Shown: positions 1 through 64,000 of the stretch, piece after piece
How positions within the stretch are numbered: the first letter of the stretch is position 1
How the letters are laid out: every line of letters begins with the position of its first letter
NCBI RefSeq assembly: GCF_003725535.1
Contig: NZ_RJSF01000047.1
Coordinates: 203,972-267,971 of the forward strand
Source: Nocardioides pocheonensis
Lineage (GTDB): Bacteria; Actinomycetota; Actinomycetes; Propionibacteriales; Nocardioidaceae
Length of the DNA: 64,000 nucleotides
Direction of reading: 5' to 3'
Position numbers and translations under genes: made by a program
Notes under the pieces: model-generated
The model's database searches: none
Seen by the model: only the letters and a program-made list of their open reading frames with translations
What the model was told of the DNA's origin: nothing

Positions 1-495
1 AACAAGGACGCCCTGCTCATGGCCGTGGCCGGGGAACTCGCCACCAGCGTCTACGACGTGGTCATGACGGCAATGGGCGGCGCGGCCGACGGTGAGCCTG
101 AGGAAGTGCTGACCGCCTTCGGCACCGCGATCGCGACAAACTGGGCAACGCCTGAGACGATTGGCGTCTACCGCTTGTTTGTGGCCGAGGCCGTCCGGTT
201 CCCGCAATTGGGTTCGATGTACCGCGAGATCATGGCCCGATTCCGCTCGGCCCTCGCCGACTACCTCCGAGAGCAATGTGATGCCGGCACTTTGCACATC
301 GTCGATGTCGATGCGGCGTCACATCAGTTCGGGATGCTCGCCTACGGTGATATCCGCGAACGGCGGCTACTCGGCGAGACGGTGACCGAAGACGACATCG
401 TCGAGACAGTGCGCCAAACCGTCGACGTGTTCCTCCGTGGCTACTCGACTACAGACCCGGCAGGCGTCCACGTCGGACCGTCGATCGCAGAGTAG
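1..495 (+). CDS. TetR/AcrR-family regulator, 3' part only
   Basis: The reading frame is open from the first base (NKDALLMAVAGELATS...), so the start and the helix-turn-helix lie upstream of the window. The first residues match the end of a TetR N-terminal domain, where an NKDAL-type motif follows the recognition helix. The rest is an alpha-helical ligand-binding domain of the AefR-like kind (residues about 10-150 of the visible part). It is convergent with the flavin reductase gene and the two coding ends overlap by 55 bp. Two identical palindromes nearby (1199-1220 and 1665-1686) are plausible targets for this regulator. Family assignment is good; the ligand and target are inference. Confidence 0.8.
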   Translation, partial: NKDALLMAVAGELATSVYDVVMTAMGGAADGEPEEVLTAFGTAIATNWATPETIGVYRLFVAEAVRFPQLGSMYREIMARFRSALADYLREQCDAGTLHIVDVDAASHQFGMLAYGDIRERRLLGETVTEDDIVETVRQTVDVFLRGYSTTDPAGVHVGPSIAE

Positions 496-1151
496 GTCTC
501 ACCGCGGCCGTCCAGCCTCTTCATCCTCCGACCGGTGAGCTCGACCATGAGATCCTCGGCCAGCGGCGGCACGAACGCGTTGTCGACCAGGGTGTACTCG
601 GCCGCGAGGCGGCCTATCGGGTGTATCCCGCCGAAGTCGACACGACCATTGACGTATAGGTCGTCACGGATGTTGAAGCCCACGACGTCGCCGATCACGA
701 GATTGCTCATCCCGTCGGGCGACGGCGCAATCATTGCGACTTTGCACTCCAACGCGATCGGTGCACCCTTGATCCGGGGCGGCTTGACCATCGCCGACGC
801 CTCGCGCTCGACCCCGACAGCCTCGAACTCGTCGACGTCAGGCTCGAACTCGATGGCACTGCGGTGGAGTGCCCCCACCTGCGGCAAGGTCGCCAGGTTC
901 GTGACGAACTCCCCTGTATCGCGGATGTTGACGAACGTGTCCTTCAGTGTCACCCGGTCGGTGCGCGGCTGGATCGACAGCGAGATGCGTGGTGGCTTCC
1001 GCCCCACACAGGTGAAGAACGAGATCGGGGCGATGTTCCCGATCCCTTCGGTCGACAGCGTGCTTACCCACGCGATCGGACGAGGAATGATGCTCCCGAT
1101 GAGCAACTTGTAGGCCGAGGTCTCGTCGAGGTCTTCTGAGTCGATGATCAT
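441..1151 (-). CDS. Flavin reductase family protein
   Basis: This 236-residue protein has the flavin reductase-like fold. IIPRPIAWVSTL and NIAPISFFTCVGRKPP (about residues 19-55) are typical of the FMN-binding half, followed by a central INGRVDFGG-like region. Family members either reduce free FMN with NAD(P)H for a two-component monooxygenase or bind flavin for another reduction. No oxygenase partner is adjacent. The start at 1151 has a good ribosome site (GGAAGGAAG about 8 bases upstream) and lies about 38 bases after the predicted transcription start of the operator-promoter at 1196-1225. The same operator faces the GMC oxidase gene, so the two are probably co-regulated. Confidence 0.85.
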   Translation of the reverse strand: MIIDSEDLDETSAYKLLIGSIIPRPIAWVSTLSTEGIGNIAPISFFTCVGRKPPRISLSIQPRTDRVTLKDTFVNIRDTGEFVTNLATLPQVGALHRSAIEFEPDVDEFEAVGVEREASAMVKPPRIKGAPIALECKVAMIAPSPDGMSNLVIGDVVGFNIRDDLYVNGRVDFGGIHPIGRLAAEYTLVDNAFVPPLAEDLMVELTGRRMKRLDGRGETYSAIDGPTWTPAGSVVE

Positions 1152-1195
1152 GGGAGCTTCCTTCCAGCAGGTCGCGACTGGAATCGCGATCGCCC

Positions 1196-1225
1196 ATTAA
1201 AGGAACCTTAGCGTTCCTTTGTCAA
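1196..1225 (-). promoter_or_regulatory. Promoter with embedded palindromic operator, copy 1
   Basis: Read on the minus strand: TTGACA (-35, 1225-1220), an 18-base spacer, then TTTAAT (-10, 1201-1196). The spacer is filled by a perfect inverted repeat AAAGGAAC-N6-GTTCCTTT (1199-1220). A repressor bound there would cover both boxes. The same design with identical arms is at 1660-1689. It drives the flavin reductase gene. Confidence 0.8.
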
Positions 1226-1659
1226 GGACGCGTTCTCTCAGCGTCGGCCGGATCAAGTCGGAGGCGCCAGGGCGTGCACGGCCGCTGATCCAGTCCTCGA
1301 ACGCACAGAGCAAGCGACAGTTCAGCCACCCGCTCCCCCAGCTTCGCCCGCCGCCCTCCCGATTCGGCCCCCCGGGGGCCAGCAACTCCAGTTCCCCCGC
1401 CTGGACCGCGACCCGTGGCACTATCCGGCCCTATCGGATCGTTGCCTAGTCGTAGGGACTGGACCGCAGACGGCGTGCGCCAGGCTGCGCCACTGAACCA
1501 ACGCCAAGTTAGATCGTCCGACGCGTTGTCCCCGGTGCCGCCGGTATGACTGCGCGTCAGTTGATTCACGATCGGGGTGATTGACGAGCGCGTATCCGGA
1601 CCCCGGTCGAACGTCCCGGACGCCTCGACGGGACGGCACAAGCCGCAGAGCTACGCCTA
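1226..1659. other. Intergenic stretch between two divergent operator-promoters
   Basis: About 430 bases separate the two copies of the operator. Open frames here are short, overlap on both strands and resemble no family. I see no RNA gene. The length is unusual for a simple divergent promoter, and the two operators look outward from it. Confidence 0.5.
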
Positions 1660-1689
1660 TTGACAAAGGAACAGCCTAGTTCCTTTAAT
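1660..1689 (+). promoter_or_regulatory. Promoter with embedded palindromic operator, copy 2
   Basis: TTGACA (-35, 1660-1665) and TTTAAT (-10, 1684-1689) are 18 bases apart. Between them lies the perfect inverted repeat AAAGGAAC-N6-GTTCCTTT (1665-1672 and 1679-1686). Its arms are identical to those at 1199-1220; only the six central bases differ. The expected transcription start falls at about 1696, on the ATG of the GMC oxidase gene. Confidence 0.8.
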
Positions 1690-1695
1690 GGCGCC

Positions 1696-3432
1696 ATGAT
1701 CATCGCCACAGACGCGCTGCCCCCGGAGCCGCAGCTCGTGAAGGGCACGGACTACGACGTGATCGTCGTTGGCTCTGGATTCGGCGGAAGCGTCGCGGCG
1801 CTCCGGCTGACCGAGAAGGGATATCGAGTCGCGGTGATCGAGGCGGGGCGCCGCTTTACCGACGACGAGCTCGCCCGCACCACATGGAACCTACGCCGGT
1901 ACCTGTGGGCACCGGCACTAAGATGCTTCGGCATCCAGCGCGTCCACCCGCTCAAGGACGTCCTGGTGATGGCTGGCGCCGGCGTCGGCGGCGGGTCCCT
2001 CGTCTACGCGGCCGCGCTGTTCCGTCCGCACGACGCCTTCTACAGCGACCAACAGTGGGCACATATCACGGACTGGCGATCCGAGCTCGCGCCGCACTTC
2101 GACCAAGCCAGTCGCATGCTGGGCGTCGTGACGAATCCCCATCTCGCCCCGACCGACACCGCGATGCGCCAGGTCGCCGACGACCTGGGGGCAACGGATA
2201 CCTTTCATCCCGCCCCGCTCGGCGTGTTCTTCGGGGTACCCGGCGAGTCCAACGCCGATCCCTACTTCGGGGGCGCGGGGCCGCAGCGCCGCGGCTGCAC
2301 ACAGTGCGGTTCGTGCATGTCCGGCTGCCGGGAGGGCGCGAAGAACACTCTGCTCAAGAACTACCTCTACCTCGCCGAACGTGGCGGCGCGAGCGTTCTG
2401 CCGATGGCGACGGTCGACACCATCCGCCCGCGGCCGGACGGATCCTTCGTGGTCGACCTGCACAAAACCGGCACTCGGTGGCGCCGCCACCGGCGCAGTC
2501 TGACGGCAAGCCAGGTTGTGCTCGCGGCCGGCACATGGGGAACGCAGCGACTGCTGCACCGGATGCGTGATGACTCGGTGCTGCCCGACCTCTCGCCTCG
2601 TCTAGGCGAGCTCACCCGGACGAACTCGGAGAACATCCTCGCCGTCAGCCGCACGTCGCGTGACCCTGACCTCGAGTTCACCAAGGGAGTGGCAGTCAGC
2701 TCATCGTTCTACGCCGACGAGCACACTCATATCCAGTCCGTGCGGTTTGGCAAGGGCAGCAACGCGATGAGCCTTATGCAGACCGTCGCCACCGATGGTT
2801 CATTGACCAGGTCACGACTCGCGCAAGCGCTTCGATCGATGGCTCGACACCCGGTCACCTGGCTCAAGATGGTCAACCCGCGTAGGTGGAGCGAGCGGAC
2901 CCTTCTCCTGCTGGTGATGCAGAGCCTGGACAACTCCATCACCACCTACACCAAGTCCGGTCTGTTCGGCCGACGAAAGTTCACCTCGAAGCAGGGGCAC
3001 GGCGACCCGAACCCGACCTTCATCCCCGCCGGGCACCAGGCGAACCTGCGCACTGCCCAACACATCGGCGGGCTCCCCGGCGGCTCCTGGGGCGAGGTCT
3101 TCGGGATGCCGATGACCGCCCACTTCCTGGGCGGCGCCCCGATCGGCACCAGCGCCCACGACGGAGTGATCGACCCCTATCACCGGGCGTTCAACTACCC
3201 CGGCCTGTCCATCGTCGACGGAGCCGCGGTGAGCGCGAACTTGGGCGTGAATCCGTCCCTGACTATCACCGCTCAAGCCGAGCGCGCGTTCTCCTTCTGG
3301 CCGAACAAGGGCGACCCCGATCCGCGCCCGGCGCAGACCGAGCCCTACGTCAGGCTCGATCCGATCGACCCGATCGCGCCAGCGGTCCCAGCCCACGCAC
3401 CAGCGGCGCTGCGATTCACCAGCCGGCAATGA
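1696..3432 (+). CDS. GMC-family oxidoreductase, ChoD/cholesterol-oxidase-like
   Basis: This is an FAD flavoprotein of 578 residues that should oxidise an alcohol of a sterol, terpenoid or similar hydrophobic substrate. The N-terminal dinucleotide-binding motif is VIVVGSGFGGS. A Cys-rich stretch CTQCGSCMSGCREGAKNT follows, as in the mycobacterial ChoD type. The C-terminal GMC signature contains DGAAVSANLGVNPSLTITAQ. I chose ATG 1696; an in-frame TTG at 1660 overlaps the -35 box and cannot be the start. There is no ribosome site and the predicted transcription start coincides with the ATG, so the message may be leaderless. It is followed 53 bases later by an aldehyde dehydrogenase that could oxidise its product. 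Confidence 0.85.
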   Translation: MIIATDALPPEPQLVKGTDYDVIVVGSGFGGSVAALRLTEKGYRVAVIEAGRRFTDDELARTTWNLRRYLWAPALRCFGIQRVHPLKDVLVMAGAGVGGGSLVYAAALFRPHDAFYSDQQWAHITDWRSELAPHFDQASRMLGVVTNPHLAPTDTAMRQVADDLGATDTFHPAPLGVFFGVPGESNADPYFGGAGPQRRGCTQCGSCMSGCREGAKNTLLKNYLYLAERGGASVLPMATVDTIRPRPDGSFVVDLHKTGTRWRRHRRSLTASQVVLAAGTWGTQRLLHRMRDDSVLPDLSPRLGELTRTNSENILAVSRTSRDPDLEFTKGVAVSSSFYADEHTHIQSVRFGKGSNAMSLMQTVATDGSLTRSRLAQALRSMARHPVTWLKMVNPRRWSERTLLLLVMQSLDNSITTYTKSGLFGRRKFTSKQGHGDPNPTFIPAGHQANLRTAQHIGGLPGGSWGEVFGMPMTAHFLGGAPIGTSAHDGVIDPYHRAFNYPGLSIVDGAAVSANLGVNPSLTITAQAERAFSFWPNKGDPDPRPAQTEPYVRLDPIDPIAPAVPAHAPAALRFTSRQ

Positions 3433-3485
3433 GCACCTTGTCGCGATCGACCCTGTCACCTGAGTGCCTGCCCGAAGGAGAAGCC

Positions 3486-4895
3486 ATGACCGCCATCGAC
3501 ACCCCGACCGACCCGACCACGGTCCCGGATCTGATCGATACCGTCGCGCGCGTACGGGCAACCTTCGCGAGCGGACGAACCAAGCCGCTGGCATGGAGGA
3601 AGCAGCAGCTTCGCGCTCTACGACGCCTGCTGATCGACCACGAAGTTGAGTTCGCCCAGGCGCTGCGCGCCGATCTCGGCAAAAGCGCCACCGAGTCGCA
3701 CGTCATGGAGCTCGGGTTCCTCGTGCGCGAGATCGACCACACTCTGCGTCACCTCGATCGGTGGCTGCGTCCCCGCCGGGTCTCCGTACCCGTCTCGCTG
3801 ATGCCCGCCCGAGCCCGAACCGTGATCGAGCCGCTGGGCACCGTTCTGATCATCAGCCCGTGGAACTACCCCATGAATCTCGCGCTGGCTCCCCTGATCG
3901 GCGCGATCGCCGCCGGCAACGCGGTAGTCCTCAAGCCCAGCGAGGTCGCGCCCGCAACCTCTGCAGCACTCGCCCACTGGTTGCCAAAGGTCCTGGACGC
4001 AGAGGCCGTCGCCGTGGTGGAAGGAGGAGTTCCGGAGACCACTACCCTGCTTGAGCAGCAATTCGACCACATCTTCTACACCGGCAACGGCATCGTCGGG
4101 CGCATCGTGATGGCTGCGGCGGCCCAGCACCTCACGCCGGTGACCTTGGAGCTCGGAGGAAAGTGCCCAGCAGTCGTCGAGCCAGGCACCGATCTCGCGA
4201 CGGCCGCTCGTCGCGTCGCCTGGGGCAAGTTCATGAACGCCGGCCAGACGTGTGTCGCTCCTGACTACGTGCTGGCGATCGGCCGCGCCGCCGATGAGAT
4301 CCAGGCGCACCTGAGCGCCGCGATCCGCGAGATGTACGGCGAGAACCCCGCCAAGAGCGCTGAGTACGGCCAGATCATCAACGAACGACACTACGAGAGA
4401 CTCACCCGTCTGCTGGCCGACGGCCGGACCGTCGTGGGCGGCGAGCACGACCGACCCACGCGCTACATTGCGCCGACCGTCCTCGCGGACGTCGACCCAG
4501 AATCGGCGGTGATGGGCGAAGAGATCTTCGGTCCGATCCTGCCGATCGTCCGCGTCCCCGATCTGGACGCCGCCATTGCGTTCATCAACCGGCGAGCCAA
4601 GCCGCTCGCCCTCTACGCCTTCACCTCGTCGGCGCAATCGAAGCGTCGACTGACCCATGAGACGTCGTCGGGCGGGCTCAGTTTCGGCGTGCCGACAGCC
4701 CAACTCGGTGTACTCGGCCTTCCGTTCGGAGGTGTCGGCGAGAGCGGCATCGGTCGATATCACGGAAGGTACTCCCTCGATACCTTCAGCCACACCAAGT
4801 CGGTCGTGGACAAGCCGCTGCGATTCGACACACTCCGGCTCGCCTACCCGCCGTACACCCGGAACAAGGACCGGATCCTGCGTCGGCTCACCTGA
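3486..4895 (+). CDS. Aldehyde dehydrogenase family protein (class 3-like)
   Basis: The 469-residue NAD(P)-dependent enzyme should oxidise an aldehyde to the acid. The motifs are in order: PWNYPMNLALAPLIGAIAAGN (nucleotide-binding side), TLELGGKCPAVV with the general-base Glu, and NAGQTCVAPDYVL with the catalytic Cys. The C-terminal LPFGGVGESGIGRYHG is typical of ALDH3/coniferyl-aldehyde types. AAGGAG ends five bases before ATG 3486. It lies downstream of the GMC oxidase in the same direction, so an alcohol-to-aldehyde-to-acid pair is likely, under the operator at 1665-1686. Confidence 0.9.
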   Translation: MTAIDTPTDPTTVPDLIDTVARVRATFASGRTKPLAWRKQQLRALRRLLIDHEVEFAQALRADLGKSATESHVMELGFLVREIDHTLRHLDRWLRPRRVSVPVSLMPARARTVIEPLGTVLIISPWNYPMNLALAPLIGAIAAGNAVVLKPSEVAPATSAALAHWLPKVLDAEAVAVVEGGVPETTTLLEQQFDHIFYTGNGIVGRIVMAAAAQHLTPVTLELGGKCPAVVEPGTDLATAARRVAWGKFMNAGQTCVAPDYVLAIGRAADEIQAHLSAAIREMYGENPAKSAEYGQIINERHYERLTRLLADGRTVVGGEHDRPTRYIAPTVLADVDPESAVMGEEIFGPILPIVRVPDLDAAIAFINRRAKPLALYAFTSSAQSKRRLTHETSSGGLSFGVPTAQLGVLGLPFGGVGESGIGRYHGRYSLDTFSHTKSVVDKPLRFDTLRLAYPPYTRNKDRILRRLT

Positions 4896-5077
4896 GGCGG
4901 CGGCCGGTGCCGTACACCAGATCTCGGCTGGGTCGCTTCGAGCACTGCATTCTGCCCGCGTCGGCGGAACCACCAGTCACGCCGCTGTGACTGCCTTGAT
5001 GAAACCCGCCTGTGGGATCCAACCGCGATATGAGCGCGGACCAATGAGGGCGCCAACAAGCACAACGAGGAGAGAGC

Positions 5078-5605
5078 ATGAAGGACCACCACGCCCGGAT
5101 CATCGCCCACGACGTATCACGGATCGAGATTGCCGTGGAGCAACCGTTCGATGCATTCCGCCAACGGTACGAGGATGCGGTTCCGGCCTTCGACCTCAGC
5201 CGCTATGGCGCCCTGGATCCGGACAGCGTCAATTGGGACACGATCTGCAAGATCACCGCGGAGCAGGCTCCGCACGACTTCATCCTGTATTGGCGCGCCG
5301 AAACCGACCTGATCATGCGGTTCGCCGGGCACAGTCGTCGCTGCACGTCCTACCTCATGGGCAACCACACGATCGCCGAGCGCATGTACCGCCACAACGC
5401 CGGGGTGATGCTCTACGCTCCGTTGCGCACGAGCATCTATGAGGACCAAGAGGACCAGGTCTGGTTCTCCATTGATCAGCCGAGCACACGTTTCGCGAGC
5501 TTCGGTGATCCGGAAATCGCCAACGTCGGCGTGGACCTGGACAGCAAGCTCGCAAAGCTTCTCACGACTCTCGATCTCGTCGTTCCAGCAGAGTTGACGT
5601 CTTAG
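5078..5605 (+). CDS. DUF302-like protein
   Basis: A 175-residue protein whose opening (IEIAVEQPFDAFRQRYEDAVPAFD) and closing (LDSKLAKLLTTL) resemble the DUF302 group, small alpha/beta proteins of unknown function. No signal peptide or membrane segment is visible. The ribosome site GAGGAGAG lies just before ATG 5078. It is 182 bases downstream of the aldehyde dehydrogenase and may be the third gene of that unit. Function is unknown and the family call is moderate. Confidence 0.65.
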   Translation: MKDHHARIIAHDVSRIEIAVEQPFDAFRQRYEDAVPAFDLSRYGALDPDSVNWDTICKITAEQAPHDFILYWRAETDLIMRFAGHSRRCTSYLMGNHTIAERMYRHNAGVMLYAPLRTSIYEDQEDQVWFSIDQPSTRFASFGDPEIANVGVDLDSKLAKLLTTLDLVVPAELTS

Positions 5606-6752
5606 GACGGGCAAGCACGTCGAGTACGGGCAGGTCGCCACAGCGGGTCTTGTTCCGCCGCCCGTGAACGTCGGGTGGGATGCGGCTAGATCCGCGGTCT
5701 GAGCGTTCTGGGGCCGGTTCGACGCTGGCCACTTCATCAGCCGGCGATGCCCGCGCTACTCCTCGCAGCCTTCTCGGCCGGGTCGAACCCGGCACCTGAT
5801 GCGCTCCCGAGGCTCCGGTCCTCTAGTGAATGACGGCAGGCTTCGTGACCGCGCCGCCCGGCGATTGCAGCGAGACCGGTACCGGATCCTCTTGGAAGGG
5901 ACGGGTCGGAGCCACCCTGTCACGTGGCATGAGGAACCCGTGTGTCCTGCTCGGGGTGGCCCACATCGAGGCGCCCGCGCCGATGGGCATGGCGACCCTC
6001 ACCTGCGATCCTCGTCGAGTCTGGAAGGCGGGCTACGGGAGGCGTTCGCCTTCGGGCTACGGGAGGCGTTCGCCCTACTTCGCCCACGCCGGGAGCGGGT
6101 TGCCGACAGCTTGATCGGCCGGCGTGGCGGCCACAGGAGCACCTGCGCGCCGGTCGTGACCAGCTGAGCCGGCCGGCAAGCCCCGCGGCCCTGGAACTGC
6201 CGTGCGGATCATGGGGTGTGCGCCCTTCGGTCGCCCACCGTTCTTTCGCTGCCACCACGGTCCGCACAATGCGCTGCAGAGAATGCCGATGTCGCCGCTC
6301 TTGATCAGCGCCCCGCGAACGTGCATCCAGCGGTGCATCGGCGCCGATCAGCACTGCGACCCGAGTCTTCCCCGGCGCGGAAGGCAACCGTCATGCCGGT
6401 GCCGTCGTCGACGAACGCACGGTCGGATGGCAGCGCAGGACAGCCCCGCAAGCATTGCAAGCGGGTCTGGGGCGATGAAGCATGTCAAGGTGCCGTAGAA
6501 GATCGGTCATCGCCTCGCCCGAGGGGGTGGAGCTATCCAGCGGCAGCGAATGGATGGGCGATGGGCGTCGCGTTCCCGCATCACGATCGCGTTGACCGAC
6601 ACGTAGCTTGCACGAGCACCGGTGCGACCCGAGCGTGGTCATGACCCTGCGGCATCCGCGATCTGCAGGCGTGTTCGCTCGTGACTTGCCCGGGCAGTGC
6701 GGTCGCTGTGCATCGCGATCGCGCTGGGTGGGCGCCACCGACGACGGCGGGG
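5606..6752. other. 1.1 kb without a convincing gene
   Basis: Open frames exist on both strands but are Arg/Pro/Ala-rich, overlap one another, lack ribosome sites and match no family I recognise. A minus-strand frame ending at 6391 (LDMLHRPRPACNACGAVLRC...) might be a relic of a zinc-ribbon protein, but I cannot support it. A short GC hairpin (GCCGGGT-CGA-ACCCGGC, 5777-5793) and a 24-base tandem repeat (6030-6074) are present. The stretch may be degraded mobile or gene debris between two catabolic blocks. Confidence 0.45.
6030..6074. repeat. Two-copy tandem repeat, 24-base unit
   Basis: GGGCTACGGGAGGCGTTCGCC occurs at 6030-6050 and again at 6054-6074, separated by TTC. The copies are identical. 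There are only two, so this is a local duplication and not an array. Confidence 0.85.
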
Positions 6753-7433
6753 TCAGTGGGCGGAGAAGTTCGCCTCGACGTCGGCGGCGGCGTACGCACT
6801 GACCATCTGGTCGGCGGACACGACAGATTCGAGTCGGGCCACGATTGATGCGAGGTCGCCCGCCGGGATCGCGCACGTAAGGTCGGTATCGGGCAGTGAG
6901 GTGCGGGTGCGGCTGACCGCGCAACCGGGGCTGACGGCCACTTGGCCCGCGTGGGCGAGCGGCACGATCATGCATTGGGGCTTTTGGGCGAGAGTGAGTT
7001 CGGGCACAGCAGCGTGCAGCCTCATAAGGGCGGCCGGGGTCAGCCGCGCGAGCACGACATCCGGGTCCGATGCGTCGGCGAGCGGCTGGTAGGTGATCGA
7101 TTCTGGCTTGAAGTCCAGAGCGGGAGTCGCCTCGAGGTCCTCCTCGGTCACCCAACCGCTGCCCACCAGGGCGCCGGTGTCGTCCTGGGCGGCTGCGATC
7201 TCCAATGGGATGAGCCCATGGGTGTAACTGCCAACGCTGCAGTTGGCGTGATCCGATGCGACGGTGTCCAGCCTGGCGCGCTGGGCGGGTTCCCAGAAGC
7301 AGCAGCCTGCAGGCTGCGATGGGACCGGGGCTGCTCGGTCGGCGTCGGCGGCGTCGAAGGTGACGCCGACGGGGGCATCGCCCAGCCCGAGGAGAGTCCT
7401 CAGCTTGTCGGCCAGGGTGGGGATGTTGCTCAT
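6753..7433 (-). CDS. DUF169-family protein
   Basis: The 226-residue protein opens LADKLRTLLGLGDAPVGVTF, the usual start of DUF169 proteins, and includes the conserved Cys pair in QPAGCCFWEPA. The middle has the typical GSYTHGLIPLE and KPQCMIVPLA stretches. DUF169 function is not established; members often sit in redox or anaerobic operons. It is the last gene of a four-gene operon: its start is one base after the stop of the linalool dehydratase/isomerase-like gene. The Cys residues could hold a metal or cofactor, which is inference. Confidence 0.75.
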   Translation of the reverse strand: MSNIPTLADKLRTLLGLGDAPVGVTFDAADADRAAPVPSQPAGCCFWEPAQRARLDTVASDHANCSVGSYTHGLIPLEIAAAQDDTGALVGSGWVTEEDLEATPALDFKPESITYQPLADASDPDVVLARLTPAALMRLHAAVPELTLAQKPQCMIVPLAHAGQVAVSPGCAVSRTRTSLPDTDLTCAIPAGDLASIVARLESVVSADQMVSAYAAADVEANFSAH

Positions 7434-7434
7434 G

Positions 7435-9036
7435 TCAGGCCCTTCTGTCGTACGGATCGAGGTTGGGTCGCTGGGCGTACGCCAGCTCAAGGTGGTGGCT
7501 ATCGACGGCCAAGTCGATTTCGACCTTGTCCGGTCCGGTGCGTCGCCAACCGTCATGGGGCCGGCCATCGAGACGCACGCGCAGCGCGTCGACCGGAAGG
7601 TTCTCCACGGTGAACGTTGTCGGACCGCCCCGATGCGCGGGGGTCGCGGCGAAGGTGTCGACCTCGAGTACTTGTCGCTCCAGATCGTGGTGGGTGCGAC
7701 GGACGCCGATCGTCGGGTAGTCGACTCCGCGGAGCGTCGGTTGGGCATGCAGGTGCGTGCGCGGGGCGTTGAAGACGCGGGACCAGGCGCCGGGCTCGGC
7801 GCACTCGATCATGGCCATCGTGGCGTTGAACTGGCCCCGCGGCCAAGGTTCGTCAAGTCCGAACCAGTAGGCGAAGCGGGTGTTGTCCTCGCCGAAGAAC
7901 CGCGGCTCGAACTGAGACTCGGAGATCTCGCGCAGCCTGTCCCAGGTGGTGGTGTCCCCGAGTTCGCGGGCCATCCACATCGCCGTGGACAGCATCTGTG
8001 GGTCGTCTGCCCATTGGATCACCGGCACCGACGGGTCGTTCCAGCCGAGCTGACGCATCGCGCACTCGTAGAGTTCCTCGCCGAGTCTGGCGTCCTGCGG
8101 GTACAGGTAGTGCAGCAGGCACAGTGCGCCGTACCCGCCCAGTCGACCGGGGAAGCTCAGCATGGAGGCCTCGATCGGGTCGTAGTAGAACGCGACCCAG
8201 TCCAGCCGGCCACGTCGGTCGCGGCCCATGTAGTGCTTCTCAGCGAAGGCGACCCAGTCCAGGAACGGCTGGTTGACCGTGGTGCCGAGCAGGGCGTCGT
8301 AGAGCTGCAGCCCGAGCCCGGCCGCGCTCATGCAGAACATCCACACTTTTGTGTTCTCGCAGTGGGTGCCTTGCGGTCGCGCAACCAGCTGGTCGGAGAT
8401 GAAGTGCGCAATCCTCTTGTGGGTCCAGGTGAAGGTTCGGTTCTGGTACCCGGAGACCTCGAAGGGGGCGTCTTCCTGTGGCTCGGCCGAGACGTAGCGT
8501 CGGATGCTCAACAACAGATTGAGCCAGCCGCGGTAGAAGAGGTTGCCGTCACTTCCAACCGGGTCGGGCTGGAGTCCCCAGGGCTCAACACCGTTGGCGG
8601 TCCACCCGGGCAGTGCGTAGCGGCCACGGAGCTGCTCAGGGGCCATGGCCAGCCACTCGGGGGGGTATTTGTCGACGTTGGGGTCGGGCCCGATCAGCGT
8701 GTTCCAATCCGCGGCGCCCCAGAACGTGGTGTAACGACGCGCGAGCTCGTCGAGGATGCGGACGTAGGGCTCACGCCAGGCAGGCGTGGCCTCGAGCATC
8801 ATCGGCAGCACGTAGGACATCTCCGCCAGGTCGAACCTGGGGAAGGCGCACATCGGTGGTTCGCTGTAGCGGTCCCACCACGGGTGGGGCTCGCCCTGAT
8901 CGCTCCAGTCGTCGGGTGTGGTGGCCTTGTCCCACATGAACCTCAACCAGCCCAGCGACCTGTCGTTGAGACCATCTGCCCGTGTCGAGGTGTCCATCGA
9001 CTCCGCTGAGCGAGAGACCCCGACATTGTTGTTCAC
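7435..9036 (-). CDS. Linalool dehydratase/isomerase-like protein
   Basis: A 533-residue soluble protein rich in aromatic residues, with an alpha-barrel-like repetitive pattern (GGYGALCLLHYLYPQDARLGEE and similar). It resembles the linalool dehydratase/isomerase (LinD) family, which interconverts linalool, geraniol and myrcene without a cofactor. Two Cys nine residues apart (C226 and C235 in HCENTKVWMFC) match the spacing I recall for the LinD pair C171/C180. D69 and Y75 (FDLAEMSY) match D39/Y45. I cannot place the LinD His129 equivalent; YRGW (about 168-171) may occupy that site. No export signal is visible, unlike periplasmic LinD. Start is GTG 9036, overlapping the upstream stop by four bases. 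The true substrate may differ. Confidence 0.7.
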   Translation of the reverse strand: MNNNVGVSRSAESMDTSTRADGLNDRSLGWLRFMWDKATTPDDWSDQGEPHPWWDRYSEPPMCAFPRFDLAEMSYVLPMMLEATPAWREPYVRILDELARRYTTFWGAADWNTLIGPDPNVDKYPPEWLAMAPEQLRGRYALPGWTANGVEPWGLQPDPVGSDGNLFYRGWLNLLLSIRRYVSAEPQEDAPFEVSGYQNRTFTWTHKRIAHFISDQLVARPQGTHCENTKVWMFCMSAAGLGLQLYDALLGTTVNQPFLDWVAFAEKHYMGRDRRGRLDWVAFYYDPIEASMLSFPGRLGGYGALCLLHYLYPQDARLGEELYECAMRQLGWNDPSVPVIQWADDPQMLSTAMWMARELGDTTTWDRLREISESQFEPRFFGEDNTRFAYWFGLDEPWPRGQFNATMAMIECAEPGAWSRVFNAPRTHLHAQPTLRGVDYPTIGVRRTHHDLERQVLEVDTFAATPAHRGGPTTFTVENLPVDALRVRLDGRPHDGWRRTGPDKVEIDLAVDSHHLELAYAQRPNLDPYDRRA

Positions 9037-9596
9037 GGCTCACCCACCGGCTCGCCGATGGCTGCTCGAACCATCAGCAGGGAGGATCGCGCCTTCCAGG
9101 CGTCGCGCCACGCCGGGTCCAGCCGGGTGACTGCCGGCTCGATGAGGATCTTTTCCGCCCCGTTGGCTCTCGGATCGTGCTGCAGGTATGCGCCAGGGAT
9201 CGGCTGTCGTGGCTGCCGTTCGGCGCCGAGACGCACGAACATGCGCGTCAATCCATAGAACCACAGCACGATGAACGGACTGCCGTCGATCTGGACGGTG
9301 CCCCGGTTGCGGCTTTCGACGAGCTTGTCCACCGTCCGGGTGGATACGAGCACCGCCAGCGCCTGCCGGCTCGTGGCGAATCGCAACCGATTGTCGGCCT
9401 CGCTCGCCGGCCCTGCCACACTGCGGACCCGCCTGGATGGGGCATCGAAGATCCAGTGGCGCGCCACGTTGCCACCGGAAAGCTCAAAGATCAGCGTACG
9501 AGTGATCTGCGAACGCAGCCCCGGCATGAACCGAGAGCCGTGGGTCATGCACTGCCCGAAGACCCACAGCAGTACCCGTAGGAGAACGTTGGACAT
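9033..9596 (-). CDS. SCP2-like sterol-carrier domain protein
   Basis: A 187-residue protein with an SCP2-like pattern: a central stretch ending in RFATSRQALAVLVSTRTVDKLVESRNRGTVQIDG, then VLWFYGLTRMFVRL. SCP2 folds bind sterols, terpenoids or acyl chains in a hydrophobic tunnel. The N-terminus (NVLLRVLLWVFGQC) is hydrophobic and could be a membrane anchor. It starts three bases after the hydrolase stop, and its TGA overlaps the GTG of the LinD-like gene (GTGA), so translation is coupled. It may deliver a lipophilic substrate to its neighbours. Family call is moderate. Confidence 0.6.
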   Translation of the reverse strand: MSNVLLRVLLWVFGQCMTHGSRFMPGLRSQITRTLIFELSGGNVARHWIFDAPSRRVRSVAGPASEADNRLRFATSRQALAVLVSTRTVDKLVESRNRGTVQIDGSPFIVLWFYGLTRMFVRLGAERQPRQPIPGAYLQHDPRANGAEKILIEPAVTRLDPAWRDAWKARSSLLMVRAAIGEPVGEP

Positions 9597-9599
9597 CGA

Positions 9600-10580
9600 C
9601 TAGGAGTCCAGGCCGGTGGGCTGCGAGGTACTGCCGGCGAGCTGCGGCCTGAGGTGGGAGACGAGGAACTCCGTTTGGTCGGTTACGAGCTCCTCGAACG
9701 CCTCGCCGAGGTAGAAGCCGAAGTGGCCGGCCTCGTAGTGCCGCACGTCCCCCAGCGGCGCCTGTCGCGCGTAGGCGTCGGCGACTTCGCCCGGCGTGAC
9801 GGTGTCGTTGTCGCTGATACAGATGAGGATCGGAATCGCGATCCGCTTCGCCGACCGACCCGGCCGATAACGCAAGATGCTCAGCAAGCTGCGGCCGGCG
9901 GCCTCGTTGACCCAATCGTGGCCGGGGGGAACCAGGGCGAGCATGCCCGGCAGAGCATCCGGGGCAACCATGAAGCCCCGTTCGCCAGGATTGGCCGCGA
10001 TCGGCACGGTGACTGGCCGCCGCCCGAGCGCCGCTGCGACCAGGTCGCGCATGATCGGACCGGTCATCGACAGCACCTCCCCGACCCCGAGCGCCTTCGC
10101 GGAGACGATCCCGTCGGTGAAAGGGCATTGGGAGACAGCGGCGCAGAGCTCGGGATGCCGCGAAGCCACCTCGATCGCGTGCCCGCCGCCGATGGAGGAA
10201 CCCCAGATTGCGACCCGTTCGGGGTCGACCTCAGGTCGGCTTCGTGCGTGCTCGATCGCCGCGTCCCAGTCGGCTAGCTGCTTCGGCATCGACAACACTT
10301 GGCGCGGCTCACCGCCGCTATCACCCAGGCCACGATAGGTGAACACCAAGGCGCCGAGACCGGCCTCGACGAAACGCTCGGCATAGCGGTCCAGCCCGAG
10401 CTCTCGAGTGGCGCCGAGGCCGTGTCCCAAGACGACCAACGGCACCCGTTGATCGGCCGACGCGCCCTCGGGCAGGTAGAGCCAGCCGGCGCAGTAGGAA
10501 TCTCCTGAACGGAAGGTGACGTCCATGCGCTGAGCCGACGCGGCGGCCCTCTTGGGTCGCGTACTGGTCCGATCCTTCAC
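9600..10580 (-). CDS. Alpha/beta hydrolase (dienelactone/DUF1749-like)
   Basis: The catalytic triad is visible: nucleophile Ser in WGSSIGGGHA, Asp in CISDNDTVTP and His in YEAGHFGFY. The oxyanion side is VLGHGLGATREL. It probably hydrolyses an ester, lactone or thioester, or adds or removes water. GTG 10580 has a GGTGGCGGTG-type ribosome site; ATG 10526 is an alternative with no such site. It is the first gene of the operon with the SCP2-like, LinD-like and DUF169 genes. A truncated paralogue lies at 20098-20571, again beside a TetR gene of the type found next door here. Confidence 0.8.
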   Translation of the reverse strand: MKDRTSTRPKRAAASAQRMDVTFRSGDSYCAGWLYLPEGASADQRVPLVVLGHGLGATRELGLDRYAERFVEAGLGALVFTYRGLGDSGGEPRQVLSMPKQLADWDAAIEHARSRPEVDPERVAIWGSSIGGGHAIEVASRHPELCAAVSQCPFTDGIVSAKALGVGEVLSMTGPIMRDLVAAALGRRPVTVPIAANPGERGFMVAPDALPGMLALVPPGHDWVNEAAGRSLLSILRYRPGRSAKRIAIPILICISDNDTVTPGEVADAYARQAPLGDVRHYEAGHFGFYLGEAFEELVTDQTEFLVSHLRPQLAGSTSQPTGLDS

Positions 10581-10832
10581 TGGGTCACCGCCACCTTCCG
10601 CGCGCGCCCAGTTTCGGCCGGTACAGGGCACCCGTGCTGAAGCGCCGTGGCGTAGCCATCGGGCTGAGGGAGCGTCAATTCGCCGTGCTTGCGCGTATCG
10701 CCACCAAACAACCCCTGCGGGTTGCTCGCCAACCGCGCGACAAGCACCTGGTTGCCCAACTCGCTAACCCTGATCCAACTCGACGACCAGTCCGCTGACA
10801 TTGCGGCTCCTCTCAGCGCGGGTACGCTCAGA

Positions 10833-10869
10833 CTAGTGGAACTTCGTTATAAACTTCGTTACACACTAG
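10833..10869. promoter_or_regulatory. Operator-like cluster between hydrolase operon and TetR gene
   Basis: AACTTCGTTA occurs twice as a direct repeat with a 12-base period (10840-10849 and 10852-10861). The pair is framed by inverted arms CTAGTG (10833-10838) and CACTAG (10864-10869). It lies in the 371-base divergent gap between the hydrolase operon and the TetR gene at 10952. A related AACCTCGTTAT (20588-20598) precedes the hydrolase paralogue. It is a likely binding site of the adjacent TetR protein; no clean promoter boxes could be assigned. Confidence 0.55.
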
Positions 10870-10951
10870 ACGCCGGTCACACACGTGACAAGCCCCGAGA
10901 CCTCGAATTCCACAGCGCCGGAGGCGTCTGGTCTCGCTAGGAGATGCACCG

Positions 10952-11668
10952 ATGCCGTCACGCCGCACGAACGCCGATAGCCGCAGTTCTTCAGAGGAGA
11001 CAGTTCGGCGGCTCATAGGGGCAGCGACACAACTGCTGTCCGACAAGGGGCCATATGAGATCAAGGCACGAGCGGTCGCCGAGATCGCCCAGGTCTCGAC
11101 TACCGCCGTGTACTACCACCTCGGCGGCCTACCCGAACTCCTTCAAGCGGTCGTCGATCGGGCGTTCCGCGAACTCGACCTGCATTTCTCCACAGCCGTC
11201 TCGATTGGAGACCCGGTCGCCGAATTGTTCTCCATGGCGCTGGCTGCCCGACGCCTGGCCAAGGCCAACCCACACCTCTACGACCTGATGTTCGGACTGT
11301 CCGCCCGGGGCAACTACCGGGCCCCCGAGGCGACATCCGAGCAAGGCGGCAGCCGCACGGGGGCGTTCGCGGATGCCTACGCTCACCTGGTACAGGCGTG
11401 CGCCCGATTGCATGCCCAGGCCCCCATGTGTGAAGGCGCTGAACCAGAGCTTGTCGCCAGTCAACTGTGGAGCTGTGTGCACGGGTTCATCACCCTCGAG
11501 CTCGGCGGACAGTTCACAAACCTTCACGACCCGGTTCGCGAGATTCTCGTCCCGATGACCACCGGCGTACTCGTAGCAGCGGGCGAGGAGCCCTCGCGCG
11601 TAGCGGCGTCGTACCGGGTTGCGTTGGCCGACGACGGTGCTCCCACTGAGGGCATTGTCGGATCCTGA
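10952..11668 (+). CDS. TetR/AcrR-family regulator
   Basis: 238 residues. The N-terminal TetR helix-turn-helix spans about residues 17-65 (ATQLLSDKG..., VSTTAVYYHLGG). The C-terminal domain carries NPHLYDLMFGLSARGNYR, typical of the WHG-type ligand-binding domain. The ribosome site is TAGGAGA, eight bases before ATG. It is divergent from the hydrolase/LinD-like operon and is its probable regulator, with the site at 10833-10869. It is clearly paralogous to the next gene (11885-12595) and to the decayed copy at 19459-20097. Confidence 0.85.
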   Translation: MPSRRTNADSRSSSEETVRRLIGAATQLLSDKGPYEIKARAVAEIAQVSTTAVYYHLGGLPELLQAVVDRAFRELDLHFSTAVSIGDPVAELFSMALAARRLAKANPHLYDLMFGLSARGNYRAPEATSEQGGSRTGAFADAYAHLVQACARLHAQAPMCEGAEPELVASQLWSCVHGFITLELGGQFTNLHDPVREILVPMTTGVLVAAGEEPSRVAASYRVALADDGAPTEGIVGS

Positions 11669-11884
11669 CGGCCGCGACCTCCTGAGGCGGCGCATCCTCC
11701 CCGCCGAGCCGGTTCGGCAGGCGGCGATAGATCAGTCTCATTGACCTGCGGGCAGGTGCTCGAAACGGGCGTTAGCCACCACAACGGCGAGCCCTCGGAA
11801 CTGTTGACCGTGGACTGCAGCATCGCCGAGTTGCCTCTGACCTGGCGCGTGTAGCCTCGCATCACTGAAGAGGGGAAAAGCGAG

Positions 11885-12595
11885 GTGGCGAGCGGCATGT
11901 CGCGATCCAAGACGACCTCGATCGCCAGTCGAATGAGTTCCGAGGAGGCCGTGCCGCGACTCGTCGAGGCGACGATCCGGCTCCTGGCCGAGGAAGGGCC
12001 AGCGCAGATCAAGGCCAGGTCGGTCGCCGACGCGGCGGGCGTCTCGACTCAGGCGCTCTACTATCACCTCGGCGGACTTCCGGAGCTGCTGCAGGCGGTC
12101 ATCGACCGCGGATTCGGTGAACTAGGTTCGGCGTTCGCTGCGTTAACAATGACGACGGACCCGGTGACCGACCTGTTTGCAATGGCCCTGACCAGCAGGC
12201 GTCTAGCGCGGGAGAACCCTCATCTGTACGACGCCATGTTCGGGTTGTCCACGCGCGGCAGCTACCGAGTGCCGCACTCCCCGGCCCCCGCGCCGGCCGC
12301 GCGATCGGCGGCGTTTCAGGCTGCCTATGACCAGCTTGTCGGCGCCTGCAGGCGGCTCGTGGAGATCGGGCGAGTCGATCCGGGCGTCGACGCCGAGGTG
12401 ATCGCGAGCCAGTTGTGGTCCGCGGTCCACGGCTTCATCACACTCGAGCTCGGCGGGCACCTTGACCAGTTCCACGAACCGGTGCGCCAGGTTCTCGAGG
12501 CGACCACCGTGAACATCCTGGTCGGACTCGGAGACGATCGGTCGACCTCAAAGAAGTCCCATGATCTCGCCATTGAGATGCTCGGCATCGGCTGA
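11885..12595 (+). CDS. TetR/AcrR-family regulator, paralogue of the preceding gene
   Basis: 236 residues. The helix-turn-helix ends AGVSTQALYYHLGGLPELLQ and the ligand-binding domain has NPHLYDAMFGLSTRGSYR, so it follows the upstream TetR protein along its whole length. GTG 11885 is nine bases after AGGGG; ATG 11897 is a possible alternative start. It is separated from the first copy by 216 bases, so it may have its own promoter. The pair is a tandem duplication; the two may answer to different ligands. Confidence 0.8.
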   Translation: MASGMSRSKTTSIASRMSSEEAVPRLVEATIRLLAEEGPAQIKARSVADAAGVSTQALYYHLGGLPELLQAVIDRGFGELGSAFAALTMTTDPVTDLFAMALTSRRLARENPHLYDAMFGLSTRGSYRVPHSPAPAPAARSAAFQAAYDQLVGACRRLVEIGRVDPGVDAEVIASQLWSAVHGFITLELGGHLDQFHEPVRQVLEATTVNILVGLGDDRSTSKKSHDLAIEMLGIG

Positions 12596-13012
12596 TCATC
12601 GGGCAGAACCGAGCGAGTGGACCACTTTGCATCTCGTGATCACGAGGAGCGCAACGTCGTGGCCGCGTGCGGTCAACAAGTAGGCGAGCGCGGCCGGTGC
12701 TCGCCGCGTCGTCCGGGTCCAGGACCGCTACGGCGTTAGGGTCCTGGTCGATCAGGTCGTATCGAGGACGTCGCCGCCGCGGGCGTCCTGGTCGACCGTG
12801 CCGTTGCGGGTGCAAGCGCCTACCTGGTTGGCCATGGACAAGAAGCAGGCGCCCCCCCAACTCCATGATCACGGAGGTCTCATCGTCCGCATCGGGGAAC
12901 GCCCCTCCCCGGGTCTGGAAGGCGCGCACACGTGCGGATCGCTCGGCGCCCTCATTAGAGAAACAGCGTCGCGTGCCCTGGTTAGATCATCTGCTCGCCG
13001 GGAACGGGGCGA
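12596..13012. other. Intergenic stretch with a perfect palindrome
   Basis: No supported gene. The clearest element is CTCGTGATCACGAG (12633-12646), a perfect 14-base palindrome 38 bases after the TetR stop. No T-run follows, so it is not an obvious terminator; it may be a protein-binding site or a stem at the end of the message. The remaining 350 bases show only overlapping low-quality frames. Confidence 0.5.
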
Positions 13013-13783
13013 TCAATGACCAGACATCCCGCCATCCACGGCCAGCGTGATGCCGGTGATGTACGACGACGCCGAACTGGCGAGGAAGACGACCGCAGTG
13101 TCGAGCTCGTGCTGACGACCCAGGCGGCCGAGTGTCGAAGTCTGATTGACGTACGCCTGCAATTCGTCCCCGCGGATCTGTGCCGTCAACTCGCTGTCGA
13201 AGTATCCCGGTGCGATCGCGTTCACCCGGATGCCCTTACGACGCGACCACTGCTGAGAAAGGTCGCGCGTGAGCCCGATCAATCCGGCCTTGCTCGCGGA
13301 GTACGCCGCCTGTGGGCTGTAGGACTTGATCAGACCGAGGACACTGGCGATGTTCACGATGCTGGAGCCGGGCTCCATCACGCGAGCGGCCGCTTGAGCC
13401 GCCCAGTAAGCGCCCATCAGGTTGACGTCGACAACGCTACGGAACTCGGACGGGGTCTCTTTCAACGCAGGCACCGCGCTGCCGACTCCAGCGTTGTTCA
13501 CCAGCACATCGACGCGGCCGAATCGAGCCATGGCGGCTTCTGCCAGGCGAGCGCACGCACCTGGATCGGTCACGTCGGTCTGTACGCACAGCACCGAACG
13601 CCCGCGTGCCGCGACCGACGCCGCGCTGGCCTCGAGTCGATCCGCGCGTCGTGCCGCGAGGACCACATCCGCGCCGGCTTCGGCCACGGCGACCGCGAAG
13701 CCGGCACCCAGGCCGGAGCTCGCGCCGGTGACGATTACGACTCGGCCATCCAGGGAGAAGAGATCGAGCAAGGTGTTGGTCAT
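13013..13783 (-). CDS. SDR-family oxidoreductase
   Basis: Classical short-chain dehydrogenase of 256 residues. The cofactor motif is TGASSGLG (about 19-26), followed by NNAGVG, the catalytic Ser in NIASVLG and YSASK. It should interconvert an alcohol and a ketone with NAD(P)H. Start ATG 13783 lies 28 bases after the stop of the XRE-TetR regulator gene in the same direction. The two form a small operon that the regulator may control. Confidence 0.85.
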   Translation of the reverse strand: MTNTLLDLFSLDGRVVIVTGASSGLGAGFAVAVAEAGADVVLAARRADRLEASAASVAARGRSVLCVQTDVTDPGACARLAEAAMARFGRVDVLVNNAGVGSAVPALKETPSEFRSVVDVNLMGAYWAAQAAARVMEPGSSIVNIASVLGLIKSYSPQAAYSASKAGLIGLTRDLSQQWSRRKGIRVNAIAPGYFDSELTAQIRGDELQAYVNQTSTLGRLGRQHELDTAVVFLASSASSYITGITLAVDGGMSGH

Positions 13784-13811
13784 GGGGTTCCTCTCGAGCG
13801 GGTGGGCGGGT

Positions 13812-14639
13812 TCAGCCGGCGCGCATGAGCGCGATCGCATACTCGGCGTACTGCCGGGCAACCTGGTCGGCAGCGAGCTCACCGTCCGGCCGGAACCATG
13901 ACGGCAGCGACGTGCACAATGTCGCGATCGCCCTGGTCGCCGTGCGCGGGTCGCGTGTGCTGAGCTCTCCGGCCGCGATCGCACGTGCGGCCTGGTCGTC
14001 GAGCAGGTGTTGCACGTCGTCGCGCAAAGCGGTGATCCTTGTGCGATCATCGGGGTCGAGACCGCGCATTTCGCTTGCCCCCAAGAACGCAAGATCGCCG
14101 CGGTGGGCATGGAAGAGGGCCAAAGCCTCCACCATCAACGCGAACGACTCAGCCTCACTCGCGCCATCGGCCCGGGCGGCGAGGAGGCGCCAGCGGATCT
14201 CGGCCATGGTCAGGTCGAGCAGGGCGGCCAGCATGCCGGTCTTGCTCGGGTGGTGGTGATAGACACCCGCAACGCTGAGGCCGGCTTCGTCGGCGACCTC
14301 CCGCATCGTGGCGGCATGGAAGCCGCGCCGCACGAAGACCCGCGACGCCGCCAGGAGCACCGGGTCGAGGTTGACCGGGTCGAAGGACCTCCACTGCTGC
14401 GCGATCTGCTGCGGAGGCGGCGCGCTCGGCGGCGGAGCAGCGTGGAGCAGGTCCGTGGTCGAGACCTCGAGCAGCCCGGCGATGCGGCGCAGACGTGCAA
14501 CCGTCACCTCGGTCCGCCCCGTCTCGATGGCGCTCACAGTCGCAGGGCTCACGTCGAGCGCCCCCGCGAGGCGGCGCAGGCTCAGTCCGCGCGAGACACG
14601 GGCGGACCGGATTGCGGCACCTATCATGTGTTCAGCCAT
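13812..14639 (-). CDS. Two-headed regulator: XRE helix-turn-helix fused to a TetR domain
   Basis: 275 residues with two DNA-binding domains. Residues about 8-65 form an XRE/Cro HTH (GLSLRRLAGALDVSPATVSA). A Pro-rich linker (about 67-76) follows. Residues about 92-140 form a TetR N-terminal domain (GFHAATMREVADEAGLSVAG), then an all-helical ligand domain. One continuous frame encodes both, with no sign of a frameshift. ATG 14639 gives the natural XRE start. It faces the phosphotransferase/acyl-CoA dehydrogenase operon across 67 bases holding repeated TGTTCA half-sites. Domain calls are firm; how the two heads share DNA is unknown. Confidence 0.85.
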   Translation of the reverse strand: MAEHMIGAAIRSARVSRGLSLRRLAGALDVSPATVSAIETGRTEVTVARLRRIAGLLEVSTTDLLHAAPPPSAPPPQQIAQQWRSFDPVNLDPVLLAASRVFVRRGFHAATMREVADEAGLSVAGVYHHHPSKTGMLAALLDLTMAEIRWRLLAARADGASEAESFALMVEALALFHAHRGDLAFLGASEMRGLDPDDRTRITALRDDVQHLLDDQAARAIAAGELSTRDPRTATRAIATLCTSLPSWFRPDGELAADQVARQYAEYAIALMRAG

Positions 14640-14703
14640 GCCGAACAAGATATCGCACACTGAGCGGACTGAACACGTCCGTACATTCATTCGGTACTGT
14701 TCA
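14629..14703. promoter_or_regulatory. Divergent regulatory region with TGTTCA half-sites
   Basis: Half-sites are TGTTCA (14629-14634), GAACA (14643-14647), TGAACA (14670-14675) and TGTTCA (14698-14703). The last two form an inverted pair; the first two form TGTTC-N9-GAACA. Both coding starts are touched by these sites. This spacing of several half-sites would suit a regulator with two DNA-binding heads. Confidence 0.45.
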
Positions 14704-14706
14704 GCC

Positions 14707-15744
14707 ATGTCGCGGACAAACAACTCGTCGAGCACCAACGACCTGGTTAGCCTCGACCGGATGGCGCCCGCGCTCGCCGCGGCCCTGGGCGACGACCGGT
14801 GGCTGGGGGTCGGTGCCCAGCTGATCAGCGGCGGCAAGTCCAACCTCACCTTCATCCTCGCCTGCGACGCCGGTGAGCTGGTGCTACGCCGACCCCCGAC
14901 CGGTGACCTGCTGCCCAGTGCCCACGACATGGCCCGCGAAGCGCGGGTGCAGCGGGCCCTCAGCGGCAGCGGAGTCCCGGTCGCCGAGGTGGTTCTCTCC
15001 GACGACGGCGCCCTCCTGGGGGTGCCCTGCTACGTGATGAGGAAGGTGACCGGCCACGTCGTCCGCAGCACACTCCCACCGGGATACGCCAACTCTGCGT
15101 CAGCACGGGAGGCGATGGCGTGGGCGTTCGTCGACACCCTCGTTGCGATCCACTCCGTGGACGCCGTCATGGTCGGACTCGGCGACTTCGGGCGTGCCGA
15201 GGGCTTCATGGAACGACAGGTGCGTCGATGGGGTGCCCAATGGGAGTCGAGTCGTACCGAGGAGGTCGCCGAGATGACCGAACTGGGCAGACGGCTTGCA
15301 GCGCGGGTCCCTGCGCCCCAGCCAGGCGCAGTCGTGCACGGCGACTACCGGATCGACAACGTGATCTTCGACGCCCAGGACGTGGGTCGCGTCAGGGCCG
15401 TCCTCGACTGGGAGCTGTCCACCCTGGGCGACCCCCTGGCTGATCTCGGGATGCTCATGCTCTTTTGGCGAGAGGCCGGAGAGCCACCCATCGAGCTGAT
15501 CCCTGGTGTCACCCACCTGAGCGGCTTCCCGTCCAGGGCCGGTGTGGTTGAGCGGTACGCCGCCGCGAGCGATCTCGATCTCAGCGCCCTGAGGTTCTAT
15601 GAGGCCTTCGCCCACTACAAGTTCGCGGTGATCGCCCAGGGCGTCGCCGCCCGATCGCGGACCGGTGCGATGGCCGGGCAGTCGTTCGGCGATCTAGACG
15701 GCCAGGTCCGTCAGCTCGCCGCCAGCGGACTCACCAGGATCTGA
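14707..15744 (+). CDS. Phosphotransferase family protein (ACAD10/11 kinase-like)
   Basis: 345 residues with an aminoglycoside-phosphotransferase/protein-kinase-like fold. The catalytic loop is VVHGDYRIDNVIFD and the metal-binding segment VLDWELSTLGDPLADL. Enzymes of this type in acyl-CoA operons are thought to phosphorylate 4-hydroxyacyl chains so that the partner dehydrogenase can remove the group, as in mammalian ACAD10/11. Its partner acyl-CoA dehydrogenase starts 11 bases downstream. It is divergent from the XRE-TetR regulator. Substrate assignment is inference from the human enzymes. Confidence 0.8.
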   Translation: MSRTNNSSSTNDLVSLDRMAPALAAALGDDRWLGVGAQLISGGKSNLTFILACDAGELVLRRPPTGDLLPSAHDMAREARVQRALSGSGVPVAEVVLSDDGALLGVPCYVMRKVTGHVVRSTLPPGYANSASAREAMAWAFVDTLVAIHSVDAVMVGLGDFGRAEGFMERQVRRWGAQWESSRTEEVAEMTELGRRLAARVPAPQPGAVVHGDYRIDNVIFDAQDVGRVRAVLDWELSTLGDPLADLGMLMLFWREAGEPPIELIPGVTHLSGFPSRAGVVERYAAASDLDLSALRFYEAFAHYKFAVIAQGVAARSRTGAMAGQSFGDLDGQVRQLAASGLTRI

Positions 15745-15755
15745 AGGGACACGAC

Positions 15756-16961
15756 ATGGATTTCGCTCTTTCCCAGCAAGCCGAAAAGATCAGCGAGAAG
15801 ATGTGGGAGTTCATGTGCGAGCACGTGTTCCCCGCGGAACCCGTATGGGCGGCTTACCTGCGCGAGCACGGCGCACACACCCACCCCCCGGTGATGGAGG
15901 AGCTCAAGGCGGTGGCCAGACGTCGCGGGCTCTGGAACCTCTTCCTCCCGTCGCTGTCAGGGCTGTCCAATGTGGAGTATGCCGCCGTAGCCGAGATCTC
16001 CGGCTGGTCGCCGGTCATCGCTCCGGAGGCGATCAACTGCCAGGCGCCGGACACCGGCAACATGGAGACCCTCGAGCTCTTCGCCACTACCGAGCAGCGC
16101 AAACAGTGGCTCGAGCCGCTGCTCGCCGGCGAGATCCGCTCGGCGTTCGCGATGACCGAGCCCGACGTGGCCTCCTCTGATGCCACGAACATCACCACGC
16201 GGATTGCTCGCGACGGCGACGAATACGTGATCAACGGCCGCAAGTGGTGGATCACCGGAGTCGCTGACGAGCGCTGCCATCTGTTCATCGTGATGGGAAA
16301 GACCGACCCCAGCGCCGAGGCGCACCTCCAGCAGTCGATGATCCTGGTCCCCCGCGACACTGCCGGGGTGACCATCGAGAGACACCTGCCGATCTTCGGC
16401 TACCAGGACCAGCACGGCCACTCCGAGATCACGTTCCGCGACGTGCGGGTGCCGGCGAGGAACCTGCTGGCAAGCGAAGGAGACGGCTTCGTCATTTCCC
16501 AGGCTCGCCTCGGGCCCGGTCGTATCCACCACGCCATGCGTGCCATCGGGATGGCCGAGAGGGCGCTGGCCCTGATGGTCGACCGGGCCAAATCCCGGAT
16601 CGCGTTCGGCAAGCCCCTCGTCGACCAGGCGAACGTCCAGGACCTCATCGCCGAGTCACGCATCGACATCGACCAGGCTCGCCACCTCGTGTACAACGCC
16701 GCCTGGCTGATCGACCGACACGGCGCCAAGGGAGCACGTACCGAGATCGCCACCATCAAGGTCGCCGCCCCCGCCATGGCGTGCCGGGTTATCGACCGAG
16801 CGATCGAGGTCTTCGGCGCGGCCGGCGTATCCGACGACACGCCACTCGCCTACCTCTATGCGTGGGCTCGAGTGCTGCGAATCGTCGACGGACCGGACGC
16901 CGTCCACCGTCTGACCATCGCCCGCATGGAGCTGCGCAAGCAACCCCGGTACCTGGGCTGA
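15756..16961 (+). CDS. Acyl-CoA dehydrogenase (ACAD10/11-like)
   Basis: 401-residue FAD enzyme. Typical blocks are AFAMTEPDVASSDATN (flavin contact), YVINGRKWWITG, GHSEITFRDVRVP and the C-terminal FGAAGVSDDTPLAYLYAWAR. It should desaturate an acyl-CoA or, with the kinase upstream, process 4-hydroxyacyl-CoAs. Ribosome site GAAGGGA precedes ATG 15756. It forms a two-gene operon with the phosphotransferase. Confidence 0.9.
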   Translation: MDFALSQQAEKISEKMWEFMCEHVFPAEPVWAAYLREHGAHTHPPVMEELKAVARRRGLWNLFLPSLSGLSNVEYAAVAEISGWSPVIAPEAINCQAPDTGNMETLELFATTEQRKQWLEPLLAGEIRSAFAMTEPDVASSDATNITTRIARDGDEYVINGRKWWITGVADERCHLFIVMGKTDPSAEAHLQQSMILVPRDTAGVTIERHLPIFGYQDQHGHSEITFRDVRVPARNLLASEGDGFVISQARLGPGRIHHAMRAIGMAERALALMVDRAKSRIAFGKPLVDQANVQDLIAESRIDIDQARHLVYNAAWLIDRHGAKGARTEIATIKVAAPAMACRVIDRAIEVFGAAGVSDDTPLAYLYAWARVLRIVDGPDAVHRLTIARMELRKQPRYLG

Positions 16962-17123
16962 AGGAACCCACGCAACTTCGACGGGCTCTGTGAAAACTTT
17001 GCAGGCCCACGGCAGGGCGGGGGCAACCTGCTGGACGATCCCTCGAGACTCAGGGTGAACACCCGACGAACATGCTCGGCCATGGCGAGACGGCCTTCAC
17101 CTCGCCGACGGGTGACCCGTCCC

Positions 17124-17161
17124 CAATCTGCATTTGGTGCAGATTGCTTCATGCAATGCAT
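17124..17161. promoter_or_regulatory. Two palindromes upstream of the desaturase gene
   Basis: CAATCTGCA (17124-17132) and TGCAGATTG (17138-17146) form perfect nine-base arms around five bases. They are followed at once by ATGCA-A-TGCAT (17151-17161). They lie in the 507-base gap 16962-17468, about 310 bases before the desaturase start. Related TGCAT/GTGCAT elements occur between the TetR and HxlR genes at 19055-19079. Nothing else in the gap looks like a gene. Confidence 0.55.
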
Positions 17162-17468
17162 CTTTGTAGCATCGGTGCATGCTCCAGTCCGCTGTCAGCA
17201 GGTAGTGGAGTGTCAGGTCATCGAACCAGGTGATGGTGACGCGTACACGATCCGGAAGAGGAGTTCGGCGTCGCCGCTGATCGCAACATCACTGTGGCGC
17301 CACGCAGATTCTGCGTCGCCAACGAGGACCCGTCGCGGCCGGGCGCCCTTGTCTCGGCCGCGACGGGACCTGCCCGACGAAGCCAGTCCCCGGTGTTGGT
17401 CGGGCCGCTACCGGCCCATCACGACCCGTGTTACCAACCCGCGGCATCTCCAAGAACAGGAATCTGAA

Positions 17469-18431
17469 ATGAACAGCATCAGCCCGGACAGTGAGCGGCA
17501 CCTTCTGGAGGAACTCGAGCCCGTGGTAGCGACGAACCTCGACCGCCATCTCGACGTTGCACAGGAGTGGCATCCCCACGACTACATTCCCTGGAGCCGC
17601 GGACGCGACTTTGCCTTCCTAGGCGGCGAGGACTACGACCCCGAACAGTCGGACCTCACCGAGACGGCAAAGGCGGCGATGCTGACGAACCTGCTCACCG
17701 AGGACAACCTCCCCTCTTACCACCGGGAGATCGCAACCCGCTTCGGTCGTGACAGTGCCTGGGGCACATGGGTCGGACGTTGGACGGCAGAGGAGCATCG
17801 ACACGGCATCGCGTTACGGGACTATCTCGTCGTGACGCGCGGAGTCGACCCTGTCGAGCTCGAACGGGCCCGGATGGATCACATGACGGCCGGCTACGAC
17901 TCCGGCGACAAGACACCACTGGAAACGGTCGCGTACGTCTCTTTCCAGGAACTCGCGACCCGCGTCTCGCACCGCAACACCGGCAAGGTCACAGGTGACC
18001 CACTTGCAGACACGTTGCTCGCCCGGATCGCGAAGGACGAGAACCTCCACATGATCTTCTACCGGAACATCGTGGCCGCAGCTCTCGACATTGCACCCGA
18101 AGAGACGATGCGCGCGATTGCAGACGAAGTGATCGGCTTTGAAATGCCTGGCGCAACGATGGCTGGCTTCCGCCGCAACTCTGTGATCATCGCGAGGGCC
18201 GGCATCTACGACCTTCGGCTTCACCACGACGAGGTGATCATGCCTGTGCTGCGATACTGGGACGTCTTCGAGCGGACCGGACTCGGTCCTGGCGGAGAGC
18301 AGGCGCGCGAAGAGCTGGGTAGCTTTCTAGAAGTCCTCGACGCCCAGGCCACTGCGTTCGTGGATCGCCGAGCCGAGATCGGCGACCGGTTCGCACAACG
18401 CTCGGAACAGCCGGGAGTCATCGTTGCGTGA
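17469..18431 (+). CDS. Acyl-ACP desaturase (DesA-like, diiron)
   Basis: 320 residues with the ferritin-like diiron signatures EEHRHG (108-113) and DENLHM (190-195) plus the early TEDNLPSYH helix. This places it with actinobacterial DesA1/DesA2 and plant stearoyl-ACP desaturases. It should introduce a double bond into an acyl-ACP chain using O2 and reduced ferredoxin. ATG 17469 is chosen; the in-frame extension upstream is Arg/Pro-rich and carries the palindromes above. It is convergent with the TetR gene, with one base between stops. Confidence 0.9.
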   Translation: MNSISPDSERHLLEELEPVVATNLDRHLDVAQEWHPHDYIPWSRGRDFAFLGGEDYDPEQSDLTETAKAAMLTNLLTEDNLPSYHREIATRFGRDSAWGTWVGRWTAEEHRHGIALRDYLVVTRGVDPVELERARMDHMTAGYDSGDKTPLETVAYVSFQELATRVSHRNTGKVTGDPLADTLLARIAKDENLHMIFYRNIVAAALDIAPEETMRAIADEVIGFEMPGATMAGFRRNSVIIARAGIYDLRLHHDEVIMPVLRYWDVFERTGLGPGGEQAREELGSFLEVLDAQATAFVDRRAEIGDRFAQRSEQPGVIVA

Positions 18432-18432
18432 G

Positions 18433-19017
18433 TCAACCACGAACGGCTTGCACGGCTCTGTCGTAGAGATCGAAGACGTCGCCCTTTCCGCGCAGCCGAG
18501 CCCACTCCTCGTTCGCGGTCTGGAGACAGGTGATCGCCGCAGCCGCGATCGCGCGTGCTTCGAGGCTGCGGTGCGCGGACTTCGGCAGTCGCGGCTCGAT
18601 CAGAGGAGCAAGTAGGTTCTGCCATCGCGCCTGCTTCTCCGCATGGCCGGCGCGCAGGGACTCGTTGCCGTCCCCGAAGAGGAGCGTCACCATGTCGATC
18701 CGACGCTCCACCGCGACGTCAATCTCGTCGAGAACCTGGAACGCTGCGCGCAGAGAGTCCCAGACGTCCTCGTCGGTCGGCCGCTCGGCGAAGCGTGCGG
18801 CGATGAGCTCGCCCTGTTCGGACAGGCTGCCGAGCGCGAGGTCCTCCTTGCTGCGGAAGTAGTTGAACAAGGTCCGCCGAGACACGCCGGCAGCGGCAGC
18901 AATGTCATCGATCGTTGTGTTGTCGAACCCCTTTTCAGCGAACAAGTCGAGAGCGGTCCTGGCGAGCAGGGACCGCACCACCGCGCGGGTCTGTTCACGA
19001 AGAGAGGTTTGTGCCAT
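18433..19017 (-). CDS. TetR-family regulator next to desaturase
   Basis: 194 residues. The TetR N-terminal domain is clear ([20 protein letters not shown], then [15 protein letters not shown]). It is convergent with the desaturase and divergent from an HxlR gene. The gap to HxlR carries ATGCAC/GTGCAT arms. Regulation of the desaturase in response to an acyl-CoA is a reasonable guess, given the desaturase/TetR pairing known from fatty-acid desaturation systems, but the ligand is not deducible here. Confidence 0.85.
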
Positions 19018-19054
19018 CCGCTGAGATTACAGCCCCTGCCCATGATGTACGAAC

Positions 19055-19079
19055 ATGCACTGTAGGCATCTTCGTGCAT
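19055..19079. promoter_or_regulatory. Inverted repeat between TetR and HxlR genes
   Basis: ATGCAC (19055-19060) and GTGCAT (19074-19079) are inverted around 13 bases in the 75-base divergent gap. This is a candidate operator for one or both flanking regulators. The TGCAT core recurs upstream of the desaturase (17151-17161). Confidence 0.45.
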
Positions 19080-19092
19080 ATAGTGTTCCGCC

Positions 19093-19449
19093 ATGGCACA
19101 GAAGAGGTACGGTGTCGATTGCGCGACGGCCGCGGGTCTTGATCTCGTCGGCGACCGATGGACGTTGCTTATCCTGCGCGAGTTGTCGTTTGGCGAGCAG
19201 CGGTTCACCGACCTTCAAAAGGCGTTGCCCGGCATCGCCTCGAATCTGCTGGCAGAACGGTTGCGGGACCTTTCGCGACGCCGCCTCATCGAGCAGCGTG
19301 AGCTGCAAGTTCCGGCGGCTCGCATGGTGTATGCACTTACCCCCGATGGCGAACGTGTTCGACCGGTACTGACCGCCTTGGAAAGGTTCGGCATGCCGTA
19401 CTTCAGGAAAGCTCCCCGAAGGCAAGGCGTGTCCGAGATGGGGCGATGA
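19093..19449 (+). CDS. HxlR-family winged-helix regulator
   Basis: 118 residues, the usual size. The family hallmarks are DLVGDRWTLLILREL (helix 1-2) and GIASNLLAERLRDLSRRRLI (recognition helix and wing). HxlR proteins are small dimeric regulators that answer to aldehydes, quinones or redox stress. It is divergent from the TetR gene at 19017 and shares its short control region. Confidence 0.9.
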   Translation: MAQKRYGVDCATAAGLDLVGDRWTLLILRELSFGEQRFTDLQKALPGIASNLLAERLRDLSRRRLIEQRELQVPAARMVYALTPDGERVRPVLTALERFGMPYFRKAPRRQGVSEMGR

Positions 19450-19458
19450 GGAGATCAT

Positions 19459-20097
19459 CCTCGGGTCGAAGCGATCGCGGCGGCGATGGAGCGGCCGTCA
19501 CGTTGAGGCGCGTCTCCGAGGCCGACCGCGACGTGATTCATCAGCGACGCGAAGACCTCGGTGACCGGGTCCGCAAACTGAGAGCCAGTAGCCGGCCAGT
19601 TCGAGGGTCGTGAACGCATGGACGAGGCCCAGACCTCGGCCGCGACTCGTTCGAGATCCTGACAGCGGAAACGCTTGCCACGGATTGCTCGCTGCGCGTT
19701 CTCCACGAACGGGCCGGTAGGCGTCGTCCAGCGCATTGGCCGCCTCTGCTCGCGGCGTACGGCGCTGTCGTGCGATCTGGCGGTAGCCACCGGGTGTTGA
19801 GAGACCGAACATGAGGTCGAACAGATGCGGATTCTGCCTCGTGGTACGCGAGCGCGTGTCGGGCCATGTCTGCGACGGGGGTCCGCAGAGAGCTCGAATC
19901 CGGCGACGCAAATCGCCAGCCTTTCAAACCCCTCTTCAACTGCGGCCCCGACCAGCTGCGGGCATCCCGCCGAAACGGCCCTACACCACTTAGGAGACCC
20001 CGACCGTCGCGGCGACCCGCCGTACTTGCAAGGCCTGCGGGCCTTCTTCGGCAAGCAGCTGGATCGTTGCGTTCACCATGCGCTGACGCACCTCCGA
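19459..20097 (-). pseudogene. Decayed TetR gene, paralogue of the 11-12 kb pair
   Basis: Read on the minus strand, a TetR start is visible (RQRMVNATIQLLAEEGPQAL, then VAATVGVS) and ends in a stop at about 19990. The rest of the same protein continues in other frames: GCPQLVGAAVEEGFERLA in one, NPHLFDLMFGLSTPGGYR and later LVHAFTTLELAGYW in another. These match NPHLYDLMFGLSARGNYR and HGFITLELGG of the intact regulators. Several frameshifts and stops break it. Its 5' end is joined in frame to a truncated hydrolase. Confidence 0.8.
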
Positions 20098-20571
20098 CTG
20101 TCGGAGGAGGCTCTGTGGGCTGGCCACGCGCAACGACGCGAGTCCGTCGGTAAAGGGACACTGGCTGATCACAGCCGCGACCCCGCCGTCATGAGCGGCC
20201 ACTTCGATCACGTGGCCGCCGCCGAAGGAGGTGCCCCACACGGCAATCCGGGTGGGGTCGATCTCCTCAATGGTGCGGGCGTAAGCGAGCGCCGCGATCC
20301 AGTCACCGAGCTGGTGGTCGACATCGATCAACCGGCGCGGCATGCCCTCGCTGTCTCCGAAGTGCCGATAGGTGAAGACGAGCACGGCCATGCCCGCCAA
20401 TGCAAAGGCGCGGGCGTACGGTTCGAGGCCCATTTCACGAGTTCCGCCGAGCCCGTGGCCCATGACCACCAACGGCGGCCGCTCGGTGTTGGTCAGGAAC
20501 AGCCAGGCCTTGCATTCTTCCCCGTCAGACGAGAACGCGACGTCTCGCCTCGTGGGTTCGCGCGGCGCCAT
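20098..20571 (-). pseudogene. Truncated alpha/beta hydrolase, fused to the decayed TetR gene
   Basis: The N-terminal half of an alpha/beta hydrolase from ATG 20571: VVMGHGLGGTREMGLE, LVFTYRHFGDSEG, nucleophile WGTSFGGGHV and ISQCPFTDGLAS. It follows the intact hydrolase at 9600-10580 closely, then breaks off at about the position of ISQCPFTDG. The Asp and His of the triad are missing. The frame runs straight into the TetR start, so a deletion removed the hydrolase 3' half and the original junction. It is unlikely to be an active enzyme. Confidence 0.8.
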
Positions 20572-20587
20572 GATTGACACCGTGTGT

Positions 20588-20598
20588 AACCTCGTTAT
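20588..20598. promoter_or_regulatory. Operator-like AACCTCGTTAT element
   Basis: AACCTCGTTAT lies in the 73-base divergent gap between the hydrolase remnant and the enoyl-CoA hydratase gene. It resembles the repeated AACTTCGTTA at 10840-10861, upstream of the paralogous hydrolase. It may be a surviving site for regulators of that paralogue group. Confidence 0.4.
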
Positions 20599-20644
20599 TC
20601 TCGTCAATGATTGTTATGCGCGACCCGAAGGCGAGGAGAGCGAG

Positions 20645-21637
20645 ATGACCGAGCCGGGGAAGCATTGGACCGGGATTGACGTGGATCAACGCGGACGAGT
20701 GCTCCTGGCCCGGATCGACGGCGGACCGCGGGCAGAGTTCAGCCGCGAAATAGCGGCAGATCTGAGTGAGCTCGTGACCCGCGCGACCGAAGACGAAGGC
20801 GTCGGTGCAGTCGTGCTCACCGGGACGCACCCGACGCGGTTCATCGGCCACGCGGAGGTCGGGTGGCTCAAGGAGCTGGGCGCGGCCAGCCCTCCTATCG
20901 GACGACGTGCCGCCTCTGTGGTCTTGCGCGCTGCAGGCGCCGGGCGCCGCACACCCGGCGTGCGGCACATCATCGAACGATCCCGGCTCGGCGACGCGGT
21001 GGGCTACCTCTCCTTCCACGACACCATGCTGCAGATGAACACCAGCGGTGCAGCGTTCGTTGCCGCGCTCAATGGCTCGGCGCTCGGGGCTGGTTCGGAG
21101 TTGGCGCTGGCATGTGACTACCGGTTCATGGCGGACGGCGATCACGTCATCGGCCAGCCCGAGATTCTGCTCGGCTTCCCCCCGGGCGGCGGTGGAACCC
21201 AACGCCTGTCCCGGCTAGTAGGGACCCACCGAGCAATGACCATGATGCTCGAGGGCGCGGGCCTCGACCCCCAATCCGCGGCACAGATCGGGTACATCGA
21301 CGAGGTCGTCGATCCCGACAGCCTGATCGAGCGCGCGGTCGCCCATGCCGATCGGCTCGCGCGGCGCGTCAAGGATGCCGTCGCGGCGGTCAAGCGCTCG
21401 GCCTACCTCGGAGGCTCCCAGACCCTCGAGCGTGGCCTGCACCTCGAACGCGCAGAGTTCCTTTCGAGCATCGGCCAGCCTGGAGCACAGCAGGCCATGG
21501 CCGCCTACATCGAGCAGACCGCCGTGCTCGACGACCTACCGGCCTACGACAAGGACACCTTCGCGCGGATGCGGGCCGACGGCACGTCTGGTCTAGGAAG
21601 CGACATCGCCGGAACCAACGCCTCGCCCCCGACTTAG
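20645..21637 (+). CDS. Enoyl-CoA hydratase/isomerase family protein
   Basis: 330 residues, longer than the usual 260 or so. The crotonase core is present: ALNGSALGAGSELALACDYRFMA (oxyanion hole) and EILLGFPPGGGGTQRLSRLVG (active-site Glu region). An insertion around residues 95-130 (RRTPGVRHIIERSR...) and a longer C-terminus account for the extra length. It should hydrate or isomerise an enoyl-CoA. Start ATG 20645 follows GAGGAGAGCGAG. It is followed 49 bases later by an SRPBCC gene. Confidence 0.85.
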   Translation: MTEPGKHWTGIDVDQRGRVLLARIDGGPRAEFSREIAADLSELVTRATEDEGVGAVVLTGTHPTRFIGHAEVGWLKELGAASPPIGRRAASVVLRAAGAGRRTPGVRHIIERSRLGDAVGYLSFHDTMLQMNTSGAAFVAALNGSALGAGSELALACDYRFMADGDHVIGQPEILLGFPPGGGGTQRLSRLVGTHRAMTMMLEGAGLDPQSAAQIGYIDEVVDPDSLIERAVAHADRLARRVKDAVAAVKRSAYLGGSQTLERGLHLERAEFLSSIGQPGAQQAMAAYIEQTAVLDDLPAYDKDTFARMRADGTSGLGSDIAGTNASPPT

Positions 21638-21686
21638 GAGGCCGGCATCCCTGCCCCTCAGCGCCGAACAGGAAAGACCACCTTCC

Positions 21687-22139
21687 ATGTCCCGACACAT
21701 CCGGGTGACCCGAACCATCCCGGCCCCGGTCGCTGAGGTCTTCGCCATGTTTGCAGACTCCGACCGGTTGAGCATGCTGCCCGGCGTTCGCGTCACCGTC
21801 CTCGAGCCGGGCCGCGAGTTCCGAGACGGGGTGGGCTTGCGCCGGCGGCTCGATCTGGGAGGAGGTGTGTTCCTGGTCGAGGAGGTGGTCGGTCTCGAAC
21901 CGCCTCGCCTCTTCAGCTACCGCATTCGGGAAAGCCGTCCCGCATTCCGCCATGAGCAAGGCGACATCTCCTTTACCGAGCGCGGGTCCGGCACCTTGGT
22001 GGACTGGACGTCGACCTTGAGCACCCCGGCCGGACCGTTCACCCCCCTTGTCGAGGTTGGCGCGTCCCTCCTCGCGCGCACAGGATTCAGCGTTGTGCTC
22101 ACACGGATCGCGCGAACGCTCAGCCTGCGCGGGAAATGA
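21687..22139 (+). CDS. SRPBCC-family protein
   Basis: 150 residues with the START/Bet-v1-like pattern: HIRVTRTIPAPVAEVFAMFADSDRL at the start, then PGRE, a central beta region and a long C-terminal helix ending in RIARTLSLRG. Such proteins bind hydrophobic ligands or act as cyclases or carriers. It sits downstream of the enoyl-CoA hydratase and may handle a lipophilic intermediate. Function is not determined. Confidence 0.75.
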   Translation: MSRHIRVTRTIPAPVAEVFAMFADSDRLSMLPGVRVTVLEPGREFRDGVGLRRRLDLGGGVFLVEEVVGLEPPRLFSYRIRESRPAFRHEQGDISFTERGSGTLVDWTSTLSTPAGPFTPLVEVGASLLARTGFSVVLTRIARTLSLRGK

Positions 22140-22409
22140 CGCACAGTCTCGACGACAGTCGTCGGGTCTCACGGCGACGCCCGGCCCGAGGGAGCGCTCC
22201 TGAACCACGACCGCGTACGAGTTCCTGCTCATAGTCACCAGGATCGCGCGTTCTTGATAGCGGCGTGGCGGTACGGCGCGGCCGGCGGGAACGCGCCGAA
22301 CTGAGGCCGTCGCCGCGGTCGGGGATCGCGACGAGTTGGCGGCGCACCATGCGTGCGTCACTCCGGCCATTACCGCGGTGCCATGGGTGCCGGCGCCCCC
22401 TTCAGGCCC

Positions 22410-22447
22410 TTGACTACGGCCAAGCTATTACATTAACGTTCGTTCAA
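22410..22447 (+). promoter_or_regulatory. Promoter with shared motif, site a
   Basis: TTGACT (-35, 22410-22415) is followed at about 16-17 bases by ATTAAC/TTAACG (-10 region). The motif TTAACGTTCGTTCAA (22433-22447) overlaps the -10. It is one of eight related motifs at promoters in the window. It leaves a leader of about 180 bases before the Tat-exported hydrolase gene; the gap 22140-22622 holds no gene. Confidence 0.55.
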
Positions 22448-22622
22448 CCGCGAATACTCCGTGTCATGCCCCACAAACAGCGCTTGATCCGCCGTAAGGA
22501 AATGGGCAGCGCGCGTTCGGCCGCCACGCCTAACAACATCCGAGATCGCTCCGAAGGTTCGCCGCCGCATGTCGGCGGGCGCCTCACTCGGCGATGTCAG
22601 CAACTTCGAAGGAACTGATCGA

Positions 22623-23702
22623 ATGAAGATTCCTACCGCCGTCGCAAGACCAGACCTTCCTACTTGCGACATGGGCCTCAACGAGGATGCTTCGCCTCAG
22701 GCACCCCTCAGCGGATTCTCACGTAGGACTCTGATCGGTGCTGGAATGGCAACGGCGGCGTTCGTCGCCCTCGATCGGGCAACTCCCGCCATGGCCACCG
22801 GCTCGCAGGGCGGTGGCGGGGATCGGCTGATCTTCCTCGGGACCATGGGCGGCCCGGTGATCAATACCAAGAGAGCGCAGACAGCCACCGTACTCGCGGT
22901 CGGCGGATCCCAATACCTGATCGACTGTGGCTACGCGGTTGGACGGCAGATGGCCGCGGCAGGTCTTGGCATGCAGCAGATCTCCGACATCTTCATTACC
23001 CATCACCACTCCGACCACGTAGCAGACCTTCCTGGCCTTCTACTGCTTACCTGGTACGGCGCGGGCCGCACCGGCACCCACGTGTGGGGTCCGCCGCCCG
23101 TCGAGCGCATGATTGGCCTCATCCCTGAACTGTTCTCCGTCGACGTCGAGTCACGCGTGGAGGAGGGGATGGACATCCCGTTCGACGAGTCGGTAACTTC
23201 CCACGGCTTCACGCTGCCGGCCGTAGGGACGGTTCGCGTGATGGAAGATGACAATGTCACGGTTGACGCCGTCCGCGTGCCTCATGGTGACGACATTCAT
23301 GACGCGTATGCCTACCGGTTCGACATCAAGAGCACAGGCCGCTCCGTCGTCTTCTCGGGCGACTGTCGAGCTAACGAGAACTTGATTGCTCTGGCCGACG
23401 GGGCCGACTTCCTAGTGCACGAGATCATGTCGGTGCCCGGCGCCGAGGCACTCATCCAGACTGTGCCGCCAGGACCGGCCCGCGACGCATTTCGTGAGCA
23501 CCTCTTCACTTCCCATACGACGGCCCAGGGCCTCGTTCACGCAGCGAAGGCAGCGCAGGTCAAGGCGATCGTTCTCTACCACTATGTGCCCGGATTCATG
23601 CCTACCGGCGACTTCGTGGCTGAGGTCCGGGTCGAGGCAACCAAGCAGGGCTACCAGGGGCGAGTCATCGGAACGAGCGACCTCACAGAGGTGGGCGTCT
23701 GA
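22623..23702 (+). CDS. Tat-exported MBL-fold metallo-hydrolase
   Basis: 359 residues. The twin-arginine signal is SRRTLIGAG (33-41) followed by a hydrophobic stretch and an AMA-type cleavage site at about 56-58. The metal motif is THHHSDHVADLPG (HHHSDH at 127-132), with VFSGDCRANENL and LYHYVPG later; this is the RNase Z/arylsulfatase-like branch. It should act outside the membrane on an ester, lactone or sulfate. ATG 22623 follows GAAGGAA. It stands alone behind promoter site a. Confidence 0.85.
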   Translation: MKIPTAVARPDLPTCDMGLNEDASPQAPLSGFSRRTLIGAGMATAAFVALDRATPAMATGSQGGGGDRLIFLGTMGGPVINTKRAQTATVLAVGGSQYLIDCGYAVGRQMAAAGLGMQQISDIFITHHHSDHVADLPGLLLLTWYGAGRTGTHVWGPPPVERMIGLIPELFSVDVESRVEEGMDIPFDESVTSHGFTLPAVGTVRVMEDDNVTVDAVRVPHGDDIHDAYAYRFDIKSTGRSVVFSGDCRANENLIALADGADFLVHEIMSVPGAEALIQTVPPGPARDAFREHLFTSHTTAQGLVHAAKAAQVKAIVLYHYVPGFMPTGDFVAEVRVEATKQGYQGRVIGTSDLTEVGV

Positions 23703-24039
23703 GGTCTGCGCCCATTTTCACCGAAGCGGGCGAGTTTTCGGCTGCGCCGGGAGCCTGAAGACCCCCGCGTCCGCTCGGAGCGCACTCTTTCGCTTCGCAG
23801 GGGCCTGGATTGTCGCCTGATGGCGTGGACCGGTGGCTCTTCGAATGTGCAGCGCGACCTTTGCGCGACGCGCGGGCGCGCACTAGTTGCCGCCTGACCG
23901 TGTGCACGTTCGCGGTTCACTGGCTCAACCAGAAATTCGCCGCCGGCGTGATGCGGAGTTTCGACGTCGCCAATGCGGAGGCGACATCGGCTAGTAGGTG
24001 ACAGCCCGTTCCCCGCATGACAACTCCGGCAAGCCGCTT
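23703..24039. other. Convergent intergenic stretch
   Basis: 337 bases between two converging genes. I see no supported coding frame. GC-rich self-complementary runs (for example GCGCGACG...CGCGCGG near 23855-23880) could act as weak terminators, but none is followed by a T-run. Confidence 0.4.
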
Positions 24040-26355
24040 CTAGGCAGACGGCTCAAGCCGGACGATCACAGACTTCGACGTGGGGGTGTTGCTGTCCAGT
24101 GCTGCGGAGCCGAGCGGTACGAGGGGGTTGGTCTCGGGATAGTAGGCGGCGGCGGTGCCTCGTGGGGTCTCGTAGTCGACGAGCCGGAAGTTGCGGACGC
24201 GGCGGTCGCGGTCGTCTTCGGGCCAGTGCGCGACGATGTCGACGAGTTGACCGGGATGGAGCCCGAGGGCTTCGTGGTCGCGGGGGTTGACCATCACGAT
24301 GTGCCGGCCGCCCTCGATGCCGCGGTAGCGGTCGGAGAGGCCGTAGATCGTGGTGTTGAACTGGTCGTGGCTGCGCAGCGTCTGCAGCACCAGATGGCCC
24401 GGGGGTACGTCGAGCAGCTCGATCGCCGAGACCGTGAACTGTGCCCTCGCCGACGGGGTGGTGAAGGTGCGGCTGTCGCGCGGCGGGTGCGGCAGCACGA
24501 ACCCGCCCGGACTGCTGACCCGCGCCTCGTAGTCGGTGAACCCGGGCACCACCCGTTCGATGCCCTGCCGGATGGTCCGGTAGTCGCCGCGCATCCCGGC
24601 CCAGTCGATGGCCGGGTCGCTCGTGCTGTCGACGGATCGCGACCCGAGGGTGGCCTCGGCCAGCCCGGTGACGATCGCAACCTCCGAGCGCAGCTGCTCG
24701 CTGGCCGGCGCCAGCCGGCCCCGGGAGGCGTGCACCACCGACATCGAGTCCTCCACGGTCACGTGCTGCGGTCCCCCGGCCTGCTCGTCACGCTCGGTGC
24801 GACCCAGGGTGGGCAGGATCAACGCGGTCGCCCCGGTGATCAGGTGCGAGCGGTTCAGCTTGGTCGAGACCTGCACGCTCAGCGCGGTCCGCCGCAGCGC
24901 CTCGGCGGTGAGCTCGGTGTCCGGGGCCGCGTGCAGGAAGTTGCCGCCCAGAGCGACGAACACCTTCGCGTCCCCGGCCAGCATCGCGTGGATGCACTCC
25001 ACCGTGTCATAGCCGTGCTCGCGCGGCGGCTCGAAGCCGTACTCGGCGGCGAGCGCGTCGAGGAACCACGCCGGCGGCTTCTCCCAGATCCCCATCGTCC
25101 GGTCACCCTGGACGTTGGAATGCCCCCGTACCGGGCACAACCCGGCACCGGGCTTGCCGAGGTCACCACGGGCCAGGGCGAGGTTGACGACCTCCTTGAT
25201 CGTCGCCACCGCGTTGCGGTGCTGGGTCAGCCCCATCGCCCAGCAGTACACGGTGGCCTTCGAGGCGGCGATCATCCGCGCCGCCTCGGTGACCTGGTCC
25301 CGGGTCAGCCCGGTCGCCTCGGTGACCTGGTCCCAGTCCACGGCCCTGACGTGGTCCCGCCACGCCTCGAAACCCTCGGTGTAGTCCTCGACGAACTCGT
25401 GGTCGACCGCGTCCCACTCCACCAGCAGCGAACCGATCGCCTGGAACAACGCCAGGTCACCGTTCAGCCGCACCGGCAGGTGCAGGTCGGTCAGGCCGGT
25501 GCCCCGCCCGAGCACGCCGCGGGCCTTCTGCGGGTTGCGGAAGTTCACCAGCCCGGCCTCCCGCAGCGGGTTGACCGCGATGATCCTCGCACCACGCTTC
25601 TTGGCCTCCTCCAGCGCCGACAGCATCCGCGGATGGTTGGTGCCCGGGTTCTGCCCGGCGATCACGATCACCTCCGCCGCGTGCAGGTCCTCCAGGCTGA
25701 CGCTGCCCTTGCCGATCCCGATCGTCTCGATCAACGCCACCCCACTGGACTCGTGGCACATGTTCGAGCAGTCCGGCAGGTTGTTGGTCCCGAACGCCCG
25801 CACGAACAACTGGTAGACGAACGCCGCCTCGTTCGACGCCCGCCCCGAGGTGTAGAACACCGCCTCATCCGGAGACGACAGCCCGTTGAGCTGCTCCGCG
25901 ACGAGCGCGAACGCGCCCTCCCAGCCGATCGGCTCGTAGTGCGTGGCGCCCTCCCGACGGACCATCGGCTCGGTGAGCCGGCCCTGCTTGCCCAGCCAGT
26001 GGTCGGTGCGCTGCAGCAGGTCACTGACCGGATGCTCGGCGAAGAACCCCGCCGTGACCCGCGCCTTCGTCGCCTCCTCCGCGACCGCCTTCGCACCGTT
26101 CTCACAGAACTCCGCACGATGCCGATGCTCCGGATCCGGATCCGGCCACGCACAACTCATGCAGTCGAAACCATCAGCCTGGTTCAACCGCAACAACGTG
26201 CGCGCCGACCGCGACGGACCCATCTGACGCAGCGCACGCCCCATCGCCACCCCGACCGCCTTCACCCCCGCCGCATGGTCCTGCGGCACCTCCACGTGCA
26301 GCCGCGACTCGTCCGAGGACCCGAGGAGCTCCTCACCCATGCCCGTCACGCTCAC
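24040..26355 (-). CDS. FdhF/YdeP-family molybdopterin oxidoreductase (formate dehydrogenase-like)
   Basis: 771 residues with the bis-MGD oxidoreductase architecture. An N-terminal Cys pair is in FDCMSCAWPDPD, the molybdopterin domains hold TSGRASNEAA and CSNMCHESSGVAL, and the C-terminal dinucleotide-binding domain contains HDQFNTTIYGLSDRYRG. It probably oxidises formate to CO2. Being last after the formaldehyde and folate genes, it is the natural end of that pathway. The start is GTG 26355; ATG 26340 is possible. It lies 18 bases after the MBL hydrolase stop. Confidence 0.85.
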   Translation of the reverse strand: MSVTGMGEELLGSSDESRLHVEVPQDHAAGVKAVGVAMGRALRQMGPSRSARTLLRLNQADGFDCMSCAWPDPDPEHRHRAEFCENGAKAVAEEATKARVTAGFFAEHPVSDLLQRTDHWLGKQGRLTEPMVRREGATHYEPIGWEGAFALVAEQLNGLSSPDEAVFYTSGRASNEAAFVYQLFVRAFGTNNLPDCSNMCHESSGVALIETIGIGKGSVSLEDLHAAEVIVIAGQNPGTNHPRMLSALEEAKKRGARIIAVNPLREAGLVNFRNPQKARGVLGRGTGLTDLHLPVRLNGDLALFQAIGSLLVEWDAVDHEFVEDYTEGFEAWRDHVRAVDWDQVTEATGLTRDQVTEAARMIAASKATVYCWAMGLTQHRNAVATIKEVVNLALARGDLGKPGAGLCPVRGHSNVQGDRTMGIWEKPPAWFLDALAAEYGFEPPREHGYDTVECIHAMLAGDAKVFVALGGNFLHAAPDTELTAEALRRTALSVQVSTKLNRSHLITGATALILPTLGRTERDEQAGGPQHVTVEDSMSVVHASRGRLAPASEQLRSEVAIVTGLAEATLGSRSVDSTSDPAIDWAGMRGDYRTIRQGIERVVPGFTDYEARVSSPGGFVLPHPPRDSRTFTTPSARAQFTVSAIELLDVPPGHLVLQTLRSHDQFNTTIYGLSDRYRGIEGGRHIVMVNPRDHEALGLHPGQLVDIVAHWPEDDRDRRVRNFRLVDYETPRGTAAAYYPETNPLVPLGSAALDSNTPTSKSVIVRLEPSA

Positions 26356-26373
26356 CCGCCGGCGGCCCGTGGT

Positions 26374-27045
26374 TCAGGGGGTTGCCTCCTCGCCGCGGAG
26401 CCGTCGGCTACGACTCAGGATCCTCCTGCTCATCAGTCGCGTGCGTTCGGCGCCGATGGTCGTATCGTCCCCGTGCCCGGCGTGGACCACGGTCTGCAGG
26501 GGCAACGTGAACAGCCGATCAGTAATCGATCCCTCGAGGATGGAACGGTCGCTGTAGGACCGGCCGGTTGCGCCCGGTCCGCCCTGGAAGAGCGTGTCAC
26601 CGGTGAACACGCTGCCCAGTTCCGCGGCGTACAGGCAGATTGCGCCGGGCGCATGCCCGGGTGTGTGCAGCGCCCGGAGTGTCGCGCCGCCGATCTCGAT
26701 CTCTTGGTCGTGGGACAAATCGTGGTCCCACCGGTCGTCGGCGTGGGTGAGGTCCCACAGCGGCTTGTCGTCCGGGTGCAGGAATATCGGCGCACCGACC
26801 GCCTCGCGCAGCGCGGGCGCGGCCCGAACGTGGTCGTCGTGCGCGTGCGTGCAGAGGATCGCTTTCACCTTCCGGTCTCCCGCGACAGCGAGGATGGCTT
26901 CGACGCTGTGCGGAGCGTCGATCACCACGCACTCGGCATCGTCACCGACGACCCAGACATTGTTCTCGACCTGGAACGTCTGCCCGTCCAGGCTGAACGT
27001 GCCCGCAGTGACGGCGTGGTCGACCCTGGCTCGGACTCTCGACAT
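26374..27045 (-). CDS. MBL-fold hydrolase paired with mycothiol-dependent dehydrogenase
   Basis: 223 residues. The zinc motif CTHAHDDHV (HAHDDH at 67-72) is followed by HTPGHAPGAICLY and FTGDTLFQGGPG, as in glyoxalase-II-type hydrolases. Its start overlaps the stop of the mycothiol-dependent dehydrogenase gene (TGATG). The same gene pair is adjacent in mycobacteria (mscR and its neighbour). It probably hydrolyses S-formylmycothiol to formate and mycothiol; this is inference from pairing. Confidence 0.8.
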   Translation of the reverse strand: MSRVRARVDHAVTAGTFSLDGQTFQVENNVWVVGDDAECVVIDAPHSVEAILAVAGDRKVKAILCTHAHDDHVRAAPALREAVGAPIFLHPDDKPLWDLTHADDRWDHDLSHDQEIEIGGATLRALHTPGHAPGAICLYAAELGSVFTGDTLFQGGPGATGRSYSDRSILEGSITDRLFTLPLQTVVHAGHGDDTTIGAERTRLMSRRILSRSRRLRGEEATP

Positions 27046-28157
27046 CAGAAGATCACCACGGACCGCAGCACGTCACCGTCGTGCATCCGGGCAAACGCCT
27101 GCTCCACCTCGTCCAGCTTGATCTCCTCGGTGACGAAGCCATCCAGGTCGAGGCGACCCTGCAAGTACAGATCGACCAGCATCGGGAAGTCACGCGACGG
27201 CAGGCAGTCGCCGTACCAGCTCGACTTCAGAGCGCCTCCCCTGCCGAAGACATCGATGAGCGGCAGGTCGGGAACCTTCATGTCCGGTGTAGGAACACCG
27301 ACCAGTACGACGGTCCCGGCGAGGTCACGCGCGTAGAACGCCTGCTGCCACGTCTCCGGACGGCCGACCGCCTCGATGACCACATCGGCTCCATCGGCGC
27401 CCGGCTGAGCCTGCCGCGCGATCGCCCGGATCGCCTCGACCGGGTCGACGCGGGACGAGTCGACAAGGTGGGTCGCGCCCATCTCCTGGGCCTTCGCGAG
27501 CTTGTTGGCGTCGATGTCCACCGCGATGATCGGCGAGGCACCTGCCAGCGCGGCACCCGCGACGGAGGCGACTCCGACGCCGCCGCAGCCGATGACGGCC
27601 ACCGACTTGCCCCGCGTTGCTCCGCCGGTGTTGATGGCAGCACCGAGCCCCGCCATGACCCCGCAGCCGAGCAGACCTACCGCGGCCGGTCGGGCCAGCG
27701 GATCGACAGGAGTGCATTGACCGGCTGCCACCAGGGTCTTCTCAGCGAATGCGCCGATGCCCAGCGCGGGCGAAAGCTCGGCGCCGGCATCGGGTCCGTC
27801 GGCCAATGTCATCTTCTGGGTCGCGTTGTGCGTCGCGAAGCAGTACCAAGGCTCACCCCGATTACAGGCACGACACCGACCGCAGACGGCACGCCAGTTG
27901 AGGATCACGAAATCGCCGGGCTTCACCGAGGTCACCTCCGGCCCGATTGCCTCGACAACGCCCGCCGCCTCGTGGCCCAGGAGGAACGGAAATTCGTCGT
28001 TGATCCCGCCCTCCCGGTAGTGGAGGTCCGTGTGGCAGACCCCGCAGGCCTGGACCTTCACCACCGCCTCCCCCGGACCCGGGCTGGGCACATTGATCGT
28101 GGCGACTTCGACCGGCTGACCCTTGCGGCGCGCGACGACTGCCTTCACCTGCTGCAT
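27045..28157 (-). CDS. mscR: S-(hydroxymethyl)mycothiol dehydrogenase
   Basis: 370-residue zinc alcohol dehydrogenase of the mycothiol-dependent formaldehyde dehydrogenase group. Visible are the catalytic zinc Cys in [23 protein letters not shown], the structural zinc cluster [15 protein letters not shown] and the nucleotide fold [15 protein letters not shown]. It oxidises the formaldehyde-mycothiol adduct to S-formylmycothiol with NAD+. The gene order places it between FolD/PurU and the MBL hydrolase and formate dehydrogenase. It also marks the host as a mycothiol-making actinobacterium. Confidence 0.9.
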
Positions 28158-28233
28158 CGCTATCTCCTTTTCCTAAGCCCGGACACCCACGGATTCGGTC
28201 GCCCTTTCGCGGAGAGACCCGAGCGGTTCTTGC

Positions 28234-29082
28234 TCAGAGTCCCCGTTCGGCGATCGACACGACGTTGGCCAGCAGCATCGCCCGGGTCATCGGGCCTACG
28301 CCCCCGGGATTCGGGGAGACCCAGCCGGCGACGTCCCAGACGTCCGCGGCGACGTCCCCGGCGATCCTGCCGTCGACGCGCGAGACCCCTACGTCGAGCA
28401 CCGCGGCGCCGGGCTTGACCATGTCGCCGGTGACGATGCCCGGCACTCCCGCGGCCGCCACCACGATGTCGGCGGTGCGCACGTGCGCGGCCAGGTCGCG
28501 GGTGCCGGTGTGGCACAGCGTGACCGTGGCGTTCTCGCTCTTGCGGGTCAGCAGCAGCCCGAGCGGACGCCCGACCGTGACCCCGCGACCGACCACGACC
28601 ACCTCCGCCCCGGCGATCTGTACGCCGTGCCGGCGCAGCAGCTCGATGATGCCGTTCGGCGTGCACGGCAGCGGCGCGTCCTGCCCGAGCACCAGCCAGC
28701 CGAGGTTCGTCGGGTGCAGCCCGTCGGCGTCCTTGGCGGGGTCGATCAGGCCGAGCACGCGGTTCTCGTCACGACCCTCCGGGAGTGGCAGCTGCACGAT
28801 GTAGCCCGTGCACGCCGGGTCGGCGTTCAGCTGCGCGACGGCCGCCTCGATCTCCTCCTGGCTCGCGGACTCGGGCAGGTCGATGCGGATCGACTCGATC
28901 CCGACCTCCGCGCAGTCCTTGTGCTTGCCGTTGACGTACCAGCGCGAGCCGGGGTCGTCGCCCACCAGCACGGTGCCCAGTCCCGGCACGACGCCCTGCT
29001 CGCGCAGCGCGGCGACGCGGGACTTGAGCTCACCCTTGATCGCGGCCGCAGTCGCCGATCCGTCCAGCGTCTGAGGGGCCAC
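28234..29082 (-). CDS. folD: Methylene-tetrahydrofolate dehydrogenase/cyclohydrolase
   Basis: 282 residues. The catalytic Lys region is [17 protein letters not shown], the substrate segment PLPEG and the signature [14 protein letters not shown]. It converts 5,10-methylene-THF to 10-formyl-THF. GTG 29082 is three bases after the PurU stop, so the two are co-translated. This is probably a second, pathway-dedicated FolD, since it sits in a catabolic operon. Confidence 0.93.
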
Positions 29083-29085
29083 GGG

Positions 29086-29997
29086 TCAGAACACGACCGT
29101 GGTGTTGCCGTGACGAAGCACCCTGTCCTCACAGTGCCAGCCAACTGCGCGCGCGAGGACGGTTCGTTCCACGTCAGCGCCAAGGCGAGTCAGAGCACCG
29201 ACGTCGTGGCAGTGGCTCACGCGGTTGACGTCCTGCTCAATGATCGGCCCTTCGTCGAGATCCTCGGTGACGTAGTGGGCCGTAGCGCCGATCAGCTTGA
29301 CGCCGCGTTCGCGGGCTCGCGCATATGGGCCGGCCCCGGCAAAGGCGGGCAGGAATGAGTGATGGATGTTGATCACTGGTACGCCGACCAGCCGAAGGAA
29401 ATCTCCGGAGAGAATCTGCATGTAGCGCGCAAGTACGACCAAGTCACAGGTGCCGTCGAGCAGCTCGAGCAGCTGACGCTCCGCTTCGGGCTTCTCCGCG
29501 GGGTTTGCAACCGGGATGTGATGGAACGGAAGCCCTTGGGCCTCAACTGCTTCCCGGTGGTCGGCATGGTTGGAGGCAACCAGGACGACCTCCGCCTCGA
29601 GCTCGTTGCGCCGCCACCGATACAGCAGATCCTGAAGGCAGTGGTCCTGCTTGGACACCAGAATGGCGACTCGCTTGGGTACGGCTGGGTTGCCGAACCG
29701 CCATGTCATGCCGAATCGCTCGGCGACCGCTCCGAAGCGCTCTGCGAGACCTTCGACGACGTGATCGGTCCCGGCGAACTCCATGCGCAGGAAGAAGGTG
29801 CCCCCGAACGGGTCCGATGAGTACTGGTCGGACTGGATGATGTTTGCGCCCGCATCGTGCAACAAGCGGGAGACCGCAGCAACGATCCCGGGCTGGTCGG
29901 CACAAGAGGCGAGGAGGCGACGTCGCGCAAGCGGTTTGGCCTCGGCAGGAGCCGCACTTGCAACTCGTTCTTCGAGTACGGTGCGGGTCGGGGTCAT
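29086..29997 (-). CDS. purU: Formyltetrahydrofolate deformylase
   Basis: 303 residues. An N-terminal ACT-like domain ([22 protein letters not shown], about 31-52) precedes a formyltransferase-like hydrolase domain with [19 protein letters not shown] and the Asp in TEDLDEGPI. It releases formate from 10-formyl-THF and so regenerates THF. The start overlaps the stop of the GcvT-like gene by four bases (ATGA). Together with FolD it turns methylene-THF into formate. Confidence 0.93.
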
Positions 29998-31106
29998 GAA
30001 CGGGGCCTCTTCTTCTCGGGATCGTAGGCAGGGTGGCTGCCGTGTACCACGGCGCCTCGCAACGAACCGCCGACTTCCACCTCGAGCCGCGTACCAGGCA
30101 GGGCGAGTGAAGCCTCGACGACCGCCAGGGCGATCGGCCCTGCGTAGGGGCTGAGTGTCGGGCTGGTCAACATGCCGATCTGCTCCCCTCCGCGGACCAG
30201 AGGACTTCCGTACTCGGGAAGCGCCTCAGTTTCCAGGCGGAGTGTGATCATCTGATGGCCCCGCGACTCCGGCTCGAGGCTCGCAAGCACGTCACGACCC
30301 AAGAAGTCACGACGGAGATCGACGAGGCGGTCCAGGGAAAGGTCGTACGGCGTGTAAGTGTGTTCGGGGTAGTCGGTATCGGTGACGATGATGCCCGACT
30401 CGATACGGACGATCTCAATTGCCGTCAGACCGTACGGACGGGCGCCGGTCTCCCGGATCACCCCTCGCAGGAGTTCGGGGGCGACTTCCGGCCGACAGAA
30501 CAGCTCGTAACCCAGCTCGCCGGAAACTCCTGTCCGCGACAGCCAGACCGGGACGCCAGCGACGGTGACCTGCTCGGGGAGGAAACGGAACCAACCGAGC
30601 TTGGTCAGGTCCGCGTCCGTGATGGCTGCCAGCGCGTCGCGCGACGCGGGGCCTTGGAGGAAGAGGTGCGGGAGATCCTGGGTGATGTATTCGATCTCCA
30701 CGTCCAGGTCACTGGTCGCCTCGGCGAAGTGCTCGGCTCGGGTGTCCTTGTTGGTCATCACCCACAGGTGGTCGTCGGCGAGCTTGAACACCGTGCCGTC
30801 GTCGATCATCCGGCCCTCGGCATCGCAGAAGCCGCCGTACCGAACCTGTCCGATCGCCGCGCCGACGATGTTGTTCGTGTGCACGCGCTGGGCAGCTGCC
30901 ACGGCATCCGGCCCGCGGAAGTCCCACTTGTTGATCGGTGAGGCGTCCATGACCCCGACGCCCTCGCGCTGCGCTCGGTACTCGCCCTCGACATCGCCGA
31001 AGCGGTCGGGCCACAACGAGCCGAAGAGCTCGGTGAACTCAGCTCCCAGGTCCGTCATGACGTCGTGAAACGGAGTCTTGCGCGCCGTCGTCTGATTGGT
31101 CTCCAT
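29994..31106 (-). CDS. GcvT-family aminomethyltransferase/THF-dependent demethylase
   Basis: 370 residues with the GcvT fold: [33 protein letters not shown] and [15 protein letters not shown], then the C-terminal barrel. Stand-alone GcvT-like proteins outside glycine-cleavage operons take a methyl or methylene group from a donor to THF. No gcvH or gcvP is present, and FolD and PurU are translationally coupled. This argues for a catabolic demethylase, not glycine cleavage. The methyl donor is unknown. It lies 62 bases downstream of CoA-transferase B. Confidence 0.82.
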
Positions 31107-31168
31107 CGGGCTTCCTTTCTGTGGCCAACCTTCGTCAATCCACGGCTTCTCGCGGATACCGAAGGCGG

Positions 31169-31795
31169 CTATGCGAGCGGGGGTTCGGATTTGTCCCGCA
31201 CCTCGTCCTCGGTCACGCCAGGGGCCACTTCTACGAGCCGGAGGCCCGCGCTAGTGACGTCGAGAACTGCGAGGTCGGTGATGATTCGCTGGACGACACG
31301 ACGGCCGGTGTAGGGCAGCGTGCACTCGTTGACGATCTTGTAGGCGCCGTCCCTGGCGACGTGCTCCATCAGGACGGTGACCCGCTTGGCGCCGTGGACT
31401 AGGTCCATCGCACCGCCCATGCCCTTGACCATCTTCCCGGGAATCATCCAGTTGGCGATGTCGCCGGTGGCGCTGACTTGCATGGCTCCGAGGATCGCCG
31501 CGTCAATCTTTCCGCCGCGGATCATCCCGAAGCTCGTGGCCGAGTCGAAGAACGAGGCGCCCTTGCGGACCGTCACGGTCTCCTTGCCAGCGTTGATCAG
31601 ATCGGGGTCTACGGCATCCTCGGTCGGGTAGGCGCCGACGCCCAGGATCCCGTTCTCCGACTGCAGCACGAGCTCCACGTCGTCGCCGACGTAGTTCGGC
31701 ACAAGCGTCGGCAGTCCGATCCCGAGGTTCACATATGACCCGTCGGTGAGCTCGGCGGCCGCCCGGGCAGCCATCTCTTCACGCGTCCACGCCAT
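31169..31795 (-). CDS. 3-oxoacid CoA-transferase subunit B
   Basis: 208 residues. The catalytic Glu is in [11 protein letters not shown] (E47) and the N-terminal [13 protein letters not shown] loop is typical. With subunit A it moves CoA from a donor such as succinyl-CoA to a 3-oxoacid, possibly acetoacetate. ATG 31795 comes one base after the stop of the 38-residue ORF that separates it from subunit A. The BKACE gene in this window would make acetoacetate, which fits. Confidence 0.9.
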
Positions 31796-31796
31796 G

Positions 31797-31913
31797 TCAG
31801 CGCTCCTCGACTGTGTCGAGCATGGCCTGAGCCCACTCAGCAGGAGAGAGCGGCTCTGGTTGTTCGATCGCCGGAGCGCCGCCTGGCGCGGCTGTCGAAG
31901 CGGCCGTTGTCAT
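31797..31913 (-). CDS. Small ORF (38 residues) between the CoA-transferase subunits
   Basis: ATG 31913 overlaps the TGA of subunit A by four bases (ATGA) and its own stop lies one base before the ATG of subunit B. The peptide is Ala/Pro/Glu-rich, starts [12 protein letters not shown], and ends with a short helical segment around [18 protein letters not shown] know no family for it. Coupling on both sides is the argument that it is translated. It may bridge the subunits or just maintain coupling; subunits A and B are usually directly adjacent. Confidence 0.6.
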
Positions 31914-32674
31914 CGGACGGTCCTCTTCTCGATCCGCTTGTCCGCGGCATGCTGCGCTGTCAGCGGGACGACCCGCTGCACGAATACGCCAGGGGTGTGG
32001 ATCGAGTCGGGGTCCAGCTCGCCAGGCTCAACGAGTTCCTCGACCTCAGCGAGGGTGATGCGGCCGCTCATCGCCGCCAGGGGATTGAAGTTGCGCGCGG
32101 ATTTGCTGAAGACCAGGTTCCCGTGGCGGTCGCCCTTCCAGGCGCGCACGAGCGCGAAATCGCAGACTATGGCCCGCTCCAGCACGAACTCGCGTCGACC
32201 CTGCGCCGTATCGAAAGGGCGGACCTCTTTGGGGGGTGAAGCAACCTCGACGTTTCCGTGTGCGTCGTACTTCCAGGGCAGACCGCCTTCGGCGACCTGG
32301 GTGCCGACGCCGGTGGCGGTGAAGAAGGCTGGGATCCCCGACCCACCCGCGCGTAGCCGCTCGGCGAGCGTGCCCTGCGGGGTCAGCTCGACCTCGAGCT
32401 CGCCGGCGAGGTACTTGCGCGCGAACTCCTTGTTCTCGCCGACGTAGGACGACACCATCCGGCGGATACGGCCCGCACCCAGAAGCAGGCCCAGCCCGAA
32501 ATCGTCGACACCGGCATTGTTCGAGACTGCCTCGAGGTCCGTGACGCCGGTGTCCAGCAGGGCCTGGATCAGGATCGATGGGATCCCGCACAGGCCGAAG
32601 CCACCGACAGCTAGCGAGGAGCCAGAGGTGATGTCCGCAACGGCGGCGGACGCGGACTCGACAACTTTGTCCAT
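31910..32674 (-). CDS. 3-oxoacid CoA-transferase subunit A
   Basis: 254 residues. The glycine-rich loop [10 protein letters not shown] and [16 protein letters not shown], followed by [22 protein letters not shown], are standard for the alpha subunit. ATG 32674 has GAGAGGACC upstream; an ATG at 32725 is in frame but close to the predicted transcription start. It is the first gene of the long operon running to 24040 and is preceded by promoter site g. Confidence 0.9.
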
Positions 32675-32728
32675 CGGTCCTCTCTCGGGCTCGAAGGTCT
32701 TTACGCGTCTGCGAAGTTGAGGCATGTG

Positions 32729-32775
32729 CTGAATGAATGTTTATTAAGTATCGAAGTCGCGTCGACGTCTGTCAA
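32729..32775 (-). promoter_or_regulatory. Promoter with shared motif, site g
   Basis: Minus strand: TTGACA (-35, 32775-32770), 17 bases, GATACT (-10, 32752-32747). The motif TAAACATTCATTCAG (32743-32729) follows three bases after the -10. This would drive CoA-transferase and the one-carbon genes downstream. Confidence 0.7.
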
Positions 32776-32812
32776 GGACACGACTATTCGCGTCGGCGAT
32801 CCGGCTGCAGGG

Positions 32813-33220
32813 TCACGCCTGGTCGTCGATCTCCCAGTAGTCGAGGTACTCCGAAGCCGCGCCGTCGGGATTGGGGCCGTAGATGCCGAGCATGCGGGCG
32901 TACGTTGGCGCCCAGTAGTGACCGGTGCTTCCGGCCGGCACCGTGATCGTGTCTCCCGGCCGACCCACAACAGTGGTCTCGTCCACCCGGATGCGGAGCT
33001 CGCCCTCGAGGACGAAGGTGACCTCGTCGTGGGGGTGGTAGTCGGACATTCCCGCGCGCGTGAGCTCCCACTCGGAGAGGGCGTAGTCGTCCCAGCCGGT
33101 CGCCTTGGGCTCGACGATCCAGCGACCCTTCACTCGCGGCGTGTCCGACGAGAAGACTTCGAGGGCACTCCTGTTAACGGTGACCGGTTCGATGAGCTGG
33201 CAAGGGTCGTCGGATTTCAT
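32813..33220 (-). CDS. Cupin-domain protein
   Basis: 135 residues, a single cupin barrel. Metal-ligand candidates are YHPHDEVTFVLEGELRI (motif 1) and PAGSTGHYWAPT (motif 2). Such small cupins may bind a metal and act as isomerases, or sense a ligand. ATG 33220 follows AGGAGATCTC. It has its own promoter (site h) and lies just upstream of the CoA-transferase promoter. A second small cupin is at 40929-41288. Confidence 0.8.
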   Translation of the reverse strand: MKSDDPCQLIEPVTVNRSALEVFSSDTPRVKGRWIVEPKATGWDDYALSEWELTRAGMSDYHPHDEVTFVLEGELRIRVDETTVVGRPGDTITVPAGSTGHYWAPTYARMLGIYGPNPDGAASEYLDYWEIDDQA

Positions 33221-33367
33221 GAGATCTCCTCGGGGGTGCTTTCGGATGCATCCGGTAGCCAGAGCTTTTGCCAAGGGCCCTGAGGCGCATAGGCCACGTG
33301 TGAAGCGATGCCTGCGGCGCGGCGTGCAACTCAGCTCCGGGTTCGCCGGTTGTCGGCAGGAGAGCCC

Positions 33368-33412
33368 TCTAATGAATGTTCATAAAGTACAATCACGGGG
33401 CAGCGCGGTCAA
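33368..33412 (-). promoter_or_regulatory. Promoter with shared motif, site h
   Basis: Minus strand: TTGACC (-35, 33412-33407), 17 bases, TACTTT (-10, 33389-33384). The motif TGAACATTCATTAGA (33382-33368) begins one base after the -10. It is followed by the cupin gene after about 150 bases. Confidence 0.7.
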
Positions 33413-33420
33413 CGCCTGAC

Positions 33421-33944
33421 GCGGGGCGAACATCGACCCGTCGTCCCTACACCGACGGTCTCGCGTCGCGATCGCAGGCGACCGTGGCGGTCCAGCGTCT
33501 CGGACGACCAGAAAGCTGCTTAACCCGTGGAGCGTAGCGGCGACTAGACCCCCAACCCGCGCGTCCTTCAGGGCGATGCAGCCCCCGAAAGCGACACCCA
33601 GGATCAGAATGGAGTCGTCAGAAGTCCACGACACGGCTTCGCTCATGAGACCTCGATGGATCGGTGCCTGGTATTGGCTCCCGGTTTCAGTGCGCCGGGG
33701 CCAGGCGACGATCTCAGGCGGTCGAAGCCCCACGCGTTTGCGCGCTGGCGGCTCGACATTGAAGTTCCCGGATCCACGGCCGTGGGTTCGGAAGCAAAGA
33801 CCAGGCTGGTTGTGTTTGCCGTGTCTCGACACGGCGCTCGTGTCGAGAACCTGGCTTCCAATGCCTGAGGAGGACGGTAGGCACCTGGCGACGAGTTGCG
33901 AAGCCAGATCGCAGACCTTGGGACGTCCTCTGGCACGCAGGCGC
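33421..33944. other. Intergenic stretch with a strong hairpin
   Basis: About 520 bases without a supported gene. TCTCGACACG (33824-33833) and CGTGTCGAGA (33839-33848) form a perfect ten-base stem with a GCGCT loop. It could end transcripts from the SDR gene, whose stop is about 100 bases away on the minus strand, although no T-run follows in either direction. Confidence 0.5.
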
Positions 33945-34826
33945 TTAGCCCTCAGGTGGAGTCGCCTCCGGGGGCGCCGCGGGCTTCACGAGCGCAAGCC
34001 TCGTTTCGTATGAGACCCGCTGCGATTTGTCGATTCGTTCGAGAACCTCGTGAGCCTTCATCGCACGGAATATGGCTGCGCGTGCGCCAAATGGCAGGAC
34101 CTGGTTCAACCAGAGCATCCTCCCGATGCTCTTCGGCACAGGCACTTCGAACCTCGGGTGCTGAAGAGTCTCGACGATGCGATCAGCGACATCCTCTGGT
34201 TCAATCAGAGGCATCCCTCGCAGGCGTTCGATGCCCAGCGTCATGTCTGTCCTGCATTGGTGTGGCAGGATCACCGAAATATCGACTCCGGTGTCGCGCA
34301 ACTCGAGGGCGACGGCCTCCGAGAAACCCAACACGCCGAATTTTGATGCCACGTACGGCGCGAGGCGGGCGCCAGCGAGGCGGCCGCCTGTAGAGGCCAT
34401 GTTGATGATGTGACCGGTCCCTCGTGGCTTCATGCGTTGGACCGCTTCACGTGTCCCATGGATGACCGCGCCAAGATTGATCGCAAGAAGCCGGTCTGTC
34501 AATCGTTGGTCCGCGTCCTCGATCGCGCCGACGGTAAAGATGCCCGCGTTATTGATCAGGACGTCGAGGGGCCCAAGGCGATGTTCAACATCGTCCAGCC
34601 ACGCGCTAAACGCCGCCGGATCGCTCACGTCAACGCCAACTCCGAACGCCTCACCACCGAGTTCGATGGCCACGTTCGCCGCCAACTCTGCGTCAAGGTC
34701 CGCAATCGCTATTCGAGCGTCCGCGACTGCAAGCGCTCGAGCGGTAGCAAGACCAATGCCTCGTGCGCCGCCGGTGATCGCAACGACCCGCCCCTCGATG
34801 GGGCGCTCGTGCAGATGCTGAATCAT
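33945..34826 (-). CDS. SDR-family oxidoreductase (SadH/MymA-operon type)
   Basis: 293 residues. TGGARGIG cofactor motif, NNAGIF, Ser in NMASTGG and YVASK catalytic motif. The long C-terminus with PVPKSIGRMLWLNQVLPFGARA resembles the SDR of the mycobacterial mymA operon. It follows an alpha/beta hydrolase and a MymA/EthA-like monooxygenase, the same three classes found there. It should act on an alcohol or ketone. Start ATG 34826; further upstream starts are possible. Confidence 0.8.
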   Translation of the reverse strand: MIQHLHERPIEGRVVAITGGARGIGLATARALAVADARIAIADLDAELAANVAIELGGEAFGVGVDVSDPAAFSAWLDDVEHRLGPLDVLINNAGIFTVGAIEDADQRLTDRLLAINLGAVIHGTREAVQRMKPRGTGHIINMASTGGRLAGARLAPYVASKFGVLGFSEAVALELRDTGVDISVILPHQCRTDMTLGIERLRGMPLIEPEDVADRIVETLQHPRFEVPVPKSIGRMLWLNQVLPFGARAAIFRAMKAHEVLERIDKSQRVSYETRLALVKPAAPPEATPPEG

Positions 34827-34968
34827 TCGATGAAACCCCTTACACGCATAGCGCATTTCCGATTCCGACTCGATTTGAGTTCTGCTTTGACTGCAGCAAC
34901 CAGGCCAACCCCTCAGGTTCGTGACGTTGCTCCGCGGTCGCGGCATCGAGCGCCCATTTCGCGGATGA

Positions 34969-35874
34969 CTAGAGGTCGGTCGGCATGCTCGGGTTGCGAC
35001 GTGGCTTCCGCGGCTGGTTGGCGCGATCAACAGAGGCGAGGAAATCCAGAACGAGCGTGGCGAACTCGTCGGGGCGCTCGATCTGTGGCATGTGACCGAC
35101 TCCCTCAATTAGATGACTCGACGCATGGGGAAGGAGCCGGCGTGCCTCTTCGAGCTGCCGTGCCGGCAGGATGCGGTCACGGTCGCCCCAGAGGACGAGC
35201 GTCGGTTTGCCTGCGGCAGCCACGCTGGTGGACAGCGCTTCGCGCCACTCGCGCCGCACTCCGCCGCGTAGCGTCGCCAACGCCTGCGCGGTCTCCCACA
35301 CGACCTCGGCAGTGCCTGGCTGTCGTGCGATGGCGATCGCGTGCTCGACGCGCGAGGCCGTGGCGAGCTTCGGGTTCGCGAACAGCATGCGCTCGGCCAT
35401 GCGAGCGCTTGACGTGGTCGTGTGGGTTGCCATGAACCGTCCCAGCACAGGGGCTGACAGGAGTCGCAGCGGCAGTGCGACCTCCTTGCCAAAGCCTGCG
35501 CTGCTCACGAGCACCAGACTTGCCACCCGTTCGGGGGCGAGCATTGTCAGCTGCTGTGCGACCGCTCCGCCGAGCGAGTTCCCCATGACGTGCAGTGGTC
35601 GCCCCTCACCCAGTTCGTCGAGGGTCGCGAGAACACCCCGTGCCAGGACCGGAAGGGAAGTCGGCGACGTGGACCGCTGTGTGAAACCTGAGCCCGGCAA
35701 GTCCATGGAGATGACTCGGTGGCTTCCTGACAGCCTCCAGAATTGGGGGGCCCAGTCCTCCAGGCTTCGGCCGATGCCGTGAAGGAGCACCACACGCGAG
35801 TTCGTCCGATCTCCGTCGACACGAACTCGCGTTCGTCGCCCGTCGACGTCGATGATGGCGGTCGAGTTGCTCAT
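34969..35874 (-). CDS. Alpha/beta hydrolase
   Basis: 301 residues. VVLLHGIGRSLEDW (oxyanion), MGNSLGGAVA (nucleophile Ser), Asp in LWGDRDRILP and His in IEGVGHMPQIE complete the triad. It would open the ester or lactone made by a Baeyer-Villiger reaction. Its start overlaps the stop of the monooxygenase gene by four bases, so the two are co-translated. Confidence 0.88.
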   Translation of the reverse strand: MSNSTAIIDVDGRRTRVRVDGDRTNSRVVLLHGIGRSLEDWAPQFWRLSGSHRVISMDLPGSGFTQRSTSPTSLPVLARGVLATLDELGEGRPLHVMGNSLGGAVAQQLTMLAPERVASLVLVSSAGFGKEVALPLRLLSAPVLGRFMATHTTTSSARMAERMLFANPKLATASRVEHAIAIARQPGTAEVVWETAQALATLRGGVRREWREALSTSVAAAGKPTLVLWGDRDRILPARQLEEARRLLPHASSHLIEGVGHMPQIERPDEFATLVLDFLASVDRANQPRKPRRNPSMPTDL

Positions 35875-37379
35875 CGGGCGGTCGCGAAGGTCTTTGCCGT
35901 TGCCGACGTGAAGAACAGGGCCGGGTCCTCAATCGGATCCTTGCCAAGGAGTTGGCAGTCGGCCTTGTAGTCCTGGGCGACGACCCAAGGCCCCGCAGAA
36001 CCCTGTTTGGGGAAGAGGTGCATGGCTCGGTTCACATAGCCAGTTCCCATGTCGATGTAAGGACGCCGGGTCATCGTGTGGTCGTCGATGACTGGGGTCG
36101 CCGTCGAGTAGCCGTGTCGATCCATGTGTGCCAGCAGGCGGCACGTCCATCGCGCGACGAGTTCCGCTTTCAGAGTCCAGGCCTGGTTCACGTAGCCCAC
36201 AGTGAACGTGAAGTTGGGGATGTCGCTGACCATTACCGTCTTGTAGAACAGGTGGTCGGGCAGATTGACCTGCTCGCCGTCGACGCGCAGCGGAATCTTG
36301 CCGAACGGCACCATGTTCAGACCAGTAGCAGTGACGATGACGTCGGCCTCGAGCTCGTCACCAGATTCCAGCAGGATGCCGGACTTGGTGAATCTGACGA
36401 TCCGATCGGTCACGACCGAGGCCTTCCCGGCCGTGATGGCCTTGAACATGTCTCCGTCGGCAACGATGCACATGCGCTGGTCCCACGGCGCATAATCGGG
36501 ATTGAAGTGGGTGTCGACGTCGTAACCCTCGGGCAGTGCTTTGATGTTGACCCGGCGAACCAGCGCGCGCATCTGATTCGGGAATCTGCGACTCGCGTTG
36601 TAGAGGAGCGTCTGCTTCTTGATGTTGACGTAGCGAGTCACCCTGTGCGCAACAGCGTTCGGCAGCATGCGGCGCAGGAACAACGGCAGCGGGTCCTTTC
36701 GCGGTGCGGGCATGACATAGGACGGTGACCGCTGCAGCATCGTTACGTGCTCGGCGTTCTCGGCCATCGCGGGCACGAGAGTCACAGCGGTTGCCCCGCT
36801 GCCGATGACCACGACCTTCGTGCCGGCGTAGTCGAAATCAGTTGGCCAGTGTTGCGGATGAACGATTTCACCGCGGAACTGGTCTCGATCCTCGAACTTC
36901 GGCGAGTAGCCCTCATCCACGTCGTAGTAGCCGGCCGCCGACGACAGGAAGTTGCAGGTCAGCGTAAACCGCTTGCCGTCGCTGACGCGCTCGACCATGA
37001 CATTCCATCTCGCGTTCTCCCTGGAGAAGTCGGCCGAGACGACCTTGTGACCGAGATGGATCTTCGGGCCGAGCTCGTTCTCGTCGATCGTCTCCTGCAG
37101 GTATTCCAGGATCTCGTCGGCGTCGGCGATCGCGTTGTCCTTGTCCCACGGCTTGAATCCGTATCCAAAGGCGTAAAGGTCTATGTCTGATCGAACACCC
37201 GGGTAGCGGAACAGATCCCACGTGCCACCGATGGCGTCGCGAGACTCAAGAATGGCGAAGGTCTTCCCCGGCTGCAGCGTTTGGAGGTGGTAGCCCATGC
37301 CGATACCGGTCAATCCGGCGCCGACGACGAGGACGTCGACGTGCCGCGGCAGTGCGGTGGCAGATGAGGATGCGGTCAT
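35871..37379 (-). CDS. Flavin-containing Baeyer-Villiger-type monooxygenase (EthA/MymA-like)
   Basis: 502 residues. The FAD motif is VLVVGAGLTGIGMGYHL and the NADPH motif VVVIGSGATAVTL. In between lies GGTWDLFRYPGVRSDIDLYAFGY, the GGTW...R(Y)PG pattern of EthA-like enzymes. It inserts oxygen next to a ketone or oxidises a heteroatom. ATG 37379 follows AGAGGACG. It sits between a hydroxyacyl-CoA dehydrogenase and a coupled hydrolase, as expected for ketone to ester to acid plus alcohol. Confidence 0.88.
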   Translation of the reverse strand: MTASSSATALPRHVDVLVVGAGLTGIGMGYHLQTLQPGKTFAILESRDAIGGTWDLFRYPGVRSDIDLYAFGYGFKPWDKDNAIADADEILEYLQETIDENELGPKIHLGHKVVSADFSRENARWNVMVERVSDGKRFTLTCNFLSSAAGYYDVDEGYSPKFEDRDQFRGEIVHPQHWPTDFDYAGTKVVVIGSGATAVTLVPAMAENAEHVTMLQRSPSYVMPAPRKDPLPLFLRRMLPNAVAHRVTRYVNIKKQTLLYNASRRFPNQMRALVRRVNIKALPEGYDVDTHFNPDYAPWDQRMCIVADGDMFKAITAGKASVVTDRIVRFTKSGILLESGDELEADVIVTATGLNMVPFGKIPLRVDGEQVNLPDHLFYKTVMVSDIPNFTFTVGYVNQAWTLKAELVARWTCRLLAHMDRHGYSTATPVIDDHTMTRRPYIDMGTGYVNRAMHLFPKQGSAGPWVVAQDYKADCQLLGKDPIEDPALFFTSATAKTFATAR

Positions 37380-37427
37380 GAGCGTTCGTCCTCTTGGCGG
37401 GTCCGGAGGGTTGGGGAGGTTCAAGCG

Positions 37428-38375
37428 TCAGTGCGGCATCACGAGTGAGACGATTTCGGGCACCTTCGAGATGTCTGGGACGTCGAGGAAATCGGCCGCC
37501 GCGAAAGACGGGTTGGGCCAGCTGTAGTAGCCCCGGCCCGCCTGAGCCCCCAGGAAGCCCCTGTCGAGCAAGTTCTTCTTGATGTACTCAGCGTTTGCCG
37601 TCATCTGAGCTTTGCCGTCTACGCCGCCCCAGTACGCAAGGATGTCGTGAGTGGTCTTCATGCCGACCTGGTCAAGCATCCCGAACGGCCCGATCGGGAA
37701 GCCGAACTTCATGAAGGAGCGGTCGACGTCTTCGTGGGTGCTGATGCCGTTAGTCACGAGCGTCTGCGCTGCATTGGAGAGGGCGACGGTCCAGGTGTTG
37801 ACGACATATCCGTTCTGCTCCTTGCGCACGGGGATGGGCATCATCCCGATCTCGATCGCGAACTCCGTAATCTCGGTCAAGGTGTCGCGCGTCGTGCCCG
37901 CATGGGCCATGATCTTGGCGAAGTTCATGGCCCAGATTCCGTTACCGAAGTGCAGGGCGCAGAACTTCTCTGGCCGGCCGGTCGCCTCGGCGAAGGTGCT
38001 GGGGAGAAAGGTCGAGGAGTTCGAAGCGACCAGCGTCTTCTCCGGCAGGAGGCCGGCCATCTCCTCGTACACGGAAGTCTTCACTTCCGGGATCTCGGGG
38101 ACGGCCTCGATGACCAGATCGGCGTGACCGACGGCTTCGGCAAGATCTGTGCTGTAGGTGAGCCTTGCGCGGGTCGCCGCGATGCCTGCGGCGCTGGCGC
38201 CCACGTCGGCGCGGTAGATCGCGGCGTACTGGTCGTGCATGTGGCGACAGTGGTCGAGTGCACCTTCCGCGATGTCGTAGACCGTCACAGTCTTGCCCTT
38301 GTAGGCACTATGCCAAGAGATCTGGCCGCCGAGGTCACCAGATCCAAGGAGAGTCACCTTGTTCAGTGGAGACAA
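37428..38375 (-). CDS. 3-hydroxyacyl-CoA dehydrogenase family protein
   Basis: 315 residues. The NAD-binding opening is KVTLLGSGDLGGQISWHS, then LVIEAVPE, the substrate loop SNSSTFLPS and ALHFGNG; the C-terminal helical domain ends with GRGYYSWPNP. It oxidises a 3-hydroxyacyl-CoA. No ATG is available; TTG 38375 with GAAGGAAG upstream is the best start. It is first in the operon with the monooxygenase, hydrolase and SDR and faces the PucR gene. Confidence 0.8.
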   Translation of the reverse strand: MSPLNKVTLLGSGDLGGQISWHSAYKGKTVTVYDIAEGALDHCRHMHDQYAAIYRADVGASAAGIAATRARLTYSTDLAEAVGHADLVIEAVPEIPEVKTSVYEEMAGLLPEKTLVASNSSTFLPSTFAEATGRPEKFCALHFGNGIWAMNFAKIMAHAGTTRDTLTEITEFAIEIGMMPIPVRKEQNGYVVNTWTVALSNAAQTLVTNGISTHEDVDRSFMKFGFPIGPFGMLDQVGMKTTHDILAYWGGVDGKAQMTANAEYIKKNLLDRGFLGAQAGRGYYSWPNPSFAAADFLDVPDISKVPEIVSLVMPH

Positions 38376-38763
38376 GCTGCGCGGCTTCCTTCGTGAGTTG
38401 GGGGGTTGGCGCCGTCGGTGATTTTCGGCGAGGAACGTGCTTCCCAGAGCCATGTGCTCGCTGCAATCGCGGCCTTTGAGGGGTGCCGGCGGACACAACC
38501 TATGGCGACGCAGCTGTGTGACGCTCGTCGCGTCGTGCCAAACTTTCGACGGCGGGTTGTCGCCGCGCAACAAGCGGTGTCCGCTGCCCGGAGTCAAGAT
38601 GAGTTGCACTCGGAACCGTTGTCTGCCGAGGTGTCGGACGCTACGCAAACGACCGAGTTTTCGGGTCGGGATGTGCGGATGGTGCAGACCGTTCGGAAGA
38701 GCGTGTTGGCCAGGGGCTCACACCAGAGCCGAAGCGGTCGAGCCCAAGGTAGAGGTGGCGACA
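38376..38763. other. Divergent control region between hydroxyacyl-CoA dehydrogenase and PucR genes
   Basis: About 390 bases. No gene is supported. Unlike other minus-strand operons here, I see no TTAACGTTC-type motif, so this operon may answer to the PucR protein instead. No clear promoter boxes or palindromes could be picked out by eye. Confidence 0.4.
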
Positions 38764-40083
38764 ATGAATAGAGCGATCGAAGGTGCGGAGCCGGAATGGC
38801 CACCGCTGCACGAGGCGACCGCCGAGCGGGTGTGGCGCGACGTCCTCCAGCCGATCGCTGGAGATCTCCGGCAATCTGCTGCAGGCGTGTCCGCCGACAC
38901 GGTTTCGCTGGTGCGTGGCGAGGTCCCGGAACTGTTCGTTGATTCGCAGAGGGTGGCCGAAGCGATGTCGAGCACAGAGGAGAGCGTTCGGCTCTTTGCC
39001 CAGCTCTTGGAGGTCGGTGGGAACCCCGCACACAGCGATCTTCCGCCATCGACCCTTGCGATCATGCGGTCGGCGGTCTGGAGGCAGATGCCACTGTCGT
39101 GGCACTCACGCTTCTATCGACTCGCGCAGGAGCATGTATGGCGTTGGCTGCACAGCCGGATCCTTGAACAGACAGTGGAAGGTGCGCAGCGCGCTCTGGC
39201 GGTGGATCTTGCCACCATGATGCTCTTCCAGTTCATCGATCGCGCGATGACTCGCGCTGACGAGGCGTACGAGGTCGAGCGGGAGACCTGGTTGCAGGGC
39301 GCTGCGGCATCGCGGGCGGCGGCCATCGACGACGTCCTGGCCGATCGTGATCGAGATGTTCGCTCGCTGTCAGCGAGACTCAGGTATGACCTGACCCGTC
39401 ACCACGTGGGCGTCATCGTGTGGTGGGATCACCCATCGCATGGGGCTGCTTCGCTGCCCGAGCTGAGCGAGGTTGTGGCAGAGGTTGCGCGAGCGAACGG
39501 CGCCGAGTCCAGCATCACCCATCCACTCGGCTCCTTGGCGGTGGCCGGCTGGTTCAGCAGCCGTCGCAACTTTGGACCTAACGTGGAGCTCGGTCTCGGG
39601 AAAAGGGGCGCCTCGCTGCTGCCTGAAGGAGTCAAGCTGGCGGCAGGAGAGCCGGCTGCCGGCATCGAAGGGTTCAGGCTCACGCACGCTCAAGCCGGGC
39701 ATGCGCGCCGAGTGGCCGCGCTCCGGCCCCCGGACGCCGTTGGCGCCACGCGATATCGCGACGTTGCGGTGATCGCGTTGTGTGTCGCCGATCCGGAGCA
39801 CGCGACGCGATTCGCCAGGCAGACGCTCGGCTCGCTGGGCGCCAATGACGAGACGACGTTCCGCCTGGCCATGACGTTGAACGTCTACCTCCGTGAGAAC
39901 CGGAGCCGAACGAGAGCCGCAGCCGAACTGTCGGTTCATCCCAACACGGTGAACTACCGCGTGCGTCAGGCCGAGGAGCGTCTTGGCCGAAGCATCGACG
40001 AGAACTCGCTCGAACTGCGCCTTGCATTGACGATGCTCCCGGTGCTGAGGGGGCTCGACGCGACGGGGTCGGGCACCGGGTGA
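38764..40083 (+). CDS. PucR/CdaR-family transcriptional regulator
   Basis: 439 residues. The C-terminal helix-turn-helix is RTRAAAELSVHPNTVNYRVRQAEERLG (about 392-418, positions approximate), the PucR signature. The middle carries a degenerate GGDEF-like domain and the N-terminal half is an all-helical sensor domain (ERVWRDVLQPIAGDL...). ATG 38764 is preceded by AGAGGTGG. It faces the monooxygenase operon and is a candidate activator of it. Confidence 0.85.
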   Translation: MNRAIEGAEPEWPPLHEATAERVWRDVLQPIAGDLRQSAAGVSADTVSLVRGEVPELFVDSQRVAEAMSSTEESVRLFAQLLEVGGNPAHSDLPPSTLAIMRSAVWRQMPLSWHSRFYRLAQEHVWRWLHSRILEQTVEGAQRALAVDLATMMLFQFIDRAMTRADEAYEVERETWLQGAAASRAAAIDDVLADRDRDVRSLSARLRYDLTRHHVGVIVWWDHPSHGAASLPELSEVVAEVARANGAESSITHPLGSLAVAGWFSSRRNFGPNVELGLGKRGASLLPEGVKLAAGEPAAGIEGFRLTHAQAGHARRVAALRPPDAVGATRYRDVAVIALCVADPEHATRFARQTLGSLGANDETTFRLAMTLNVYLRENRSRTRAAAELSVHPNTVNYRVRQAEERLGRSIDENSLELRLALTMLPVLRGLDATGSGTG

Positions 40084-40180
40084 GGGACCAGACTCGTGAC
40101 CTCATTGGCCGCTGACATGTGACGTGATCGGTCGCGTGCTCGACTGAGGAAGCTGCCAATCGACGTGCTCGCCGCGCTTG

Positions 40181-40945
40181 CTACTGGGCGACGTAACCGC
40201 CGTCCACGGTCAGCTCCGCGCCGGTCATGTAGCTGGCGGCGTCCGACAGCAGGAAGCGGACAACAGCCGCGATCTCGCTCGGGACTCCGTAGCGGCGCAA
40301 GGGAATGGAACCGGTATCGGCGACGGCATCGCTGCCAGAGCCCTCGATCATGGGGGTGAGGGTGTCCCCGGGAAACACCGCGTTTACGCGGATGTTGTGG
40401 CTGGCCAGCTCCAGCGCGGCGGCCTTGCTCATGCCGCGGACGGCGAACTTGCTCGCCGTGTACGCGAACGCTTCGCGGAAGCCGACCATGCCGGCAACGG
40501 ATGAGATGTTCACGATCGATCCGCCACCGGCCGCCTCCATGAGCGGAGCAATCGCGCGCATGCCAAGGAAGACGCCGGTTTGGTTCACGGCCACGACCCG
40601 GTTGAACTCATCGACGCTAGTCTCACGCAAGCTGCGTTCGAGAAGAATGCCGGCGTTGTTCACGAGGCCGTCGACCCGGCCGAATCGTGCTTGCGCCACG
40701 TCGACCACCCGATCCCAGTCACCTTCTGTGGAGACATCCGCGTGGACGTAGACAGCCCGTCCGTCGGGCAGGCTGCGACAAAGGTCCGCCCCGAGGTCGT
40801 CCAGGACGTCGGTGAGCACGACGCGAGCGCCTGCTTCGATGCAAGTCTCTACGTGGGCGCGGCCCATTCCTCGTGCCGCACCGGTGATCACGACCACCCG
40901 ATCGATGAGTGACAGGTTGGGCGGCACCTCAGGGGAATACGACAT
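40181..40945 (-). CDS. SDR-family oxidoreductase
   Basis: 254 residues. TGAARGMG, NNAGILL, NISSVAG and YTASK are all present; the C-terminus has YMTGAELTVDGGYVAQ. It should oxidise a secondary alcohol. It overlaps the end of the upstream cupin gene by 17 bases and is last in the operon that starts with the P450 at 46.5 kb. Confidence 0.85.
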   Translation of the reverse strand: MSYSPEVPPNLSLIDRVVVITGAARGMGRAHVETCIEAGARVVLTDVLDDLGADLCRSLPDGRAVYVHADVSTEGDWDRVVDVAQARFGRVDGLVNNAGILLERSLRETSVDEFNRVVAVNQTGVFLGMRAIAPLMEAAGGGSIVNISSVAGMVGFREAFAYTASKFAVRGMSKAAALELASHNIRVNAVFPGDTLTPMIEGSGSDAVADTGSIPLRRYGVPSEIAAVVRFLLSDAASYMTGAELTVDGGYVAQ

Positions 40946-41288
40946 AGAACTTCCTCAGCTCCTCTGTGACATCCCACTCGCCGGTCCAGCCGAGGGGGAA
41001 GACCGCAACGTCGCCCGGGCCCAGCGCTACCGGCTCGCCACCGTCCTCGGTCACGACCACTCGTCCGGCGAGAACCAGGATCGCCTCGCTGTAGTCTTCG
41101 AAGTTCCAGTGAGATCGGCCAACGGAGGCCTGCCAGAAGCCGACGGAGGACTTGGCGCCGGCGGGCGCGAACAGCTCACTGGTGCGCGTGTGAATGTCTC
41201 CGCTGAGCGGCGTGGCCGTGGGTGGAAGCAGCAGGCCCGAGTCGGGAATGCCTTCGAAGACACCAGTCGAACTGGCGTGGATGGTCAT
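40929..41288 (-). CDS. Small cupin-domain protein
   Basis: 119 residues, a single cupin barrel. HWNFEDYSEAILVLAGRVVVTEDGG covers motif 1 and LGPGDVAVFPLGWTGEW motif 2; motif 1 has few His residues, so metal binding may be weak or absent. ATG 41288 follows GAAAGGATCTC. It is 45 bases after pntB and overlaps the following SDR. The role is unknown. Confidence 0.72.
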   Translation of the reverse strand: MTIHASSTGVFEGIPDSGLLLPPTATPLSGDIHTRTSELFAPAGAKSSVGFWQASVGRSHWNFEDYSEAILVLAGRVVVTEDGGEPVALGPGDVAVFPLGWTGEWDVTEELRKFYVVFP

Positions 41289-41333
41289 GAGATCCTTTCG
41301 ATAGCGGTAGCAGACGAGCGCGAGGCCCGCCCG

Positions 41334-42776
41334 TCAAACGGGCACCTTCGCGAGCGAATGCACGATGTCGTCTACTCGCTGTTTGGCATCGCCAAAGAGC
41401 ATCGCGGAGTTCTCTCGGAAGAACAGCGGGTTCTGGACGCCGGCGTAACCCGACGCCATCGAGCGCTTGAACACGATGACGTTGTCGGCATGCCACACCG
41501 TAAGCACCGGCATGCCTGCAATCGGGCTCCCGGGGTCCTCCGCAGCGGCAGGGTTGACCGTGTCGTTGGCACCAATGACCAGAACGACCGAGGTGCCCTC
41601 GAAGTGGTCATTGACCTCGTCCAGGTCGAGCACGATGTCGTAGGGGACCTTGGCCTCAGCAAGAAGCACGTTCATGTGGCCTGGCAGGCGACCGGCAACC
41701 GGGTGGATACCGAACCGGACGTCGACCCCGCGGTCACGCAGGGTCCGAGTCAGTTCTGCGACACCGTACTGCGCTCGGGCGACAGCCATGCCGTAGCCGG
41801 GGGTGATGATCACCGAGGATGCGGAGCTGAGCAGTTCGGCCGCGCCTTCCGCAGTGATCTCGCGGTGCTCGCCGTGGTCGCTGTCGTCGGAAGCTCCGGC
41901 AGTGATGCCGAATCCGCCTGCGATGACGGAAAGGAACGACCGGTTCATGGCGCGGCACATGATGTAGGACAAGTAAGCGCCTGAGGAGCCGACGAGCGCA
42001 CCGGTGATGATCAGCAGGTCATTCCCCAAAAGGAAGCCTGAGGCAGCCGCGGCCCACCCCGAGTAGCTGTTGAGCATGGACACCACGACGGGCATGTCGC
42101 CACCGCCGATGGACGCGACCAGGTGCCAGCCCATCAGGAGAGCGAGGATGGTCACGATGCTCAGGAGCCACAGCTGCGGGTCGATCACGAACCACACGGT
42201 CAGCGTCGCGGCCAGGACGAGCGCACTGACGTTGAGGAAGTTCTTGCCTAGGAGAATCAGTGGGCTGGACCTGATCCGGGCGCTCAGCTTGAGGTTCGCC
42301 ACGATGGAGCCCGTAAACGTCACTGCACCTATGACGATTCCTACGAACAGCTCGGCCGAGTGGACCCCGAGCAGGCCCTGGGCCTGCAGTGCCAGCGCCT
42401 CCTGGCCCTGCGCATCATGCTCGACCAGGTAATAGCCGCTCCAGCCCACCAACACCGCAGCCAGACCGACGAACGAGTGCAGCAAGGCGATCAGTTCGGG
42501 CATGCCGGTCATCTCCACAACCCCGGCGCGCCACAGGCCGACCGCGGCACCGATCACCACCGCAACCAGCAGCACCACGCCCGCGCCGCCTGCGCCGCCC
42601 AGGTCGCCACCGACCGCGACCGCGATCGTGGCGGCCAGGGCCACCGCCATCCCCGCGATTCCGACGGAGTTGCCGAGCTTGGCCGACTCGTGCTTGGAGA
42701 GTCCAGCCAGTGCCAATATGAACAGCAGCGCAGCGACGAGGTACGCCGATGGCGCAGCCGTCTCTACAGAGAACAT
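41334..42776 (-). CDS. pntB: NAD(P) transhydrogenase subunit beta
   Basis: 480 residues. The N-terminal half is a multi-span membrane domain (about eight helices), the C-terminal half the NADP-binding domain with [19 protein letters not shown] and [14 protein letters not shown]. With PntA it couples proton entry to NADPH formation. Its presence inside a catabolic operon would supply NADPH to the P450 and monooxygenase reactions. ATG 42776 is 13 bases after the pntA stop. Confidence 0.93.
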
Positions 42777-42789
42777 GGATCCACACCCC

Positions 42790-44358
42790 TTACGACCGCG
42801 AGAACATGGCCAGCATGCGGCGCGTTACCGCGAAGCCACCGAAGATGTTGATGCTGGCCAGCAGGATGGCCACGAACGACAGCACAGCGACCCCGCCGCC
42901 GCCGTGCTGATCGGCGTAGCCGAACTGCAGCAGGGCAGCGACGACGACGACCCCCGAGATCGCGTTGGTCACTGACATCAGCGGCGTGTGCAACGCGTGA
43001 TGGACCTGTCCGATCACGTAGAAGCCGATCACGATCGCCAGTGCGAACACGGTCAGGTGCACCTGGAGCGGCGCCGGGCTGATCGCGACCAGCCCGAACA
43101 GGAGCGCAGCACCAGCGAACACCACGGCTAGACGACGACCGGGCGAGATTGGTGCATATGCCGCGGAGGGGGGCGACTCATCGGCTGCTGCGCCCGTACT
43201 CCCTTCAGCGGCAGCGGCATGAGCCGCCGAGACCTGCACCGGCGGCGGTGGCCACGTCAGCTCCGATCGTCCACCCACATGACGTACGACGGTGACGCAC
43301 CGCTGCACCACGTCGTCGAAGTCCAAGACGAGCTCGCCGTCCTGCTGCGGAGTCATCAGCTTGAGCAGATTGACAAGGTTGGTGCCGTACAGCTGAGAGG
43401 CCTGAGCCGGGAGCCGGCCTGCTAGGTCGGTGTAGCCGATGATCGTGACTCCATTGCGCGTCACGATCACCTCGTCCGTCACCGTACCCTCAACATTGCC
43501 GCCGTTCTGCGCGGCCATATCGACGATCACACTGCCGGGCTTCATCGAAGCGACCATTTCCGCGGAGATGATGCGCGGCGCCGGACGGCCAGGGATCAGC
43601 GCGGTGGTGATGATGATGTCAACATCTCGGCATTGCTCGGCGTACAGCTCAGCCTCGCGCTTCTTGTAGTCCTCGCCCATTTCCTTGGCGTAGCCGGTTG
43701 TGGAGACCTCGACGTCTGGGGACTCGATGGATAGGTACTCCCCGCCAAGCGACTTGACCTGGTCGCCGACCTCCGGCCGCGGGTCGGTCGCCCGCACGAT
43801 CGCCCCCAGTGAGCCGGCCGCACCGATCGCGGCTAGACCCGCCACACCTGCACCGACGACGAGCACTCTTGCCGGCGGCACCTTTCCCGCCGCTGTCACC
43901 TGCCCGGTGAAGAACCGGCCGAAGACGTTCGCCGCCTCGATGACGGCGCGGTAGCCGGCGATGTTCGCCATCGAGGACAGCACGTCCAACGACTGCGCCC
44001 GGCTGATCCGCGGAACCGCATCCATCGCCAACGCGGTCAGCGGGCGCTCGGCCAACTCATCCACCAGAGCCGCATCCAGGGCTGGTGACAAGATTGCGAT
44101 CACGGTCGCCCCGGGCCGCAACCCATCCAGCTGCGTCGAGGTCGGCGCGTTCACCCCGAGCACGACATCGGCCGCCCTCAAGTCTCCCAAGGTCGCTCCT
44201 GCAGCCGAGTACGCGTCGTCGGAGAAGCTCGAGCCAGCTCCGGCACCAGGCTCGACCTCCACGTCGTACCCGAGTTTCAGCAGCTGCGAAACTGTAGCTG
44301 GCGTTGCTGCCACGCGTTTCTCACCTGGGCGCGCCTCGTTGAGGACACCGATCAACAT
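42790..44358 (-). CDS. pntA: NAD(P) transhydrogenase subunit alpha
   Basis: 522 residues, the fused form that carries the NAD-binding domain ([36 protein letters not shown]) and a C-terminal membrane part of about three to four helices (residues about 405-510). A linker rich in Ala/Glu/Ser joins them. ATG 44358 has GGAGAAG upstream. It is between an SDR gene and pntB in the operon of the first P450. Confidence 0.93.
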
Positions 44359-44415
44359 CAGAAGTCTTCTCCGTGGTTTTGACGCTTACCGCGCTGACGA
44401 TTCCGCTTCGAATCG

Positions 44416-45234
44416 TCAGGCCAGCGGCACCCACTCCTCGGGGAGCGTCTCCATGACGTAAAGGTTCGACGTCAGACCGCCGTCCACAACGAGGTTCGTG
44501 CCGGTGATCGCCGAAGCCTCGTCAGAAGCGAGGAAGGCCACAGCGGTGGCGATTTCCTCCGGCTCTACGAGCCGACGCAGCGGCACTCTTTGGAAGTCGT
44601 TCAGCATGTGATCCATCACTACCGGTGTCGATGTCTTCTGTGTCATGTCGGTGTTCACAAAGCCCGGTGCAACGCAGTTCACGCGGATGCCGAGCGGTGC
44701 GAGCTCCATGGTCATGGTCCTTGCCAGGCTCACCACCGCTGCCTTCGTTGCGGTGTAGGCAGAGACCGGCCCGTCGGCTCCGAGCGCATCGATCGACGAG
44801 ATGTGCACGATCGAACCCTGCCCGGCGCTGATCATCTCCTTGGCCACGGCCTGCGAGAGCAGGAAAGTGCCCGTCACATTGATGTCAAAGGTCTTGCGGA
44901 ACGTCTCGGGGCTGATCTCGAGGAACGGCGGCTCCTCAAAGACTGCGGCGTTGTTGACGAGAATGTCGATCGTCTCCCAGCGTCCCTTGGCCTCGCGCAC
45001 GACGATCTCGACATCGGACTCCGACGAGATGTCCGCTGCAACCGCCCAGGCCTTGCCTCCTGCTTCGGCAATCGACTCGACGGTCTCGGCGAGCGGAGCC
45101 ATTGATCGCCCGACGACGAGCACCTCAGCGCCTTCCTGCGCCAGTCTGAGGGCGATCGACTCGCCGATGCCGCGGCCGGCGCCGGTCACGATCGCACTCT
45201 TGCCTTCCAACCTCGGGTAGATGCGCTTGGTCAC
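44416..45234 (-). CDS. SDR-family oxidoreductase
   Basis: 272 residues. TGAGRGIG, NNAAVF (a slightly unusual NNAG), HISSID and YTATK motifs; the C-terminus is TGTNLVVDGGLTSN. GTG 45234 with AAAGGACC upstream is the start. It follows the P450 gene by 46 bases and could oxidise the hydroxylated product to a ketone. Confidence 0.85.
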   Translation of the reverse strand: MTKRIYPRLEGKSAIVTGAGRGIGESIALRLAQEGAEVLVVGRSMAPLAETVESIAEAGGKAWAVAADISSESDVEIVVREAKGRWETIDILVNNAAVFEEPPFLEISPETFRKTFDINVTGTFLLSQAVAKEMISAGQGSIVHISSIDALGADGPVSAYTATKAAVVSLARTMTMELAPLGIRVNCVAPGFVNTDMTQKTSTPVVMDHMLNDFQRVPLRRLVEPEEIATAVAFLASDEASAITGTNLVVDGGLTSNLYVMETLPEEWVPLA

Positions 45235-45280
45235 GAATTGGTCCTTTCTGGGGCGGCGAATGCCAGTTGGAGTTGGACGG

Positions 45281-46492
45281 CTACGGCACGAGGCGTAGCG
45301 GCAGGCTCTTGAAGTGCCGTGAGAAGTCGGTGTTCTCCATGATCACCTCATCGGCCGGCTCGATCCGGCGGAATCGAGAGGCGACCACTTCGAACACGGT
45401 CAGAGCCTCTGCCCGGGAGATGACCTGGCCAGCGCACGAGTGCAGTCCGAGTCCGAACGACAGGTTGCGGCTTTCACCCGTTGGGCGGTTGTAGTCGAAC
45501 ACCTGTGGGTTCTGGAACACCTCGGGATCGCGGTTTGCCGCGCCGATCATGAACCGAATCGTCGACCCCGCGGGGATTTCCACGCCGCGAATTGTGAGGT
45601 CCTCGGTCGTAGTGCGATAGAAGGAGAGTTCGGGAGGGTCGAAACGAACAACCTCGTTGACGATCTGCTCGCGCAGGTCCTCCCGGTTCCGGAAGGCTTG
45701 GTAGACGTCGGGTCGCTGCGCGAAGACGCACAAGCCCGAGGCGATCGTGTATCCCACGTCCATGTGCCCGAGGCCGTAGAACATCGCGATCGTCGCGAGT
45801 GCCTCCTGAGGACTGAGCTCACCCCTTCCGGACGCGGCGAGCAGTTCGTCTGCCAACCCGTCGCCGGGCGCCGACCGTTTGGCGTCGAGGAAGCTTTCCA
45901 TGCGCCCGAGGAGAAACTCGAAGGCGGTCTCGGCCAGTTCCAGCTCGCCGGGCCTGGGATGGACGCGGAGCATCAGCATGGCCTGCTCCATTGCCTTCTT
46001 CACCGCCTCGGCGTCGCCGTCCGGCAACTGAAGCACCCGGCACATCGTCCGGTGCGTCGGGATGACAGAGAGCTCATGCCACCCGTCAACCGTGTCGCCC
46101 GCGAGTCCATCGAGTACCTCGCTGGTGACAGCCGCCGTGGTGGTCACCCAGTCCCGGACGACCTTCGGCGTGAACCAACGATTCGTGAGCCGCCTCAGTC
46201 TTGTGTGGTCAGGTTGGTCACGTCCGATGATCGTGTCACCCGCAATCGCCCACGGTCCGGCTTGGTCCCACCCAGGCTCGACCGACATGGCGGGGTGCTT
46301 TCCGAACTCGAAGACGTCGTCATACCTGGTGACGACGTACATCCCGGACGGATCGCGGAAGACCGGGGCATCTCGTTGGACGCGAGCGAACCACGGGTAA
46401 GGATCCTGGAGAAAGTCAGGGTCGTCCCAGGGCAGGTACTCCCCCGGCCGCATGCTCTCGGGCGGAACTGAAGGGACGAAGGTCTCGGGCAT
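45281..46492 (-). CDS. Cytochrome P450 with non-canonical I-helix, first copy
   Basis: 403 residues from ATG 46492 (a GTG at 46507 is possible). The heme loop is FGLGLHSCAGQ (Cys353) and the ExxR pair is NEVVR (E280/R283). The I-helix reads FYGLGHMDVGYTI around 238-250, where most P450s have (A/G)Gx(D/E)T; the Thr of the acid-alcohol pair is replaced by Val. The numbering of E280, R283 and C353 equals that of the second P450 at 58.6 kb, so they are paralogues. It is first in an operon with SDRs and PntAB. Confidence 0.9.
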   Translation of the reverse strand: MPETFVPSVPPESMRPGEYLPWDDPDFLQDPYPWFARVQRDAPVFRDPSGMYVVTRYDDVFEFGKHPAMSVEPGWDQAGPWAIAGDTIIGRDQPDHTRLRRLTNRWFTPKVVRDWVTTTAAVTSEVLDGLAGDTVDGWHELSVIPTHRTMCRVLQLPDGDAEAVKKAMEQAMLMLRVHPRPGELELAETAFEFLLGRMESFLDAKRSAPGDGLADELLAASGRGELSPQEALATIAMFYGLGHMDVGYTIASGLCVFAQRPDVYQAFRNREDLREQIVNEVVRFDPPELSFYRTTTEDLTIRGVEIPAGSTIRFMIGAANRDPEVFQNPQVFDYNRPTGESRNLSFGLGLHSCAGQVISRAEALTVFEVVASRFRRIEPADEVIMENTDFSRHFKSLPLRLVP

Positions 46493-46541
46493 TGGGTGAT
46501 CCGTCACCTTTCAGGTGGAGGCCGCGTTGTTCGCGAGTCTA

Positions 46542-46570
46542 ATTAACGTTCAGTTATCGGTCGGTGTCAA
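46542..46570 (-). promoter_or_regulatory. Promoter with shared motif, site b
   Basis: Minus strand: TTGACA (-35, 46570-46565), 17 bases, GTTAAT (-10, 46547-46542). The plus-strand motif TTAACGTTCAGTTAT (46543-46557) overlaps the -10. It drives the first P450 operon. Confidence 0.7.
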
Positions 46571-46668
46571 GACCTCGAGCTTGCCCCATCGACCCCACCG
46601 AGCGTTTAGGGCGTCCGCTCAGACCACGGTATGCCCACGCAACACCCTTGCTCCACCTGCGAAAATCG

Positions 46669-46696
46669 TTGGGCTTTTGCTTGATGAACGTTAAGG
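46669..46696 (+). promoter_or_regulatory. Promoter with shared motif, site c (TetR gene)
   Basis: TTGGGC (46669-46674) and TTAAGG (46691-46696) are weak -35/-10 candidates 16 bases apart. TTGATGAACGTTAAG (46681-46695) is the reverse complement of the shared motif and overlaps the -10. This would allow the TetR protein at 46794 to repress itself. Confidence 0.5.
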
Positions 46697-46793
46697 TGGC
46701 CATGCCGGCGCGTTCGTGAGTTGCAGCGACGACCACGTCGAGCCATTAAGGGCCGTCACGTTTTCGGCCGCCAGATGATCCGAGAGGACGCGC

Positions 46794-47483
46794 ATGGCAA
46801 CCAGTCGAACCAACGGCGCAACTGGGGCGCGGGGCAAGCGCAACGGCGCAGCTCGCGACGTCGTGGGCAAAGAGCGCGTCATGCAGGAAGCTCTCCGCAT
46901 GTTCCTGCAGCGCGGGTACCCAGGGACGAGCATGAAAGCCCTGGCACAGGAACTGGGAGTCTCCGCGCCAGCGCTGTACTGGTACTTCCCTTCCAAGGAG
47001 GATCTATTCGTCAGCGTGATCGAGACGGCGATGAACGACTTCGTCGCCCATGTCAGGAGGTCGATCACCGAGACGGATCCTGTACTCAAACTCGGTCAGC
47101 TGGTCCGCGCGCACGTCACGTGGCAGCTCCAACAATCGGACGCCGCGCGCGCTTTCGACCTCACCATGAGCGTGCGATCGCTGGCCAATGACATCCCCCA
47201 AGAGCGCCTCGCCCCGATCGTGGAGATGGAGCGCGAATACGTCTTGGAGTTCCGGACTGTTCTCGAGGAGGGCCACAAGAGGGGCTCGATGGTCATCGAC
47301 GACGTCAAGACGACCGCGTTCGCGATCATCACCCTCTGCGAGTACGTGCACACCTGGTTCAACCCGCAGGGCGATATGACCGTGGCCGCAGTCGCCAACC
47401 GATACGAAGGATTGGTGCGCAGCATGGTCGGCGTGACTGCCTCGAGCCGTCCAACAGACATTGGCTCTAGCTCGACGTCGTGA
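46794..47483 (+). CDS. TetR-family regulator, candidate master repressor
   Basis: 229 residues. The DNA-binding domain is MFLQRGYPGTSMKALAQELG then APALYWYFPSKEDLFVSVIE, with an Ala/Gly/Arg-rich tail before it (about residues 1-22). The C-terminal domain contains the AKVHAR-type LGQLVRAHVTWQLQQSD helix seen in regulators of fatty-acid or isoprenoid catabolism. GAGAGGACG precedes ATG. It is divergent from the first P450; both promoters carry the shared motif. It overlaps the acyl-CoA synthetase gene tail to tail by 17 bases. Confidence 0.85.
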   Translation: MATSRTNGATGARGKRNGAARDVVGKERVMQEALRMFLQRGYPGTSMKALAQELGVSAPALYWYFPSKEDLFVSVIETAMNDFVAHVRRSITETDPVLKLGQLVRAHVTWQLQQSDAARAFDLTMSVRSLANDIPQERLAPIVEMEREYVLEFRTVLEEGHKRGSMVIDDVKTTAFAIITLCEYVHTWFNPQGDMTVAAVANRYEGLVRSMVGVTASSRPTDIGSSSTS

Positions 47484-48972
47484 GGTGAGCGGCGACGGCC
47501 CGCCGATCCACCTTCCCGCTCGCAGTTCTTGGCAGTGGGTTGACCACGGCAATGCGTTCGGGGACCGCATAGTCAGGAAGACAAGCACGCAACGCCTCGC
47601 GAGCAACGGTCTCGTCGAACGTCGTACCGGGGCGCTCTTCCACGGCCGCCCAAACCCTGTACTGAAGGATCGGGTCAGGTACGCCGAACACACAGCTGAG
47701 TCCCACTGGGCCGAGTGTTGCCAGTAGCCCCTCGACGTGCGACGGGAGCACCTTCTCGCCACCACGGTTGATGACGTCGTCGACCCGGCCCTCGATGTAG
47801 TAGAGGCCGTCCTCCTCGCGAGCAAGATCACCGGTGCGCAACCAGCCATCGTGGATCTTCTGGTCCGTGAGCTCGGGTTGGTGCCAGTAGCCCTGCATCA
47901 TCGTTGGGCCTTGGCACCACAGCTCCCCAACTTCACCGGGCTCGACATCGCGCAGGTCTTCACCGACGATCCGTACGGTGGTCCCCGGCACGGGGAAGCC
48001 GACCGACTCGCCATGCTCGCGAGCGAACTCAGGTAGCAAGAACGAGATGGCCGATCCGTACTCGGTCAGCCCGTAGCCGTGGAAGAGCTGAAGGTGTGGC
48101 CAGTTTGCCAACAACTCCTCGATCCAGGCCGCCGGCATCGGAGAACCGCCGTAGAGCAGTGTGCGCAGTGGCTCCAACGCCTTCCTGGCACCGTCGGCGA
48201 CCGAGATGAGCCGGATGATGCTGGGAACGGCTGCCAGATACGTCACGGGACGTGCTGCGAGTGCGGCGACAGCATCGGCGGTGTGGAACTTGGGGAGCAG
48301 GTCGGTGCGCCCGCCCAACAGCAGCATGTGGCCGAACTGATCCACGAACCCGGTGTTGTGGAACATCGGAACGACGACCAATGTGGAGTCGTCTCGGGTG
48401 GTTCGCAGGACGCGGACGAACGCCCACGACGCCTCGCTGAGCGCCCGTTGCGTCAGCGTCGCCCCCTTGGGCTTGCCGGTCGTTCCGGACGTGAAACTGA
48501 TGAGTGCTGGCACATCTGGAGCCGGGAACACGAGCCCACCGGCTTGGGCGAGTTGATTGCCGTCAGCGAGGAGTCTGAGCCGGCCGCGGTCCACCTCGGC
48601 GACCGTCTTCGCGTGGGCCTCGTCCGAGAGGACGAGGGCGGCGTCGAGCAGTGCCACCTGGTCTGCGAACTGCCGCGGATTGAGCCGGTTGTTCGCCGGA
48701 GCGATCACCGCCCCGAGCGCCAGCACAGCCAGGTAGTGCACCACCCAGGCGAGACTGTTGTGGCCCACGATCACCACGCGGGCCCCCGGCTTGACCCCTT
48801 CGCTCTCCAACCATGCAGCACATCGGAGAACACGGTCGGACAACTGCGCGTACGTGAGCTCCTCCGAGCCGACGGTGAGCGCCAAGGCTTCCGGTGTGTT
48901 CTCCGCCCAATGGCTGAGAGCCGCCGTCAACGTCGGGAAGGGCAGCGGGCGGTCATCGAGATGCTGCTTCAC
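47467..48972 (-). CDS. Acyl-CoA synthetase (class I adenylate-forming)
   Basis: 501 residues. ISFTSGTTGKPKGA (P-loop), YGLTEYGSAI, GWLRTGDLAREEDG, GRVDDVINRGGEKV and the C-terminal catalytic Lys in LPRTASGKVDRRAV are all present. It activates a carboxylic acid to its CoA thioester with ATP. GTG 48972 follows GGAGGAG; a TTG at 49005 lacks a good site. It is the last gene of the operon that begins at 52349. Confidence 0.9.
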   Translation of the reverse strand: MKQHLDDRPLPFPTLTAALSHWAENTPEALALTVGSEELTYAQLSDRVLRCAAWLESEGVKPGARVVIVGHNSLAWVVHYLAVLALGAVIAPANNRLNPRQFADQVALLDAALVLSDEAHAKTVAEVDRGRLRLLADGNQLAQAGGLVFPAPDVPALISFTSGTTGKPKGATLTQRALSEASWAFVRVLRTTRDDSTLVVVPMFHNTGFVDQFGHMLLLGGRTDLLPKFHTADAVAALAARPVTYLAAVPSIIRLISVADGARKALEPLRTLLYGGSPMPAAWIEELLANWPHLQLFHGYGLTEYGSAISFLLPEFAREHGESVGFPVPGTTVRIVGEDLRDVEPGEVGELWCQGPTMMQGYWHQPELTDQKIHDGWLRTGDLAREEDGLYYIEGRVDDVINRGGEKVLPSHVEGLLATLGPVGLSCVFGVPDPILQYRVWAAVEERPGTTFDETVAREALRACLPDYAVPERIAVVNPLPRTASGKVDRRAVAAHLTTSS

Positions 48973-49021
48973 GCTTGTCTGCTCCTCCTGGGTGTGTGAC
49001 TTCAAGGTCGTTGCGGCGCGT

Positions 49022-49990
49022 TCACACGGTCAGGACCGACCGGCCGATGGAAGAGCGGGCGGCCAGCTCCTCCAGCGTGGCACCGTAGTCATGCAGCGCG
49101 CCACCTTCGCGGACCAGGGGTGAAATGTGGCCGGCCTCGGCGAGGTCCATGATCTCGTCCCACGCCTTGCGGCTCAGGCCGTGGTCCCACAGGTAGGCCG
49201 ACTCCACGCCGCGTACGTCAGTGTTGGTGAGCAGCAGCCTGTTCACCTTGACCATGGGGATGTCCCCGGAAGCGAACCCGACAGCCATGACGCGGCCGAA
49301 CGGGGCCAGGGACCGCAGGGCATTGGTCATGTCGCCTCCGACGACATCGATGACGATGTCCACACCCCGGCCGCCAGTCAGCTCGCGGACCGCGTGAGGG
49401 ACGTCGTCGCGCAGCACGGCGTGATGAGCACCAGCCTGCAACGCCACGGCCGCCCGGTCATCGGTGGAGACGACAGCGATCACGTGGGCACCGAGACCCG
49501 CCGCGATCTGGACGCTGGCGAGGCCGACTCCCCCGGAAGCGCCGAGCACCATCACCCAGTCACCAGCATGGAGGTTGCCACGGGTGACAAGAGCGAAGTG
49601 AGACGTCAGATAGTTCATCGGCAGAGCTGCCGCGTCGACGAACGACAGGCCCTCCGGCAGCGGATACAGCCTGTCATCAGGCACGGAGAGGACCTCGGCA
49701 GCAGCTCCGAAGCTGAGGCAGCCTGCGACCCGGTCGCCCGGCGCAAACTCCGAGCCCTCGGATGACTCGATGACGACGCCGGCGAAGTCCGAGCCGGGGC
49801 TGAACGGCAGCTCTGGCTTGATCTGGTACAGGCCCTGGGAGAGCAGAAGATCCGGGAAGGCGGGTGCCACCGCGCGTACCTCCACGAGGGTCTCCCCCGG
49901 CCTCCGTTCCGGTGTCCTCACCTCCAGAACCTCGAGACTGGCGGGGCCTCGGAGATCTGTCACCTGCACAGCCCGCATGGTGGTGTCCAT
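49022..49990 (-). CDS. Quinone-oxidoreductase-like MDR protein (NADPH enone reductase)
   Basis: 322 residues. It has the zinc-free medium-chain pattern, with VMVLGASGGVGLASVQIAAGLGA for NADPH and VDIVIDVVGGD. It should reduce an enone, enoyl-CoA or quinone. ATG 49990 follows AAGGACG; the reading frame extends further upstream but that part overlaps the BKACE gene. It lies between BKACE and the acyl-CoA synthetase. Confidence 0.83.
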   Translation of the reverse strand: MDTTMRAVQVTDLRGPASLEVLEVRTPERRPGETLVEVRAVAPAFPDLLLSQGLYQIKPELPFSPGSDFAGVVIESSEGSEFAPGDRVAGCLSFGAAAEVLSVPDDRLYPLPEGLSFVDAAALPMNYLTSHFALVTRGNLHAGDWVMVLGASGGVGLASVQIAAGLGAHVIAVVSTDDRAAVALQAGAHHAVLRDDVPHAVRELTGGRGVDIVIDVVGGDMTNALRSLAPFGRVMAVGFASGDIPMVKVNRLLLTNTDVRGVESAYLWDHGLSRKAWDEIMDLAEAGHISPLVREGGALHDYGATLEELAARSSIGRSVLTV

Positions 49991-50076
49991 GGCTTCGTCC
50001 TTGTCGTCTTGATACGGGTTGGCCCAGGGGCTGGGCCCGTCGCAGACTGCGACGGGCCCTCCCCCGTCGGTCGCGG

Positions 50077-51102
50077 TCAAGCAGTGACCGGGACGGACCT
50101 TCGTTCCGGAAGGCCGAGCATGGTGCGGTACTCCTCAGGGGTTGCAACCGGACGGCCCACGACCTGGGAGATGAGCTGGCCCATCTGGAGCGCCTGCAGG
50201 TTGCTCTGGACCCGGTCCTCGCGGTGCGGCCAGAGCCAGTAGGTGTCCTCCATCCCGACACGGATGTGCAGGCCCATGAGGGCCGCCAGCGCCGCAACGT
50301 GCGTCGACGCCCGGCCTGCAGCGCACACCATGATGAAGGCGTCGGGGTCTATGTCCTTGATCGCAGCAACCGTGCGGGTCAGGCTCTCGATCATCTGGCG
50401 GGGGTTCTCCATCGGACTGCAGCCCGGCAGAGCCGGGAGGACCAGCCACACTGCCGGCGTCTGGATCAGACCACTCTTGATGAGGAACCGATCAGCGTTG
50501 GAAACGTCCGCGTCCGTGTAGACCGCAATCTCTGGGACTGATCCGGCCTCGTTGATCAGCCGCACCTTTTCGATCATGATGGGTGCCGGCTTCACGAAGA
50601 GCGAGTCACCGATGTAGGTGGCAGTCGTGTTGATTGGTGCCGCATCGAGGATCCCTGCCTGAAGGACCTGCTTCATCAGCTCCCACTCGCCGTCGAGGGC
50701 AGGCACCAGGCAGCCGTCGATCGCCAGCGAAGGGAACTCCTCGCGCAGCGGATCAATCACGGCCCGAAAACGCTCTGGGGAAAGGACGTTGTAGCCGTCG
50801 TCGTCACGCACGTGCAGGTGCACGGTGGAGGCACCCGCTCGGGCCACCTCGCGCGCCGAATCAAGGATCTCGTTCGGCGTCAACGGCTGGTTCGGGTTCT
50901 GGTCGTGCTTGAAGAACGCGCCGGTGATCGCGACCGAGACGGCCAGCTTCTCCGGCACGTCCCAGGGGGTGGAGATGGGCGCATCGTGGAACGACGAGTT
51001 CTCCAGGTCCAGCACGGTCGGTAGCCCGTACGGCCGCCAGATCATCTTCTCCCGCTCACGCGCGACGCCCGATGTCACGCGATCCCAATCAACGTTGGCC
51101 AT
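50077..51102 (-). CDS. BKACE-family beta-keto acid cleavage enzyme
   Basis: 341 residues, DUF849/BKACE family. The zinc motif HLHVRD (95-100), PINTTAT and the late GMEDTYW match. These enzymes use acetyl-CoA to cleave a beta-keto acid into acetoacetate and a new CoA thioester. The N-terminal 50 or so residues are longer than usual. ATG 51102 is placed eight bases after AAAGGA; ATG 51108 is an alternative. The CoA-transferase at 31-32 kb could activate the acetoacetate. Confidence 0.85.
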   Translation of the reverse strand: MANVDWDRVTSGVAREREKMIWRPYGLPTVLDLENSSFHDAPISTPWDVPEKLAVSVAITGAFFKHDQNPNQPLTPNEILDSAREVARAGASTVHLHVRDDDGYNVLSPERFRAVIDPLREEFPSLAIDGCLVPALDGEWELMKQVLQAGILDAAPINTTATYIGDSLFVKPAPIMIEKVRLINEAGSVPEIAVYTDADVSNADRFLIKSGLIQTPAVWLVLPALPGCSPMENPRQMIESLTRTVAAIKDIDPDAFIMVCAAGRASTHVAALAALMGLHIRVGMEDTYWLWPHREDRVQSNLQALQMGQLISQVVGRPVATPEEYRTMLGLPERRSVPVTA

Positions 51103-51197
51103 GTTCATATTCCTTTCGGTCAAAGCAACAGCACGCCGACACGACGGCCGAGCCCGATGTGTTTGCTCTGTGTGGAGTGCGCCTTTTCAAGCGGTCG

Positions 51198-52349
51198 CTA
51201 GCCCGCGACGGCTTGCGCCTGCTCGAGGAGGTCACGGATGCGGACGGACTCCGTCACCTCACCGCCGTTTGTGCGGAAGGCCGTCATACCGCCTCCACCG
51301 GCCGACACGTCGCGCAGGGCGCTGAAGAAGTCGGCAGGACGAAGTACTTCGGGACATACGACTCCTGGACCTGGGACCTGACCGGTCAGTGCGATCAGGC
51401 AACCAGCGGCTGCTGGAGTACCGGTGGCGTCGTCCTGGCTCATCTTCCCTCCGGACACGAAGACGATCCCCTCGTCCCCGACCCGTACGTCAACGATCAG
51501 GCCGGACCCCACGGGTTCGCGATCACCGTGGCTGACCCGTGCCGTCTCAAACATCGAGTGCATCGCCGCCGTACGTGCATCGCCTTCAGGCAGGCGCGAG
51601 ATGACCCAGCCAAGGTGGGTGAAGTCCTCCGGAATCAGGCCCCCCTGGTTCGTCGCCTCGGTGACACGGGTGAATCGGGGAAGCGTCAGGACCTCCGGGT
51701 GACTCAGTGTCACTACCATCTGCTCGCCGACCGGGTCGGGGAATCGAACGCGCTTCGGTCCGAGCGCCTCCCACGAAGGCGTGCCGCCGGCATCGGGAAT
51801 GGCCGTCGCGAACGAGTGTGCGAAATGCGGGACCACGGCGCCGACCATGTCGGAGGCGTCGACACACCAGCTGATCGCGACCGATGCATCCCCCGCAGGG
51901 AGAGCGTCCAGCGCGAGCCGGACAAGCACGTTCGTGGTGCCGGGCGCTGACCCCATGCCTACCAGCGCGGTGACCCCGGCAGCCCGGGCCGCCTCATCAC
52001 GGCGAAGCAAGAGATCGGTAGCGTCCGCGTCATCGCAGATGTCGAGGTAGTCGGTGCCCGCAGCGATGGCCGCGTCGAGGATCATTGGGCCGAGCGTGTA
52101 GTAGGGACCCGTGCAGTTCACGACCAGGTCGGCACTCTGGAGCAGGTCGTAGAGCTGGTCCGGACTCGCCATCAGGTCGAACTCGACCTGCGTGACCTCC
52201 TGGGCGCCGGCGGTCACCACCCGGCCATCGCGGAACTCGCGATCGCAGCTCACGATGCGCATCGGGGTGGAGGACCGTCCGAGTCCGCGCAAGACCCCTG
52301 ATGCCTGGGCGCCGCCCGCGCCGAGTACGACGACCGTTGGCTTGCTCAT
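51198..52349 (-). CDS. Saccharopine dehydrogenase-like NAD(P)-binding protein
   Basis: 383 residues. The opening VVVLGAGGAQASGVLRGLG is a nucleotide-binding fold; then VVNCTGPYYTLGPMILDAAI and YLDICDD, typical of the saccharopine-dehydrogenase-like group that includes trans-acting enoyl reductases. The substrate is not deducible. It is first in the operon with BKACE, the enone reductase-like gene and acyl-CoA synthetase; motif site f lies 23 bases upstream. Confidence 0.78.
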   Translation of the reverse strand: MSKPTVVVLGAGGAQASGVLRGLGRSSTPMRIVSCDREFRDGRVVTAGAQEVTQVEFDLMASPDQLYDLLQSADLVVNCTGPYYTLGPMILDAAIAAGTDYLDICDDADATDLLLRRDEAARAAGVTALVGMGSAPGTTNVLVRLALDALPAGDASVAISWCVDASDMVGAVVPHFAHSFATAIPDAGGTPSWEALGPKRVRFPDPVGEQMVVTLSHPEVLTLPRFTRVTEATNQGGLIPEDFTHLGWVISRLPEGDARTAAMHSMFETARVSHGDREPVGSGLIVDVRVGDEGIVFVSGGKMSQDDATGTPAAAGCLIALTGQVPGPGVVCPEVLRPADFFSALRDVSAGGGGMTAFRTNGGEVTESVRIRDLLEQAQAVAG

Positions 52350-52371
52350 CCTGGTACCTCACCTCTACTGA

Positions 52372-52386
52372 TTGACATTCGTTCAT
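52372..52386 (-). promoter_or_regulatory. Shared motif, site f
   Basis: Plus-strand TTGACATTCGTTCAT resembles the consensus TTAACGTTCATTCAA. It lies 23 bases upstream of the saccharopine dehydrogenase-like gene, within a 93-base gap behind HyuB. I could not assign -35/-10 boxes for the minus strand with confidence. Confidence 0.45.
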
Positions 52387-52442
52387 GGAGCCGCCGCGCC
52401 CGCCCCGCGCGCCCGGCCGGCGCGCTCTCGGGGGGTGTCGAA

Positions 52443-54221
52443 CTAGGCGGAGTCGGACATGGCTGCGGAGCGCCTGGACGCGGTAGCGATCTCGTCCACC
52501 GCGAGACCATCCGATGCTTCGATGAACGCGACGCCGTAGGTCTCCGTGGCGTGCGACGCGGTTTCCCACCCCTCGAGCACGTCTTCGAGGACCAGAGCAG
52601 GGTCGCGCTCGAGCGGGGACCCGTATCCCCCGCCGGACGCGTCGAAGCCATGGATTACCTCGCCGGCTTTCAGCACCAGCGTCGCGGTGTTCGGCAGTCG
52701 CGTGCGCGAGCCATCCGGCGTTTCCAGCCAGGACTCTGCGGTTCGACCGTCCGCGCCGCCAGCGACGCCCTTCGACGGGTTGACCTGTCCGTCGCAGGGG
52801 TAGATCACCGTGATGGGGTTCTCTTTCGGCGTGTATGCAAGCTCGAAGGATGGGCCGCCCCGGTACTTCCCGGCACCACCGGTGTCGGTTACGAGGCGCA
52901 GGTGCTTGTACACGATGGGCATCTTGATCTCGTCGATCTCGACTGAGTCCCTGTACATCAGACCGCTCACGCACGGGACGCCATAGGTGACCCAGCCATC
53001 GGCATGGGCGCTGCCCGGTCCGCCGTTCGCGGTGACCACCAGCTGGTTCACGAACGCGTCGCCGGTGCGAGCGTCAACACCCGAGAGCACGGCGTACCCG
53101 ACTCCGACACCGACCGCACCCTCGGCGACGCCGTACGGTGCCCCGAGCTGGGCGAATGCGGCGCCGACGCAGTTGATGAGGCGGTCGGTCACGTTGGTGG
53201 TGGCGAGCGAGCAGCTGTGTGGGAACTGGGGCTTGCCGACGGCTGATCCGTCGTTCATGTCGATGACCACCCGCCGGAACGCGCCTGAGTTCTTGGGGAT
53301 GCTCATCGGAATCGCGTTGAAGATGCCCCCGAAGACGGCCGCTCGTGTGGTCGCCTCCGTCATGTTCAGGCCGCAGTCGACGTTGGGGGCGTTCTCGGTC
53401 AGGTCGACGTGGATGATTCCTTCATCCGGCTTGATCTCGATGGTGACCCCGATCTCCAGCCCGTCGGGCAGGTAAGGCTCGAAGGCGTCATGCTTGCCGG
53501 TGTTGTGAAGGGTGGCGGCGGGAAGGCTCTCGATCGCGTTGACCATCACCTTCTCGCTGTAGTCCAGCCAGTCGCGGATGAACGCCTTGATCGTGGCCGC
53601 TCCGTACTTCGCGACGAGCTCCTTGAGCCGGCGTTCTGCGATCCGAGCTGAACCGATCGCGGCGAGAAAGTCGCCGTACCACTGAGACGGCACCCGGATA
53701 CGCGAGCGGCACATGCGGATGACGTCATCAACGTTTTGGTAGTCCGACTGAACCTTCACGGTCGGGAAGATGAGAGCGCCTTCTTCGTACACGTCCTTCG
53801 CAGCGGCGTGGTAGGTCGTCGGGATGGAGTTCCCGATGTCGGCCTGGTGCGCCTTCGAGACGGCGGTGAAGAGGTGCTCGCCATCGACGAAGACGGGCAC
53901 CAGGATGGTGTGGTCGGCGGCATGCGAGTTACCGATGTACGGGTTGTTGTCGAGGAAGGCGTCACCCTCCCGCAGATCGGGGTGAGCCTCGCTCATTGCT
54001 GCGGCCTGTAGCTGTGCGCCGAAGATGTGGACCGGGATGCCCTCGGCAGCAGCCAGCAGTTCGTGATCGGCCGTGAGGATGGCGCAGGAGAAGTCGCGCG
54101 CGCTGTTGATGACCGCTGACCGTGCCGATCGGAGGAGGGTGTTGGTCATCTCCCGGACGATCCCGTCGACCTTGTTGGCGATCACTGCCGTCCGGACCGC
54201 ATCGAAGGTGGTGTCGTTCAT
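52443..54221 (-). CDS. hyuB: Hydantoinase B/oxoprolinase-family subunit
   Basis: 592 residues, the usual HyuB length. Landmarks are RSAVINSARDFSCAIL near residue 35, NNPYIGNSHAADHTILVPVF and the C-terminal GVAGGADG and DASGGGYGSP. With HyuA it forms an ATP-dependent amidohydrolase or carboxylase: N-methylhydantoinase, 5-oxoprolinase, caprolactamase and acetone or acetophenone carboxylase all belong here. ATG 54221 is two bases after the HyuA stop. Symbol refers to the family, not to a proven hydantoinase. Confidence 0.88.
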   Translation of the reverse strand: MNDTTFDAVRTAVIANKVDGIVREMTNTLLRSARSAVINSARDFSCAILTADHELLAAAEGIPVHIFGAQLQAAAMSEAHPDLREGDAFLDNNPYIGNSHAADHTILVPVFVDGEHLFTAVSKAHQADIGNSIPTTYHAAAKDVYEEGALIFPTVKVQSDYQNVDDVIRMCRSRIRVPSQWYGDFLAAIGSARIAERRLKELVAKYGAATIKAFIRDWLDYSEKVMVNAIESLPAATLHNTGKHDAFEPYLPDGLEIGVTIEIKPDEGIIHVDLTENAPNVDCGLNMTEATTRAAVFGGIFNAIPMSIPKNSGAFRRVVIDMNDGSAVGKPQFPHSCSLATTNVTDRLINCVGAAFAQLGAPYGVAEGAVGVGVGYAVLSGVDARTGDAFVNQLVVTANGGPGSAHADGWVTYGVPCVSGLMYRDSVEIDEIKMPIVYKHLRLVTDTGGAGKYRGGPSFELAYTPKENPITVIYPCDGQVNPSKGVAGGADGRTAESWLETPDGSRTRLPNTATLVLKAGEVIHGFDASGGGYGSPLERDPALVLEDVLEGWETASHATETYGVAFIEASDGLAVDEIATASRRSAAMSDSA

Positions 54222-54223
54222 GG

Positions 54224-56302
54224 TCAGGCCCCGTTCGTGATGTGAAGGAGGTAGTTCCCGCTGTCGCTGACTTCGGCCGCCATGCCCGGGTATACGACGA
54301 CGGTCGTGGTGGGCTCCTCGATGATGGCGGGGCCCTGCAGCCGAGTTCCGGGTAGGAGTTGGTCGGGCTTGAACACCGGCGTGTCGAGCTCGCCCGCCTC
54401 GCCGAAGTAGCACCTGCGCACGGAGGCGGGCTCCCCGATGCGCTCGGTGGAGACGTCGTAGGTCTTCTGTGCGCGCGGAAGGCATACGGTTACCCGAGCT
54501 CGCCAATTCAGGAACTCGATCGTCGATCCCGGATCCCGGACAGCGAGGATGCGGTCGTGCAGGTCGTGGAAGGCCTCGAACAATCGTCGCTGGCCGGCCT
54601 CGTCAACGACGTCCTTGCTCGGGAGCGGGAGGTCGATGGTCCAGATCTGGCTCTGGTAGCGCGCCTCGACGCCGAACTCCATCGAGTAGTCGGGGTAGTG
54701 GTCTCCGAAGCGCGACGCGAACTCCGCGAGGGCGGCTTCCAGGTCAGCTAGCACCTTGGCGACACTCTTGGCGGCGAATGCCTCGGACGAGGTGATCAGA
54801 GCAGCCGACTCCTCCTTCACGATGTCAGCGAAATGCATGCCTGAGGCCGACAGCGCGGAGGCGACCTTGGGGAGGATCACGCGCTGCGAGCCGAGCTCGT
54901 TTGCGATCTGCATGATGTTGATTCCGGCCGCTCCACCGCCGGCGACCAGCGTGCTCTCCTGGGGGTTGAGTCCCTGCGCGATGGTGATCTCATGCACGGC
55001 CTTGACCATCGACTCGCTCGCGATGGAGAGAATCCCCCACGCCGTCTCGCGGACGCCGAGACCGAGCACCCCTGCGACCTTGGCGATCGCCGCCTCGGCG
55101 GCGGCCGTATCCAAGGCCATCCGGCCCCCGAGGAAGTAGTCGGGATCGAAGTAGCCGAGGACGCACGCGGCGTCCGACAGGGTCGGCTCCATGCCGCCGT
55201 TGCCGTAACAAGCAGGTCCAGGTTCGGAGCCGGCGGACTGGGGGCCGACCCGGAGGAGTCCGCCGCCGTCGACCCAGGCGATCGAGCCACCGCCAGCACC
55301 GATCGACCGGATGTCAACGGAGGAGATGCCGAGGAGGTCACCTTCCCACTGGGGTCCGATCCAGGTGTCTCGGGAATGGACGACGGCTCCGTCGCGGGAA
55401 AGTCCGACGTCGAAGGTGGTGCCGCCTGTGTCGCAGACGATCATGTCACCGCCGAGTTTCTCGAGCAGCGAATAGTTCAGACCGGCCAGCGGCGCCATGG
55501 AAGGACCGCTCTTCGCGGCATGTATGGGCGACTCGATGACCTCCTCGATCGTCATGACACCACCCATGCTGGTGGACACCAGGATCGCGCCGTTGTAACC
55601 GAAGTCACGGAGGTCCTGCTCGAGCTCGGAGAAGTGCGCTTGCATCAGTGGCTTGAGGGACGCGTCGATCGCCGCCGCCGACGTGCGCCGGTACTCACGG
55701 ATGATCGGGGCGATCTTGTGCGACAACGTGACCGGGAGCTCGGGAGCAACCTTCTCCAGCAGTTCCGCGACGCGCAGCTCATGGGCAGGATTCGCGATGG
55801 ACCACAGGAGTGAGACGGCCACCGCCTCGAAACCCTCGTCACGGATCATCGTGAGCGTCTCGAGCAGTCGGTGATCGTCGAGCTCCTCAAGAACGCGGCC
55901 CTCGGAGTCGACGCGTTCCGTGATACCGAACGTGTGACGTCGCGGGATGTACGGGTTGGGATACCGCCGCGTGAAGTCGTAGCCGTCCTGCTTTCCGCCT
56001 TCCTTGAGGACGAGAACGTCCTCGAAGCCAGCCGTGGTCAACAGTGCAGTCTTCGCGACGTTGCGCGTGACGATCGCGTTGGTGGCCCGCGTCGTGCCGT
56101 AGACGAAGAGATCCGTCTGACTCAGCAGCGCCTTCCCAGTGAGCCCGATCTCGCCGGCGGCCGCGTCCAGGGCGGCGGACAGACCGCGGAAGACCCGGTC
56201 ATGGGTGGTGAGCGCCTTGCCGATGACCTGCTCGCTCGCGGCGTCCTGGATCACCACGTCAATGAAGGTGCCGCCCGTGTCTGCGGAGACTTGGTATGCC
56301 AT
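54224..56302 (-). CDS. hyuA: Hydantoinase A/oxoprolinase-family subunit
   Basis: 692 residues with an ASKHA-type ATPase: SADTGGTFIDVVI at the N-terminus and CDTGGTTFDVGLSRDG (phosphate loops), GAGGGSIAWVDGGG and LVAGGGAAGINI. The length fits single-subunit-pair HyuA. It couples ATP use to opening of a lactam or imide, or to carboxylation of a ketone. The operon with hyuB has its own promoter (site d). In this context a cyclic amide or a ketone intermediate is possible. Confidence 0.88.
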   Translation of the reverse strand: MAYQVSADTGGTFIDVVIQDAASEQVIGKALTTHDRVFRGLSAALDAAAGEIGLTGKALLSQTDLFVYGTTRATNAIVTRNVAKTALLTTAGFEDVLVLKEGGKQDGYDFTRRYPNPYIPRRHTFGITERVDSEGRVLEELDDHRLLETLTMIRDEGFEAVAVSLLWSIANPAHELRVAELLEKVAPELPVTLSHKIAPIIREYRRTSAAAIDASLKPLMQAHFSELEQDLRDFGYNGAILVSTSMGGVMTIEEVIESPIHAAKSGPSMAPLAGLNYSLLEKLGGDMIVCDTGGTTFDVGLSRDGAVVHSRDTWIGPQWEGDLLGISSVDIRSIGAGGGSIAWVDGGGLLRVGPQSAGSEPGPACYGNGGMEPTLSDAACVLGYFDPDYFLGGRMALDTAAAEAAIAKVAGVLGLGVRETAWGILSIASESMVKAVHEITIAQGLNPQESTLVAGGGAAGINIMQIANELGSQRVILPKVASALSASGMHFADIVKEESAALITSSEAFAAKSVAKVLADLEAALAEFASRFGDHYPDYSMEFGVEARYQSQIWTIDLPLPSKDVVDEAGQRRLFEAFHDLHDRILAVRDPGSTIEFLNWRARVTVCLPRAQKTYDVSTERIGEPASVRRCYFGEAGELDTPVFKPDQLLPGTRLQGPAIIEEPTTTVVVYPGMAAEVSDSGNYLLHITNGA

Positions 56303-56374
56303 CGAAACTCTCCCTGCTGGTCGTCCTTGCGGCAGCCGGCCCCGGCTCTCTCGAGCCGGACGACTACCCTCCTT

Positions 56375-56403
56375 ATTAAACGTTAAGTAAACGGAGCCGT
56401 CAA
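56375..56403 (-). promoter_or_regulatory. Promoter with variant shared motif, site d
   Basis: Minus strand: TTGACG (-35, 56403-56398), 17 bases, TTTAAT (-10, 56380-56375). TTAAACGTTAAG (56376-56387, plus strand) overlaps the -10 and shares the AACGTTAA core with site c. It drives hyuAB. Confidence 0.65.
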
Positions 56404-56416
56404 GTGCCCGCTGCGG

Positions 56417-56821
56417 CTACGAGAGGTCCCCGAAGAAGCCTTCAACTTCGGCCTGGTTCATGTCGTTGAAGTAGCACTCGACGATCTTTCCGCCGGCGAA
56501 CTTGTAGGAGCCCAGGCGCTTCGTGGTCACGGCGCGGTCCCCTCGGGTCCATGTTTCGCGGACCATGAGCAAGACCCCGTCCTCACCGGCGATCAGCAGA
56601 TCGTTCCCCTCGACATCCCACGAATCCGTGTAGTCGGCAACTCGGCCGATCCAGTCGCGCGTGAAGGACTCGCGTCCGTGATAAGTGCCTGCCAGAGGCC
56701 CACTCCCAGCCATGTGGACGACCACGTCGTCGGCATAGAAGGCCATTCCGGCCTCTTGGTCGCCACGCTCCCAGGCATCGTGGTACTCCTTCAGCAGAGC
56801 CAAGGTCGATTCGGTGCTCAT
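56417..56821 (-). CDS. SnoaL/NTF2-like protein
   Basis: 134 residues. LALLKEYHDAWERGDQEAGMAFYADDVVVHMAGSGP is the typical opening of an NTF2-like cone fold, and DVEGN... with Asp/His residues lines the pocket. Members are isomerases, cyclases or hydratases such as ketosteroid isomerase or limonene-epoxide-hydrolase relatives. ATG 56821 has GGAGATCC upstream. It is the last gene of the operon led by the P450 reductase at 61.7 kb. Confidence 0.8.
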   Translation of the reverse strand: MSTESTLALLKEYHDAWERGDQEAGMAFYADDVVVHMAGSGPLAGTYHGRESFTRDWIGRVADYTDSWDVEGNDLLIAGEDGVLLMVRETWTRGDRAVTTKRLGSYKFAGGKIVECYFNDMNQAEVEGFFGDLS

Positions 56822-56914
56822 CGGATCTCCTTCGAGTTCGCCACGCGACGTGGCATGGTCGGGTAGTTGGGGCCGCCCTCGGGGGTTCGCCCCTAGTGAC
56901 ATATGGCGCAGTGG

Positions 56915-57685
56915 TCAGATCGGATTCCTGGCTGCGGCAAGCCAGCCGCCGTCGATGACCATCGCCGCGCCGTGGATGTAGCCGGCGTCGTCGCCTGCGA
57001 GGTAGACGGCGAGCTTCGCGATCTCCTCCGGAGTGCACCAGCGCTGCGCTGGAATGCGACCGAGCTCTGCCTCGGTGTCCGGCAGGAAGTCAGAGCCACC
57101 TTCGGGCATCGTCAGGCCTGTCGCCGTCGCGCCTGGACAGATCGCGTTGACCCGGATTCCGCGACGGCCGTAATCGAAGGACAGCTGGCGGGTCAGACCC
57201 AGGACGCCGTGCTTGGCAGCGGTGTACGCCGAACCGCCCCCGGCGGCGCTGAAGGAGGAGATGCTCGCCGTGTTGACGATGACGCCTTCGCCGCGCTCGA
57301 GCATGCCGGGGATGACTGCACGGGCCATCAGGAACGGGCCGGTGAGATCGACGGCGATGGTGCGGTGCCATTCTTCGAGTGGGATCTCGTGCGCAGGCCG
57401 GAAGCTGTCGACGATGCCGGCGTTGTTGCACAAGACGTGAACACCACCACCCCATTCGGCGATCTCCGACATGGCGCTGTCGACCGACTCGACGCTGCTC
57501 ACGTCGACATGCACAGGCAGGCCCTGATCTGGATTCTCCAGAGCCTTCACTGTCGCGACAGCGCTGACCTCGTTGATGTCCAAGGCGGCAACACGGGCCC
57601 CTTGAGCGACGAACTCTTGGACCATCGCTCGGCCCATGCCGGAACCAGCCCCGGTGACGACAACTACCTTGTCGTGAAATGACAT
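56915..57685 (-). CDS. SDR-family oxidoreductase
   Basis: 256 residues. TGAGSGMG, NNAGIV, NTASISS and YTAAK motifs; the C-terminus has YIHGAAMVIDGGWLAA. It should oxidise a hydroxylated intermediate. It is 81 bases downstream of the enoyl-CoA hydratase and 93 bases upstream of the SnoaL-like gene. Confidence 0.86.
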   Translation of the reverse strand: MSFHDKVVVVTGAGSGMGRAMVQEFVAQGARVAALDINEVSAVATVKALENPDQGLPVHVDVSSVESVDSAMSEIAEWGGGVHVLCNNAGIVDSFRPAHEIPLEEWHRTIAVDLTGPFLMARAVIPGMLERGEGVIVNTASISSFSAAGGGSAYTAAKHGVLGLTRQLSFDYGRRGIRVNAICPGATATGLTMPEGGSDFLPDTEAELGRIPAQRWCTPEEIAKLAVYLAGDDAGYIHGAAMVIDGGWLAAARNPI

Positions 57686-57766
57686 GCTGCTATCTCCTTG
57701 CGTTGATGAGACTGATGAGCGACTGTGAGCGCTCGCAGTGGGGTCGTCGTCGAAGGCTGGGCACCG

Positions 57767-58549
57767 TTACCGGCCGGCCCAATTCGGGGTGCGACCCTCT
57801 GCGAAGGCACGGGCGCCTTCCTGAGCGTCAGCGGTCTCGCTGATGCCGGACACAAGCGGCACAGCTTTGCGTAGCCGGTCGAACGCCTCCTGGTCCGACA
57901 AACCCTCGACTTCGCGGACAGCCTTCAGCGTGGCTTCGACGGACAGCGGTGCCGAGAGACAGACCTCTTGGGCCAGCTCGAGAGCGGCACCCAGCACGTC
58001 GGCCGGCGAGACGATGCGGTTGACGAGGCCCCATCTCAGCGCCTCATCGACCGAGAACGTCCGAGCCGTCAGTAGCAGTTCGAGTGCCAACGGCCGGGGA
58101 AGAAGCGCCGGCAGTCGGTTGAGCCCGCCCGCATCCGGCAACAGGCCCAGTCTGGCCTCAGGAAACGCAAAACGAGCTTCGGACGAAGCCACCACCATGT
58201 GCGCAGCCAGCATCAGTTCTACCCCGCCTCCGTAGGCCGCGCCGTTCACCGCAGCTATGACGGGCTTCTTGAGGCCGGGGAACTCCGTCAAACCGGCGAA
58301 TCCTCCGGGCCCATGGTCGGCGTGGTGAGCCTCACCGTCGGCTGCCGCCTTGAGATCCCATCCGGCGCTGAAGAAGCGGTTGCCCGCAGCCGTGATGACA
58401 CCGACTCTCAGGTCATCACGTGTGTTCAACTCAGCGAACGCTTCGTAGAGCGCTCGGCTCGTCCGTGCGTCGATGGCGTTTGCTTTCGGCCGATCGAGCG
58501 TGATGATGAGCGTCGCGTCCCGCTGCTCGGTGCGAACGCCTTGATGCAT
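57767..58549 (-). CDS. Enoyl-CoA hydratase/isomerase family protein
   Basis: 260 residues. ITLDRPKANAID, NGAAYGGGVELMLAAHMVVA (oxyanion hole) and EARLGLLPDAGGLNRL are standard crotonase motifs. It should hydrate an enoyl-CoA. ATG 58549 is used; GTG 58555 is nearer to the AAGGAC ribosome site and could be the start. It is 46 bases downstream of the second P450. Confidence 0.86.
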   Translation of the reverse strand: MHQGVRTEQRDATLIITLDRPKANAIDARTSRALYEAFAELNTRDDLRVGVITAAGNRFFSAGWDLKAAADGEAHHADHGPGGFAGLTEFPGLKKPVIAAVNGAAYGGGVELMLAAHMVVASSEARFAFPEARLGLLPDAGGLNRLPALLPRPLALELLLTARTFSVDEALRWGLVNRIVSPADVLGAALELAQEVCLSAPLSVEATLKAVREVEGLSDQEAFDRLRKAVPLVSGISETADAQEGARAFAEGRTPNWAGR

Positions 58550-58595
58550 GGCCACGTCAGTCCTTCTCACTGTTCGATCTCGAAGCGCGCCGCCT

Positions 58596-59804
58596 TCAGG
58601 AGAGGCGCACGGTGAGGCCCTCGCAGTTGCGGTGGCGGTCCGAGAACACCCAGTCCGGTTCACCAACAACCTCGACCCGCTCGAAGCGCTCGGTAATCAC
58701 ATCGAGCACCGCGGTGGCCGTGGCTCGAGCGATTGCCTGACCAGCACAGTTGTGCGTACCGACACCGAAGGCGAGCGCCATGCTCGCCTCCTTGGGCCGT
58801 TCCCAGTCGAACTCGTCCGGATTCCTGAAAACGTCGGGGTCACGCAGCGCCGCACCGAGGATGAACCTGATCTTGGCGCCTGGCGGGATGGTCACGCCAT
58901 GGATCTCCAGGGGTGCCGTGGTGAACCGATCCAGGAGTACCTCTGGCAGTGCCCGGCGGATCGTCTCGTTCAAGATCGCCTCACGCACGCTGGGATCCTT
59001 CTTGTAGGCCGTGAAGGCGTGCGGATTGTTGGCGAAGTCAACCAGCGCGGAGCTCACGTGGTGCCCGGGGTTGTGAGCCGCAGATCCCCAGAGGATCTGG
59101 ATGGACTCCTTGAGCTCGCGCTCGGTGAGCTGCCCCTCGTCCGCAGCACGGATCATGGTGTCGAGGAGCATGCCGTCACCAGGGTTATGCCGCTTCTCGG
59201 CGATCAGTCGCTCAGCCTGGAACATCATGAAGCCGAAGCCCTCGCGAGCCCTGACGACCTCGTCGTCGGTCGGTTGCCAGCCCATCGCCACCATCGTCTG
59301 GTTCGTCGCCCTGATGTACGGGAAGCCGTCTTCGCGCTCAACGCCCAGCGCATGTGCCATGGCGTCCTGCGCCGGCTGCACACCGAGGTTGCGATGCGCG
59401 TCGATCAGACCGTCGTCTTCGATGCGGTCCAGGGCCTCCTTGGCCGTTCGAGCGGCGGTCTCAGCCCAGGTCCTGACAGCCTTGGGTGTCAGCCAGCCAC
59501 TGAAGGTCCGTCTAATTCGTGAGTGCCGCTCGCCTTCGGTGAGAAGCACGGAGTTCTCGTTCGCAGCCCAGGGATCGTCGCCCATTCCCTCTGGCGGAAC
59601 AGAGACCAGGGAACGGTCCTTGGCGTAGGTCATCACGTCGTGGTAGCGGCTCACGACGAACGTGCCATCCGACAGTTCAAACAGTGGGTGGTCCCGCAGT
59701 ACGCGGTCGAACCACGGCCAGGGCGCGCGGATGAACTCCGGATCGCGCCACGGGAGTAGCTCATCGCTCGTCGCCGTGGCGTCAACAGCCCCGTGCTGCT
59801 CCAT
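58596..59804 (-). CDS. Cytochrome P450 with non-canonical I-helix, second copy
   Basis: 402 residues. The heme loop is FGVGTHNCAGQ (Cys353) and the ExxR pair NETIRR (E280/R283). The I-helix reads LWGSAAHNPGHHVSSAL (about 238-254): no acid and no Thr at the oxygen-activation site. ATG 59804 follows GGAGA; ATG 59816 is possible. Upstream in the operon are flavodoxin and an FprA-like reductase, a full electron chain. P450cin, the cineole hydroxylase, also uses a flavodoxin and lacks the usual Thr, but close kinship is not shown. Confidence 0.9.
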   Translation of the reverse strand: MEQHGAVDATATSDELLPWRDPEFIRAPWPWFDRVLRDHPLFELSDGTFVVSRYHDVMTYAKDRSLVSVPPEGMGDDPWAANENSVLLTEGERHSRIRRTFSGWLTPKAVRTWAETAARTAKEALDRIEDDGLIDAHRNLGVQPAQDAMAHALGVEREDGFPYIRATNQTMVAMGWQPTDDEVVRAREGFGFMMFQAERLIAEKRHNPGDGMLLDTMIRAADEGQLTERELKESIQILWGSAAHNPGHHVSSALVDFANNPHAFTAYKKDPSVREAILNETIRRALPEVLLDRFTTAPLEIHGVTIPPGAKIRFILGAALRDPDVFRNPDEFDWERPKEASMALAFGVGTHNCAGQAIARATATAVLDVITERFERVEVVGEPDWVFSDRHRNCEGLTVRLS

Positions 59805-59877
59805 CAATTTCTCCATTCCACGTTGCGGCAGGGCACGTCGAGCCCCATGTCTGCCTTCCTCGGTGCGAGCTTGCGCA

Positions 59878-60333
59878 CTAGTCGAGAGCCACGTCGTCGA
59901 GCAGTTGCTTCAACCAACCCAGCGCCGTGTCGCTGTAGGACTCGCCGCCCGATGCGTCGTGTCGGCCGGTCTCACCGACCTGGGTCGCCCCGAGCTCGGT
60001 CAACGTGCTGGCGAGCACCGTGACGGCGTTGTTGTAGGTGTCGTAGGTCCGGTCTCCCAGCCCGAAGGCAGCGAACCGCAGGGACCGAAGGTCCGGCTTC
60101 GCGGTCACCAATGCGTCGTGGAACGGAGCGGTGGTCATCGGGAGTTCGCCATCGCCGTAGGTCGAGGTGATGAAGATGGCGAAGTCGGCCGACGTCAGTA
60201 GGTCGACTTCGAAGTTCTCCATGGCACTGACCTCGTGCTCGAGCCCCCTGCCCTCGAGAGCATCGGCAATGTCATCGGCGACCATCTCCGCGTTGCCTGA
60301 CTCGGTGCCGAAAAGAATCTGAATCGGTCCCAC
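59878..60333 (-). CDS. Flavodoxin-domain protein
   Basis: 151 residues. ILFGTESGNAEMVADDIADAL binds the FMN phosphate; STYGDGELPMTT and FGLGDRTYDTYNN are the other FMN loops. It carries single electrons, here probably from the FprA-like reductase to the P450. GTG 60333 follows AAAGGACACC. The genes on either side are the reductase and the P450. Confidence 0.88.
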   Translation of the reverse strand: MGPIQILFGTESGNAEMVADDIADALEGRGLEHEVSAMENFEVDLLTSADFAIFITSTYGDGELPMTTAPFHDALVTAKPDLRSLRFAAFGLGDRTYDTYNNAVTVLASTLTELGATQVGETGRHDASGGESYSDTALGWLKQLLDDVALD

Positions 60334-60394
60334 GTATGGTGTCCTTTCATGCTGGGTTGACCGGGACTCGTCGAGCGCCGACGAGGTCCCTGAG

Positions 60395-61678
60395 CTATGT
60401 CGACTGGAGTGCCGGACGACCAGAACCGACGGCGACGCCGACCATCTCGTCCAAGTCGGTGACTTTCCTGCGGCAGCGACTGTCAAGAGCCAGCCCGCGC
60501 TCGTGCTCGTCGAGCCTGCGCCAGTCGTCGAACTCCACGACGAACGGGGCGATCTGCGACCAGACGGCGGACAGGCCCGGCTTCCCGGGGGCGAGGAGGC
60601 CCTCGCGCAGGGCCGCACCGATGCTTTCGCTAATCTGCGACGCGTCGCGTCGGTTCTCCGGAATCGTGCCGCGGGCACCCCGGCGCAGCCATCCCACACG
60701 CCACACATTTGGTGCGCTCCACGAGACGGGGGCAGAGTCGTCACCCGCAACGAACCCGGCCGCAGTAATGATCGAATCCGCTTCGTACCGCCTGATCCGC
60801 GACGCGTCGTCGGTCCCTTCTGTCTCCAGCACCGCGCGACCGTCGGCGTACGTCACAGCCGTCGGAGACTGACCGAAGTGGAAGGTCACCTGGATTTCCT
60901 CGCCGGTCTCAACCCCACGCGCCTTGTCTCGAGAAGCGGCGAGGTCGCGCAAGAGGCCGATGACTGGATTCTCCTCGTCGCCGGCCGTCTCCCCAATGGC
61001 GAGGTCGACGTTCGACAGGTGCCCGAGCTCGCGCAGCATCGCGAGGTCGAATTTTGCGTTCGAGGCGGTCGAACGCCCGATGACTTCGATCTGCTCGACG
61101 GGTAGGGGGCGCAGGAGGTCCAGCACCCGATCGTCCACGTCCGACCCAGCCAGGGCGCTTCGGTCCTTCGCCAGCAGGCGCAGTGCGTCTATGGCGACAT
61201 TGCCGTTGCCGACGATCGCGATCCGACTTCCCAGAGGGGCGCTCAACTCAGGCGAGCGACCCAGATCCGGGTAGCCATTGAGCCCGCGGAGCAAGATGCC
61301 CGCACCGAGCACCCGCGCCCGGGGATCTTGCCGCACACCAAGCGGACGGTCCTGCATCAGGCCGGTGGCCAGGACGACAATGTCGAACGCCTCGACCAGT
61401 TCCGCGAAGTCCAGATCGGTGCCGATCCGCACGTTACCGAGGAACCGAACCCGGTCCCGTTCGAAGAGCCGGTCGAATTGGCACGTCACTGCCTTGGCGC
61501 CCTGATGGTCCGTAGCGACGCCGTATCGCACAAGGCCGTAAGGGGCGGGCAGCGCGTCGAATACGGCGATCTCGCTGGTAGGCCACAGCTTCCTGAGGAA
61601 CTGCGCGGTGTAGCAACCCGATGGGCCGCTTCCCACGACGGCGATCGTCGGGGAACTCCCGCTTGGCGGTCGGTTCAC
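60395..61678 (-). CDS. Ferredoxin/flavodoxin-NADP reductase (FprA/adrenodoxin-reductase-like)
   Basis: 427 residues. FAD motif VVGSGPSGCYTAQFL, then YGLVRYGVATDHQGAK, and the NADPH motif IVGNGNVAIDALRLLA, all as in FprA and adrenodoxin reductase. It reduces the flavodoxin with NADPH. GTG 61678 has AAGGGG upstream. It is first in the operon reductase, flavodoxin, P450, enoyl-CoA hydratase, SDR, SnoaL-like, behind promoter site e. Confidence 0.9.
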   Translation of the reverse strand: MNRPPSGSSPTIAVVGSGPSGCYTAQFLRKLWPTSEIAVFDALPAPYGLVRYGVATDHQGAKAVTCQFDRLFERDRVRFLGNVRIGTDLDFAELVEAFDIVVLATGLMQDRPLGVRQDPRARVLGAGILLRGLNGYPDLGRSPELSAPLGSRIAIVGNGNVAIDALRLLAKDRSALAGSDVDDRVLDLLRPLPVEQIEVIGRSTASNAKFDLAMLRELGHLSNVDLAIGETAGDEENPVIGLLRDLAASRDKARGVETGEEIQVTFHFGQSPTAVTYADGRAVLETEGTDDASRIRRYEADSIITAAGFVAGDDSAPVSWSAPNVWRVGWLRRGARGTIPENRRDASQISESIGAALREGLLAPGKPGLSAVWSQIAPFVVEFDDWRRLDEHERGLALDSRCRRKVTDLDEMVGVAVGSGRPALQST

Positions 61679-61732
61679 GACGGCTACCCCTTCTGCTCAG
61701 CGGATCCGGATCGAAGGCATTCCACAGTGTTC

Positions 61733-61774
61733 TTGAATGAACGTTAATGTAACAGCGCCGAGTGACCCAGACAA
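61733..61774 (-). promoter_or_regulatory. Promoter with shared motif, site e
   Basis: Minus strand: TTGTCT (-35, 61774-61769), 17 bases, TACATT (-10, 61751-61746). The motif TTAACGTTCATTCAA (61747-61733) overlaps the -10 by two bases. It is almost identical to site a. It drives the second P450 operon. Confidence 0.7.
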
Positions 61775-61934
61775 CATCGCGTGACACCGATCACCCTCGC
61801 TTCGTCTGCCAGAGTGGAGGACTTCTCGATCGAGGACATCTGGGAATGCACGTAGAAGTCACACGTAGATCGGTCCCGTGCAGGCAATCGGAGCCGCGGC
61901 GTCATCTGGAGGGAGAAGTAGCATCTTTATTGCT

Positions 61935-64000
61935 ATGTCGGCCTCCTCAGCGCCCACCAAGGGCAACCTTCCTGCCGAGCTGACCAGCTTTGTCGGTCGG
62001 CGTGAGGAGCTTCATGAGGTGCAGCGACTACTCGGCTCCTCGCGCCTGGTGACGCTGACCGGAGCAGGTGGTTCCGGAAAAACGCGGCTTGCATTGCGGG
62101 CCGCGGCCACCCTTGCTCGAGGGTTCACCCACGGCACGTGGTTCGTAGATTTGGCCCAGTTGGAGGATGCGGCACTGCTTGACCAAGTCATCGCTGCCAC
62201 GCTGGGCCTCCACGACCGTCGAGCGACGTCACCCTCAATTGCTCTAGGCGAGTACCTGGCCAACAAGAACCTGTTGCTGATCCTGGACAACTCTGACCAC
62301 CTCAGAGACCGTTGCGCTCAGCTGGCGGACGCCTTGCTCCGGCAATCAGCACATCTCCGGATACTCAGCACGAGCAGGCATACGCTGGGTGTAACGGGAG
62401 AGCACGTCTTCCGCGTGCCCCCGATGACCGTTCCCGATCATGGCGCCGTCGTGCAATCTGCCAGCCTCGCTCATTACGAGGCCCTGAATCTGTTCGTCGA
62501 ACGAGCCCAAGCGGTACGTCCAGGTTTCGAACTGACCGACAGCACTGCGTCAGCCATCACCGCGATCTGCGAGACCCTCGACGGGATTCCGCTTGCCATC
62601 GAACTCGCTGCAGCGCGAGTCAGCGCGCTTTCCGTGCACGATCTTCTGGAGCGGCTCGAGGACCGCTTCGGGTTGCTGGTGGGCGGCAGCCCCAGCGCCC
62701 TGCCAAGGCACCGTACGTTGCGTGAACTCGTGGGCTGGAGTTGGGACCTCTGCAGCGAGGTGGAGCGCACCATATGGGCGCGCCTGTCGATATTTCCATC
62801 CAGTTTCGACGTCGCGGCCGCTGAAGCGATATGCAGCGGGCAACCATTGGACCGCGCGTCGGTCTTGGACACTGTCACCGCGTTGGTGGACAAATCGATT
62901 GTCACGGCACAGGAGGAGGCCGGCAGAATCCGGTACAGAATGCTGGAAACCCTTCGCCGGTTCGGGCTGGAGCAACTCGATACCGCGGGAGAGCGCGCAG
63001 ACCTTAGAGGTAGGCACCGGAATTACTACATCGACATGGCTCATGAGGCCGGGGTCGACTGGCTGAGCACCCGGCAGACGACGTGGCTGGAAAGGCTTCA
63101 GCTCGAGCAGAGCAATCTGCGAGCCGCACTCGATGCCAGTCTCGACAACCCAGACGAGGTCGATTCCGGCCTGGACGTGGCATCGGATCTGTGGTTCTTC
63201 TGGATCGCCAGCGGGCAGACCCACGAGGCGCGCCGATGGTTCGAGCGGGGACTCGCATCGTCTTCCCTCATGACAACCGCGCGGGCGCGGGCGATGGCGA
63301 TGTGTGCATACATCTGCGTACAGCAGGAGGACCTCGCTGCAGCGGTGCCTCTGATCGAGTCCGCTCAGGCCGTCGCAGAGGAGCAAGGCCACCGCTCGAA
63401 CATCGCTTGGGTTACGCAGGTGCGCGCGATGGCCGCCATGTGCGAAGGCGATCTGCGAGTCGCCGAGCGGCTGTTCGGAGAGGCGCTCGATGCACACCGG
63501 GCGAACGACGACTTGGTGGGCGCCATCGACACCACCTTCTTTCTAGCCGCCGTTTCTTCCCTGAGCGGATCACCCGACCGCGCCGAGATGCTGTACCGCG
63601 AGGGGATCATCAGCTGCGAAGAGCGCGGTGAGACCTGGTACAAGGGATATCTGCTCTGGGGTCTGGCTCTGGTGGCATGGCAACGCGGTGATGTCGAACG
63701 GGCCGCGGCGCATGCAAGTCAATCACTTCGCATCGGCAGGGCGCTACGGGAGCGTTGGGTCATCGCATTCTCCGTCGAACTTCTGGCGTGGACCACCGCG
63801 GCAGCGGGGAAGGACAAGGAGGCCGCACGCCTTCTCGGAGCCGTCGTCGAACTCTGGCGGGCAGCCGGGTGGCAACAGGCCGGCGTCCCACCCTTCTATG
63901 GCATGCACGACCTGAGCGTCTACCACGAAAAGTGCGTCGCGACGGTCGAGGGGCGGCTGGGTGCCGAGAGCCTCGAGACGAGGATGCAAGACGGCGCTGC
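61935..64000 (+). CDS. Large ATPase/TPR regulator, 3' end beyond the window
   Basis: At least 688 residues, open to the end of the window. It starts ELTSFVGRREELHEV and has Walker A GAGGSGKTRLA (about 40-50) and Walker B LLLILDNSDH, followed by STSRHTLGVTGE and GIPLAIELAAARV, the NB-ARC-like pattern of AfsR/LAL-type regulators. The second half is tetratricopeptide-like helices. A C-terminal LuxR helix-turn-helix is expected but not visible. It is divergent from the reductase/P450 operon. Confidence 0.85.
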   Translation, partial: MSASSAPTKGNLPAELTSFVGRREELHEVQRLLGSSRLVTLTGAGGSGKTRLALRAAATLARGFTHGTWFVDLAQLEDAALLDQVIAATLGLHDRRATSPSIALGEYLANKNLLLILDNSDHLRDRCAQLADALLRQSAHLRILSTSRHTLGVTGEHVFRVPPMTVPDHGAVVQSASLAHYEALNLFVERAQAVRPGFELTDSTASAITAICETLDGIPLAIELAAARVSALSVHDLLERLEDRFGLLVGGSPSALPRHRTLRELVGWSWDLCSEVERTIWARLSIFPSSFDVAAAEAICSGQPLDRASVLDTVTALVDKSIVTAQEEAGRIRYRMLETLRRFGLEQLDTAGERADLRGRHRNYYIDMAHEAGVDWLSTRQTTWLERLQLEQSNLRAALDASLDNPDEVDSGLDVASDLWFFWIASGQTHEARRWFERGLASSSLMTTARARAMAMCAYICVQQEDLAAAVPLIESAQAVAEEQGHRSNIAWVTQVRAMAAMCEGDLRVAERLFGEALDAHRANDDLVGAIDTTFFLAAVSSLSGSPDRAEMLYREGIISCEERGETWYKGYLLWGLALVAWQRGDVERAAAHASQSLRIGRALRERWVIAFSVELLAWTTAAAGKDKEAARLLGAVVELWRAAGWQQAGVPPFYGMHDLSVYHEKCVATVEGRLGAESLETRMQDGA

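Follow-up and report, generated by a model that had tools for sequence, protein, structure and literature searches.

A quasi-palindromic motif local to a catabolic gene cluster of Nocardioides pocheonensis is the predicted operator of the TetR-family protein TetR1

The window is a stretch of 64,000 nucleotides from the genome of Nocardioides pocheonensis; coordinates above 64000 continue its numbering into the same contig. Four regulators are recognised between 22 and 77 kb: PucR, LuxR, TetR1 and TetR2. Genes were called with a simple GC-by-codon-position score, and their starts are approximate. We infer the operon status of the following units from gene order and strand.

24040-32725, minus strand, after site b: CoA-transferase A/B, GcvT, PurU, FolD, S-(hydroxymethyl)mycothiol dehydrogenase, MBL hydrolase, FdhF-like oxidoreductase
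33945-38648: HCDH-FMO-hydrolase-SDR unit, without the motif
38437-40083: PucR-type regulator, beside the HCDH-FMO-hydrolase-SDR unit
40181-46507, minus strand, after site d: P450a, SDR3, PntA, PntB, cupin2, SDR2
46794-47483, plus strand: TetR1, with the Pfam domains TetR_N and TetR_C_24
47467-56302, minus strand, after site g: hyuA, hyuB, SacDH, BKACE, ADH2, acyl-CoA ligase
56417-61678, minus strand, after site h: flavoprotein, flavodoxin, P450b, enoyl-CoA hydratase (ECH1), SDR4, SnoaL-like protein
61878-64295: LuxR-type protein
76363-77058: TetR2, beside site k

The gene at 27045-28157 is assigned as S-(hydroxymethyl)mycothiol dehydrogenase by TIGR03451 (637.5, cut-off 512.9). HyuA scores 523.1 with the NCBIfam caprolactamase model NF050156, below its cut-off of 1000, and the acetophenone carboxylase gamma model gives 314.3 against a cut-off of 1500. 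PucR and the motif-free HCDH-FMO-hydrolase-SDR unit are possibly a separately controlled branch.

Eleven sites, a to k, carry the motif. The matrix has 21 columns and was trained on the eight sites of the original prediction, a to h.

Site a, 22433-22447, plus strand: before the MBL-fold hydrolase 22569-23702; matrix, exact pattern match and promoter geometry
Site b, 32729-32743, minus strand: 4 bases before CoA-transferase A; TTGACA-17-GATACT
Site c, 33368-33382, minus strand: before cupin 32813-33274; TTGACC-17-TACTTT
Site d, 46543-46557, plus strand: before the P450a unit; TTGACA-17-GTTAAT
Site e, 46680-46694, minus strand: 100 bases before TetR1; the only -35 candidate is TTGGGC
Site f, 52372-52386, plus strand: between hyuB and SacDH; a weak case, leave-one-out score 18.5
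Site g, 56372-56386, minus strand: before hyuA; TTGACG-17-TTTAAT; conserved in five genomes
Site h, 61733-61747, minus strand: before the flavoprotein-flavodoxin-P450b unit; TTGTCT-17-TACATT
Site i, 67970-67984: before permease 66409-67923; score 18.2 with the matrix untrained on it
Site j, 68481-68495: before acyl-CoA ligase 68635-70329; score 19.7 with the matrix untrained on it
Site k, 75939-75953: before permease 74249-75757; score 12.8 with the matrix untrained on it

All eight predicted sites are present, e and g being shifted to the coordinates given here in the present register. The Tat hydrolase named among the predicted targets we take to be the metallo-beta-lactamase-fold (MBL) hydrolase after site a, its signal peptide being only presumed. 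Leave-one-out matrix scores of the eight range from 17.4 to 30.8. Site k has an overlapping register in the opposite orientation that scores 19.1, and an extra site scoring 12.8 lies at 76122, about 240 bases before TetR2.

The motif is real and local to the cluster. With up to three mismatches, TTAACGTTCATTCAA matches five times in the window, where 0.21 matches are expected and none of 100 shuffles reaches five. At the same tolerance, TTAACGTTCRTTCAA matches 19 times in the whole genome (4.92 Mb) and its reversed control eight times; nine of the 19 fall within one 54-kb stretch of contig 46 (C46:226404-279924). Its exact matches are two genome-wide, sites a and h. The degenerate pattern YTKAAYGNNCRTTMAR was dropped for matrices, being too loose genome-wide: with two mismatches it gives 38 forward matches and 30 reversed-control matches in this genome, and with one mismatch in five relatives (forward/control) 10/10, 6/10, 5/2, 8/2 and 4/0.

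The best genome-wide matches are located at 226-280 kb of contig 46. An equal frequency of the motif elsewhere had been named as the outcome that would count against the prediction; in 393,408 bases elsewhere in the same genome there are three sites of at least 12 and none of at least 14. The 42 kb to the left of the motif region (window -19971 to 22000) hold two of at least 12 and none of at least 16, and the one at 1205 (15.7) is part of a different palindrome. To the right, the untrained 62-80 kb of the same contig have four sites of at least 12, compared with a mean of 0.2 and a maximum of 3 for permuted matrices (n = 500). The regulon had been placed at 22-62 kb; the sites are there, but that end is too early, and the series runs on to about 76 kb. 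A model built from the eleven sites (R1) returns seven matches genome-wide at E <= 10, all in-sample: a, b, d, e, h, i and k of the training set. It misses c, f, g and j and matches nothing outside the training set.

TetR1 orthologues of 58-64% identity occur in five relatives: Mycolicibacterium sp. P9-64 (P964), Mycobacterium sp. 852013-50091 (M852), Gordonia polyisoprenivorans (Gpol), Mycobacterium sp. GA-2829 (GA28) and an actinobacterial MAG. The block hyuAB-SacDH-BKACE-ADH2-ligase//TetR1 is kept in the first four, with BKACE at about 84%; ECH1 lies inside the hyuAB block there and in the P450b unit here. The MAG has different gene content, yet TetR1 and the motif remain. Two open frames of 525-526 amino acids (L046:5908-7485 and L059:6470-8050) have no Pfam match; frames of similar size hold the same place in the relatives' clusters, and none has been paired with a protein of the window.

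The scan of genome and relatives that the original prediction had proposed finds the motif confined to the cluster here and recurring in the relatives' clusters. The window-trained matrix detects 26 sites of at least 12 in the five cluster cores (142 kb): seven each in P964 and M852, and four each in Gpol, GA28 and the MAG. The same contigs hold four in about 223 kb outside the cores, one of them before another permease. On the cores, 200 column-permuted matrices give a mean of 3.0 and a maximum of 10 such sites, and dinucleotide shuffles (20 for each core) average 3.1 in all. At a threshold of 16 there are 16 sites against at most 7 with permuted matrices, and at 20 there are 10 against at most 2. 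By our gene calls, 25 of the 26 sites are intergenic. A second model (R2), built from 21 of the 26, has only two whole-genome matches here at E <= 10, the cluster sites c and h; it is not fully independent, because its sites were chosen with the window matrix. Seed-free EM, unlike R2, is fully independent of that matrix. Given 61 intergenic sequences from the cores of the relatives, it returns tAaTTAACATTCAtTA, the motif; given 66 intergenic sequences outside them, it returns only a degenerate CG-rich pattern.

The hyuA promoter was aligned across five genomes. Besides the start-codon region, the alignment holds at CTTGACR and at CTTACTTAAYRTTNAATAAR (less strictly in Gordonia), and a TTHAAT -10 box lies inside the motif exactly 17 bases after the -35 box in 5/5. 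In the permease promoters of P964, M852 and GA28 and in one of Gordonia, TTGACA/G stands six bases before the 21-base site; in the two permease promoters here the distance is nine bases. No site of at least 12 lies in the CoA-transferase promoters of Gpol, GA28 and the MAG. GcvT, PurU, FolD, the FdhF-like protein, cupin1, FMO and the 22569 hydrolase are without a match in the relatives' regions; two of these regions contain the mycothiol dehydrogenase, and three contain the CoA-transferase. Because their genes mostly lack a match in those regions, operators a, b and c look like later recruitment, or else like losses elsewhere.

The geometry test required a TTG-type -35 box, a -10 box at 16-18 bases and contact of the -10 with the motif. 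It is passed by 16 of 36 sites, several of which are orthologous promoters and so not independent (7 of 11 here; 9 of 25 in the relatives, these being 24 of the 26 sites plus GA28 10169), and a shifted-position control gives a mean of 0.8 and a maximum of 3. This bears out the predicted repressor-type placement; on the sequence, overlap with the -10 box is the geometry of steric repression. Sites a, c, d, g, h, i (67970) and k (75939) pass, b narrowly misses with the motif beginning three bases after the -10, and e, f and j (68481) fail. Promoter boxes 17 bases apart had been assigned to g, h, b, d and e: those of the first four are good, and that of e is weak. Site f is unlikely to be a conserved operator; no promoter was found there in the test, and the hyuB-SacDH interval of P964, M852, GA28 and Gpol has no site of at least 6. 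The motif does sit on the promoters of most units, as had been claimed, with the exception of the PucR gene and the HCDH-FMO-hydrolase-SDR unit (no site of at least 12) and with f as a doubtful member.

TetR1 belongs to the TetR family (TetR_N 62.7 bits, cut-off 24; TetR_C_24 75.7, cut-off 26.4). It falls below the NCBIfam cut-offs for Bacillus-type FadR (NF053878, 52.5 against 200) and for KstR (NF033703, 33.1 against 280). By sequence it is nearest to PfmR. The structure model (pLDDT 78, pTM 0.70) is nearest to AibR with isovaleryl-CoA, closely followed at about the same score by KstR2, DarR and 3him, an uncharacterised protein from Rhodococcus. AibR and KstR2 are CoA-binding and DarR binds c-di-AMP. 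Because DarR and 3him score about equally, the comparison points only faintly to a CoA-thioester ligand; a CoA thioester is nevertheless our best guess for the inducer of TetR1, in keeping with the ligases of the regulon.

The 46794 TetR protein had been proposed as the likely regulator, and its distribution agrees with this. At 1e-15, tblastn finds TetR1 in the regions of all five relatives, together with the motif, and finds no match for PucR, LuxR or TetR2. Its own promoter, also claimed to carry the motif, is a mixed case. Four relatives keep one aligned block, and the MAG shows a variant palindrome, but the site passes the matrix threshold in one of the five (M852); the scores are 7.9 in P964, 9.9 in GA28 and 10.6 in the MAG, and Gpol has none of at least 6. 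The evidence for a putative own-promoter site thus rests mainly on the alignment. In P9-64 a second TetR, a 48% paralogue of TetR1, lies nearby with motif sites. This gene is found at about 60-79 kb of the region G341:C23:521001-601000, near ABC-transporter and acetoacetate-decarboxylase-like genes, and the sites at 60831 and 74189 are perhaps a sister regulon.

The symmetry of the motif varies among sites. Sites h and a read TTACATTAAC|GTTCRTTCAA with the centre AACGTT, while others, such as 67970, read CTTAATG-TT-CATTAAG, so that a 6-base centre stands beside a 2-base one. Palindromic EM of width 20 gives a TTTAATTAACGTTAATTAAA-like best solution with the TTAATGAACGTTCATTAA form second, and non-palindromic solutions fit better than palindromic ones. 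The best reading of the putative operator is a quasi-palindrome around TTAATKAAC|GTTMATTAA. The overlapping registers may reflect two dimers, two binding modes or two related proteins.

Taken as a prediction of binding, the motif is very probably the operator of TetR1, acting as an autoregulated TetR-family repressor. TetR1 dimers would bind the quasi-palindrome TTAATKAAC|GTTMATTAA over the -10 region and would deny RNA polymerase access to ten units. These are TetR1's own gene, the two P450 units, the hyuAB-BKACE operon, the operon with CoA-transferase and one-carbon genes, and the units of the permeases, the cupin, the hydrolase and the second ligase. Release of TetR1 would follow when it binds an intermediate of the pathway, most probably a CoA thioester formed downstream of the acyl-CoA ligase of the cluster. 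The ten units would serve a single pathway. Against this model, one protein need not tolerate both the 6-base and the 2-base centre.

In an alternative reading the sites are divided between two related TetR proteins, those centred on AACGTT being bound by TetR1 and CTTAATG-TT-CATTAAG of the permeases by another, for example TetR2. The two symmetry types and the 48% paralogue near further sites in P9-64 speak for it. The permease sites also score highly with the window-site matrix, however, and the TTAACATTCATTA form occurs in three of the relatives' permease sites, so that we consider this division unlikely. Less probable still is that the sites are true operators of PucR, the LuxR-type protein or TetR2. 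All three are encoded here, and TetR2 adjoins site k and follows the site at 76122, but the motif-carrying regions of the five relatives lack tblastn matches for them at 1e-15, and a quasi-palindrome over -10 boxes is TetR-like. The reading that hardly deserves credence is that the genome is GC-rich and the motif simply reflects the AT-rich -10 region that its ordinary promoters have. The sites do overlap -10 boxes; yet the 393 kb of control sequence and the column-permuted matrices of the same composition yield too little for this, the conservation reaches past the -10 on both sides, and the only two R2 matches in the genome are cluster sites.

Among comparable known systems, KstR2, which controls steroid catabolism in Mycobacterium, has 21% identity to TetR1, and its genes and its operator, reportedly AnCAAGnnCTTGnT, differ. 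PfmR of Thermus thermophilus (3vpr) has 25% identity, and its operator also differs. AibR of Myxococcus, responding to isovaleryl-CoA, has 21% identity, whereas the ligand of TetR1 is only predicted. Among the FadR proteins of Bacillus and Thermus, the Thermus operator consensus, given as TTRNACYNRGTNYAA (PMC5597230), differs from the TetR1 motif. Sulfolobus acidocaldarius FadR is described in similar terms: this TetR protein has few sites in its genome, a part of them within the cluster that encodes it and upstream of its own gene, and it has two binding modes depending on the operator (PMC6449355). TetR1 resembles it in the few sites, the own cluster and the place before its own gene, but the Sulfolobus protein is archaeal and acts on fatty-acid genes, and the likeness is one of description.

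Repression by a TetR protein that covers the -10 boxes of a local catabolic cluster is a well-known mechanism. The proposed regulon is new but of a familiar kind; titles and abstract openings in a literature search contained no description of it, nor of this cluster or its substrate. The substrate is perhaps an N-methylated cyclic amine or lactam, since the cluster combines hyuAB and BKACE with permeases, formaldehyde disposal and P450s that come with redox partners of their own. Plasmid-borne BKACE relatives in Sphingobium TomTYG46 (72.7%) and Arthrobacter NicSoilB8 (68.8%) lie among other annotated genes. Among the best 7-8 candidates listed per genome, no TetR1 orthologue appears in 340 other genomes of a family sample, 390 of an order sample or 393 of a class sample; the samples overlap, and misses are possible. 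This absence, together with presence in Mycolicibacterium and Gordonia, makes transfer of the TetR1-operator unit likely. The THF/formate one-carbon operon is absent from the relatives' cluster regions. Tentatively, and with rather less than even confidence in the whole, we suggest that TetR1 and its operators are a self-contained unit that spreads from one actinobacterial lineage to another together with a catabolic pathway not yet described, that the operator has here captured the THF/formate one-carbon operon, and that the inducer is a CoA thioester of the pathway. Tying ten scattered units to one switch indicates which genes to study as one system, the motif offers a means of detecting the system elsewhere, in further genomes, and the substrate becomes approachable because a TetR1 reporter would allow a search for the inducer.

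Two further elements lie near the cluster. An operator-like palindrome, YAAAGGAAC-N6-GTTCCTTTR, occurs at window positions 1198-1221 and 1664-1687, with other copies left of the window at C46:186675, 186899 and 203681. With up to three mismatches, these five are the genome-wide total, all within 19 kb adjoining the cluster, and the reversed control gives none. Nearby genes encode a flavin reductase, a GMC oxidoreductase, an enoyl-CoA hydratase and two acyl-CoA ligases, and the arrangement looks like a second, putative local regulon. On the minus strand at 17793-17860, the window matches the Rfam family ASdes (68.3 bits, threshold 40), a family described from M. tuberculosis.
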